Assembly: GCA_016792865.1 (NCBI GenBank) | Contig: JAEUMJ010000022.1 | Coordinates: forward strand, 1 to 44,227 | Length of the DNA stretch: 44,227 bases | Source of the DNA: Hyphomicrobiales bacterium | Lineage (GTDB): Bacteria > Pseudomonadota > Alphaproteobacteria > Rhizobiales > Aestuariivirgaceae | Direction of reading: 5' to 3' | Shown here: positions 1 through 44,227 of the stretch, one piece after another | Layout: each line of letters opens with the position of its first letter | How positions within the stretch are numbered: the first letter of the stretch is position 1 | Translations under genes and position numbers: made by a program | The notes under the pieces: generated by a model | Database searches by the model: none | The model's input: only the letters and a program-made list of their open reading frames with translations | Told to the model about the DNA's origin: nothing

Positions 1-1003
1 GACCACCGGGCGGCACGCCGACTGCAACGGCAGCAATCCTCCCCGGTTCCCGGCCCAGCAAGACTTCGCCCGTCCGGGCGGCAATCAATGCGCCGCCCAG
101 GCTCCGCCGGAATGGGCCCTTCTCATTCAGCGCCGCGAGGATGCGCATCACCTCGGCCCGCTCCGGCGTCTTTCCGCCACAGGCATGGACGAGGCGCGAC
201 ATGATCCGGAGCGCCACTTCGTCTCTTGTCCCGGTGAGCAGCCCGCGCGGCACGGTGATGTGTCCCGTGCCGTGCACGCAAGCATGGACCGAAAGCCACT
301 GCTGCGCGGCAGCCGCATCGGCGCGACTCCGCGCCAGCGCCGCCGCCGCTTCCCCGCCCAGGGAGGCCATGTCGGCACTGCGCAGCGCCCGGCGGATGCG
401 CACGCGCTCGAAACGGTCGTTCTCGTTGCTGGGGTCGTCCAGCCAGCCCTGGCCGTCCCGCTTCAGGGCGGCACGCAAGGCGCAACGGGAAACGTTCAGC
501 AAGGGCCGGATCACGCGGATGCCGTTCCACACCGTCTCCGGCCAGATGCCTGCGAGACTTGCGTCACTCGACGTGCGCAGCTTGCGCATCATCACGGTTT
601 CGGCCTGGTCATTGAGCGTGTGAGCCGTGAGCAGCACGGGAACCTGATGGGCCTGGCACCATGCCGTCATCAGGTCGTAGCGCGCCGTCCGGGCCTTCGC
701 CTGAATGCCGTGTGTCGGCTTCTCGTCGAGCCAGGGCAGGATGTGATGAGGAATGGCAAGGGCGGCGCACCAGCGCGACACCTGCTCCGCCTCGGCAAGC
801 GAGCCGGGGCGCAGCCCGTGATCAACCGTCAGTGCACTGACGGTCTTGCCGGGCAAGGCGGCCACCATGCGCATCAGGGCCATGGAGTCCGAGCCGCCTG
901 AAACCGCCACGGCGAGTGTCGTCACATCTTTCAGGGCAGCAGCAACGGAGAGCTGATCCGCGCCAGCAGGAAGGAATTGGTGCGAGGCCTCAGCAGCCGG
1001 CAC
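1..1003 (-). CDS. tilS: tRNA(Ile)-lysidine synthase TilS (3' end beyond window)
   Basis: This enzyme forms lysidine at the wobble C34 of the tRNA-Ile that reads AUA, using ATP and lysine in the cytoplasm. The frame is open for 334 codons and runs off the left edge; TilS is usually 400-plus residues, so roughly the last quarter is missing. The PP-loop ATP motif SGGSDS lies at residues 35-40, followed by VDHGLRPGS, HTLNDQAET and, further on, DPSNEND leading into an Arg-rich stretch typical of TilS. The start used is a GTG at 1003 overlapping the 3' end of cpoB by 14 nt; no good Shine-Dalgarno is visible, and a GTG near 926 would leave too short an N-terminus. Last gene seen of the cpoB side of the Tol-Pal cluster. 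Confidence 0.93.
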   Translation of the reverse strand, partial: MPAAEASHQFLPAGADQLSVAAALKDVTTLAVAVSGGSDSMALMRMVAALPGKTVSALTVDHGLRPGSLAEAEQVSRWCAALAIPHHILPWLDEKPTHGIQAKARTARYDLMTAWCQAHQVPVLLTAHTLNDQAETVMMRKLRTSSDASLAGIWPETVWNGIRVIRPLLNVSRCALRAALKRDGQGWLDDPSNENDRFERVRIRRALRSADMASLGGEAAAALARSRADAAAAQQWLSVHACVHGTGHITVPRGLLTGTRDEVALRIMSRLVHACGGKTPERAEVMRILAALNEKGPFRRSLGGALIAARTGEVLLGREPGRIAAVAVGVPPGG

Positions 1004-1928
1004 GCTTGTATTCGGCGTCGGCGCGCTTCTTGGCTTCCACCGCACGGGGGAATTCGGTGCCCACGGAATTGAAGGCGGCGCACGCCTGTTCCTTCTGGCC
1101 CATCTTGTTGAGCGACATGCCGAGCTTCAGCAGGCTGTCGGGGGCACGGCGGCTTTTCGGATAGGTCTTGTAGGCTTGCAGGAAGTTCTGGGCGGCCTGC
1201 TTGGAATCACCCTGCACATAGAAGGTCTCGCCCAGCCAATACTGGGCGCTGCCCGCCAGCGAATGATCCGGATACTTGGACAGGAAGCTGCGGAAGCCCG
1301 CTTCGGCCTCGCCGAACTGGCGGCGCAAAAGGGCTTCGTTCGCGGTCTTGTAGAGTTCGTCCGGGCTTTCCGGCGGCTGCAAGGACACCTGCTCGATGCC
1401 GTCCTGCTGTTGCACGCCATCCATCTGCACGGGCTGGCCCGCCTGTGCCGTCTGGGTTCCGCCGTTCTCAGGCACCAGAACCTGACCGGCAAAGGTGCCG
1501 TCTGCCGCCTCACCGCCTGCCTTCTTGAAAGGCACCTGCGACGGCACGGGTTCAATCGCGGTTGTGGCATCCGCGCCGAGGATCTGGGTGCCCTTCTGCG
1601 GCACCGGCGCATCCTGGATCACTTCGATGCCATCCGCCGACTGCTGCTGCACGGGCGGGGCGGACGCGACCTGCTTCTGCACCGGCTGCTGCACAGGCAT
1701 CAGGCCGGGCGCGGTCGTGGAAACCCCGGCATCGCCCTGCTTCTGCCCAAGCTGCATCTGCAACTGGTTGACCGTGTAGGTGAGTTGCTCCACCTGACCC
1801 GTCAACTGGCGGATACGCTCCTCCATCTGGAAGATGCGGGTGGCGATATCCTGTGCCGAGGCCGGCGTGGAAACCGGGAAAGCTGCCGAAGCCAGAAGCA
1901 CGGCGGCAAGAAGGCTGCGTTTAAGCAT
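990..1928 (-). CDS. cpoB: Cell division coordinator CpoB (YbgF), Tol-Pal associated periplasmic TPR protein
   Basis: Periplasmic partner of the Tol-Pal machine; in E. coli it coordinates outer-membrane constriction with peptidoglycan synthesis by PBP1B. The 312-residue product has a signal peptide (about residues 1-25, ending PASA), an N-terminal trimerisation coiled coil (about 27-65, heptads around MEERIRQLTGQVEQLTYTV), a long low-complexity Pro/Gln/Val-rich linker (about 65-190), and a C-terminal TPR domain with three tetratricopeptide units (about 191-312). The linker is longer than in E. coli CpoB but of a length usual for alphaproteobacteria. It lies 84 nt downstream of the second pal gene and overlaps tilS. 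Confidence 0.93.
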   Translation of the reverse strand: MLKRSLLAAVLLASAAFPVSTPASAQDIATRIFQMEERIRQLTGQVEQLTYTVNQLQMQLGQKQGDAGVSTTAPGLMPVQQPVQKQVASAPPVQQQSADGIEVIQDAPVPQKGTQILGADATTAIEPVPSQVPFKKAGGEAADGTFAGQVLVPENGGTQTAQAGQPVQMDGVQQQDGIEQVSLQPPESPDELYKTANEALLRRQFGEAEAGFRSFLSKYPDHSLAGSAQYWLGETFYVQGDSKQAAQNFLQAYKTYPKSRRAPDSLLKLGMSLNKMGQKEQACAAFNSVGTEFPRAVEAKKRADAEYKRAGC

Positions 1929-2012
1929 GTCAAAACCTGACGCTGAAAAGACGTTGTTGACTCACTCTTACGCCCAAAGACGGAAAAATTGAGGCTTTCA
2001 CCCCGCCAGGGC

Positions 2013-2519
2013 CTAGTTGGCGCCGCCGGTGATCACGGTCACGGCGCGACGGTTCTGCGACCAGCACTCTTCCGCGTCACACAGGGCAGCGGGCCGTTCC
2101 TTGCCGTAGGCGATGGAAGAGATGCGGCTGCCAGGCACGCCCTGCTGGATCAGGTAGTTGCGGGCCGCGGTCGCACGGCGGGCCGAGAGCGAGATGTTGT
2201 ATTCGCGCGTGCCGCGCTCGTCGGCGTGGCCTTCAACCTGAACGGTGACGTTCGGATATTGCAGAAGCCAGGAGGCCTGCTTGGACAGGGTGTCCTGGGC
2301 TTCAGGCGTGAGCGTCACGGTATCGACGATGAAGAACACGCGGTCGCCCACGTTGGTTGTGAAATCCGCCTTGGAACCGGGCGCAACCTGGCCCATGCCG
2401 ACACCGCTGCCGCCGGGGCCCGCTTCAAGGTCCGGTGTATTCTTCTTCGAGCAGGCTGCCAGCGCCAGAAAACAGGCGATCAGGGCTGCCGCTTTGAAAC
2501 CGGCCAATCGGTTCATCAT
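2013..2519 (-). CDS. pal: Peptidoglycan-associated lipoprotein Pal, second tandem copy
   Basis: Outer-membrane lipoprotein that binds peptidoglycan and is pulled by TolA/TolB during division. The start at 2519 (ATG-ATG pair) is set by AGGAG eight nt upstream and gives 168 residues. A type II signal peptide ends in the lipobox LALAAC; a Gly/Pro linker follows; the OmpA-like domain (about residue 60 on) carries the peptidoglycan-binding signature GHADERGTREYN followed by LSARRA. The C-terminal 36 residues from RISSIAYGKERP onward are identical to the upstream copy at 2721-3248, while the DNA differs at many third positions. A hairpin and about 200 nt separate the two copies, so this one may have its own promoter. 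Confidence 0.94.
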   Translation of the reverse strand: MMNRLAGFKAAALIACFLALAACSKKNTPDLEAGPGGSGVGMGQVAPGSKADFTTNVGDRVFFIVDTVTLTPEAQDTLSKQASWLLQYPNVTVQVEGHADERGTREYNISLSARRATAARNYLIQQGVPGSRISSIAYGKERPAALCDAEECWSQNRRAVTVITGGAN

Positions 2520-2641
2520 CAATCCCACTCCTAATAGGTCCCGTCCGAGAGCCGTCCCTGGGCCCCGAAGTCTGGGTCTGTGCTTCGCCGGGCCGGTGGG
2601 GTGAGTCCCGAACCGCCCTTTGCAGCAGGCCATTGCGCAAA

Positions 2642-2669
2642 TTGCCACCGCACGCAAGTGTGGTGGCAA
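2642..2669 (-). terminator. Hairpin between the two pal genes, possible weak terminator or attenuator
   Basis: Arms of 8 nt (TTGCCACC and GGTGGCAA) are perfectly complementary; after one mismatch a further three pairs close a four-base loop. Read on the minus strand the hairpin is followed by only three T residues, so it would be a weak intrinsic terminator or a processing/stability element between the two pal transcripts. Confidence 0.4.
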
Positions 2670-2720
2670 CAGAGTTAACAAAATGTCACAGGGCCATACC
2701 GCACCCTCCCGGTCAAGCGG

Positions 2721-3248
2721 TTAGCTTGTCCGGGCGCCTCCGGTGATAACCGTCACAGCACGGCGATTTTGTGACCAACATTCTTCCGCGTCACACAATG
2801 CCGCCGGGCGTTCCTTACCATAGGCGATTGACGAAATACGACGGCTAGCAATGCCTTCGCTTATAAGGAAATTACGTACAGCCGTCGCCCGGCGGGCCGA
2901 AAGCGACAGGTTATACTCGCGGGTGCCCCGCTCATCGGCATGGCCTTCGATCTGGATCTGCACATCCGGATACTGGGACAGCCAGTTGGCCTGCTTGCGC
3001 AGCGTATCCTGGGCATCGGCGGTCAGCATCACCTGGTCCATCTGGAAGAATACCCGGTCGCCGACGGCGGTCTGGAATTCCTGCACCGAGCCGGGCGCCG
3101 GAGCGCCGGCGGCAAGGTCGCTGCCGGAGCCGCCGTTCAGGCCGGCATTGATGCCGTTGGGGTTCTTCTTGGAGCACGCCGCCAGGGAAATGGCACAGGT
3201 CAGCGCCAGGGCAATCCGGAAACCGGTCATTCTTGAAGTCATCATCAT
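2721..3248 (-). CDS. pal: Peptidoglycan-associated lipoprotein Pal, first tandem copy
   Basis: Same family and role as the copy downstream. The start chosen is the first ATG of an ATG-ATG-ATG run at 3248, eight nt after AGGTGG (3262-3257); a GTG at 3260 is in frame but lies within that Shine-Dalgarno. The product is 175 residues with lipobox SLAAC, a Gly/Asn-rich linker, and an OmpA-like domain with GHADERGTREYN. It differs from its twin mainly in the signal peptide, the linker and scattered mid-domain residues (for example QMDQVMLTADAQ versus IVDTVTLTPEAQ). Its codons are visibly less GC-rich than those of the other copy. It follows tolB by about 130 nt holding a candidate promoter element. 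Confidence 0.94.
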   Translation of the reverse strand: MMMTSRMTGFRIALALTCAISLAACSKKNPNGINAGLNGGSGSDLAAGAPAPGSVQEFQTAVGDRVFFQMDQVMLTADAQDTLRKQANWLSQYPDVQIQIEGHADERGTREYNLSLSARRATAVRNFLISEGIASRRISSIAYGKERPAALCDAEECWSQNRRAVTVITGGARTS

Positions 3249-3342
3249 ACGCAAATCCACCTGGTTCGAGAGGAGCCCCCCGGCCCCAAATCTTCATGGA
3301 TTTTGATATGAATTGATAACCTGAAGATCGCCTTACGGAACG

Positions 3343-3360
3343 TGGTTAAGAAACGGTAAT
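3343..3360 (-). promoter_or_regulatory. Element shared with the tolQ upstream region (CtrA-like)
   Basis: Plus-strand text TGGTTAAGAAACGGTAAT matches TGGTTAACAAAGGGTTAT at 7105-7122 in 15 of 18 positions. In the direction of the genes it contains TTAACCA preceded by a TTA-like half site, resembling a CtrA box (TTAA-N7-TTAA) without meeting the full consensus. It lies about 95 nt upstream of the first pal start. That it is regulatory is inferred from the sharing. Confidence 0.4.
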
Positions 3361-3376
3361 CCCGCAGTTTCCCGAA

Positions 3377-4711
3377 TCAATTCAGCTTCGGCGACCAGGC
3401 CGGGTCAGACGAGAACTCCGGCGTCGGCACCTGCTGCTCGTTGTAGCCCGTCACGTCAACCGAGAAGAGATGCGGGCCACCGTTCTCGCCGCCGCCTGAA
3501 TCACGGAAGAACATGATCACGCGGCTGTTGGGCGCCCAGGTCGGCCCCTCGTTGTGATAGCCTTCCGTGAGGATGCGCTCGCCGGAGCCATCGGGCTTCA
3601 TCACTCCGATGGCAAACTTGCCGTTGGCGTTCTTGGTGAAGGCGATCCACTTTCCATCCGGCGACCAAACGGGTGTCGAATAGGTGCCCTTGCCGAAGGT
3701 GATGCGCTGTGCCTCGCCGCCCTGGGCACTCATGACATAGATCTGCTGGTTGCCACCGCGGTCGGATTCAAAGGCGAGATAGGCGCCGTCGGGCGAGTAG
3801 CACGGTGCCGTGTTGATGGCCGCCACATTGGTGACCTGCCGCAACTGCCGCGACTGCAGATTCATCTCGAACAGGTTCGAGTTCACGCCGTCATCGGACT
3901 GCAACGACATGATGATGCGTCCGCCGTCGGGCGAGAAGCGCGGCGCGAAGCTCATGTTCTGGAAATCGCCGACGATCTCCTTCTGGTTCGTATCGATGTT
4001 GTAGATGTAGACGCGCGGCACCCCTGTACCGAAGGAGAGGAAGGTCACTTCATTCGCGGTCGGCGAGAAGCGGGGCGTCAGCAACAAGTCGCCCTGCACC
4101 GGAAGTTCATGGGCATTGAAGCCATCCTGATCCATCACCGCCAGCTTCTTGATGCGCTGCGACTTCGGCCCGCTCTCATCGATATAGACGATGCGCGTGT
4201 CGAAATAGCCTTCGAAACCCGTAAGGGCCTGATAGATCTGGTCGGAGATGCGGTGGGCAAGACGGCGTGACAGCTTGGGGCCTGCCGCCAGCGACTGGCT
4301 GGCGAGCACCTGTCCGGAATTCACGTCGAAAAGCTTGAACGACACGCGCAGCTTGCCGCCATCCATGTAGGCCTGGCCGGTCACGAGGGCCTGCGCCTGC
4401 ACCTGACGCCACGACTGCATGTTGGGCTGGGCCTCGAAATCGGAAATCCGCTCGATGAAGCTTTCGGGCGGCAGCGGGCTGAAGTAGCCGCAGCGGCCAA
4501 GATTGTTGGCGATCACGCCGGCAACTTCGGCCGACACCTCCTCCGAGCCAGACCCGGCCAGGAAAGGGGCAATGGCGATGGGCAGCGGATTGATCTTGCC
4601 GCCCGACACGTCAACATCGAGCGCCATCGCGGGAGAGCGAGCTGCCAGCGCAGCAAACGGCGCAGCCCCCACAGCGGTGATCAATTTGCGTCTGTTCAAC
4701 ATCATCCCCAT
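3377..4711 (-). CDS. tolB: Tol-Pal system beta-propeller protein TolB
   Basis: Periplasmic protein that relays between TolA and Pal. The 444-residue product has an N-terminal D2-type domain (about 30-165, beginning LDVDVSGGKINPLPIAIAPF) and a six-bladed propeller built from repeats of the form RFSPDG, CYSPDG, VWSPDGKWIAF and TWAPNSRVIMF (about 190-440). The N-terminus MLNRRKLITAVGAAPFAALA fits the twin-arginine pattern (polar residue, RR, x, two hydrophobics), so folded export by Tat is possible; most TolBs use Sec. The start is either the ATG at 4711 or the ATG pair at 4705, both near GGGTGA/GGGG; it makes two residues of difference. 19 nt separate it from tolA. Confidence 0.96.
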   Translation of the reverse strand: MGMMLNRRKLITAVGAAPFAALAARSPAMALDVDVSGGKINPLPIAIAPFLAGSGSEEVSAEVAGVIANNLGRCGYFSPLPPESFIERISDFEAQPNMQSWRQVQAQALVTGQAYMDGGKLRVSFKLFDVNSGQVLASQSLAAGPKLSRRLAHRISDQIYQALTGFEGYFDTRIVYIDESGPKSQRIKKLAVMDQDGFNAHELPVQGDLLLTPRFSPTANEVTFLSFGTGVPRVYIYNIDTNQKEIVGDFQNMSFAPRFSPDGGRIIMSLQSDDGVNSNLFEMNLQSRQLRQVTNVAAINTAPCYSPDGAYLAFESDRGGNQQIYVMSAQGGEAQRITFGKGTYSTPVWSPDGKWIAFTKNANGKFAIGVMKPDGSGERILTEGYHNEGPTWAPNSRVIMFFRDSGGGENGGPHLFSVDVTGYNEQQVPTPEFSSDPAWSPKLN

Positions 4712-4730
4712 TCACCCGATCCAGATTCCA

Positions 4731-5720
4731 TCATGTTCCCGACATCATGTCGGGGGTAAAGTTTACAGTGATTTCCTGCCACATATCATAACGGTCATCC
4801 GGCAGGAAATCATAGGGGGCACACTGCATGACCGCCGAGACCGCCGATTGCGCGGTGGCATTGGTCAGCGTATCTCCCCCCCCGGAAAGGACAATCGGCA
4901 ATCCATCGACGCTCTTGTCCTTTCGCAGGTTGAAGCGAACCTTCACGGTGATGCTCGCTTCACGCGCACCGGGCGGCACCGTCCAGCATTCCGTAAGGCG
5001 GCTGCGCATGGCATCGATCAGCGTGGCAGCGACGGCATTGTCGTCGCCCTGCTGCTCGTTCTCGCCCTGCACGGGATTGCCGTCTGTCTCGCCCGATTTC
5101 TTCGGTGCGGTGCGCTCTTCATTCTCCTTGTTGAGGAGATTGTCGAGCGCCGCCATGTCGAGTTTCTGCTTCTTGCGCTTCTCGGCCTCGGCCTTCTTCT
5201 TGGCCTCTTCGGCCTTCTTCTTCTTTTCGGCCTCGGCCTTCTTTTTCTCTTCCTGAGCCTTCTTCTTCTCTTCCTCGGCGGCCTTCTTCTCCGCCAGCGC
5301 CGCTTCCTCGGCGGCCTTCTTTTCCTCCTCGGCCTTCTGGTCTTCGAGGAGCTGCTTCAGCGGATCAGGGTTGACAGGCGCATCTTCGGCCTTCTTGGGT
5401 TCAGGTTCCGGCTTCTTCGGCGGTTCCGGTTCCGGCTCCGGCTTCTTTTCCTTGGCGGCCAGGATTTCCTCATCCGCCACGGTGGGAGCCGGTTTGACGT
5501 CCTTCTTCACTTCGGTCTTCTGGGCAGCAGGTTTTTCCGGCGGGGGGACGGCTTCCTTGGTCGTTGCCATCACCTTGGTCATGTCGCCGATGTTCGAGAT
5601 ATCGACCTGCACCGCCTGCTGCGGGTCCACCGTGAAAGGAGGCGGAGACGGCAAGCCGATGAGCACCGCCAGAAGCAGTGCGCCATGGGCAAACAGGGAA
5701 GCGGTGAGGCTGCGCTTCAT
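4731..5720 (-). CDS. tolA: Cell envelope integrity protein TolA
   Basis: Inner-membrane protein that spans the periplasm and couples TolQR proton-motive work to TolB-Pal. In 329 residues it shows one N-terminal membrane segment (about 8-25), a Pro-rich stretch (about 58-120), a very long Lys/Glu/Ala helix (about 125-190) and a compact C-terminal domain (about 225-329) with two cysteines (LTECWTVP and VMQCAPYDF) as in TolA-III. The charged helix is encoded by imperfect repeats that give long spurious frames on the other strand. It overlaps tolR by 4 nt (ATGA), indicating translational coupling. Confidence 0.95.
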   Translation of the reverse strand: MKRSLTASLFAHGALLLAVLIGLPSPPPFTVDPQQAVQVDISNIGDMTKVMATTKEAVPPPEKPAAQKTEVKKDVKPAPTVADEEILAAKEKKPEPEPEPPKKPEPEPKKAEDAPVNPDPLKQLLEDQKAEEEKKAAEEAALAEKKAAEEEKKKAQEEKKKAEAEKKKKAEEAKKKAEAEKRKKQKLDMAALDNLLNKENEERTAPKKSGETDGNPVQGENEQQGDDNAVAATLIDAMRSRLTECWTVPPGAREASITVKVRFNLRKDKSVDGLPIVLSGGGDTLTNATAQSAVSAVMQCAPYDFLPDDRYDMWQEITVNFTPDMMSGT

Positions 5721-6178
5721 GGCGCGACGGGCTGCTCCTTCTGTAGCGTCACCAGTCCGATCTTCTTGTAACCGGAAGCGTTGAGAACACCCATCACCTC
5801 CATGACCGCGCCATAGTCCGTGGAGGTATCCGCCCGCACGAAAAGCTGTTCCTCATTGCCGTTCTTCACCAGGGCAGAGAGCTTCGCCGCAAGCTGGTCG
5901 AGGGGAATCTGTGTTTCCTGGATGTAGACGGTACGGTCCTTCTGCACGGTGATGTAGAGCGGCTCCTTCGGCGCATCCATGGCCTTCGCTTCCGTCTTCG
6001 GAAGTTCAACCGGAACGCCCACCGTCATGAGAGGGGCCGCCACCATGAAGACGATGAGCAGCACGAGCATCACGTCCACCAGCGGCGTGACGTTGATCTC
6101 GCTGATGGCACCGTGGCGCGAACCGCGCCGCCCGCGACGTGCGTTGATTGCCTTTGCGCCGCCAACCGAAGCACCCAT
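5717..6178 (-). CDS. tolR: Tol-Pal protein TolR (ExbD family)
   Basis: Part of the TolQR proton channel in the inner membrane. It has 153 residues: a short Arg-rich cytoplasmic N-terminus, a single membrane segment containing the essential aspartate (NVTPLVDVMLVLLIVFMVAA, about 28-47), and a periplasmic ExbD domain ending in GYKKIGLVTL. Three nt separate it from the tolQ stop and it overlaps tolA by 4 nt. Confidence 0.96.
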   Translation of the reverse strand: MGASVGGAKAINARRGRRGSRHGAISEINVTPLVDVMLVLLIVFMVAAPLMTVGVPVELPKTEAKAMDAPKEPLYITVQKDRTVYIQETQIPLDQLAAKLSALVKNGNEEQLFVRADTSTDYGAVMEVMGVLNASGYKKIGLVTLQKEQPVAP

Positions 6179-6181
6179 GCC

Positions 6182-6889
6182 TTAAGCCCTTTCGTCCAGC
6201 TGGCGCGAAATGATGGCCGAGAATTCGTCGGCGAAGTTCTCAAGCCGCGACTGCACCTTGGCCGCATCGGCGGAGTACATATTGTAGAAGATTGTCGCCG
6301 GTATGGCGGCAACCAGACCGATGGCAGTGGCGAAAAGCGCCTCGGCAATGCCCGGCGCAACAACCGCAAGATTGGTCTGGCCGGAATTTGCGATGCCCTG
6401 GAACGAGGTCATGATGCCCCACACTGTTCCGAACAGGCCGATGAAAGGCGCTGCCGAGCCGATGGTGGCAAGGAATAGGAGGTTGGATTCGAGTTCCGAC
6501 ATCTCCTTCTGGATGGCGACATCCATCACTTTTTCGATGCGCTTCTGAACCCCGGCAAAACCGGCACGCATGGCCGCGCCCTGACTCTGCTTCCACTCCT
6601 GCATGGCGGCAAGGAAGATGGAGGCAAGCCCGGCCGAGGGCCGGCCACCAAGACCGCGATAGAGATCTTCCAGCGACTGTCCCGACCAGAACGCCTGCTC
6701 GAAACGGTCATTGGCGGCATGCTCGCGGCGGAAGGTGTAATACTTGTTGAAGATGATGGCCCAGCACCAGATCGATGCTGCCGCCAAACCCAGCATCACG
6801 AAGAACACCGGCCATGAGGCCTGCATGACGAGATGCCAGAGTGATATTTCGGCGGCTTTTGTGACCGCTGTTTCGGAGATGGTTTCCAT
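6182..6889 (-). CDS. tolQ: Tol-Pal protein TolQ (MotA/TolQ/ExbB family)
   Basis: Polytopic inner-membrane subunit of the proton-driven motor that energises TolA. In 235 residues three membrane segments are visible (about 25-45, 135-160, 175-195), with the family signature FIGLFGTVWGIMTSFQGIA and the C-terminal helix motif ALFATAIGLVAAIPATIFYN. It starts the tolQRAB run; 229 nt separate it from ybgC, so it probably has its own promoter in addition to read-through from ruv-ybgC. Confidence 0.96.
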   Translation of the reverse strand: METISETAVTKAAEISLWHLVMQASWPVFFVMLGLAAASIWCWAIIFNKYYTFRREHAANDRFEQAFWSGQSLEDLYRGLGGRPSAGLASIFLAAMQEWKQSQGAAMRAGFAGVQKRIEKVMDVAIQKEMSELESNLLFLATIGSAAPFIGLFGTVWGIMTSFQGIANSGQTNLAVVAPGIAEALFATAIGLVAAIPATIFYNMYSADAAKVQSRLENFADEFSAIISRQLDERA

Positions 6890-7104
6890 GTGATCCGTTG
6901 CGTCCCTGTTCGGCGCTAGTCATTCCGGCTTGTGGACTGCTGAAGCGACACGGCACCTCACAGCCCGAAAGCGTCCCGGCAGCCGAACCCGACTGCCTCA
7001 AACCGTCAAAATCTGTCGAAACTGCGGCACCTTCAACAGTTCCGGCCTGACGGCAGGCGCCCCGCTCCGGTCCCGGAACGCCACGTATGTGCTTGAATCA
7101 CTTA

Positions 7105-7122
7105 TGGTTAACAAAGGGTTAT
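7105..7122 (-). promoter_or_regulatory. Element shared with the pal upstream region, CtrA-like half site upstream of tolQ
   Basis: Plus-strand text TGGTTAACAAAGGGTTAT includes TTAA-N7-TTAT, one base from the CtrA consensus TTAA-N7-TTAA; on the minus strand it carries TTAACCAT. It overlaps the ybgC stop codon and lies about 216 nt upstream of the tolQ start. The 18-bp likeness to 3343-3360 in front of pal makes chance less likely. Function is inferred. Confidence 0.45.
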
Positions 7123-7547
7123 GATACCGCTGATTGCAGCAGCCTTGCCATCTCCGGCGGCACCCGCTTCGGCCTCCCCCGGCCATCGATCAGGGCCACC
7201 GTCACCTCGGCGGAAAAAAGCGACTCATCCCCCCGCAACACCCTCTGGGACAGCTCGAACCGCGCCCCGGCCATGTCCCCGGCCCGCGTTTCCACGGTCA
7301 GGAGATCGTCGAACCGGGCCGGACGCAGGAAGTCGCAGGTCATGCGCCGGACGACGAACATCACCGGGTTCTCCGCGCCGAACATGGCGTTCTGGTCGAT
7401 CCCGGCCACCCGCAGGAAGTCGGAGCGCGCCCGCTCGCAGAACTTCAGGTAATTGGCGTGATAGACGTTGCCTGAAAAGTCGGTGTCCTCGTAATGGACC
7501 CGCACCGCAAGGCGGTGCACGCCATGGCTGATCTTGCCCTCGCTCAC
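7119..7547 (-). CDS. ybgC: Tol-Pal associated acyl-CoA thioesterase YbgC
   Basis: Hot-dog-fold thioesterase of the 4-hydroxybenzoyl-CoA thioesterase family, by long-standing synteny part of Tol-Pal operons and linked to phospholipid metabolism at the inner membrane. In 142 residues the catalytic region reads [20 protein letters not shown] with the conserved Asp, Tyr and His. It starts with GTG, which overlaps the ruvB stop (GTGA), so it is coupled to ruvB. Confidence 0.95.
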
Positions 7548-8584
7548 TGGTCGCCCTCCAGCGGCAACACACCCTGCGTGATCTCCGGCCGGTTCGGCAC
7601 GGCAAGGCCCAGATGCCTGAAAGCATGGTGGGTGAGAAGCCGTCCGCGCGGGGTGCGGTTCAGGAAGCCCAGTTGCAGGAGGTATGGCTCCACCACATCC
7701 TCCAGCGCGTCGCGCCCTTCCGAGAGGGAAGCGGCAATCGTATCGATCCCGACCGGTCCTCCGCCAAAATTGAGGGCGATGCAGGTGAGATAGCGATGAT
7801 CCAGCGCATCCAGGCCCGCATGATCGACATCGAGGGCGCGCAGCGCCCGGTCAGCCGCAGCCGCATCGACCTTGGCCTGCCCGCCCACCATCGCAAAGTC
7901 GCGGACACGCCGCAGCAGGCGACCGGCGATGCGCGGCGTGCCACGGGAGCGTCGCGCGATTTCGCGGGCACCATCCTCGCCCAGCGGCAGTGAGAGGATG
8001 CGCGCGCCGCGCCGCACGATGTCGAGAAGCTCTGCCTCGCCATAGAATTCCAGGCGGATGGGAATTCCGAAACGGTCGCGCAGGGGCGTCGTCAGGAGGC
8101 CGGTGCGCGTGGTCGCTCCGACAAGGGTGAATTTCGCAAGGTCGATCTTCACGCTGCGGGCAGCCGGTCCTTCGCCGATGATGAGGTCGAGCTGGAAATC
8201 TTCCATCGCGGGATAAAGGACTTCCTCCACCGCCGGATTGAGCCGGTGAATCTCGTCGATGAAAAGCACGTCGCGCTCTTCGAGATTGGTGAGGATCGCC
8301 GCGAGGTCGCCCGCCTTGGCTATGACGGGGCCGGAGGTGGAGCGGAAGTTGACGCCCATCTCGCGGGCCATGATCTGCGCCAGCGTGGTTTTTCCCAGCC
8401 CCGGCGGTCCGGCAAAGAGCACATGGTCCAGCGCCTCGCCCCGCGCCTTCGCGGCCTCGATGAAAACCTTGAGGTTGGCCTTCTGCTTCGTCTGGCCGAT
8501 GAATTCGTCCAGCTTCTGCGGGCGCAGGTGGGTTTCGAGGGTATCCTCGGTGCCTTTCTCGGTGTTCAGGACAGTGCGGGTCAT
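7544..8584 (-). CDS. ruvB: Holliday junction branch migration ATPase RuvB
   Basis: AAA+ motor that, with RuvA, drives branch migration of Holliday junctions. It has 346 residues with Walker [14 protein letters not shown] (about 58-70), Walker [10 protein letters not shown], sensor GATTRTG, and a C-terminal winged helix with the DNA-contacting [10 protein letters not shown] segment. ruvA, ruvB and ybgC are joined by 4-nt overlaps, so they are one transcription unit. Confidence 0.97.
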
Positions 8585-9198
8585 CCCAGCGCAAGCTCCT
8601 TCAGCGCGAGGCGGATCAATTTCTCCGTAGGCTGATCATCTCCCGCCTTCCTGAGCGCAGCCGATACGGCCTGGGCCGCCTGCGACTGGCCGTAGCCCAG
8701 ATTGACCAGCGCCGACACCGCATCCGTGACGGCGGACGATCCCGGCGCCGCCAGCCCGGCTGCAACCTGCGTCAGCCCGATGTCGGCAGCGGTATAGGCC
8801 GGCGCCTTGTCCTTGAGTTCGAGCACGATGCGCTCCGCCAGCTTCTTGCCCACGCCATTGGCACGCCCGATCATGGCCTTGTCCTGCAAGGCTATGGCAG
8901 AGGCAAGTTCGCCCGGCCCCATGACGGAGAGGATGGCCAGCGCCACCCGTGCGCCCACCCCCTGCACCGTTTGCAGAAGCCTGAACCATTCCTTTTCCAG
9001 ATGCGTGGCAAAGCCCACGAGGCGGATGGAATCCTGGCTGACCAGCATGTCCGTGTGCAGTTCGCAGGCTTCGTTCACGCCCGGCAATGCAGCGAGCGTC
9101 TTCGACGAACACGAGACGAAATAGACAACCCCGTTCACGTCCACCATCGCCCAGTCCGGCCCGGTGGAGTCGACGCGGCCCTTGAGTTTTCCTATCAT
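8581..9198 (-). CDS. ruvA: Holliday junction branch migration protein RuvA
   Basis: Tetrameric Holliday-junction-binding protein that loads RuvB. In 205 residues the N-terminal OB fold begins [11 protein letters not shown]; two helix-hairpin-helix motifs are visible ([13 protein letters not shown] and [16 protein letters not shown]); a C-terminal UBA-like domain III (about 155-205) follows an Ala/Gly linker. It overlaps ruvB by 4 nt (ATGA). 166 nt separate it from ruvC, and that gap begins with a LexA-type box. Confidence 0.97.
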
Positions 9199-9357
9199 GC
9201 AACTGCCTTCATGGATGTGTCCGGTGCGATCACTTTGCCAACCGGAAAACAGGCTTGAACGCGGGCACCGTCCCGGCGAGGGAAGATGACCTGACCTTTC
9301 GATGCAACATGCATGGCAATACCCGGCCCCGGAACGGCGATAGTCTCATGGTGATGA

Positions 9358-9372
9358 GAACAAGTCAAGAAC
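9358..9372 (-). promoter_or_regulatory. Putative LexA (SOS) box upstream of ruvAB
   Basis: Read on the minus strand the text is GTTC-TTGACTT-GTTC, an exact match to the alphaproteobacterial LexA direct repeat GTTC-N7-GTTC. The spacer itself supplies a -35-like TTGACT; 17 nt on is a weak -10-like GACTAT. The box overlaps the ruvC stop codon and lies about 160 nt upstream of ruvA, so it would put ruvA-ruvB-ybgC but not ruvC under SOS control. Eight fixed bases alone would match about once by chance in a window this size; the position gives it weight. Confidence 0.55.
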
Positions 9373-9868
9373 GCGCCAATGCCGCGGCAAGCGTCCGCGC
9401 ACCCCTGTGATGGGCATGGCAGATGGCGATGGCGAGTGCATCGGTGGAGTCGGCCGTTCGCATGGCGGCTTTCGGAAGCAGCAGCTTCACCATGTGCTTC
9501 ACCTGGACTTTCTCGGCATGCCCTGCGCCCACCACAGATTTCTTCACGGTGTTCGGCGCATATTCGGCAACCGGAATCTGCAATGAAGCCGGAGCCAGCA
9601 TCACCGCTCCGCGCGCCTGCCCCAGCTTCAGCGTGGCACGAGCATCGGTGTTGACGAAGGTTTCCTCGATGGCGGCTTCATCCGGGTGGAAGTCATGCAG
9701 CACGCCCAGCACCTGCGTGAAGATCTGGTGGAGGCGGGTCGCCAGCGGCGCATCGGCTTCGGAATGGACGGCGCCATCTGCCACATAGGAGAGGCGTGAC
9801 CCTTCCGCTTCGATGATCCCCCAGCCCGTGTTGCGCAGGCCCGGATCAAGTCCGATGATTCTCACCAT
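9365..9868 (-). CDS. ruvC: Crossover junction endodeoxyribonuclease RuvC
   Basis: Holliday-junction resolvase. In 167 residues all four acidic catalytic positions are present: D8 in [14 protein letters not shown], the Glu pair at 68-69 in AIEETF, and D140 and D143 in [16 protein letters not shown]. It starts 11 nt after the acetamidase stop. The next codon is GTG, so a one-residue alternative start exists. No clear Shine-Dalgarno is seen, which suggests coupling to the upstream gene. Confidence 0.96.
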
Positions 9869-9879
9869 GGGCGGAGAGC

Positions 9880-10803
9880 TTAGCCCCGGCGCACGAAAGC
9901 CGCGAGGACTTGCTTGTCGAGGCGACAGGCCACCGAATAGGCCGGATTGAAGACGTTCGCCACATCATAGCGCACATGCATGCCGAGGAGGTGCGAGGCG
10001 GCAGCGTCGTCCAGTCCGAAATCCTGCCGGAGCCAATCCAGCATTTCCGAGGTGGCGTGTTGCAGCGCCTGCTCAAGCGGACGGGCATTGCCCACGGTGA
10101 AGATCGTTTCCGCATCTTCGCCGCGCGGCCAGTTGATCGCATGGCCCTTCTTCACCTCTATGCTGAATTCCACCTCGGCAGAGGTTTCGATTCCGGTGCC
10201 CGCGATCTCGCCATCCCCCTGTGCCGCATGGGCGTCGCCCAGGCAGAACAACGCACCCTCCACCGCGACGGGGAAATAGGCTGTGGCGCCCTCGCCGAAG
10301 CGATTGTAATCCATGTTGCCGCCGTGATGGCCGCTGGTCGCCGTGGAGATGAACTCTCCTCCTGCGGGGGCCACGCCAAAGCATCCGAGCATGGGCTTCA
10401 GCGGCACGGACCATTCCCGCAATGCTGCCGGCGGGTTGTCGAGCCGGATGATCCCGGCGTTGTCTTCGATGCTCCAGAAGATCTTCTCGCGTGCGGGCAT
10501 GTCGCGCACCCTCGACGGATCGACAACGTTCCAGGCAAGGCCCTGCCGCGTCCAGCCCATGCGGCGGTTCATGCGGATGCGCCTGATCGTGACCGCGAGG
10601 GTGTCGCCGGGGCCCGCCCCTTCGACGAAGAACGGCCCGGTCATCGGATTGGTGTCGCCGCCCCTGTGCACGTTCTCATGATCGAAACCGTGGGCATCGA
10701 CCGTCGTGGTCACCACGGTATCGCCGCCCGCGATCCGCAACACCGGAGCATGTGCGCCGAGCGTGGCGTGATAACGTTGCGGGGCAAAGCGGTGCGTGGT
10801 CAT
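9880..10803 (-). CDS. Acetamidase/formamidase family protein
   Basis: Member of the FmdA/AmdA family, zinc-type amidases that release ammonia from formamide, acetamide or related small amides. The 307-residue product shows family landmarks: [59 protein letters not shown] and [19 protein letters not shown], and a C-terminal segment with [17 protein letters not shown]. Substrate cannot be told from sequence. It overlaps the yebC stop by 1 nt (TGATG) and lies between yebC and ruvC, a pair adjacent in many bacteria, so it is an extra member of a conserved run. Confidence 0.9.
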
Positions 10804-11546
10804 CAGGCGTTCAGCTTTTCCATCACGTCGTCGGGAATGTCGGCGTTGGAGAACACCACCTGCACGTCATCGTCCTCGTCGAGCGCATCGACGAGCTTCA
10901 TCAGCGTTTCCGCCTTCTCGAAATCGAGCGGCGACATGACGTTCGGCTTCCACACGATCTTCACCGACTCAGCGTCGCCGAACTTCGCGGCAAGGGCGGC
11001 CGACACTTCGCCGATCGATTCAAAGGTGCAGGTGATGGTGTGAACATCCTCGCTGGCAGCATCATCCGCGCCCGCGTCGATGGCCGCCTCAAGCATGGCA
11101 TCGGCTGACGCCTTGGCCTTGAGATAGATGATCTCGCCGACACGGCTGAACATGAAGGACACCGAACCGGATTCACCCATGTTGCCGCCGTACTTGGTGA
11201 AGAGCGAGCGCACATTGGAGGCGGTGCGGTTACGGTTGTCGGTCAGCGCCTCCACGATCACGGCCACGCCGCCCGGCCCGTAGCCTTCATAGCGCACATT
11301 GTCGAAGCTCTCGCCTTCATTGCCCTGCGCCTTCTTGATGGCGCGTTCGATGTTGTCCTTGGGCATGCTTTCGGCGCGGGCGTTCTGGATGGCGAGGCGA
11401 AGGCGGGCATTGGCCGACGGGTCAGGCAGGCCGGCCTTGGCGGCCACGGTGATTTCACGCGAGAGCTTTGAGAAGATCTTCGCCCGCTGCGCGTCCTGCT
11501 TGCCCTTGCGGTGCATGATGTTCTTGAATTGTGAATGCCCTGCCAT
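10803..11546 (-). CDS. yebC: YebC/PmpR family regulatory protein
   Basis: Conserved cytoplasmic protein of the TACO1/YebC family; members are described as transcription regulators or as helping ribosomes through poly-proline stretches. The start at 11546 gives the family N-terminus [20 protein letters not shown] with GAGG five nt upstream; the frame stays open further upstream but without conserved sequence. The 247-residue length is normal. Motifs: [23 protein letters not shown] and, at the C-terminus, acidic [19 protein letters not shown]. Head of the yebC-acetamidase-ruvC run. Confidence 0.96.
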
Positions 11547-11636
11547 TTCATCCTCGAATTGCGGCTGGCCTGCCCGGTGCAGGCCGAAGTCCTGCGCCCT
11601 ATAGCCAAGTCCGCACCAGTCCGACAAGCCGCCCGC

Positions 11637-11651
11637 TTAACCGCGCTTTAA
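11637..11651. promoter_or_regulatory. CtrA-type site TTAA-N7-TTAA
   Basis: An exact TTAA-CCGCGCT-TTAA, each half followed by C as in the best CtrA sites. It lies 53 nt upstream of the small gene at 11705 and 90 nt upstream of the divergent yebC start. In GC-rich DNA this pattern should be rare by chance. Which gene it serves is inferred from distance. Confidence 0.5.
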
Positions 11652-11704
11652 CGCTGTTCGTTCACGATGCGAGGCCTGTTTGTGAGTTTGTGGAGTTCAG
11701 AGTC

Positions 11705-12022
11705 ATGGGAATGTCGGTCAAACCGGCTATCGAGGCCTTTTCGTTCGGCGGCGAATCCGCCGGTGTTGCAGGCGCGGCAGCTCTGAGAAAGGTCAAATCC
11801 TTGGCTGAATCAGCTCCACAAGGCAGGCTTTTTGCAGCAATTTCCACGCTGTCCGACACCAGCGCCGCTGCCGCCGAAGCCTTTGAAGCCGCTGGCCTTG
11901 CCGAACTTCGCGCCGCCTCCGATCATCATCTCGCCCGCGGCAACCGCATCTCGTCGCGCCTGCGCGAGGCCCTGGGGGCTGACGAGGCCACGCCGCTGCC
12001 GGCCTTCATCCGCAAGCGCTGA
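11705..12022 (+). CDS. Hypothetical protein, small and Ala-rich
   Basis: No family is recognised. The likely start is the ATG at 11705 (or 11711), about ten nt after GTGGAG; the frame stays open upstream but reads through the divergent promoter region. It has 105 residues, about 30 percent Ala/Ser, no signal peptide or membrane segment, probably helical, ending in basic LPAFIRKR. Third-position GC is high in the second half and weaker in the first, so coding is probable but not certain. A CtrA-type site upstream supports a real transcript. It lies in the same direction as the DUF1194 gene 67 nt downstream. Confidence 0.5.
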   Translation: MGMSVKPAIEAFSFGGESAGVAGAAALRKVKSLAESAPQGRLFAAISTLSDTSAAAAEAFEAAGLAELRAASDHHLARGNRISSRLREALGADEATPLPAFIRKR

Positions 12023-12089
12023 CAATTAACCCTATCGACAGGTGCTGAACCTGGGTTAGCTTCGTCCTTCGGGATGAGAGGAGCGACCC

Positions 12090-12776
12090 ATGCGCGGCAC
12101 CTTTCTTTTGGTCCTTGTGCTGCTCCTTCTTGCTGCACTCCTGCCACTGCGCGCCGAAACCCGCGCCGTCGATCTGGCACTGGTTCTCGCCATGGATATC
12201 TCCGCCAGCATTGATGCGGATGAACACTCCCTGCAGATGGCCGGACTTGCCGCTGCCCTGCAAAGCCCTGAGGTGCGCGAGGCCATTCAATCCGGTCCGC
12301 ACCGGCGCATCGCCATTGCCGTCACGCAATGGTCGGGCCTTCGCGTCCAGCGCCTCGTGGTGCCCTGGACGGTGGTGGACAGCGACGAGAGCGCGCGGCG
12401 GCTGGCTCTGCGCGTGCTTAAGGCGCCCCGCGCCGATCCCGGCGGCGGCACCTCCATTTCGCTTGCACTGGAACACGCGATCAGGCTCTTTGCCTCGGCG
12501 CCGCATGCCAGCCGCCGCGTGATCGATCTCTCGACCGATGGCATCAACAACATCGGCCCGCCCCTCGAAGAGGTCCGCCGTCTCCTGAAACGCGAACAGA
12601 TCACCGTCAACGGCCTTGCCATTTCCAACGAATGGCCACGCCTGCAAGACTATCTGGACGAACGGGTGATCACCGGAACCGCCGCCTTCAGCATCCGCGC
12701 CTCGGGCTTTCCCGACTTCGAGGACACCATGCGCACGAAACTCCTGCGCGAGATCAGCGGCCCCGGATTGAGCTAG
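12090..12776 (+). CDS. DUF1194 family secreted protein with von Willebrand A-like fold (copy 1)
   Basis: Members are exported proteins with a metal-ion-dependent adhesion (MIDAS) motif but no assigned function. The start at 12090 has AGAGGAG seven nt upstream. In 228 residues there is a signal peptide (about 1-23), MIDAS DISAS at 36-40, AVTQWSG, a Gly-rich GGGTSISLALEHAI providing a second metal-site threonine, then RRVIDLSTDGINNIG and a C-terminal helix. A paralogue of exactly the same length lies at 22752-23438. Its stop shares the bases CTAG with the convergent permease gene. Confidence 0.85.
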   Translation: MRGTFLLVLVLLLLAALLPLRAETRAVDLALVLAMDISASIDADEHSLQMAGLAAALQSPEVREAIQSGPHRRIAIAVTQWSGLRVQRLVVPWTVVDSDESARRLALRVLKAPRADPGGGTSISLALEHAIRLFASAPHASRRVIDLSTDGINNIGPPLEEVRRLLKREQITVNGLAISNEWPRLQDYLDERVITGTAAFSIRASGFPDFEDTMRTKLLREISGPGLS

Positions 12777-13600
12777 CTGCGAATGCCGCGCAGGCGTTCG
12801 CTGCGCCGGCGCAGAAGCTCAACGGTCACCAGCATCAGGGTCGAAAGGATGATCAGCACCGTTGCCGCCGCAGTGATGGTGGGAGAGATCTGCTCGCGGA
12901 TGCCGGAGAACATCTGGCGCGGAAGCGTGCGTTGCTCGGGACCGGCGATGAAGATGACCGCAATCACTTCGTCAAAGGACGTGCCAAAGGCAAAAAGCGC
13001 GCCCGAGATCATCCCCGGCAGGATGAGCGGCATGACCACACGGAAGAACACGGTCGATGGCGATGCGCCCAGGCTCTCGCCCGCCCGCATCAAGGTGCGG
13101 TCGAAGGACGACAGCGTTGCCGTGACCGTGATCACCACGAAGGGTGTCGCCAGAGCCGTATGTGCCAGCACCAGGCCGGGCAAGGTGCCGAGCAGGTTCA
13201 GCTTCGCATAGAAGAAGAACATGCCCAGCGCCGAGATGATGATGGGGACGATCATCGGCGATATCAGAACCGCCATGATCGTGGCCCGGAACGGCAGGTT
13301 GCCACGCGCAAGGCCGAGGGCAGCCAGGGTTCCAAGCGTGGTCGAGAGGATTGTGGTCAGGATGGCGAGAATGCCCGACAGCCACAGCGCGCTTTGCCAG
13401 CGCGGATTGAAGAAGAAGTCCTCATACCAGCGCAGCGAAAAGCCGGGCATCGGATAGCTGAAGAACATGTCGGAATTGAACGACAGCGGCATGATCGCGA
13501 GAATGGGCGAGATCAGGAACAGCAGCACCAGCCCGACAAAGACCCGAAGTCCGTAGTAGGCGAATTTCTCTGATGGTGTGGCGTAGGCGGGTAGTGACAT
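12773..13600 (-). CDS. ABC transporter permease, PotC-like (polyamine/opine type)
   Basis: Inner-membrane subunit of an importer of the spermidine/putrescine family. It has 275 residues with about six membrane helices and the EAA-loop signature for ATPase contact (RAGESLGASPSTVFFRVVMP). Its start is 5 nt downstream of the stop of the PotB-like gene. Which solute is carried cannot be told. The stop codon is embedded in CTAG shared with the convergent DUF1194 gene, so there is no room for a terminator between them. Confidence 0.92.
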   Translation of the reverse strand: MSLPAYATPSEKFAYYGLRVFVGLVLLFLISPILAIMPLSFNSDMFFSYPMPGFSLRWYEDFFFNPRWQSALWLSGILAILTTILSTTLGTLAALGLARGNLPFRATIMAVLISPMIVPIIISALGMFFFYAKLNLLGTLPGLVLAHTALATPFVVITVTATLSSFDRTLMRAGESLGASPSTVFFRVVMPLILPGMISGALFAFGTSFDEVIAVIFIAGPEQRTLPRQMFSGIREQISPTITAAATVLIILSTLMLVTVELLRRRSERLRGIRS

Positions 13601-13604
13601 GGTT

Positions 13605-14891
13605 TCAGCCCAGCTTCATCCGGTCGATGCCGATCAGCTTGTTGTAGACGTAATAGAGGATCATCGTGGCAGTAAGCAGCACGGCACCGAGGGCCGAGGC
13701 CTTGCCCCAGTTGTTCTCCTGGGTCATCGCGATATCGATGAAGCCGGAGATCATGTTGTCGGCAGGTCCGCCCACGAGCGCGGGCGTGATGTAATAGCCG
13801 AGACAGAGAATGAAGGTCAGCAGGCAGCCAGCCGCCACGCCCGGCAGGGTCTGCGGAACATAGACGCGCCAGTAGGCATAGGCCGGCTTGGCACCCAGCG
13901 ACCGCGCCGCACGCATGTAGGTGGGCGAAATCGTCTTCATCACCGAATAGATGGGAAGCAGCGTGAACGGCAACTGGATGTGCACCATGGCCAGCACCGT
14001 GGCGAAACGTGTCTTGAACAATTGCGGTTCGCCCGAGATCAGTCCGAGCGCATTCAACAGCCAGGTGATGCCCGAGATGTGCAGCAATTGCGACACCACT
14101 CCGCCGTCCTGCAGCAGGATGGACCATGCGGTCGTGCGCACCAGCAGCGACGTCCAGAACGGCAGCAGCACGAGGATCATCAGGATGCTCGCTGTCCTCT
14201 GCGGCACGGTTGCGAGGAGATAGGCAACGGGAAAGCCCATGATGAGCGTGAGCAGCGTCACCATGAACGAGATGCCCAGGGTGCGGAACAGGATATCGCG
14301 GTAGATCTTGCGGTTGTCTTCGACGCTGACCACCTTGCCATCCGCCGTCTGCTTCAGGTCAACCACATTCAGAAGGTAGAATGAGGTGTAGCTTGACGTG
14401 GCGCGCTTGATGACGGCCCAGGTTTCGGGATCGCCCCACACCGGATCGATGCCGATCACCGCTTCCTTCCATGGCCCTGCCTCAACCTTGTCGAGCTTGC
14501 GTGCCGTGACGGTGACTTTCGATTTCAGCGTCGGTACTTCGTAGTTCAGGCGCTTGCCGATCTGGGCCGAGGTCTTTGCCTTGTGGGCGGCCTTCATGTC
14601 GGCGGCGAAGGCCGCAAAGACGGCCTCGTCGGGAAGTTCCTTGCCGTCCCAGGTGGCAATGGCGGCCACTGTCTGCGGCATCTCGTTGTGAACGTCAGGA
14701 TCGTAGAATGCGTTCACCAGCATCGATGCGATGGGCACGAGAAAGCTGATGACGATGAAGAGAAAGAGCGGGGCAATGAGGGCGAGCGCCTTGAGTTGCG
14801 CCTGGCGCTGGGCCTGCGCCAATTTCTGCTTGAGTGGCGTGCCATCTGCGGCACGCATGATGTTGTCGGAGTTGATCGGTACGGAAGTCAT
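13605..14891 (-). CDS. ABC transporter permease, PotB-like, with large periplasmic insert
   Basis: Second inner-membrane subunit of the importer. At 428 residues it is well above the 280-300 usual for PotB. The excess is a stretch of about 125 residues (about 65-190) between the first two membrane helices, predicted to be periplasmic. The remaining membrane segments (about 200-420) include the EAA loop MRAARSLGAKPAYAYWRVYVP. Such inserts occur in some PotB-type permeases and may contact the binding protein. The start at 14891 is 107 nt from the binding-protein stop, with a strong hairpin in between. Confidence 0.92.
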   Translation of the reverse strand: MTSVPINSDNIMRAADGTPLKQKLAQAQRQAQLKALALIAPLFLFIVISFLVPIASMLVNAFYDPDVHNEMPQTVAAIATWDGKELPDEAVFAAFAADMKAAHKAKTSAQIGKRLNYEVPTLKSKVTVTARKLDKVEAGPWKEAVIGIDPVWGDPETWAVIKRATSSYTSFYLLNVVDLKQTADGKVVSVEDNRKIYRDILFRTLGISFMVTLLTLIMGFPVAYLLATVPQRTASILMILVLLPFWTSLLVRTTAWSILLQDGGVVSQLLHISGITWLLNALGLISGEPQLFKTRFATVLAMVHIQLPFTLLPIYSVMKTISPTYMRAARSLGAKPAYAYWRVYVPQTLPGVAAGCLLTFILCLGYYITPALVGGPADNMISGFIDIAMTQENNWGKASALGAVLLTATMILYYVYNKLIGIDRMKLG

Positions 14892-14947
14892 CTCGTCTCT
14901 GGCGCCTCTCGCCCGTGCAGCGGAGAATCAGCGGCTGCATCAGGCAT

Positions 14948-14973
14948 CTTCCCCCGCAAGAGCGCGGGGGAAG
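14948..14973 (-). promoter_or_regulatory. Perfect 10-bp hairpin between binding-protein and permease genes
   Basis: Arms CTTCCCCCGC and GCGGGGGAAG pair perfectly around a six-base loop. No T tract follows on the minus strand, so this fits an RNA-stabilising or partial-termination hairpin that leaves the binding-protein message more abundant than the permease message, as seen in other ABC operons. That role is inferred. Confidence 0.55.
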
Positions 14974-14998
14974 GCACTTGTGTTGATGTGGTTGCCGC

Positions 14999-16045
14999 TT
15001 ACTGCGACAGCCAGGCGTTGAAGCGTTCCTTCAGCTGGTCGCCGTTGTCGGCCCAGAACTGCGTATCGAGGTTCCAGGCCGTCTTCAGGTTGTCAGGAGC
15101 GGTCGGAAGCGAAGGCAGGACCTTCGGGTTGACGTTCGGGATGGCGTCGGCATTGGCCGGGCCATAGGCGATGTACTTGGTCTGCTCGGCCTGGGGCACA
15201 GCACCCGAGGCGAAGGCGATGAAGCGATAGGCTTCGTCCATCTTGGGCGTGCCCTTGGCGATGGCCCAGAGATCCCAGTCAAGGGCCTGATGGTCCCAGA
15301 CGATCTTGAACGGCTTGCCGTCCTTGTCGATCGGGGTCTGCAGGCGGCCGTTCCAGGCGGAGGTCATGACGACCTGGCCGTCAGCAAGAAGCTGCGGGGC
15401 CTGGGCGCCGGCTTCCCACCAGATCACGTCCTTCTTGATGGTGTCGAGCTTCTTGAAGGCGCGGTCCACGCCTTCCGGGGTGCCGAGCACCTTGTAAACG
15501 TCGGCAGCGGGAACGCCGTCAGCGATCAGCGCCCATTCGAGGTTCACGGTGGGGTTCTTCTGCAGGCCGCGCTTGCCGGGGAACTTGGTGAGGTCGAAGA
15601 GGTCGGCGATCGTGGTCGGGCCGTCCTTGAGCTTCGAGGTGTCATAGCCGAACACCGTGCCGAACACGATGGTGGGCACCGAGCAATCCGACACGTCGGC
15701 GCCCAGCATCTTGGCCTTGTCCACGCCGAGCTTGGCCCAGTCGATCACTTCGAGAGCGCCTTCGGCGCAGCCCTGAAGGGCCGTCGCGGAGTCAACGTCG
15801 ATCACGTCCCAGGTGATGGCATTGGCTTCCACCATGGCCTTGATCTTGGCCACTTCGCCATTGTACTCGGCTTCCGTGATCTTGTTGCCGGCAGCGATGT
15901 AGGGCTTGTAGTAGGCTTCGCGCTGGGAGTCCTGGTAGGCGCCGCCCCACGACGTGATCGTGAGTTCGTCACCAGCACGGGCAACGCCCGTGAGTGCCGA
16001 TGTGGCGAGAACGCCGGCACCGAGAACAGTCAAAAACTTCTTCAT
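14999..16045 (-). CDS. ABC transporter substrate-binding protein, PotD-like
   Basis: Periplasmic binding protein of the PotD/extracellular solute-binding family 1 type. The start at 16045 follows GGAGG by six nt and gives 348 residues. A signal peptide ends near residue 24 (GVARA). The mature protein starts DELTITSWGGAYQDSQREAY, the usual opening of this family, and has VIDVDSATALQGCAEG, GTVFGYDTSKLKDGPTTIADLFD and VIWWEAGAQAPQLLADGQV. No ATPase gene is found next to the three transport genes, so the ATPase must be encoded elsewhere or shared. Ligand unknown; polyamine-like or opine-like is a family-level guess. Confidence 0.92.
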   Translation of the reverse strand: MKKFLTVLGAGVLATSALTGVARAGDELTITSWGGAYQDSQREAYYKPYIAAGNKITEAEYNGEVAKIKAMVEANAITWDVIDVDSATALQGCAEGALEVIDWAKLGVDKAKMLGADVSDCSVPTIVFGTVFGYDTSKLKDGPTTIADLFDLTKFPGKRGLQKNPTVNLEWALIADGVPAADVYKVLGTPEGVDRAFKKLDTIKKDVIWWEAGAQAPQLLADGQVVMTSAWNGRLQTPIDKDGKPFKIVWDHQALDWDLWAIAKGTPKMDEAYRFIAFASGAVPQAEQTKYIAYGPANADAIPNVNPKVLPSLPTAPDNLKTAWNLDTQFWADNGDQLKERFNAWLSQ

Positions 16046-16348
16046 GTCATTCCTCCAATGAGACCGGCGCACCGGCAATGAGCAAAATTCATGGGGAATG
16101 GACCGCCGGATGGACAGCGAGACTTTCGCCGCATGAACTTTCTGCAGCGCATATCCGTCGAAGTCCGACTATCGTGGTCACCTCCCCGATGACCCGTCCG
16201 AACCTCTCGTTCAAAGCACCTGAAGCAACCCTGTGCCTGGCACTTTATTTTCTTATGCGGGGCTCGTCGAAGCGAGAATGATAGCAACTGTGTGCGGCGC
16301 GTCATCACCTTTTTTGTCGCTGGAGCAACAAAATTGCCTCATGTCAGA
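16046..16348. other. Intergenic region upstream of the ABC importer
   Basis: About 300 nt without a convincing gene; short frames here lack codon bias. The stretch near 16240-16330 is AT-richer and should contain the importer promoter, but no clean -35/-10 pair or operator could be fixed. A short stem (TTGT/ACAA with GC pairs) near 16316-16333 lies just beyond the ymdB stop and lacks a T tract. Confidence 0.4.
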
Positions 16349-17170
16349 TCACCAGAACGGAACGTCCGCTGGTGCCAGAAGGCCGCCGATCCGGATCGGG
16401 GCAAGCTTGAGCGCGAGACCCGTTGCATCATCCGTCTCGATGGCAAGGCCGCACAGCGTCGCCTCCCCATCCGCCGGCCTCATCCGCTCCACCGGTAGCT
16501 TGCGCAGGAACCGCTGCAAGGGTTCGGCCTTTTCCATGCCGATGACGGAATCATAGTCGCCGCACATGCCGGCGTCGGTCTGATAGGCCGTGCCACCCTT
16601 CAGGATATGATGGTCAGCCGTGGGAGTGTGGGTGTGGGTGCCCACAACGACGCTCACCCGTCCGTCACAGAAGTGGCCCATCGCCATTTTTTCGGATGAC
16701 GCCTCGCCATGAAAATCGAGAAGTATGGCATCGCAGTCGATACCGAGGCGGCATTGCTCGATTTCGCGCTCCACCGCAGGAAATGGATCATCAAGCACCG
16801 GCTCGACCATCACGCGGCCCATGGCATTGATCACCAGCACGCGCTTGCCGGTTGCCGTCTCCACCAGGGCGCTGCCGCGCCCGGGGCAACCCTTCGGCCA
16901 GTTCACCGGGCGGATGAGCCTGTCCTCCCGTTCGATGGTGAGGAGCAACTCGCGCTGGTCGAAGGCATGGTTGCCGAGGGTGACGACATCCGCTCCGGCA
17001 TCCCGCAGCATCTGGTAGTGATCGGTGCTCAGGCCGAAGCCGTGGGTGGCGTTCTCGCCATTCACCACCACGCAGTCCGGGCGGAACCTCTCGCGAAGGT
17101 GCGGCAGGTGGGTTGCCACCGCATCCCTGCCGGATTTTCCCAACACATCGCCCAGAAAGATCAACCGCAC
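16349..17170 (-). CDS. YmdB family metallophosphoesterase (TIGR00282)
   Basis: Calcineurin-like phosphoesterase; the Bacillus member hydrolyses 2',3'-cAMP and affects development. In 273 residues the metal ligands are visible: GDVLGKSGRDA (Asp), NGENATHGFG (Asn/Glu), TLGNHAFDQREL (Asn-His), DFHGEASSEKMAMG (His) and GTHTHTPTADHHIL (His-x-His). It starts with GTG at 17170, overlapping the upstream cyclo-ligase gene by 10 nt, so the two are cotranscribed. Placement after 5-formyltetrahydrofolate cyclo-ligase is a usual alphaproteobacterial arrangement. Confidence 0.93.
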   Translation of the reverse strand: MRLIFLGDVLGKSGRDAVATHLPHLRERFRPDCVVVNGENATHGFGLSTDHYQMLRDAGADVVTLGNHAFDQRELLLTIEREDRLIRPVNWPKGCPGRGSALVETATGKRVLVINAMGRVMVEPVLDDPFPAVEREIEQCRLGIDCDAILLDFHGEASSEKMAMGHFCDGRVSVVVGTHTHTPTADHHILKGGTAYQTDAGMCGDYDSVIGMEKAEPLQRFLRKLPVERMRPADGEATLCGLAIETDDATGLALKLAPIRIGGLLAPADVPFW

Positions 17171-17739
17171 CTGATCAGCTCTTTTTCCGTCATGACATAA
17201 TCCAGCAACTGGTCATGATGGTCATGGAGCACGCTGTCAACTTCCTGGACCGCATATGCGACACCAATCGCCACAACCGGCTTGGCCATGCGCAGCTTTT
17301 CCAGGGTCCGGTCGTAGAAACCACCGCCATAGCCAAGGCGGAAGCCTCTCCGGTCGAAACTGAGGAGCGGCACCAGCAGCACATCGGGTTCCACCAGCGG
17401 GGCCTCGTCGGCGGGGCGCGGAATATCCCACTTGCCGGGAATGGTGGGGTCGCCCGGCATCCAGCGCCTGAATTCCAAGGGCGTGCCCAGCTTGGTGACA
17501 ATGGGAAGCGCCGTCGTCCAGCCCTCGCCCGCAAGCTTGCCGAGCAGGGGCCGCGTGTCGATTTCGCTCTGGTACGGGTAGAAGGCCGAAACGATGGAGC
17601 GCCCCGGCAGCGGCCGGACCGGAAAGGGATGGGCAAGAAGGGCAGCGGTCGCGGCATCCTTGAGGCTGTCGTGGGCGCTGTTGCGGGTGGCCATGGCCGC
17701 TGCACGGGCCGCTTTCTTGTGTGGAGCGAGTGGATCCAT
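17161..17739 (-). CDS. 5-formyltetrahydrofolate cyclo-ligase (YgfA)
   Basis: Converts 5-formyl-THF to 5,10-methenyl-THF with ATP, recovering a folate storage form. The start at 17739 gives 192 residues, the normal family length. The frame stays open upstream across the structured RNA region, but that part has no family likeness. Motifs: FYPYQSEIDTRPLL, VPLLSFDRRGFRLGYGGGFYDR (the glycine-rich ATP/folate segment) and VAIGVAYAVQEV near the C-terminus. A probable 6S RNA lies directly upstream on the same strand, as in many proteobacteria. Confidence 0.94.
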   Translation of the reverse strand: MDPLAPHKKAARAAAMATRNSAHDSLKDAATAALLAHPFPVRPLPGRSIVSAFYPYQSEIDTRPLLGKLAGEGWTTALPIVTKLGTPLEFRRWMPGDPTIPGKWDIPRPADEAPLVEPDVLLVPLLSFDRRGFRLGYGGGFYDRTLEKLRMAKPVVAIGVAYAVQEVDSVLHDHHDQLLDYVMTEKELIRCG

Positions 17740-17794
17740 CCCCGCCGCAATAGCAAAGGCTTTCGCAGAAGTCGCCCAAGAAACCGACAGGATG

Positions 17795-17940
17795 AGTGGC
17801 GAGACCACCATGGGCCGTGGGAACGTACGATCCCGGGTCCCTACTCGCGTAGGTGGGCGCCGTTTATGCCAGGCCACGACCCGGCGCAGGGACAGCTCCC
17901 AATGGTATCGTTTATAGGCCCCAGGGAATAAAGGTTCCTT
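17795..17940 (-). ncRNA. ssrS: Probable 6S RNA (SsrS)
   Basis: No protein fits, but the minus strand folds as a long rod. The outer stem pairs 17917-17926 (CCCTGGGGCC) with 17808-17816 (GGCCCATGG). An inner stem pairs TGGGA at 17897-17901 with TCCCA at 17818-17822, a terminal stem pairs CCGGGTC (17878-17884) with GACCCGG (17833-17839), and a GCGA-tetraloop hairpin CCTAC/GTAGG lies at 17840-17853. The open region between outer and inner stems would be the promoter-mimicking bubble that binds RNA polymerase-sigma70. Position directly upstream of ygfA on the same strand is the classic 6S location. The ends are estimated to about 10-15 nt. Confidence 0.72.
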
Positions 17941-18050
17941 CACGCACCGGGCAGTCTCGCCGGGGGCTGATGTAGGGGTTTGGGACCACGAAGTCCAGTT
18001 CAGGCGTGGGCGCGCTGCGCGGGCACGAGACCGGCTGCTGCCGCCAGTCG

Positions 18051-20546
18051 CTACTGCAACAGGTCAATGTCCTGCTGGCGGACCTGATAGGTTGCGGTGA
18101 AGCGGATTTCGTCACCTGGCCGGAGCGTGTCCCAGACGCCGTTCGCGACGGCATCCGCTGAATCTCCCAATGGTGCCATGTCGGCCAGAATCACTTCCGA
18201 GCCGGGAACGGGGGCAGCGCCGTAGCCATTGGCGACATCCCCCACATTCACATTGGTCAGGGTCTGGTTGCCACTGTTGCGCACGCGGTAGGTGTAGGTG
18301 ACGGTTGCTCCCACTGCCACGTTCGACGCCGGAAGGGCCTCCTTCACGATGGTGAGGGCGGGCGCAACCGACAGCGCGACCGCTGCCGAACCGCTGCCGG
18401 AGACGGCGGCGGAATTGTAGGTCGTGGCCGCCGTGGCCGTATTGTCAATGTCGCCGTCCCCGCCACCGTTGCTGTCGAAGTCAGCCTGGGTTGCGGCATA
18501 GCTCAAGGTGCAGGTCTCCGATGCCGCCGGTGCGAGGCTTGCAATCACGTTGTTGCCGCTGCTCGCACAGGTGACTGCGCCCCTGGGGTCAGTGACAGTG
18601 ACCGACGCCAGGGTCACGTTGCCGGGATTGCTGACGGTAAGCGTATAGGTGATGACCTGTCCCGCCGCGCTCACGCTTGCCGGGCTAGCCGCCTTCGCCA
18701 CGGCCAGTTGCGGTGCCGCTGCTGCATTGGTGAAGACGCAGGTGATGTCGGCCCCATGAACGACGCGCGCCGCAGCAATGACGACGGCGCCCCCCGAACC
18801 CGTGGCGACGGGTGTCGGATTGCCGGTCACGGATGCATTGGCGTCGGTGCACGTCACGCCGCCCCGCACCCATGCGAGCGAGACCGTCTCGCTGATCGAG
18901 ACGGCGGTCGCGACGGTCGTGACGTTGATCGCCGACGGAGCAGCGGGGGTTGCCGTCCCGGCGCTCGCGGTGGTGATCGGCGAAGGTGTGCCGGCCAGGT
19001 TGGCGGTGGTGAAGCTGAAGGGTCCACCCGCTCCACCGGTCGTGATCTTCTGTACACGGACAACCGGAATCCGGTTGTTGGTGAAGGTGCAGACGATGTT
19101 CGCGGTCGCTGCGGTTGCCGCCGCATTGAGTGTAAGCACATTCCCTGCAAGCGTGGCGGTGCCGCCGCTGCCCATCCCCGTGCAGTTCGCGGATGCAAGC
19201 TGCCAGCCGGAAGGGATTGTCTCGGTGACGGTCGTCGTCGTTGACGCGGCTGTGAGCGTGAAGACGGCGCTGCTCGCCGGGTTTGATGACGCCGTATTGA
19301 GGGAGGTCGGGGTCACTCCGTTCGTGCCTGAGAAACTGAATGAGCCTGAGCCGCCAACCGATTGTTTTACAATCTGGATTGTTGGTCTCTTGTCGTTGAC
19401 GACGGCACAGGTGATGACCGCCCCTGCCCGCACGTTCGCCGCTGCAAGCGTGATCGTGTAGCCGGACACGGCGGCCGTGAAGCTGGCGGGATTGCCGGAT
19501 GCCGCACTATTGGAGTCGGTGCATGTTGCGGGCGTCGTGGTGATGAGCCAACCGGCTGCACCCGTTTCATCGATCGCGGTGTTGGTGTTGATGTTCCACA
19601 GTCGGGTGAAGCTGCCGTTCACTGCCGTTCCGGCGGTCGCGGTCGTGATCGAGGAGCTTGCCGTCTGCGCACTCCATGTGGAACCATCGAAGACATTGGC
19701 AGTCGAGAAGTTGAAGGTGCCCACACCGCCGTTCGAGGTCTTCTGCAAGCGCAGTTGCGGCGCACGGGTGTAGGTCACGGTTTCGATGTACACGAATTGC
19801 TGGGTCGGGTTGGTGACGTTGCTGTTCGCACCCGAGATGTGCCGGATGGTGAGCGTGCGGATCGGCCCTGCAAAGGTGACGGTGACGTTGCCGGAATTGT
19901 CGGTGACGTTCTGGTTGGTTGAAAGGGCGCGACCCGAGCCTGCGTTCCATGTCACGATCGACGGATTGGCGGGCGTGCCTGACGTTGGCATCACCGTGGC
20001 ACCGGCGGCACTGGTGGCGCGGAACTCGACAATGTCATTGAAGGCCGCACCCGACATGATGAATGTCGGCCCGCCGTCGATGTCACCGACAATCACGCTG
20101 ACATTGTAGACCGGTTCATTGAAATTGATCGTGGTGGTCTGGACGGCGGTTTCATTGTCCACCGCCGCGTTCATGGTGGAGTTGACGTATCCCGTCGTGC
20201 CGTTCGAGGTGGACGCAGGCTCGATGGCAAGCGCATTTCCGGTCGCATCATAACTGCCCGCCGCGTTGCCGCTCGTGACGATGGTCAGTTGCGTGGGCGC
20301 CGTGCCGAGGGTGACGGAGTCGGTTGCGCCGCTTCGCAGGTTGGTGAAAGGGCGCGTGTTCCAGCTCAGCGTGTCGGCCTGCGCAACCGCACAGGACCAC
20401 AACAACGCAAACAGACAGGCAATGGCGCCCAGGGCACCTTTGTGCAAACCGCGATACAACACTGACCCACGCACTCGGACAACATCACACCTTGCATGCA
20501 GGACTGCAGGCAAGGGGCGGAAGCGCCTCCCCAGAGGCAATGCCAC
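18051..20546 (-). CDS. Secreted repeat protein with DUF11 domains
   Basis: Large exported, probably surface-associated protein of unknown role. The open frame is 831 codons. The true start is uncertain: no candidate has a good ribosome site, and GTGs at 20474 or 20462 place the signal peptide (GALGAIACLFALLWSCAVAQA) properly at the N-terminus. An N-terminal domain of about 200 residues is followed by three homologous units of about 110 residues starting LRLQKTSNGGVGTF, IQIVKQSVGGSGSF and VRVQKITTGGAGGPF, each ending with a Cys in ITCAVVND- or VCTFTN-like text. Two DUF11 units follow (LAVAKAASPASV and LTIVKEALPASN). The last stops at QQDIDLLQ, where further strand sequence (NTATA-like) would usually follow, so the C-terminus may be truncated. 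Composition is Thr/Ala/Ser/Val-rich. Confidence 0.82.
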   Translation of the reverse strand: MALPLGRRFRPLPAVLHARCDVVRVRGSVLYRGLHKGALGAIACLFALLWSCAVAQADTLSWNTRPFTNLRSGATDSVTLGTAPTQLTIVTSGNAAGSYDATGNALAIEPASTSNGTTGYVNSTMNAAVDNETAVQTTTINFNEPVYNVSVIVGDIDGGPTFIMSGAAFNDIVEFRATSAAGATVMPTSGTPANPSIVTWNAGSGRALSTNQNVTDNSGNVTVTFAGPIRTLTIRHISGANSNVTNPTQQFVYIETVTYTRAPQLRLQKTSNGGVGTFNFSTANVFDGSTWSAQTASSSITTATAGTAVNGSFTRLWNINTNTAIDETGAAGWLITTTPATCTDSNSAASGNPASFTAAVSGYTITLAAANVRAGAVITCAVVNDKRPTIQIVKQSVGGSGSFSFSGTNGVTPTSLNTASSNPASSAVFTLTAASTTTTVTETIPSGWQLASANCTGMGSGGTATLAGNVLTLNAAATAATANIVCTFTNNRIPVVRVQKITTGGAGGPFSFTTANLAGTPSPITTASAGTATPAAPSAINVTTVATAVSISETVSLAWVRGGVTCTDANASVTGNPTPVATGSGGAVVIAAARVVHGADITCVFTNAAAAPQLAVAKAASPASVSAAGQVITYTLTVSNPGNVTLASVTVTDPRGAVTCASSGNNVIASLAPAASETCTLSYAATQADFDSNGGGDGDIDNTATAATTYNSAAVSGSGSAAVALSVAPALTIVKEALPASNVAVGATVTYTYRVRNSGNQTLTNVNVGDVANGYGAAPVPGSEVILADMAPLGDSADAVANGVWDTLRPGDEIRFTATYQVRQQDIDLLQ

Positions 20547-20613
20547 CAGGGAGAAGCCTATGATGTTATGGTAAATCGAGCCTTAATGTCCGGGCGTGAA
20601 GCGCGGCAGGAGA

Positions 20614-21261
20614 TTACCCGAACTTGAAATCCGTGACATGCGCAGGAGGCGTCAGCCCCGGCACGAGGCGCGGATCATCGATGGGCGGCCCGAAGCGGTA
20701 ACCAATCGGAATGATGCCCGCCCAGATCGGAAGCGCGTAGTCCTCCTCGTCATCTCCCGGCGGCCCGTTCCGCACCTTGGCGGAGACTTCGTTCAGTTCG
20801 AGGCCCAGCACGGTCGTTGCCTTGAGTTCCTGTGCTGTCATCCTGCGCAACATCTCCCAGCGGCCCGGGAACAATGCCTCGGTAAAGGCTTTCAGGCGCG
20901 CTTCCTTCTCGCCTGCATCCGTCACCTTGAAGGCTTTTCCGAAGGCCATCACCGAACGGTAGTTGCAGGAATGATTGTAGGCCGACCGCGCCATCACCAT
21001 GCCGTCGAAAATGGTGACGTTCACGCACACGTCCGCGTCTTCCGCCGTTTCCAGCATCCGGCTGGCCGAAGAGCCGTGCCAGTAGATGTGGTTGCCTTCG
21101 CGCCATTGCAGCGTGGGAGTCACCACGGGAGAACCATTGAAGACATAGCCCACGGTACACAGCGGCTGCGCATCGAGAATGGGATGAATGGTCGCCTCGT
21201 CGTAGTGGGCCCTCTTGTTCATGCGCTTCACGCGGGTCCGGTCGCTGGGTGCAACGGTCAT
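20614..21261 (-). CDS. Pyridoxamine 5'-phosphate oxidase family (FMN-binding split barrel) protein
   Basis: Flavin-binding split-barrel protein of the PNPOx-like/NimA-like group; the exact reaction is unknown. The start at 21261 has AAGGAG six nt upstream; 215 residues. The barrel contains VGYVFNGSPVVTPTLQWREGNHIYWHG and VCVNVTIFDGMVMARSAYNHSCNYRSVMAFG. It is divergent from a MocR regulator with only 58 bp between starts, so regulation by that PLP-dependent regulator is likely. That points to vitamin B6 or amine metabolism, but this is inference. Confidence 0.87.
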   Translation of the reverse strand: MTVAPSDRTRVKRMNKRAHYDEATIHPILDAQPLCTVGYVFNGSPVVTPTLQWREGNHIYWHGSSASRMLETAEDADVCVNVTIFDGMVMARSAYNHSCNYRSVMAFGKAFKVTDAGEKEARLKAFTEALFPGRWEMLRRMTAQELKATTVLGLELNEVSAKVRNGPPGDDEEDYALPIWAGIIPIGYRFGPPIDDPRLVPGLTPPAHVTDFKFG

Positions 21262-21274
21262 GCTTAACTCCTTG

Positions 21275-21303
21275 TTGTCACTCCTCCTTGCAAGCTCTAT
21301 GGT
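21275..21303 (+). promoter_or_regulatory. Sigma70-type promoter of the MocR gene
   Basis: TTGTCA (21275-21280), a 17-nt spacer, then TATGGT (21298-21303). Transcription would begin near 21310, about ten nt before the ATG at 21320, and so rules against using the earlier ATG at 21299. Confidence 0.5.
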
Positions 21304-21343
21304 CTGGCGAAAAGAACCAATGGCTACAGCAAAGACCAGACCA
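21300..21343. promoter_or_regulatory. Inverted repeat TGGTCTGG-N28-CCAGACCA, candidate MocR operator
   Basis: Two perfect 8-bp half sites, at 21300-21307 and 21336-21343. The left half overlaps the -10 of the mocR promoter and the right half lies just inside the coding start. Half-site centres are 36 bp apart, about three and a half helical turns. A dimeric regulator bound here would block its own gene and could also control the divergent PNPOx-like gene. Function is inferred. Confidence 0.45.
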
Positions 21344-22783
21344 CTTATCACAAGCGCCACCCTGGACCTGGGCATCGACAGGAAGGATACGGAAGCCTTC
21401 CAGTCGCAGATAGCCCGTCAGGTGCGCGAACTCGTGCTTTCCGGGCGCCTGAAACCGGGCGTGAAGCTGCCATCCAGCCGCGCCCTGAGCGAGCAGCTTG
21501 GCGTCGCCCGCGCCACGGTGGTGGACGCCTATGAGCAATTGCTGGGTGAAGGCTATCTCGAAACGCGCCTCGGTTCCGGCACCGCGGTCGCCGCGGAATT
21601 GCCGGAAGCCCTGCTCTCCACCGGCAAGGGGAAGTCTGCTCCAGCCATGCCGGCGCAGCGCCAGAAGCGGGAACCCGCCAGGCCATTTCGGGCCGGGCTG
21701 GTGGATTGGGAACACTTCCCGCACGATGACTGGGGCCGCATCCTTGGCCGCTATTGGCGAAACCCGCCGATCACATTGCTCGAACACAACGATCCCTTCG
21801 GCTGGATGCCGCTGCGCAAGGCCATCGCGGCTCACCTGTTCGACTGGCGCGGCATTGCCTGTGAAGCCGAGCAGGTCATCATGACGGCGGGCGGCAGCGA
21901 CGCCTTCGATCTGGTGCGCCGCGCCGTTTTCAATCCGGGTGAACAGTTGTGGCTGGAAGACCCCGGCTACCCGACCGCCCGGCGCGTGTTCAGTCTTGCC
22001 GGCATCAAGGTTGAAGCCGTCGCCATCGACAACGAGGGCCTGATGGTGAGCGAAGCAAGCCAGCGCTTCCCGAAGGCGCGGGGTGCATTCGTCACCCCGG
22101 CCCGGCAGTATCCCACGGGAGTGACCATGCCGCTGACACGGCGGCTGGAGCTTCTTGCCTGGGCAAAGCAGGCCAACGCCATCATCATCGAGGATGACTA
22201 CGACAGCGAGTACCGCTACGTGGGCCGCCCCTTGCCTGCCCTCATGAGTCTCGACCGCGACGCCCGCGTGATCTACTCCGGCACCTTCTCGAAAGTGTTC
22301 TCGCCCATCATCCGCCTCGGCTTCATCGTGGTGCCGAAGCGGCTCATCGAGGTGTTCCGCCACGAGCGCACCACCTTCGGTGCGCCACCTTCCCTGCTGG
22401 TGCAGCCCGCCCTGGCGCAATTCATGGAAGACGGGCAATTCGCGGTGCACATCCGGCGGATGCGGCGGCTCTATTCGGCCCGGCGCGATTGCCTGATCAA
22501 GGCGCTCTCTCCGGGTGAACCGTCACTGTTCAAGCTGGATGCGCCGCCTTCGGGCCTCATGCTACTGTTGCGCTTCCCGCAGAAGACCGATGATGAGGCC
22601 CTGCACCGGGCGCTGCTCGATGAGGGCATCGAAACGCTTTCGCTCTCCGAGCACTATGCCGGAAAGAAGCAGGAAAAGGGCCTGCTTCTGAGCTTCGCCG
22701 GATTTCACGAGGAAGACCTGGAGAAGGCCGCAGCCCGCCTGCTCGATGTGCTCAGGAGCCGAGCGGCCGCAGCTCGCGGATGA
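21320..22783 (+). CDS. MocR/PdxR-type regulator (GntR winged helix fused to fold-type I aminotransferase)
   Basis: One-component regulator that senses PLP or amino compounds. In 487 residues the GntR winged helix (about 20-90) shows LKPGVKLPSSRALSEQLGVARATVVDAYEQLLGEGYL; after a linker the aminotransferase-like domain (about 120-480) shows VIMTAGGSDAFDLV, TPARQYPTGVTM, IIEDDYDSEYRY and, around the PLP lysine, YSGTFSKVFSPIIRLGF. The start at 21320 is chosen because of the promoter at 21275-21303. It overlaps the convergent DUF1194 gene by 32 nt. PdxR-like function is plausible given the divergent PNPOx-like neighbour. Confidence 0.92.
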   Translation: MATAKTRPLITSATLDLGIDRKDTEAFQSQIARQVRELVLSGRLKPGVKLPSSRALSEQLGVARATVVDAYEQLLGEGYLETRLGSGTAVAAELPEALLSTGKGKSAPAMPAQRQKREPARPFRAGLVDWEHFPHDDWGRILGRYWRNPPITLLEHNDPFGWMPLRKAIAAHLFDWRGIACEAEQVIMTAGGSDAFDLVRRAVFNPGEQLWLEDPGYPTARRVFSLAGIKVEAVAIDNEGLMVSEASQRFPKARGAFVTPARQYPTGVTMPLTRRLELLAWAKQANAIIIEDDYDSEYRYVGRPLPALMSLDRDARVIYSGTFSKVFSPIIRLGFIVVPKRLIEVFRHERTTFGAPPSLLVQPALAQFMEDGQFAVHIRRMRRLYSARRDCLIKALSPGEPSLFKLDAPPSGLMLLLRFPQKTDDEALHRALLDEGIETLSLSEHYAGKKQEKGLLLSFAGFHEEDLEKAAARLLDVLRSRAAAARG

Positions 22784-23438
22784 GCTTCTCGCGAATGGCG
22801 CGGGCATAGTCGGCGAAGCCCGAAGCCGGCTCGACAAAACTCTCGTTCCCGATGATCACCTTGGCCCTGTAATAGTCGGCAAGACCCACGCCATCGGCAT
22901 CGATGGGAAGGCCGTTCACCACGATCCCCCCGGCAAGGGCCGCATCGCGCGCCCTGTCGAGATCCTGCCCGCCATTGTCCACGCCGTCGCCGGACACGTC
23001 GATGACGCGCCTCTCACCCGCAAAGCCGTTCGCCTCGATGATCTCCACACCGTGCCCGATGGCTGTCGCAATGGATGTGGTGGAGGCCATGAAGGCCCGT
23101 CGCGCCCGGCTGATACGGAAGCCGAAGGCGCGGGCATCGCGCGCCGAACCGAGGTAGGTGAACGGCAGGATCACCTTGGCTTCACCGTCCCCGCCCCACT
23201 GCGTCACGGCCACCGCCACGCCCTTTGGCCCGATGTTGGCGAGCGCTTCCAGCACGGCCTTGTCCCGGAAGGCGGCTGCCAGGCCCTTCAACTGCAAGTC
23301 GAATTCTGCCCGGTCCATGCTGGCGGAGGCGTCAAGCGCCAGAACCAGTTCCACCGCCACAGGCTGTGGTCCCGCGGCATCTGCTGCGCCTCCTGCGAGA
23401 AGAAGGGCCAGCAGCCGCGCCGCCATGCCGCGCCACAT
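22752..23438 (-). CDS. DUF1194 family secreted protein with von Willebrand A-like fold (copy 2)
   Basis: Paralogue of 12090-12776. The start at 23438 gives 228 residues, exactly the length of copy 1, with the MIDAS motif DASAS at the same residues 36-40, a signal peptide (about 1-22), AVTQWGG, RRAFMASTTSIATAIGHGVEII, RRVIDVSGDGVDNGG and YYRAKVIIGNESFVEPASGF. An upstream ATG at 23471 would overlap the divergent PCu(A)C start. The 31-bp gap between divergent starts suggests shared control with the copper chaperone gene. Function unknown. Confidence 0.85.
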   Translation of the reverse strand: MWRGMAARLLALLLAGGAADAAGPQPVAVELVLALDASASMDRAEFDLQLKGLAAAFRDKAVLEALANIGPKGVAVAVTQWGGDGEAKVILPFTYLGSARDARAFGFRISRARRAFMASTTSIATAIGHGVEIIEANGFAGERRVIDVSGDGVDNGGQDLDRARDAALAGGIVVNGLPIDADGVGLADYYRAKVIIGNESFVEPASGFADYARAIREKLIRELRPLGS

Positions 23439-23469
23439 TCCGCCCGCTTTCCCTGCTAAGACGTGCGCC

Positions 23470-23955
23470 ATGCTCAACCGACGCTCCCTCCTGCTTTCGC
23501 TCGCCCTTCTGCTTGCCCTTCCCGCCGGGGCATCCGCAAGTGACATCATGGTGATGAATGCCGTCGCGCCGAAGTCGCTCACGCCCTCGGCCAGGTCCGC
23601 CGCAGTCTACATGATGCTCATGAACCACGGCAGCGCCGCGGACGTGCTGGCGAAGGTCGAGACACCCGTTGCCGATCATGCCACGGCGCATCAATCCATC
23701 GAGGAAGACGGCGTGATGAAGATGCGCGAGGTTGAAGCCTTCGAACTCAAGGCGGGCGACATGATCAGCTTCGCTCCCGGTGGCTATCACGTCATGTTGA
23801 CGGGATTGAAGTCACCGCTCAGGACAGGCGACAGCTTCCCCCTCACGCTCACCTTCAAATCCGCCGGCGAGGTCAGGGTGGAGGTGAAGGTCGTGGACAA
23901 GGTCGATGGCGCAATGAACCACGAAGGCATGAACCACGAAGGCATGTCCGACTGA
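23470..23955 (+). CDS. PCu(A)C family periplasmic copper chaperone
   Basis: Periplasmic Cu(I) chaperone family that supplies cytochrome oxidase CuA/CuB centres. In 161 residues the full ligand pattern H-x10-M-x21-H-x-M is present: H74, M85, H107 and M109, the last two within PGGYHVML. The N-terminus MLNRRSLLLSLALLLALPAG fits a twin-arginine-like signal. The C-terminus carries two tandem copies of MNHEG encoded by a 15-nt direct repeat, a His/Met-rich tail that could bind extra copper. No Sco or oxidase gene is nearby. Confidence 0.92.
   Translation: MLNRRSLLLSLALLLALPAGASASDIMVMNAVAPKSLTPSARSAAVYMMLMNHGSAADVLAKVETPVADHATAHQSIEEDGVMKMREVEAFELKAGDMISFAPGGYHVMLTGLKSPLRTGDSFPLTLTFKSAGEVRVEVKVVDKVDGAMNHEGMNHEGMSD
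23914..23943 (+). repeat. Tandem 15-nt repeat coding MNHEG-MNHEG
   Basis: Two exact copies of ATGAACCACGAAGGC (23914-23928 and 23929-23943), followed by a third ATG. The repeat is in frame at the end of the PCu(A)C gene and adds His and Met residues; copy number could vary between strains by slippage. Confidence 0.85.
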
Positions 23956-23956
23956 A

Positions 23957-24316
23957 CTAGGGCAAGTCCTCGACAGCGATGAGCGTGATCAGGCCCGCAT
24001 CGTCGAATGTCACCTTCTCGATGCCGCGCCGCTCCGTCACCGCCCCCGTCGTCTTGTTCACGGCACGCAGGCGCCAGCGGCTTTCGGCGCTCCGTGGACC
24101 TGTGGCCCTGACCTCATCATCGAAAGCCTGATGATCCGGCGAGGCCGCGAAATAGGCACGGATCGAGGCGAGAATGGCGTCACGCCCGATCACGTCACCG
24201 ATGGCCGGAGAGACATACCGCGCCTCCACTGCCAGGCACTTTGCCACCCCGTCCACATCCTGTGCATCCAGCACGGCGTGGTAGGCCACGAGCGCCGCAG
24301 CGGGATCGAAACTCAT
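23957..24316 (-). CDS. SnoaL/NTF2-like (ketosteroid isomerase fold) protein
   Basis: Small cone-shaped alpha+beta barrel protein of 119 residues with typical opening helices (VAYHAVLDAQDVDGVAKCLAVEARYVSP) followed by IGRDAILASIRAYFAAS. No catalytic signature identifies a substrate. Its start overlaps the stop of the peptidase gene upstream by 4 nt (ATGA), so it is the third member of a peptidase-peptidase-NTF2 operon. It ends 1 bp from the stop of the convergent copper chaperone gene. Confidence 0.82.
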   Translation of the reverse strand: MSFDPAAALVAYHAVLDAQDVDGVAKCLAVEARYVSPAIGDVIGRDAILASIRAYFAASPDHQAFDDEVRATGPRSAESRWRLRAVNKTTGAVTERRGIEKVTFDDAGLITLIAVEDLP

Positions 24317-25710
24317 TTGCCAAGCTCGGCAATGATGCGCACCCAGCTCCGCATGCCGTGATGGAAGCTCGACACGTTGTACTTCTCGTTGGGTGAATGA
24401 ATGGCGTCGTCGTCAAGGCCGAACCCCACGAGCACGCTGTCCATGCCGAGAATGTCCTTGAAGTAGCGCACGATCGGAATGGAGCCGCCGCCGCCCATCA
24501 TCACGGTCTCGCGCCTGAATTCCGCCTTCAGGGCCGCCGCCGACTTGCGGATGAACGGGTTCTTTTCATCGATGGTGGAGGCCGGGCTGCCGCCGCCCTT
24601 GCCGGAGAAGGTGATCTTCGCGTCACCCTTCATCTGCTTCCTGGCGAAGGTCTGGAATGCCTTGATCACCTTCTTGGGGTCCTGCTTCCCGACAAGCCGG
24701 AAGGTGAACTTGGCATGGGCCTGGGAGGGGATCACCGTCTTTGTGCCTGCTCCGGTGTAGCCGCCCCAGATGCCGTTCACCTCTGCCGTGGGCCGCGACC
24801 AGATCTGCTCCAGCACGCTGTAGCCCTTTTCGCCCGCCGCAGTCTTCAGGCCGACATCGCCGAGGAATTTCCGGTCCGAGAACTTCAGCGACCGCCACTG
24901 CTTCTTCACCGGGGCGGGAAGCTCCGATACGCCGACATAGAATCCGGGAATGGTGACCTTGCCCTTCTTGTCGTGAATGGCGGCGATCATCCCGGACAGC
25001 GCCCGGATGGGGTTCATGGCGGGGCCGCCGAACATGCCGGAGTGGAGATCGATGGAAGGGCCGGTCACCGTCACTTCTTCATGGGCAAGGCCGCGAAGCC
25101 GCGTTGTGATGGCGGGGGTCTTCACGTCCCACATGTTGCTGTCGCACACGAAGGCCGCGTCGCAGGCAAGTTCCTTCCGGTTGGCTTCAAGGAAGGGAAC
25201 AAGCGAAGGCGATCCGCTTTCCTCTTCGCCCTCGATCAGGAATGTGGCCTTGATCGGCAACTTGCCGTCCACCTTGATCATGGCGCGGGCAGCTTCCACG
25301 AAGGTCATGAGCTGGCCCTTGTCGTCTGCGGTGCCACGGCCCACAAGCTGATCGACGCCCTTCTTGTTTTTCTTGCGTACCGGCTCGAAGGGCGGCGTGT
25401 GCCAGAGTTCCAGCGGGTCGGCCGGTTGCACGTCATAGTGGCCGTAGAACAGCACATGCGGCGTTTTCGCCGTGGCGTCGGGCGGCGTGTAGTGGCCGAC
25501 AACCATCGGGCGGCCGGGCGTGGGACGCACCGAGGCCTCGCAGCCGATGGCGGACAGCTCGTTGCAGATCCATTGCGCCGCCTTCTCGCAATCACCGGCA
25601 TAGGCCGGGTCGGCGGAAATGGAGGGAATGCGCAGGAAGGAGAACAGCCGCTCGATGATCCCGTCCAGCGATTGATCGATGTCGGCCAGCGCCGCGTTCA
25701 CGTTGCTCAT
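24313..25710 (-). CDS. M20 family dipeptidase/metallopeptidase (second tandem copy)
   Basis: Di-zinc peptidase of the CNDP/ArgE/DapE superfamily, 465 residues, cytoplasmic (no signal peptide). Metal ligands and catalytic residues are in place: FYGHYDVQPADPLE (His and general-base-partner Asp), GTADDKGQ (bridging Asp), IEGEEESGSPS (catalytic and metal Glu), CDSNMW (Asp) and the late LDDDAIHSPNEKY (His). The dimerisation domain covers about 190-310 (TGPSIDLHSGMFGG). It overlaps the preceding peptidase by 4 nt and shares its overall architecture. Peptide substrate unknown. Confidence 0.93.
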   Translation of the reverse strand: MSNVNAALADIDQSLDGIIERLFSFLRIPSISADPAYAGDCEKAAQWICNELSAIGCEASVRPTPGRPMVVGHYTPPDATAKTPHVLFYGHYDVQPADPLELWHTPPFEPVRKKNKKGVDQLVGRGTADDKGQLMTFVEAARAMIKVDGKLPIKATFLIEGEEESGSPSLVPFLEANRKELACDAAFVCDSNMWDVKTPAITTRLRGLAHEEVTVTGPSIDLHSGMFGGPAMNPIRALSGMIAAIHDKKGKVTIPGFYVGVSELPAPVKKQWRSLKFSDRKFLGDVGLKTAAGEKGYSVLEQIWSRPTAEVNGIWGGYTGAGTKTVIPSQAHAKFTFRLVGKQDPKKVIKAFQTFARKQMKGDAKITFSGKGGGSPASTIDEKNPFIRKSAAALKAEFRRETVMMGGGGSIPIVRYFKDILGMDSVLVGFGLDDDAIHSPNEKYNVSSFHHGMRSWVRIIAELGK

Positions 25711-27131
25711 GCGTCTTGTTCCTTGATGATCTCACCGATGAAGCGCGCCCAGGCGCGGGCACCCTTGTGATAGCTTTCAACCTTGAAATTCTCGTCCGGG
25801 CTGTGCAGCGCATCGTCGTCGTTCACGAAGCCCAGCATGACACTGTCGAGTTTGAGATGGTTGCGGAAGCTCTGCACCACGGGGATGGAGCCGCCCTCGC
25901 CCGCCAGCACGGGCTCGACCCCCCATTCGGCGCGGGCCGCGCTTTTCGCCATTCCGATCCACGGGCTGTCATAGGCAACGGCGGCGGCGCCGCTTCCGCC
26001 ATGCGAGACGAAGCGGGCCTTGCAATCAGCGGGCAATTGCGATTTCACGAACGTGCGGAAAGCCTTCACGATCCGGTTCGGGTTCTGCCCCGCCACCAGC
26101 CGGAAGGTGAGCTTGGCACTTGCTTCCGATGGCAGAACGGTCTTGCTGCCCGCCCCCGTATAGCCGCCCAGGATGCCGTTCACCTCTGCCGTGGGCCGGA
26201 CCCAGATCTGTTCGAGGGCCGAGAAATCCTTCTCTCCGGCGGGCGTCTTCAGGCCCACGCCGCCCAGGAATTCGATTGCGTCGAAATTCAGCTTCTTCCA
26301 GGCCCTGCGTTGCGCGGGCGGCGGAGCCTTCACGCCGTCGTAGAACCCCGGAATGGTAACGCGGCCGGTCTTGTCATGGAGGTTGCCGAGGATGCGGGAC
26401 AGCACCTTGATGGGATTGACCGCCGGGCCACCGTAGTAGCCGGAGTGCAGGTCGATGCGCGGCCCCGTGATGATCACGTCTTCGCCCACGCAACCGCGCA
26501 GCGAGGTGATCAGCGACGGCGTTTTCGGATCCCACATGCCGGTGTCGCTGATCAGCACGATATCGGCTTTCAGCATCTCCTTGTTGGCGGCAATGAAGCG
26601 GTCGAGATGGACGGCATCGCCCTCCTCGTCCCCTTCGATGAGGAAGGTGATGCGGAAGGGCAGCGATCCGCGCACCGAAAGCCAGGCCCTGCTGGCTTCG
26701 ACAAAGGTCATCACTTGGCCCTTGTCGTCGGCGGCTCCCCGGGCAAAGATGCAGTCTCGGCCGTCTTTTCCCTTGGCGACCCGCGGCTCGAAGGGCGGGC
26801 TGGTCCAGAGGTTCAGGGGATCAGCGGGCTGAACATCATAATGGCCATAGAACAGGACATGAGGGACGTGGGCATTTCGGCTCAACGCCGCGGCAGGCGG
26901 CTCATAGCAGGCCACCACAACCGGCTGCCCGGTGGTGGGATGGATCGTGGTCGTGAGTCCCATCCCCTCGAACATGGTTTTCAGCCATTCCGCCGTGCGA
27001 CGGCAATCGGCGTGATGCGCCGGATCGGTTCCCACGCTGGGAAAGCGGAGCAGCTCGAACAGCCTGCCCATGCTGGCCTCGAAATCGCGGTCAATCGTCG
27101 CCAGAACCTGCTCTGTTGCCGCACCTGTCAT
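25707..27131 (-). CDS. M20 family dipeptidase/metallopeptidase (first tandem copy)
   Basis: Paralogue of the next gene, 474 residues, same fold. It carries FYGHYDVQPADPLN, GAADDKGQ, IEGDEEGDA (Glu pair kept though the surrounding text differs from the usual GEEESGS), SDTGMW and NDDDALHSPDENF. First gene of the three-gene unit, divergent from the SLC13 transporter with 47 bp between starts. The pair suggests two peptidases of different specificity for imported or cell-derived peptides; this is inference. Confidence 0.93.
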   Translation of the reverse strand: MTGAATEQVLATIDRDFEASMGRLFELLRFPSVGTDPAHHADCRRTAEWLKTMFEGMGLTTTIHPTTGQPVVVACYEPPAAALSRNAHVPHVLFYGHYDVQPADPLNLWTSPPFEPRVAKGKDGRDCIFARGAADDKGQVMTFVEASRAWLSVRGSLPFRITFLIEGDEEGDAVHLDRFIAANKEMLKADIVLISDTGMWDPKTPSLITSLRGCVGEDVIITGPRIDLHSGYYGGPAVNPIKVLSRILGNLHDKTGRVTIPGFYDGVKAPPPAQRRAWKKLNFDAIEFLGGVGLKTPAGEKDFSALEQIWVRPTAEVNGILGGYTGAGSKTVLPSEASAKLTFRLVAGQNPNRIVKAFRTFVKSQLPADCKARFVSHGGSGAAAVAYDSPWIGMAKSAARAEWGVEPVLAGEGGSIPVVQSFRNHLKLDSVMLGFVNDDDALHSPDENFKVESYHKGARAWARFIGEIIKEQDA

Positions 27132-27178
27132 TGCGAATCCCTCTTTGTTGCTGTGAAGTTATCCCAAAGGATGGCAGC

Positions 27179-28783
27179 ATGACAGGGCCGGATAATGCGC
27201 CGGATATGGGTCCAATGACGGGACAGGCGGCCCTCGCTGCCGAAGGCCCTGCCTTCAACTTGGCCCGTGACAGCCTCCAGGCCCACGAACCGGTGGCCGG
27301 CCTCACCCGCGTGCGCCGCCGTGGCTACCTCCGCTACCGCAAATTCGCCAATGCCATCGACATTGCGCTGATCTGGAAGCGCCGCTGGTTCATCGTCACG
27401 ATGATCCTGGGTTTTGCGCTCATGTCCGCACCCACCCCTGCGGGCCTCACCCATGACGGGCAGATCGTGCTGGTGATGTCGCTCATGGCGACGCTGCTTT
27501 TCATCACCGAGCCTGTGCCGCTGCCTTCGGTTGCGCTGTTGATCGTGGTCGGGCAGGTCATATTGCTGGGCCTCGACTCCACCAGGGTGGCCAAGAGCCT
27601 GATGACCGATTCCGTGCTTTTCATCATGGGCTCGCTGATGCTCGCGGTGGCGGTTGTGAAGCAGAAGCTCGACAAGCGCATCGCCCTCGCCATCGTCCGC
27701 ATGACGGGAACCAGCGTGTTCTGGATTTCCTTCGGGATCGTGGCCGTCTGCGGTTTCCTCGCCTCCTTCATTGGCGAACACACCGTTGCGGCGATGATGT
27801 TGCCCGTGGGCGTGACATTGATCACGCTCACCTCCAACGACCCCAAGAAGGTTCATAACCTGGCGGCCGTGATCCTGTTCTCGATTTCCTTCGGCTGTTC
27901 CATCGCGGGCGTCACCACGCCGTCAGGCGGCGCAAGGAATGCCATCATCATCAGCTATTGGAAGGACTTCTTCTACGATCCGACAAGGCCGGAAACGTGG
28001 CGCTACCTGATGGATTACATCACCTGGATCATCTACGCCTTCCCGATGTTCCTGCTGCGCCTGCCGCTGGTGAGCCTTCTGCTCATCCTGACCTTCAAGC
28101 CGGAAACATCGGATCTCTCCCGCGCCGTCACCCGCCTCCGCACGCAGGTGAAGCTGGAAGGACCGATGAAAATGTCGGGCTGGCTCACCATACTCGTCTT
28201 TGCCGTCGTCATCGTCGGATGGGCCTTCTACTCCTCCACCCTCGGCCTCGGAATCGTGGCCATCGCGGGTGCGCTTGCCTATCTCGTGCTCGGGCTGGTG
28301 CGCTGGGAGGATATCAACAGCGGCGTGAACTGGGGGATCGTGCTGCTCTATGCGGCGGCGATTTCGCTCGGCGTCGAAATGAAGGAAACCGGTGCCGCCG
28401 AATGGCTCGCCAACGGCGCCTTGCATGTGGTGCAGGAAATTGCCGGCAACAGCACGGTTGCCTTTGAAGCGGCGGTCTCACTCATCACCGTCCTCGTGTC
28501 CAACACCATGACCGCAGGGGCCGCCGTCGCGGTGCTCTCGCCGGTGGTGCTGAAAATGTCGGTCGCCGCCAATCACGATCCGCTGATTGCCGGATTCCTC
28601 ACCGCCATCTCGTCTGCGTCGGGTTACCTGACGCCGGCGGCACAGCCCGCCTTCACAATCATCTACGCTTCGGGATATCTGAAGGCTGCCGATTTCTTCA
28701 AGGTCGGCTCGCGCATGATGCTGCTGTCTTTCATCATCCTGATGGCCGTTTCCACCTTCTACTGGCCGACCCTGGGAGGCTGA
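27179..28783 (+). CDS. SLC13/DASS family anion transporter
   Basis: Membrane carrier of the divalent anion:sodium symporter family (dicarboxylates, sulfate and the like). The start at 27179 has AGGA nine nt upstream and gives 534 residues with a cytoplasmic extension of about 65 residues rich in Arg, then roughly a dozen membrane segments. The C-terminal SNT signature is clear (LVSNTMTAGAAVAVLSPV), as is the late SGYLTPAAQPAFTIIYASGYL, but the matching N-terminal site reads FIGEHTVAAMMLPVG, with GEHT (199-202) where SNT-type sequence is usual. Two nt separate it from the stress protein gene. Confidence 0.88.
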   Translation: MTGPDNAPDMGPMTGQAALAAEGPAFNLARDSLQAHEPVAGLTRVRRRGYLRYRKFANAIDIALIWKRRWFIVTMILGFALMSAPTPAGLTHDGQIVLVMSLMATLLFITEPVPLPSVALLIVVGQVILLGLDSTRVAKSLMTDSVLFIMGSLMLAVAVVKQKLDKRIALAIVRMTGTSVFWISFGIVAVCGFLASFIGEHTVAAMMLPVGVTLITLTSNDPKKVHNLAAVILFSISFGCSIAGVTTPSGGARNAIIISYWKDFFYDPTRPETWRYLMDYITWIIYAFPMFLLRLPLVSLLLILTFKPETSDLSRAVTRLRTQVKLEGPMKMSGWLTILVFAVVIVGWAFYSSTLGLGIVAIAGALAYLVLGLVRWEDINSGVNWGIVLLYAAAISLGVEMKETGAAEWLANGALHVVQEIAGNSTVAFEAAVSLITVLVSNTMTAGAAVAVLSPVVLKMSVAANHDPLIAGFLTAISSASGYLTPAAQPAFTIIYASGYLKAADFFKVGSRMMLLSFIILMAVSTFYWPTLGG

Positions 28784-28785
28784 AG

Positions 28786-29805
28786 ATGGCGTTGTTCGAC
28801 TTCTTCCGCCGCACCGACATTTCCGACCGCCAGGAAGCCGCAGTCATGAAGACGCTGCAGAGCATCCGCTCGCAGCGCCGCAACCGCTTCCGCATTCTCG
28901 CCTGCATCGACGGCAGCGAGGAAGCGATGATCACCGTCCGCTTTGCCGCCCGCCTTGCGGTCAGCAACAACTGCGACATCATCGTCCTTTATGTACGCCA
29001 GATCGACATGGGGCTGCACTCCGGCGGCCTTCAGGTGCGGCTTGCCCGCCAGAACATGATCGATGCGGGCTTTGAATTGCCCGGCGTTTCCCATCTCAAG
29101 AAGTCGCTCTCCGTCCTCAAGGAAGAAGGCATCGATGTCTCGGGCTGGAAACATGAGGGGGCACACCAGGAAAGCTGGGGCGACGCCGCAGGCGATACCA
29201 AGGTGGAATACACCTCGCCGGAGGGCCGCAGCGTCGTCCTCAAGCTCAAGACGGCACCCGATGAAGCAGGCGGCATTCTCGACCAGTATGAGTTGGGTCC
29301 GTACAACCTCATGATCCTGGGCCAGCCCTCGCACTGGCGGAGCGAGTTCCGCTCATTCTTCGGCGCCGGCGTGACCCAGACCGTCACGACCATGGCGCCC
29401 TGCTCCGTGCTCGTCGCCCGCAACAGCCTCGACCGCAGGGGCTTTTTCATCTGCACCGACGGCTCCTCCCGGTCACTGCAAGCGGTGCGACGCTCCGCCG
29501 TGCTGGCAACCATGATGGGCGAACCCGTCACCCTGTTCTCCGCAGCGCCGGATGCCGAAGCACTGCCCGCGGCGGAGGAAGCGGTGAGCAATGCCAAGGC
29601 GCTGCTCAAGGCGATGAAGATCGAGGTGGCGGACATCAAGACCGCCGTGGGCGACGTGATCGAGGAAATCGTCGAGCGGGGGTCGCTCTACCGCATGATC
29701 GTGGTCACCGATGAAGGCCGCACCCGGATCGAGCGCCTGCTCAAGGGATCGCGCGCAACAGAAGTTGTCCGCCTCGCCCGCACAAGCGTGCTGGACGTTC
29801 GCTAG
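28786..29805 (+). CDS. Universal stress protein with two UspA-type domains
   Basis: Cytoplasmic nucleotide-binding-type stress protein of 339 residues. Domain 1 (about 35-215) begins RILACIDGSEEAMITVRFAA and includes an insertion of some 50 residues; its C-terminal nucleotide-loop region reads LMILGQPSHWRSEFRSFFGAG. Domain 2 (about 220-339) begins GFFICTDGSSRSLQAVRRSA and ends SRATEVVRLARTSVLDV. It starts 2 nt after the transporter stop, so is translationally coupled to it; a role in gating or sensing for that transporter is plausible, as for other transporter-linked Usp proteins. The stop lies within a CTAG shared with the convergent Sel1 gene. Confidence 0.88.
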   Translation: MALFDFFRRTDISDRQEAAVMKTLQSIRSQRRNRFRILACIDGSEEAMITVRFAARLAVSNNCDIIVLYVRQIDMGLHSGGLQVRLARQNMIDAGFELPGVSHLKKSLSVLKEEGIDVSGWKHEGAHQESWGDAAGDTKVEYTSPEGRSVVLKLKTAPDEAGGILDQYELGPYNLMILGQPSHWRSEFRSFFGAGVTQTVTTMAPCSVLVARNSLDRRGFFICTDGSSRSLQAVRRSAVLATMMGEPVTLFSAAPDAEALPAAEEAVSNAKALLKAMKIEVADIKTAVGDVIEEIVERGSLYRMIVVTDEGRTRIERLLKGSRATEVVRLARTSVLDVR

Positions 29806-30719
29806 TCCAGGTTGGCGACCGGCTTGGCCACGAAAGCCGCCGCACGCTTCCTGGCTTCCTCAAGCTGTGCCGTGCTCAGGCCCTTCATGAAATCTTCCAG
29901 CGTCGGGTCGGATCGCCCGCCTTTTTCGGCAAGGAGGTTCCACATCGCCCCTTCGACCGGATCGGCCTTCGCGCCGGTTCCCGATGCATAGATGCGGGCA
30001 AGACGATTCTGCGCAACGGGGTGGCCGCGTTCCGCCGCGAAGCGAAGCCAGCGCAAGCCGATTCCGATGTCCTGCTCCACACCCTCGCCGCGCATCACCA
30101 TCACGCCATACTCAAGCGCCGCCTCCGGCATTCCCTTGAGGGCGGCCTTGGACAGCCATTCCGTGGCGGCAATCGGGTTGCGCGGCACGCCGTTGCCATC
30201 AAGATAGAGCAGTCCGAGATCGTATTGGGCATTGGGGTTCCCGGCAGCGGCGGCCTTGCCCAACCATTCGATGGCCTTGGGCCAGTCCGGGTCGGCGCCA
30301 TAGCGGCCCGCGTAGATGAGGCCGAGATTGTACTGGGCCTTGTTGTTGCCGTTGCCCGCCGCCTTCGCCAGCCACTCCGCCGACGCCGCGGGGTCCGTGG
30401 TGCCCGCGTCCTCGTCGATCAGCAGCAGCGCATAGTTGTATTGCGCTTCGGCGTCGCCCGCCTCCGCCGCCTTGCCATACCACGTGCGGGCTTCCTCGGA
30501 TGTTTCCTCCGTACCCTGACCATTCCTGTACATGGCGGCAAGCATGACCATGGCCTTGACATCGCCCGCCTCCGCCAGCGGCTTCACGGCGGCGAATGCC
30601 TCCTTGTATCGCTTGGCATCGTGGAGGGCCGTCACCTCGCCCATGGTGGCCGAGAATGCCGGAACCGTGAAGGTCAACACCAGGCTGGCCGCGAGCGCGC
30701 GCAGGATGGCGCGTGTCAT
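29802..30719 (-). CDS. Periplasmic Sel1-repeat (TPR-like) protein
   Basis: Export signal at residues 1-24 (LAASLVLTFTVPAFSA) followed by about six Sel1-like repeats: MLAAMYRNGQGTEET, NYALLLIDEDAGTT, NLGLIYAGRYGADP, DLGLLYLDGNGVPRN, EYGVMVMRGEGVEQD and RLARIYASGTGAKAD. 305 residues. Likely a scaffold for protein-protein contacts in the periplasm; partner unknown. The start at 30719 overlaps the stop of the ThiE-like gene by 4 nt, fixing it. Confidence 0.88.
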   Translation of the reverse strand: MTRAILRALAASLVLTFTVPAFSATMGEVTALHDAKRYKEAFAAVKPLAEAGDVKAMVMLAAMYRNGQGTEETSEEARTWYGKAAEAGDAEAQYNYALLLIDEDAGTTDPAASAEWLAKAAGNGNNKAQYNLGLIYAGRYGADPDWPKAIEWLGKAAAAGNPNAQYDLGLLYLDGNGVPRNPIAATEWLSKAALKGMPEAALEYGVMVMRGEGVEQDIGIGLRWLRFAAERGHPVAQNRLARIYASGTGAKADPVEGAMWNLLAEKGGRSDPTLEDFMKGLSTAQLEEARKRAAAFVAKPVANLD

Positions 30720-31282
30720 TTCATCGCCTTCGCAACATCGCCCACCACGCGGGCTGCATCTTCCGGGCTGTGCCACATCTCGTCCATGGGACGGATAAAG
30801 TCGGGCCTCTGCGGCAGAAGTGCGGCAAGCCCGGCGGCATCCACGGGGTCAAATGCCACAGCCGGAACCTCGAAAATATCCTGCCACCAGGCAATCAGCG
30901 GCTCGCCATGGGCCTGCGAGGCCTGCGCGAAGGCAATGTAATCCGCGCCCGCTTCCGCCGCCTCCATGGCGATGTGGCGGGAGGTGGCGGCAAACACGCC
31001 GATACTCTCGTTCTTGAGCGTGGCGCGCAGCGATTTCACCGGTTGTGCCCGTGCAATGTGGATGCCGTCGGCCTTGAGGTAGTGCACCTGCCGGGGTTCG
31101 CAGTCACGGATGATGACGGCAAGTCCCAGGGCCTGAAGGGCGGGCACCGTGGCGGCGGCAATCTTCTCGCCCACCAGGATGGAGGCGCAATCTCCCGACC
31201 GGGTGGCGGCGGCAGCGCAGGACAGCAGGAGGTCGTCCGCAATGTCTGCGGGGGCGGCAAGGAAGAAACGGGGTGTGTTCAT
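30716..31282 (-). CDS. Thiamine phosphate synthase-like (ThiE-fold) protein, divergent
   Basis: TIM-barrel protein of the ThiE/TenI superfamily. The start at 31282 (MNTPRFFLAAP) gives 188 residues. Landmarks are degenerate: VIIRDCEP stands where ThiE has INDR, KADGIHIA where it has GADGVHLGQ, IGVFAATSRHIAMEAAEAGADYIAFA for the substrate loop, and the early Gln-x-Arg-x-Lys pyrimidine/diphosphate motif is not seen. It may not make thiamine phosphate. Coupled by 4 nt to a periplasmic Sel1 protein, an unexpected partner for a thiamine enzyme. Confidence 0.75.
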   Translation of the reverse strand: MNTPRFFLAAPADIADDLLLSCAAAATRSGDCASILVGEKIAAATVPALQALGLAVIIRDCEPRQVHYLKADGIHIARAQPVKSLRATLKNESIGVFAATSRHIAMEAAEAGADYIAFAQASQAHGEPLIAWWQDIFEVPAVAFDPVDAAGLAALLPQRPDFIRPMDEMWHSPEDAARVVGDVAKAMK

Positions 31283-31315
31283 GGCCCCGGCTCTATCACC
31301 GGGCGACATGCCTTG

Positions 31316-32506
31316 TCACCTCGTGCGCGGCAGGAAGAAGGCCAGCATGCCCAGCGCGGGCAGGAAGGAGCAGAGCCGGAAGACAAAATCGATGCTGGTG
31401 TGGTCGGCCACAACGCCCAGAACCGCCGCCCCAAGGCCCGCGACGCCAAAGGCGAGGCCGAAGAACAGGCCGGAGATCATGCCCACCCGCCCCGGCACCA
31501 GTTCCTGTGCATAGACGACCATGGCCGAGAAGGCCGAGGAGATGATGAAACCGATGGGTATGGTCAGCGCCACGGTCCAGAACAGGTTGGTGTAGGGAAG
31601 CGCCAGCGTGAAGGGCAATGCGCCGAGGATCGACATCCAGATCACCGCCTTGGTGCCAATCCTGTCGCCAATGGGCCCGCCCATGAAGGTGCCCACCGCC
31701 ATGGAGCCGAACAGGACGAACAGGTAAACCTGCGCATCCTGCGGCGTCACCTTGAAATGGTCGATGAGATAGAAACTGTAGAAGCTGTGCAGGCTCGATG
31801 TGTAAACGAACTTCGAGAACATCAGCACCAGCAGCACGAACAGCGCACCCGCAATCTGCCGCCTGTTCAGCGAATGGGTGGCCATTTTCGATGTGGCCTT
31901 GCGGGCGTGATCGCGAAGCCAGCCCGCATACCAGCGTCCGACATGGCTGAGCAGCAGGAAAGCCACGAAGGCCAGAACCGCGAACCAGGATATGGCCTGT
32001 TGTCCGCGCGGCAGCACGATCACGGCGGCCAGCAACGGCCCGATGGCCGTGCCGAGATTGCCGCCCACCTGAAAGGTTGACTGCGCGAAGCCGAAGCGGC
32101 CGCCGGCCGACAGTCTGGAGACGCGCGAGGCATCCGGATGGAATCTGGACGAGCCGATGCCGATCATTGCCGCCGCCACAAGGATGGCGGGATAGGAATG
32201 CGCATGCGCCAGCAGCAGCAGGCCACCCAGGGTGCACAGGGGCGCCACGGGAAGCGAATACGGCAGAGGATACCTGTCCGTGAAAATGCCGACAAAGGGT
32301 TGCAGGATCGACGCCGTCACCTGGAACACCAGCGTGATCATGCCCACCTGCGCGAAGGTCAGGGCATAGTTGTCGCGCAGCATCGGATAGACCGAGAGCA
32401 GCACGGCCTGCATCGTGTCATTGATGCCGTGGCACAGGGCAACGGCGAAAAGCACCGTGAAAACGGTGCCTTGGGAGGACGGTGCGGGCGCGGCTGTGGC
32501 TGTCAT
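31316..32506 (-). CDS. MFS transporter, fosmidomycin-resistance (Fsr) type
   Basis: Twelve-helix drug:proton antiporter of the Fsr group. The start used (32506) gives 396 residues; an ATG at 32569 is in frame but adds a basic, Cys-containing leader without family likeness. Signature text: CHGINDTMQAVLLSVYPMLRD, FAQVGMITLVFQVTASILQP, GIGSSRFHPDASRVSR and QSTFQVGGNLGTAIGPLLAA. E. coli Fsr exports fosmidomycin; the native substrate is not known. Confidence 0.9.
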   Translation of the reverse strand: MTATAAPAPSSQGTVFTVLFAVALCHGINDTMQAVLLSVYPMLRDNYALTFAQVGMITLVFQVTASILQPFVGIFTDRYPLPYSLPVAPLCTLGGLLLLAHAHSYPAILVAAAMIGIGSSRFHPDASRVSRLSAGGRFGFAQSTFQVGGNLGTAIGPLLAAVIVLPRGQQAISWFAVLAFVAFLLLSHVGRWYAGWLRDHARKATSKMATHSLNRRQIAGALFVLLVLMFSKFVYTSSLHSFYSFYLIDHFKVTPQDAQVYLFVLFGSMAVGTFMGGPIGDRIGTKAVIWMSILGALPFTLALPYTNLFWTVALTIPIGFIISSAFSAMVVYAQELVPGRVGMISGLFFGLAFGVAGLGAAVLGVVADHTSIDFVFRLCSFLPALGMLAFFLPRTR

Positions 32507-32545
32507 GAGGACAGCGTGTTTGGCCGAGCATCCCCACCGGGGCAA

Positions 32546-32566
32546 GCAGCCTTTTCGCAAGGCTGC
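32546..32566 (-). terminator. Hairpin downstream of pgk
   Basis: Perfect 8-bp arms GCAGCCTT and AAGGCTGC around a five-base loop, 24 nt beyond the pgk stop. On the minus strand only two T residues follow, so termination would be weak or factor-assisted. Confidence 0.4.
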
Positions 32567-32590
32567 CATTCCCCGGCGCGGCTCATGGCA

Positions 32591-33775
32591 TCAGGATTCG
32601 AGGGCCTTCACGCCCGGCAGTTCCTTGCCTTCCAGCCATTCCAGGAAGGCACCACCTGCCGTTGAGATATAGGTGAAGTCATCTGCTGCACCGGCATGGT
32701 TGAGCGCCGAAACGGTATCGCCTCCGCCCGCAACCGTCACCAGCTTGCCGGCCCTGGTAAGGGCGGCGGCGTGTTGCGCAACGGCATTGGTCGCCGTGTC
32801 GAAGGGCGCAATTTCAAAGGCGCCCATCGGGCCGTTCCACACCACGGTCTTGGCATTGTCGAAACAGGCTTTCACCTTGGCAATGGATTGCGCACCCACG
32901 TCGAGGATCATTTCATCTGCCGCCACGTCATTCAGTCCCACGCTGCGCGATGCGGCGCCCGCCTTGAACTCCTTCGCCACCACGGCATCGTCCGGCAGCA
33001 GCAATGTGCAGTTCCGTTCCTTGGCCTTCGCCAGGATCTCCCTGGCCGTGGGAATGAGATCGTGCTCGCACAGCGACTTGCCGACGTTCACGCCTTGCGC
33101 GGCGAGGAAGGTGTTGGCCATGCCGCCGCCGATCACGATGGTGTTGGCAATGCCGGAGAGATTGCCGAGCAGTTCGAGTTTCGTCGAGACCTTGGCGCCT
33201 CCGACCACGGCCACGAGCGGGCGCGTGGGTTTTTCCAGGGCGGCTTGCAGCGCCTTCAGTTCGGCCTCCATGGCGCGGCCCGCATAGGCGGGAATGACAT
33301 GGGCAATGCCCTCGGTGGAGGAATGCGCACGGTGCGCAGCCGAGAAGGCGTCATTCACGAAGATGTCGCCGAGGCCGCCCAGCATCCGCGCAAAGGCGGA
33401 ATCGTTCTTTTCTTCACCGCCGTGATACCGGGTGTTCTCCATCAGCGTCACCGTGCCGGGCCGGGCCTCCACGGCGGGGGCCGACTGCCAATCCGTGAAA
33501 ACGAACGTCACGGGCTGGCCCAGCGCCTGTTCCAGTGCGGGCGCAACCGGCTTCAACGACATTTCCGGAATGACCTTGCCCTTGGGGCGATCGAAATGCG
33601 CGAGGATGATGACGGCAGCGCCTTTCTTCAGCAGTTCCTTCAGCGTGGGCACAACGCGGTCGATGCGGGTGGTGTCGGTCACCACGCCATCCTTGATCGG
33701 CACGTTGAGATCGAGGCGGATCACGACTTTCTTGTTGGCGACGTTCACATCATCAAGGGTGCGGAAGGCGGGCAT
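32591..33775 (-). CDS. pgk: Phosphoglycerate kinase
   Basis: Glycolytic/gluconeogenic enzyme interconverting 1,3-bisphosphoglycerate plus ADP and 3-phosphoglycerate plus ATP. 394 residues, full length. The N-terminal substrate domain has [15 protein letters not shown] and [10 protein letters not shown]; the hinge [16 protein letters not shown] is present; the C-terminal nucleotide domain ends with [15 protein letters not shown] and [26 protein letters not shown] lies eight nt before the start. The gap gene, commonly its neighbour in this group, is not in the window. Confidence 0.97.
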
Positions 33776-33850
33776 TGCATGGTCTCCATGGGCGTGAGTG
33801 AGGGGCGTACCTCAGCGCGCTTGCGATTTCAATGCGTCAGAAAGGCGGCG

Positions 33851-34945
33851 TCAGGGCACTGCGGAAATGAGCAGGAACATGGCGAAGATCGAGAGATGGA
33901 CCACGCCGGAAAGGATGTTGGTTCGCCCATTGCTGAGCGTGACCGCGCTCACGAAAAGGGCCAGCACGAGCAGCACGGTCTGGCTGGGTGAAACGCCCAG
34001 CGCAATGTTGTAGCCCGCCAGAAGGTCGGCCATGGCCACCGCCGGAATGGTAAGGCCGATGGTGGCGAGGCCGGAGCCCAGCGCCAGGTTCACGCTCACC
34101 TGCAACCGGTTGGCAATGGCGGCGCGCACGGCGGCGATGCCTTCCGGCAGCAACACCATGGCAGCGATGATGACGCCCGTGAAACTGACGGGCAGCCCTG
34201 CCCCGGTGATGCCGTCGGCCAGAACGGGAGAGAGCGATTTCGCCAGCAGGATGACCGCCAGCAGCGACACGCACAGCATTGCCGCGCTCGTCGCAAGCGT
34301 GCCGGACGTGGGCATGACGGTGTTCTCGTCGCCGTTCTCCTCGCCTTCCGGAAGGAAATAGTCGCGGTGGCGAACCGTCTGCACGAAAAGGAAGGTGCAG
34401 TAGAGGCACAGCGAGGTGATCGCCACCATGAGGAGCTGCACATTGCTGAATGTGGGTCCGTAGGTCGCGATGGTGAAGTTGGGCAGGATCAGCGTGATCA
34501 CCGCGAGGACCGAAAGGACCGAAAGCGCCGACGAGGTTCCGCGGATGCGGATGGTCTGTTCGAAATGATGGCGGCTGCCGAGCAGGAGGCTGAGGCCCAC
34601 GATCGCCGTCGTGATGATCATGATGGCGGAATAGACCGTGTCACGCGCAATCGTCTCGCCGCCCTCGCCCGCCCCCACCATCAGCGAGAGGATCAGCCCC
34701 ACTTCCAGAACGGTGACGGCCAGCGCCAGCACGATCGAACCCAACGGCTCACCCACACGGGCGGCAATGAGTTCCGCGTGGTGGACCGCGGCAAAGACAG
34801 ATCCCCCGAGCAGCAGCGCCACGACCAGCGCAATGCCAGCATGCAGGGAGGGAGAATAGCCCATTGCAATTGCGCCCAGCGCCGCGATTCCTGCGGCGGG
34901 AAGCACGATCGTCCAGAGTGGATTTTCAATCCTGTGCGCCGCCAT
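33851..34945 (-). CDS. Calcium:cation antiporter (CaCA family, ChaA-like)
   Basis: Inner-membrane Ca2+(Na+)/H+ antiporter. The start at 34945 follows AGGA by eight nt and gives 364 residues with about eleven membrane helices. The two alpha repeats with their acidic centres are visible: LALAVTVLEVGLILSLMV with GGETIARDTVYSAIMIITTAIVG, and GVIIAAMVLLPEGIAAVRAAIANR with LGSGLATIGLTIPAVAMA. An acidic loop EGEENGDEN separates the halves. It lies between pgk and tkt in place of the gap gene usually found there. Confidence 0.9.
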   Translation of the reverse strand: MAAHRIENPLWTIVLPAAGIAALGAIAMGYSPSLHAGIALVVALLLGGSVFAAVHHAELIAARVGEPLGSIVLALAVTVLEVGLILSLMVGAGEGGETIARDTVYSAIMIITTAIVGLSLLLGSRHHFEQTIRIRGTSSALSVLSVLAVITLILPNFTIATYGPTFSNVQLLMVAITSLCLYCTFLFVQTVRHRDYFLPEGEENGDENTVMPTSGTLATSAAMLCVSLLAVILLAKSLSPVLADGITGAGLPVSFTGVIIAAMVLLPEGIAAVRAAIANRLQVSVNLALGSGLATIGLTIPAVAMADLLAGYNIALGVSPSQTVLLVLALFVSAVTLSNGRTNILSGVVHLSIFAMFLLISAVP

Positions 34946-35035
34946 CAAATGTTCCTGCTTCTGATACGGAAACACTGTAGGGACGGAGCACGGGGGCGTC
35001 CAGTGTTGAGGGCAGAAGAAACAACTGGACACACT

Positions 35036-35051
35036 GTATCCAAATGGATAC
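35036..35051 (+). promoter_or_regulatory. Palindromic operator of the toxin-antitoxin module
   Basis: GTATCC-AAAT-GGATAC is a perfect 6-bp inverted repeat immediately upstream of the toxin start, overlapping a -10-like GATACT. A further half copy (GTATCC) lies at 35064-35069. Such palindromes are bound by the helix-turn-helix antitoxin for autorepression. Confidence 0.6.
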
Positions 35052-35060
35052 TAACGACGA

Positions 35061-35372
35061 ATGGTATCCTTCATTCAATCTTCCGTCTTCGCGGCGTGGC
35101 TGCGGGGCTTGAACGACGAAGGTGCCAAAGCCCACATTCTGCGCCGGATTTCGAGCGCTGAATTGGGGCATTTCGGGGATTGCAAGAGTGTGGGTGAAGG
35201 CATCTCGGAGATGCGCATTCACCATGGCCCGGGGTATCGGCTTTACTTCATTCGCAGAGGCAGCACGGTTTACGTCCTGCTCTGAGGCGGGAACAAGTCG
35301 ACTCAGAAGAGAGACATCCAGGCCGCCAAGAAGATTGCGCGGCTGATCAAGGAACAGGCGAATGACGCGTAG
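35061..35372 (+). pseudogene. HigB/RelE-like addiction module killer protein, interrupted by in-frame TGA
   Basis: Family: RelE/HigB-type mRNA interferase (TIGR02683 group). The frame starting at 35061 reads SVFAAWLRGLND, GISEMRIHHGPGYRLYFIRR and STVYVLL, then a TGA at 35283-35285, and resumes in the same frame as GGNKSTQKRDIQAAKKIARL until TAG at 35370-35372. Intact relatives read LLCGGDKSTQ at this point, so a TGC cysteine codon has become TGA. The product is cut to 74 residues and lacks the conserved C-terminal strand and helix, so is probably inactive. The full-length frame overlaps the antitoxin start by 11 nt, as in intact operons. Confidence 0.85.
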
Positions 35373-35658
35373 ATCGAAGATCACTTTCTCGAAGTTCGAT
35401 GTGGCGGATTACCTCGACAATGAGAAAGTCATTGCCGCGTATCTTTCTGAAGCGGCGCAGGACGACAATCCAGACGTATTGCTGAAGGCCCTCGCAGACG
35501 TGGCAAAGGCGCGGGGCATGGCTCAGGTGGCGAAGGACTCGGGCCTCGGCCGCGAGAGCCTTTACAAGGCCCTCGCACCGGGTGCGAAGCCGCGTTACGA
35601 AACCATCGCCGCCGTGATGCGTGCGCTCAAGGTCAAGTTCGAAGTCGCAGTAAAGTGA
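35362..35658 (+). CDS. Addiction module antidote protein (HigA-like, TIGR02684 group)
   Basis: Intact 98-residue antitoxin. The N-terminal half (ITFSKFDVADYLDNEKVIAAYLSEA) is the toxin-binding part; the C-terminal helix-turn-helix (AKARGMAQVAKDSGLGRESLYKALAPG) should bind the palindrome upstream of the toxin. It overlaps the 3' end of the broken toxin frame. With the toxin apparently dead, it may persist as an anti-addiction module or by chance. Confidence 0.93.
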   Translation: MTRRSKITFSKFDVADYLDNEKVIAAYLSEAAQDDNPDVLLKALADVAKARGMAQVAKDSGLGRESLYKALAPGAKPRYETIAAVMRALKVKFEVAVK

Positions 35659-35839
35659 CCTAAGCCATGGCGATGATAACTATTAACTGCAGGCTTTGAT
35701 TACTCGGGTCGAAACTTGATCAACACCATCCAAACTGAAAACAGCCTCTAGTTCACTCATTTCATATGGCGCCGCAGCGATAACTACCGCGCTGACCCCT
35801 CACCTTCTCGGGGGCAGGCTCTTCAGGTGACGGAAAGAA
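35659..35839. other. AT-richer spacer between antitoxin and tkt
   Basis: About 180 nt without a gene. The first 100 nt are clearly richer in A and T than the surrounding genes, which fits a transferred toxin-antitoxin element flank. Near 35797-35815 a C-run and G-run (CCCC/GGGG) could form a hairpin after the tkt stop, but no tidy terminator is seen. Confidence 0.4.
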
Positions 35840-37810
35840 TCACTTCGCCGTCGCCGCCTTCACCACGGCCTTGGCCGTGATGCCGAACTTTTCGTAAAGC
35901 TGCTCGGCGGGGCCGGAGGCACCGAAGCCGGTCATGCCGATGAACTTGCCGTCCGCGCCGATGAAGCGGTCCCAGCCCATGCGAAGCCCGGCTTCCACCG
36001 CGATGCGGATCTTCTCGGTGCCAAGCACCTTTTCCTTGTAGGCCTTCGACTGCTTTTCAAACAGCTCCATGGAGGGCACGGAAACGACGCGGGTCGGGAT
36101 GCCCTTCTTGTCGAGCATGGCCTTCGCTGCGATGGCGATTTCCACTTCCGAGCCGCTTGCGAAGATCACGGCCTTGGCCTTCTTCTTCGATTCCGCAATC
36201 TCGTATGCACCCTGGGCGCAGAGGTTCCTGGCGGAATAGGACAGGCGCGCCGGCAACAGCTTCTGGCGCGTGAGAACCAGCGTCGATGGCGTGGCCTTGC
36301 TCTCCAGCGCGATCTGCCAGCACTCGGCCGCTTCCACCGCATCGCAGGGGCGCATGACCAGATGGTTGGGAATGGCGCGGCAGGCGGCAAGATGCTCGAC
36401 CGGCTGATGCGTGGGGCCATCCTCGCCGAGGCCGATCGAATCGTGCGTCATCACGAAGATGGAACGGATGCCCATGAGCGCGGCAAGGCGCATGGAAGGG
36501 CGGCAATAGTCAGTGAAGCAGAAGAAGGTGCCGCCATAGGGAATGACGCCGCCATGCAGGGCGAGGCCGTTCATCGCGGCGGCCATGCCATGCTCGCGGA
36601 TGCCGTAGTGCACATAGCGGCCCGCATAGTTGGAGGCGGAGAACACCACCATGTCCTTCGACTTGGTGTTGTTGGAGCCGGTGAGGTCGGCCGATCCGCC
36701 CATGGTTTCCGGCACCGCGGCATTGATCACGTCGAGGGCATTCTGCGATGAGTTGCGGGTGGCGATATGCGGCGGCTTCTTCGCCAGTTCCTTCTTGTAG
36801 TCGGACATCACCTTTTCGAAATTGTCCGGCAGCTTGCCCGCCATGATGCGGTTGAACCACGCCTTGCTGGGCGAGGTCGACAGACGCCCTTCCCAGGCCG
36901 TGCGTTCGGCCTTTCCGCGTGCGCCTGCCTCGCGCCAGGCATTGAGGATGTGCGGCGGAATCTCGAAAGCGGGCCACGGCCAGTCCAGTTCCTTGCGGGT
37001 GAGTGCGATTTCTGCATCACCCAGCGGAGAACCGTGGGCCTGATAGCTGTCCTTCTTGTTGGGCGAACCCCAGCCGATGATGGTCTTGGCGGCAATCAGC
37101 ACGGGCTGATCGGAAAGCTGTGCTGTTGCCAGCGCCACGGAAATGGCGGTGTGATCGTGACCGTCGCAGCGCAGGACCTTCCAGCCGGACGCTTCGAAAC
37201 GCTTCACCTGATCGGTGGAGTCGGCCATGGAGATGCGGCCATCGATGGAAATGTTGTTGTCGTCCCAGATGACGATGAGGTTCTTGAGCTTGAGATGCCC
37301 GGCAAGGCTGATGGCTTCCTGGCTGATGCCTTCCATGAGGCAGCCGTCACCTGCCAGGACATATGTCTTGTGGTTGACCAGATCGTCACCGAACTGGGCG
37401 TTGAGGTGGCGTTCGGCCATGGCGAAGCCGACAGCGTTGGAAATGCCCTGTCCCAGCGGACCCGTTGTTGTCTCGATGCCGTCGGCGTGGCCGTATTCCG
37501 GGTGCCCCGCCGTCTTCGCCCCCAACTGCCGGAACTTCTTGAGGTCTTCGACCGTCATGTCCTTGTACCCGGTAAGGTACAGGAGGTTGTAGAGGAGGAT
37601 CGAGGCATGGCCAGCCGAGAGGATGAAGCGGTCCCGGTCGGGCCAGTTGGGGGCCGACGAATCAAACTTCAGGAACTTCGTGAACAGGACTGTGGCCACG
37701 TCAGCCATTCCCATGGGCGCTCCGGGATGGCCGGAATTGGCCTTCTGCACGGCATCCATCGACAAGGCGCGGATGGCGTTGGCCATGGAGCGGGGCGTAA
37801 CTTCGGTCAT
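35840..37810 (-). CDS. tkt: Transketolase
   Basis: Thiamine-diphosphate enzyme of the pentose phosphate/Calvin pathways. The start at 37810 (MTEVTPRSMANAIRALSMDA) gives 656 residues, the usual length. Motifs: KANSGHPGAPMGMADVATVL, the ThDP/Mg signature GDGCLMEGISQEAISLAGHL ending in the Asn of WDDNNISIDG, FCFTDYCRPSMRLAALM in the Pyr domain, and a C-terminal domain with EAGLRMGWDRFIG. It is divergent from the DUF4164-zapA pair, as in other Hyphomicrobiales. Confidence 0.96.
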   Translation of the reverse strand: MTEVTPRSMANAIRALSMDAVQKANSGHPGAPMGMADVATVLFTKFLKFDSSAPNWPDRDRFILSAGHASILLYNLLYLTGYKDMTVEDLKKFRQLGAKTAGHPEYGHADGIETTTGPLGQGISNAVGFAMAERHLNAQFGDDLVNHKTYVLAGDGCLMEGISQEAISLAGHLKLKNLIVIWDDNNISIDGRISMADSTDQVKRFEASGWKVLRCDGHDHTAISVALATAQLSDQPVLIAAKTIIGWGSPNKKDSYQAHGSPLGDAEIALTRKELDWPWPAFEIPPHILNAWREAGARGKAERTAWEGRLSTSPSKAWFNRIMAGKLPDNFEKVMSDYKKELAKKPPHIATRNSSQNALDVINAAVPETMGGSADLTGSNNTKSKDMVVFSASNYAGRYVHYGIREHGMAAAMNGLALHGGVIPYGGTFFCFTDYCRPSMRLAALMGIRSIFVMTHDSIGLGEDGPTHQPVEHLAACRAIPNHLVMRPCDAVEAAECWQIALESKATPSTLVLTRQKLLPARLSYSARNLCAQGAYEIAESKKKAKAVIFASGSEVEIAIAAKAMLDKKGIPTRVVSVPSMELFEKQSKAYKEKVLGTEKIRIAVEAGLRMGWDRFIGADGKFIGMTGFGASGPAEQLYEKFGITAKAVVKAATAK

Positions 37811-38001
37811 GGGAATCGGCCTTTCTGGCGGGAGTTTCAATGGGATCGCGCTTCTGATAACAGCCGGGGAAACCCTGTCAATGCGGGGTCGCAGCACTGT
37901 TTGCGGGCGATTGCTTCCCAAAGCGGTCAGCTTTATGGTGCAACGAATTGTGTGTGCTTGAGAATCTCCGGTTACTGCTCTAGTGGAGTGTCAGGACGGA
38001 C

Positions 38002-38286
38002 ATGGCAGAATCAACGAAATTCGAAGCCTCTCTTCAGCGGTTTGAAAAGGCCCTGAAGCTGATCGAAGCTTCCCTTGCAAGAAAGCAGGCTGAAAACGCC
38101 CGCCTGAAGACGCTTGAGATCGAGAAAGCCACTCTCGAATCCGATCGTCAGCGCATGGACCGTGAATTGGCGCAGGTGCGCGTGAAGGCACAGGAACTGG
38201 TGGACACTTCCAAGCAGGCTGTGGGCAAGATCGATAGCGCCATGTCGCGCATTCGCTCTGTGCTGCACTCGAACAGCGGCCAATAG
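38002..38286 (+). CDS. DUF4164 family coiled-coil protein
   Basis: Small conserved alphaproteobacterial protein of 94 residues, almost wholly predicted coiled coil (heptads through FEASLQRFEKALKLIEASLA and LETLEIEKA-like text to about residue 80). Function unknown; its constant pairing with zapA suggests a cell-division accessory role. Eight nt separate its stop from the zapA ATG. Confidence 0.85.
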   Translation: MAESTKFEASLQRFEKALKLIEASLARKQAENARLKTLEIEKATLESDRQRMDRELAQVRVKAQELVDTSKQAVGKIDSAMSRIRSVLHSNSGQ

Positions 38287-38294
38287 GAGTGGTC

Positions 38295-38639
38295 ATGGCA
38301 AATGTCGTCGTCAACATCGCCGGTCGCCCCTACACCATGCAGTGCCCTGACGGTGAGGAAGATCATCTGAAGGATCTTGCCAAGCTGCTGGATACCGAAG
38401 TGGGCCGCATCCGCCAGAGCGTGGGCGCCATCGGTGACATCCGCCAGCTGGTGATGGCGGGCCTCATGGTGGCCGATCGCCTGTCCGAGGCAACACGCAA
38501 GCTGGAAGACATGCAAGACCAGCTGGATGGCCTTCGCATCAGCCGTGATCAGGCCCTGCAACAGATCCGCCAGCAGGACGAGAATTTTGCCAAGGCGCTG
38601 GAAATCGCCGCGCAAAAGCTGGAGGAAATGGCGCAGTAA
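38295..38639 (+). CDS. zapA: Cell division protein ZapA
   Basis: FtsZ-ring stabilising protein. The start at 38295 follows AGGAG by six nt (a GTG at 38289 is within the leader) and gives 114 residues. The N-terminal domain reads VVVNIAGRPYTMQCPDGEEDHLKDLAKLLD; the rest is a coiled coil (about 60-114). In many proteobacteria, including E. coli, zapA is followed by 6S RNA and ygfA on the same strand; here it is followed instead by a convergent unknown gene 10 nt away, and 6S-ygfA is about 20 kb to the left. Confidence 0.94.
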   Translation: MANVVVNIAGRPYTMQCPDGEEDHLKDLAKLLDTEVGRIRQSVGAIGDIRQLVMAGLMVADRLSEATRKLEDMQDQLDGLRISRDQALQQIRQQDENFAKALEIAAQKLEEMAQ

Positions 38640-38649
38640 TCCTGTCGCC

Positions 38650-39063
38650 TCATGCCGCTTCGCATCTGAGATATGTATGGGGCCTGCGATCCTTTTCGCT
38701 TGCCCCTTCCGTGGTCAGCGTGACCTCGAGCTCCCCGGCGCGCAAGCGCCTGTAGACATAGCTCTCCGAGTAACTGTCGAGTCCGTCTTCACAGGACGCC
38801 GCAAGCGCCCAGGTGTTTTCGCCCGTCTTCTCCACACGCGACCAGGCGCAACCGCCCTCCCAGAATGAAATGCCGTCAGCGCTGACGGTCCAGGGAGTCG
38901 TATCGGCATTTTCCACGCCGCTTACGGCCCTCGCCCGCAGCATGGCGCAGCCCTCCGGGTTCAGCACGTATGTACCGTCAATGAAATCGGCCTTGTCTTG
39001 CGCCAGCGCAACCGGGGACAAGAACAGAAAGACAGAGGCCAAAGCTGGAATGGGGCGGTACAT
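38650..39063 (-). CDS. Hypothetical secreted protein with four cysteines
   Basis: Not recognised. The start at 39063 follows GAGGAG by about eight nt; 137 residues. Signal peptide about 1-20 (ASVFLFLSPVALA), mature part beginning QDKADFIDGTYVLNPEGCAML; four cysteines (in EGCAM, GGCAW, ASCED and LRCEA) could form two disulfides. The pattern of alternating strands and an early GTYVL suggests a small beta-barrel or lipocalin-like fold, but this is a guess. It ends 10 nt from the zapA stop. Confidence 0.72.
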   Translation of the reverse strand: MYRPIPALASVFLFLSPVALAQDKADFIDGTYVLNPEGCAMLRARAVSGVENADTTPWTVSADGISFWEGGCAWSRVEKTGENTWALAASCEDGLDSYSESYVYRRLRAGELEVTLTTEGASEKDRRPHTYLRCEAA

Positions 39064-39141
39064 GGGTCGTTCTCCTCGCCCCTGGTTGCCGCAGCCCACA
39101 TGAATGTTGCCCGAACGGGACGATTCACGGTGTCTTGCGCA

Positions 39142-39158
39142 ATGTTATAACATAACAT
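39142..39158 (+). promoter_or_regulatory. Zur box
   Basis: Perfect inverted repeat ATGTTAT-AAC-ATAACAT, the form of the alphaproteobacterial zinc uptake regulator site. It lies 37 nt upstream of the COG0523 GTPase start, where bound Zur would block transcription when zinc is plentiful. Confidence 0.8.
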
Positions 39159-39194
39159 ATGAAACCGCTTCCCGAATCCAGAGGAGATCCATCC

Positions 39195-40412
39195 ATGCAC
39201 CATGCCCTGCCCACCCGCCTGCCCGTCACCGTGCTGTCCGGTTTTCTGGGAGCGGGCAAGACAACCCTTCTCAATCACGTTCTCAACAATCGCGACGGCC
39301 TGAAGGTGGCCGTGATCGTGAATGACATGAGCGAGGTGAACATTGACGCCAGCCTCGTGCGCGACGGTGGCGCAAGACTCTCGCGCACCGATGAAAAGCT
39401 GGTGGAGATGTCGAACGGCTGCATCTGCTGCACATTGCGCGACGATCTCCTGAAGGAGGTCACCCGGCTCGCGGAGGAACGCCGCTTCGACTACCTGCTG
39501 ATCGAGAGCACCGGCATTGCCGAGCCGATGCCCGTTGCCGCCACATTCGAGTTCCGGGACGAAGCGGGACACAGCCTTTCCGATGTGGCCCGTCTCGACA
39601 CCATGGTCACCGTCGTGGATGCGGTGAACCTGCTGAAGGATTACGGTTCCACCGACTTCCTGCAAACACGCGGCCTGTCATTGGGAGAGGGCGATGAGCG
39701 AACATTGGTCAACCTTCTCGTCGATCAGATCGAGTTCGCCGATACCATCGTGCTGAACAAGATCGGAACTGCCACGGCAGAGCAGCGCCAGGCCGCGCAT
39801 GGCATCATCCGGGCATTGAATCCTGCTGCCCATGTCGTGGAGGCCGACTACGGCAAGGTTCCCCTCGCAGACATCCTCGCGACAGGGCGTTTCGACTTTG
39901 AAAAGGCCCACCAGAATCCAACCTGGTACAAGGAGCTTCACGGCTTCAAGGACCACGTTCCGGAAACGGAGGAATATGGCGTGTCGAATTTCGTCTATCG
40001 CACCAGCCGCCCCTTCGATCCTGAACGATTCCGGGCCTTCATCAATTCGTCCTGGCCGGGTGTGGTGCGCGCCAAGGGCTTCTTCTGGGTGGCCTCGCGG
40101 CCGGACTGGGTAGGAGAACTGAGTCAGGCTGGCGCCCTCGTGTCCACCGGCGCGGCGGGGCAATGGTGGGCCGCAGTCCCGAAAAAGAACTGGCCCGCGC
40201 ATCGCGACTGGAAGGAGTGGATCAAGACGCGGTGGGATCCCATCTGGGGCGACCGCCGCCAGGAACTGGTGTTCATCGGCGTCAACATGGACGAGGCAGC
40301 GCTTCGCCAGAGGCTCGACCTTTGCCTGATGCCGGAGGCCACGCCTGACTTCAAGGCCTGGGCCCGGCTTCCCGACAACTTCCCCGTCTGGCGCAAGCGG
40401 GAGAACGCCTGA
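39195..40412 (+). CDS. COG0523 GTP-binding zinc metallochaperone (ZigA/YciC type, CobW family)
   Basis: G3E GTPase expected to allocate zinc to client enzymes during zinc shortage. The start at 39195 has AGAGGAG about eight nt upstream; an ATG at 39159 abuts the Zur box and would lie at the transcription start. In 405 residues: Walker [10 protein letters not shown] (16-24), metal-binding CxCC within [13 protein letters not shown] (C76, C78, C79), ESTGIAEP, and the NKIG guanine-specificity motif (VLNKIG). The C-terminal CobW domain (about 270-390) follows. Zur-box control, rather than cobalamin-gene context, supports a zinc role over CobW proper. Confidence 0.93.
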
Positions 40413-40492
40413 ACGATTGTCGGCAACGGCATTCAGATGCGGTTCAGGTCACGTCGCCTATCTTCCGTTCCATCATCACGAGGATAACGCAC

Positions 40493-40810
40493 ATGAACCG
40501 CATCTCCACGCTCTCATTTGCCACCGTTGCCGTGCTTGCCGGCCTCGCCGCGACGGCCCCCGCGCAGGCACAATACTGCGAAGGCACGGTGCACGGCCTG
40601 TCGCGATACTACAATCCTTCAACCGGCGCCGGTTTCCTTGCCGTCCGCGCCAAGCCCCGCGCCTCTTCCCACCAGCGCGGCGAACTCTTCAACGGCGACA
40701 AGGTGGAAATCTTCGATCGCAGCGGCAACTGGTACCGCATCGCTCCCCTAGATGGCGGCCCGGAAGGCTGGGCACACGCCCGCTGGATCTGGAACGACTG
40801 CAATTATTGA
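40493..40810 (+). CDS. Small secreted SH3-domain protein
   Basis: 105 residues: signal peptide 1-26 (AGLAATAPAQA) and one bacterial SH3 domain (about 40-100: FLAVRAKPRASSHQRGEL, NGDKVEIFDRSGNWYRI, EGWAHARWIW). Two cysteines (YCEGT and NDCNY) could link the ends. Probably a periplasmic cell-wall-binding or targeting module. It is 80 nt downstream of the zinc GTPase and ahead of a strong terminator, so it might share the Zur-controlled transcript. Confidence 0.85.
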   Translation: MNRISTLSFATVAVLAGLAATAPAQAQYCEGTVHGLSRYYNPSTGAGFLAVRAKPRASSHQRGELFNGDKVEIFDRSGNWYRIAPLDGGPEGWAHARWIWNDCNY

Positions 40811-40843
40811 TTTCGCTCGGGACGGACAGGGCGCTAGCGAAGG

Positions 40844-40873
40844 CAGGGCAGCCCGCGATGGCTGCCCTGTTTT
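40844..40873 (+). terminator. Rho-independent terminator after the SH3 gene
   Basis: Perfect 10-bp stem CAGGGCAGCC / GGCTGCCCTG with a six-base loop, followed by TTTT (40870-40873). The best intrinsic terminator in the window; it closes the transcript running from the zinc GTPase or the SH3 gene. Confidence 0.85.
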
Positions 40874-40948
40874 CGTGTCGCACCGCTGACGCTTGTGAGG
40901 ACGGCGGAACTTCGCCATGAATGCGGAGAACGCCAAACAGGACCAACC

Positions 40949-41302
40949 ATGATCGACCTCACCTGCATCCCCGCCCTCGCCTCTCTCGACCTTGGAGCCT
41001 TCGAGGACAAGCCGACCTCTTTCGAAGGGAACCAGAAGGAAGCGGCAGTCTCGCTGTGGACCTCTGCCGATGGCCGCGTGGACATCGGCGTCTGGGAATG
41101 CACGCCCGGACGTTTTACCGCCGACCGGACGCTCTCCTCCGAGTTCTGCCACTTCATCTCCGGAGAGATCGAAATGACGCACACCGATGGTCGCAAGGAA
41201 CGCCTCGGCCCCGGCGACGCCATCAGCCTTCCGCTGGGCTGGAAAGGCGAATGGCGCGTGATCAGCCAGGTTCGGAAGCTCTACATCATCACCAAGGCGT
41301 AA
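40949..41302 (+). CDS. Cupin domain protein (cupin_3/ureidoglycolate-hydrolase-like)
   Basis: Single cupin barrel of 117 residues. The start at 40949 has AGGA seven nt upstream. Cupin motif 1 region reads SEFCHFISGEIEMTHTDG and motif 2 GPGDAISLPLGWKGEWRV; the usual motif-1 metal histidines are reduced to one, so metal binding is doubtful. Substrate and partner unknown. Confidence 0.85.
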   Translation: MIDLTCIPALASLDLGAFEDKPTSFEGNQKEAAVSLWTSADGRVDIGVWECTPGRFTADRTLSSEFCHFISGEIEMTHTDGRKERLGPGDAISLPLGWKGEWRVISQVRKLYIITKA

Positions 41303-41327
41303 GGGCCGCTCCTCACCATCACGGCCC

Positions 41328-41350
41328 GCCCGCGTGACCCGACCGCGGGC
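41328..41350. terminator. Hairpin between convergent cupin and uvrB genes
   Basis: Seven-bp GC-only stem GCCCGCG / CGCGGGC around a nine-base loop in the 63-nt convergent gap. No T tract on either side; it may end both transcripts weakly. Confidence 0.4.
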
Positions 41351-41365
41351 TTGCGTGAGCAGTGA

Positions 41366-43690
<2,325 letters not shown>

Positions 43691-43733
43691 GTGGGTGGAT
43701 ATAGTGCCTTCCCCCCGCCGGCGAAAGGGCGGT

Positions 43734-43763
43734 TGCTGACACCTGCTGACACATGCTGTCAGG
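43734..43763. repeat. Three imperfect 10-bp direct repeats upstream of uvrB
   Basis: TGCTGACACC, TGCTGACACA and TGCTGTCAGG run head to tail with one helical-turn spacing, 44 nt or more upstream of uvrB and overlapping the regulator gene's stop. The last two also form the inverted repeat CTGACA/TGTCAG. Possible protein-binding site; unproven. Confidence 0.4.
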
Positions 43764-44199
43764 ACGCCGTGTTGCCGGTACCCTTCTCCAATTTGTCCCG
43801 CAAGGCGTGAAGTTGCTCGCGCAACGCGCTGGCCTCCGGCAGGTTGAGTCCGGACGCCGCAAGGATGCAGCCGGGAATCGATTCAGCCTTGCGGCGCAAC
43901 GCCTTGCCCTTTGCGGTGAGGTGAACCAGCACCTGCCGTTCATCTTCCGGGTTGCGCTTGCGGCTGAGCAGGCCCGCGGCTTCCATGCGCTTCAGGAGCG
44001 GAGTGAGCGTATTCGACTCAAGCCCGATCTGGCCTCCGATCTGGCCCACGGCCCGCCCCTCGTCTTCCCAGAGGGCCAACAGGACAAGATATTGCGGATA
44101 GGTGAGTCCCAACGGCTCCAGCAGCGGTTGATAGACCCGGTTCATGGCATTGTTGGCTGCGTAGAGACTGAAGCACAGCATGGCATCGATGGCCGGCAT
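43759..44199 (-). CDS. MarR family regulator, OhrR-like (start may lie beyond window)
   Basis: Winged-helix repressor of the OhrR branch that senses organic peroxides through a reactive N-terminal cysteine; here [20 protein letters not shown] places it at about residue 9. A second cysteine (IPGCILAAS) could form the disulfide. Wing and recognition helix: [42 protein letters not shown]. 146 residues from the ATG at 44199, but the frame remains open to the right edge, so a few more N-terminal residues are possible. No ohr gene is visible in the window. Confidence 0.88.
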
Positions 44200-44227
44200 T
44201 GCGCCACCGGACAGCTTCGATCTGGAT

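Follow-up and report, generated by a model that had tools for sequence, protein, structure and literature searches.

Rows in which zapA, the 6S RNA gene ssrS and ygfA follow one another have been described in proteobacteria (PMC7641849), and the same three components are found in the DNA analyzed here, a stretch of 44,227 nucleotides that will be called "the window". The order 6S-ygfA is retained. In contrast with the rows described there, zapA is parted from 6S in the window and reversed. The same report indicates that ssrS is flanked by ZapA and EVE genes in beta and gamma groups and not in alpha groups; no EVE domain was detected among the proteins scanned here. Among order-level genomes with 6S and zapA on one contig, zapA lies within 300 bases of 6S in 13 of 18. 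No report of a zapA/6S split was found in the titles and abstract openings searched. A different neighborhood is found in cyanobacteria, where the 6Sa/Yfr7 RNA is described (PMC1242208) as adjoining purK on its downstream side. The features relevant to the split are the following:

16349..17170, minus strand: ymdB, YmdB-like phosphoesterase (Pfam PF13277, E 1.9e-98)
17161..17739, minus strand: ygfA, 5-formyltetrahydrofolate cyclo-ligase (Pfam PF01812, E 4.8e-27, residues 76-253 of a long ORF)
17798..17960, minus strand: 6S RNA, ssrS (Rfam RF00013, model positions 1-187 of 187)
17970..17997, minus strand: 6S promoter-like element, TGGAC-N16-CCTACAT, 28 bases long and 9 bases before 6S
17998..18050: left junction, the interval separating the promoter-like element from the repeat-protein stop codon
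18051..20546, minus strand: repeat protein adjoining 6S (Pfam: three SpaA_4 and two DUF7507 stretches)
20614..29805: block B, with Pyridox_ox_2, GntR-aminotransferase, DUF1194, SnoaL, two M20 peptidases, Na/sulfate symporter and Usp genes (Pfam)
29802..38639, inverted with respect to 6S: block A, with Sel1, a TMP-TENI-like gene, MFS, pgk, Na/Ca exchanger, g34, tkt, DUF4164 and zapA (named by Pfam, g34 excepted)
35840..37810, minus strand: tkt, transketolase (Pfam PF00456, E 5e-131), its start an ATG that we picked by homology
38002..38286, plus strand: DUF4164 gene adjoining zapA (Pfam PF13747)
38289..38639, plus strand: zapA (Pfam PF05164, E 5.1e-21)
38640..38649: right junction, directly 3' of the zapA stop codon
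38650..39099, minus strand: small protein past zapA

The RNA matches its family model over the full length, scoring 66.4 bits where the gathering score is 46.4 (E 4.4e-11), and its rod-like fold is stable (z-score -3.4, none of 200 shuffles being equally good). Compared with RF00013 6S RNAs, only its neighbors are unusual. A reading made from the sequence alone had placed a 6S RNA at 17.8-17.94 kb, followed by ygfA and ymdB on the minus strand, with zapA on the plus strand ending at 38,639, and the Rfam and Pfam searches bear out this layout. On the same strand, ygfA follows directly behind 6S, at a distance of 70 bases as estimated by alignment; the start assigned to ygfA is our choice of an ATG downstream of 6S, as the mechanical ORF (17,161-17,943, minus strand) traverses the RNA. 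On the other side, zapA and 6S lie on opposite strands, 20,328 bases apart.

In relatives, the usual order is ymdB, ygfA, 6S, zapA, DUF4164 and a divergent tkt, which is the putative ancestral order judging by its spread in the genus and in the order. The same sequence-only reading left it to comparison with relatives whether the split is ancient, and to sequencing reads whether it is an assembly error. Two other genomes, G007 and G012 (88% YmdB identity), carry the junctions and form with the window genome one clade (SH-aLRT 100). A single contig of G007 carries the left junction together with block B and the greater part of block A, in the same orientation; G012 shares with the window the pair formed by the repeat gene and 6S and the pair formed by zapA and the small gene. 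In the closest rows outside the clade, first G008 and next G004, 6S and zapA are on the same strand. Since the split is common to the two closest relatives and is not found in the wider genus, it extends past this genome without being ancient within the genus. In the tree that underlies this comparison, 8 of 36 genus rows carry no arrangement label (G011, which was intact in the later adjacency count, is one of them), nor does the outgroup G040, and G009 was left out.

The window is the whole of one contig (C104) in a draft assembly of 214, and in some relatives contigs end beside 6S or zapA, two facts that might suggest a misassembly. The presence of the junctions on separate contigs of two sister genomes makes such an error extremely improbable.

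We consider that the split represents a clade-specific break of the row ymdB-ygfA-6S-zapA-DUF4164, produced by two or more events that spared 6S (probability about 0.8). The minimum of two events follows from the position of block B, which lies elsewhere in relatives. Block A, from zapA to Sel1, would have been turned round with respect to 6S in an ancestor shared by three species of an uncultured genus, and at least one further event would have placed block B between 6S and block A. The break site would be the short interval that separates the stop codon of zapA from the promoter-like element of 6S; 6S, ygfA and zapA are intact, and 6S retained its element.

The simpler explanation put forward at the outset was a single 20.6-kb inversion, which presupposes that blocks A and B were already neighbors within the inverted segment. 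One part of that proposal stands: the zapA-tkt-pgk-Sel1 portion (29.8-38.64 kb) is inverted with respect to 6S, as block A has the opposite orientation in G004, G001 and G018. The relative orientation of A and B, moreover, matches that of G020 and G028. Block B (20.6-29.8 kb) is, however, placed differently outside the clade: in G020 it lies 59 kb past Sel1, in G028 about 188 kb separate it from tkt, and in the further relatives in which it was located it is on a separate contig. In none of them does it adjoin Sel1, so that the segment as a whole is not collinear and uninterrupted in any of these relatives. The reciprocal junction is also missing from the flanks searched. While the ancestral 6S-zapA junction is seen in relatives, a search of the 7-9 kb outside block B in G004, G018, G002, G013 and G020 did not recover the genes that now lie past zapA, and hence the second ancestral junction was not seen. 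Two details of the junctions, given below, likewise speak against a single inversion, which we consider unlikely.

The likeliest course would be a larger inversion that ran from a point between 6S and zapA to a point past block B, although it also needs the loss or removal of the DNA formerly located between A and B. In G020 and G028, the relatives found with block B and tkt on one contig, block B is downstream of tkt in the orientation that this model predicts. We give this course, inversion plus loss, about even odds. Nearly as good a fit is obtained if block A alone was inverted locally (about 9 kb) and block B was then transposed, together with the repeat gene, beside 6S. The location of block B elsewhere in relatives agrees with such a transposition, and in other lineages zapA and 6S are separated by an insertion of one gene or a few, indicating that the spot accepts inserts. 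On the other hand, the orientation of block B toward block A is still that of G020 and G028, an agreement that independent insertion would not require, and no mobile-element family was detected by Pfam among the block B proteins scanned. Local inversion followed by transposition is a possible course, if a somewhat doubtful one. Against the explanation that we favor, uvrB, which is now beyond zapA, calls for a further move, as it lies past Sel1 in G004, and in G018 it is on the ymdB side at a distance of about 197 kb.

The ends of the rearranged region were examined for traces of the break. In G001, which has the canonical order, the 6S promoter-like element begins within about 12 bases of the zapA stop codon. 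The DNA upstream of the element at the left junction of the window is unlike that of canonical relatives, and the order of repeat gene and 6S is also found in G007 and G012. The repeat protein had been thought to stop in the middle of a domain, and its last DUF7507 stretch does cover only positions 1-61 of 105. A truncation was nonetheless discarded: homologues occur near 6S in G007, G012 and G008 (two ORFs in the latter), and these four ORFs share the same endpoint, so that the end is the family's own and not a cut. Similarly, the text GCAGTA is present at both junctions (plus strand 38,633-38,638; minus strand 18,057-18,052, each one base away from the numbers first given). As a microhomology it was rejected, since the window contains 9 copies, both strands counted, and the two sister genomes do not have it at both junctions.

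On the zapA side, the gene 10 nt away had been described as unrecognized, and it indeed gave no match in Pfam. Its product has a homologue (51%) adjoining zapA in G012; none was found beside zapA in G007. We also considered whether the cobW gene at 39,159 had been part of the event. This candidate was dropped: matches at E 1e-60 were found in neither sister, and the gene is missing between its neighbors in G012, for which reasons it is probably a later arrival. Within the genus, the best matches of tkt, in block A, have 70-87% identity.

How firmly the row is held was assessed in 37 genomes, counting pairs located on one contig; in this survey, absent means not found in the stretches examined rather than missing from the genome. 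The pair 6S-zapA, with 28 genomes, was intact in 11, gapped in 11 and on opposite strands in 6 (one gap, of 405 bases in G024, includes 100 N and is of unsure length, and in G003 and G011 the 6S match falls short of the gathering score). Adjacency was found for zapA-DUF4164 in 31/31, for DUF4164-tkt in 30/30 and for ymdB-ygfA in 34/35, while ygfA-6S was intact in 24/30 and tkt-pgk in 17/27. The 6S-zapA link is therefore the weakest near 6S; given that ygfA-6S and tkt-pgk are also loose, it is not the only weak one. The genus shows several insertions and rearrangements in this stretch, of which the split is one.

The ORFs found in the inserts and around flipped 6S genes include arginine deiminase type, transport permease, gamma-glutamyltranspeptidase, CYTH-CHAD, FeoB, cytochrome b561 type, ADYC, YdcZ exporter type, Sel1 and type III PKS-like proteins, and some had no match. 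A dedicated mobile element was rejected, as the larger ORFs scanned were differing ordinary genes or had no match: no integrase or transposase was detected among 20 larger proteins, a set that excludes smaller ORFs, the 1,104-residue ORF of G004 and the G033 insert.

The 6S promoter-like element was surveyed with the pattern TGGA[CT]-N14..19-C[CT]TA[ACT]AT, which was drawn from the same sequences in which it was then counted. With a 16-base spacing and 8-9 bases before 6S, the element is present in 28 of the 32 genus genomes whose upstream DNA could be read (36 had a 6S match; G003 and G010, which are cut, G024, with N, and G025 were left out), and the pattern fails in G006, G008, G020 and G035. 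All four arrangements, canonical, gapped, flipped and split, have it. In 60 loci scanned, the 21 matches were all at 6S, and none was found away from 6S in 1.92 Mb on both strands.

The possibility had been raised that the split alters the expression of 6S and zapA. Such rewiring would have 6S co-transcribed with the repeat gene, and zapA freed from 6S. The repeat gene and 6S do share a strand, with 90 bases separating them in the window, and they are also close in G007 and G012. The promoter-like element, however, stays before 6S in genomes of every arrangement, and we regard rewiring as very unlikely. As the break spares the element, 6S probably maintains its expression, and a change caused by the split would be unlikely. 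With 6S, ygfA and zapA intact and the element kept, the rearrangement was probably near neutral, and because 6S kept its own promoter-like element the split resembles the usual turnover of gene order at a site where linkage is weak.

The split genomes are natural variants of a conserved but unexplained gene neighborhood. Were linkage between zapA and 6S important for co-regulation, its loss in the genus would be expected to be rarer. Frequent loss of this link, while zapA-DUF4164 and ymdB-ygfA hold, suggests that it is mainly a historical legacy and that the RNA plus its own promoter would make up the 6S unit.

A more tentative proposal, to which we give somewhat less than even odds, is that 6S and the 28-base promoter-like element of the genus make up a self-contained cassette in a breakage-prone slot. 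In G013, G020, G023 and G028 a flipped 6S lies near purE-purK, surroundings that recall cyanobacterial 6Sa; unlike 6Sa/Yfr7, as described in PMC1242208, it is separated from these genes by a glyoxalase-type gene and points away from them. On this proposal, various genes entered between 6S and zapA in several lineages, the neighboring block was reversed in one lineage, and in another 6S was flipped and separated from ygfA.

The parting of zapA from 6S-ygfA in the window, proposed by a sequence-only reading, holds as an observation. The window is the entire contig C104 of a draft genome of 214 contigs. An Rfam search of the window found the proposed 6S RNA as the sole RNA at gathering score, and the 6S strand folds better than 200 of 200 shuffles. 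YmdB, 5-formyltetrahydrofolate cyclo-ligase (ygfA), DUF4164 and ZapA were recognised by Pfam at the positions where they had been placed. The features at issue are:
17,798-17,960, minus strand: 6S RNA
18,051-20,546: SpaA_4/DUF7507 repeat protein (Pfam)

The case is one of gene-order turnover, specific to a clade, at the spot where a known row is most weakly linked. A comparison of EVE neighbourhoods describes zapA-ssrS-ygfA rows and states that the ssrS-ygfA pair is widely kept, also in alphaproteobacteria (PMC7641849). Among 37 genomes (that of the window and 36 of the same genus), 6S lies at most 300 bases from zapA on the same strand in 11, and a gap of 0.4-4.7 kb separates them in another 11 (that of G024 contains N); the two are on opposite strands in 6 and on separate contigs in 4, and in 5 the stretches compared yielded only one of them. 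When both partners were on one contig, the link was intact in 31/31 genomes for zapA-DUF4164, 30/30 for DUF4164-tkt, 34/35 for ymdB-ygfA, 24/30 for ygfA-6S and 17/27 for tkt-pgk. Outside the genus, 18 of 24 genomes of the order had 6S and zapA matches on one contig, and distances were read by hand, between alignments: at most 300 bases in 13 of the 18, 0.7-2.0 kb in three (G041, G042, G060), and a split in two, G049 (29.5 kb, opposite strands) and G055 (440 kb). A match to 6S, zapA or both was missing in the other six (G037, G038, G046, G050, G052, G054). Because of this spread among genus and order genomes, 6S-zapA adjacency looks ancestral, and splits arose more than once.

The G049 split (L061, L092; G049:C1:189,574-219,554) is found in another family and looks independent of the window's. 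In G036, zapA is present on two contigs (C22, end of L161; C111, start of L162) with 95% identity over 403 bases, which points to either an extra copy or mixed strains.

Comparison of gene order in close relatives, a check that the sequence-only reading had suggested, showed that the split is shared with the closest two, G007 and G012, but not with G008 and G004. In a quick tree built from YmdB, transketolase and ZapA, the window genome, G007 and G012 form one clade (SH-aLRT 100), and the next branches, G008 and then G004, have zapA on the same strand as 6S and carry inserts. Arrangement labels require one change on the tree for the split, one for flipped 6S and five for inserts. G007 and G012 have the closest YmdB (88%) and the repeat gene directly upstream of 6S. 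The six nearest named records by YmdB (74-79% identity), a set that may not include the record of the window itself, are metagenome-assembled genomes labelled Hyphomicrobiales (3), Alphaproteobacteria (2) and Rhodobiaceae (1).

Two blocks were followed: block A (29.80-38.64 kb; Sel1, MFS, pgk, Na/Ca exchanger, tkt, DUF4164, zapA) and block B (20.61-29.81 kb; Pyridox_ox_2 to Usp genes). Contig C114 of G007 matches the window order gene by gene at 10.8-35.0 kb, and on it block B and the greater part of block A have the same orientation; zapA is on contig C77, with cupin and uvrB beyond, so that the row breaks off between the Na/Ca exchanger and tkt, either in the genome or in the assembly. On C77 (L152) the Na/Ca exchanger is not next to tkt; to the left of tkt (35.7 kb), a DUF11-type match was found instead, at 29.4-30.1 kb. 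In G012, zapA adjoins a homologue (51%) of the window's small gene, and 6S is separated from ygfA by a type III polyketide synthase-like ORF (G012:C124, L155, 2,560-4,279). The window carries a CobW-type gene at 39,159-40,412. At E 1e-60, cobW was matched in one of 22 same-genus relatives searched (G019, two pieces) and in 3 of 14 order-level genomes; it is probably a later arrival beside zapA, because the sisters G007 and G012 gave no match at that threshold.

A single inversion of 20.6 kb had been proposed to explain the split, and this mechanism is correct in part. Block A is indeed inverted against 6S relative to G004, G001, G018 and others, but block B lies elsewhere in relatives: in most of those where it was placed, it is on a different contig from tkt. 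The two share a contig in G020, where block B is 59 kb beyond Sel1, and in G028, where it is about 188 kb from tkt; its orientation against tkt in both is that of the window. The order of A and B may therefore be old; the DNA between them would have been lost or moved, and the unit that they now form is turned round relative to 6S, which calls for two events or more. In G004, G018, G002, G013 and G020, a search of 7-9 kb on the outer flank of block B gave none of the genes that follow zapA in the window (small gene, cobW, SH3-domain gene, cupin, uvrB). In G004, uvrB lies 3.7 kb past Sel1, and in G018 it is about 197 kb away on the other side; no one-step model accounts for this.

Neither of the oddities noticed at the junctions appears to mark the break. 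The last domain of the repeat protein, thought to stop mid-domain, is indeed partial (Pfam coverage 61 of 105 positions), but its homologues end alike: the repeat ORF near 6S stops two or three residues past the same DI[DN] motif in the window, in G007 and in G012, as do both such ORFs of G008. GCAGTA, suggested as microhomology, occurs 9 times within the window, and the repeat gene and zapA end in CTGCAGTGA and GGCTGA in G007, and in CATCAGTAG and GCGCACTAG in G012. The two SpaA/DUF7507 repeat ORFs of G008 (G008:C27, L158, 3,535-8,998), relatives of the window's 18,051-20,546 gene, lie on the opposite side of 6S, between 6S and ygfA.

In G013, G020, G023, G028 and G033, which form one tree group (SH-aLRT 96) with the unlabelled G025 inside, 6S opposes zapA in direction, and ygfA-ymdB lies 1.6 Mb away in G028 and on a different contig in the others. 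Beyond 6S, Pfam recognised a glyoxalase-type gene, purE, purK and rpsU in G028 (L159, G028:C1:1,760,926-1,765,865), and the same genes were found by similarity in G013, G020 and G023; the 2.1 kb of contig left in G033 gave no match to this cluster. In these four relatives (L159, L167, L168, L169), the flipped 6S adjoins zapA with purE-purK near. In cyanobacteria, 6Sa is located downstream of purK (PMC1242208).

The loose 6S-zapA link is of modest interest when set against a firmly kept promoter-like element. TGGA[CT]-16 bases-C[CT]TA[ACT]AT is found upstream of 6S in 28 of 32 genomes (22/24 plus 6/8), a descriptive count as the pattern was drawn from the same sequences. In the remainder, G008 has neither half before 6S, G020 has the second half alone, and G006 and G035 have the first half together with a second half that differs at one position. 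When 60 loci (1.92 Mb of both strands) were scanned as a control, all 21 matches were at 6S and none was away from it. The element occurs in all arrangements (canonical, gapped, flipped, split), and we infer that it may be the 6S promoter; its form fits a housekeeping promoter. It ends 8 bases from 6S, or 9 in the window and G036; the distance in G011, where the 6S model match is cut, was judged by eye. In the canonical G001, no more than about 12 bases separate the start of the element from the stop codon of zapA.
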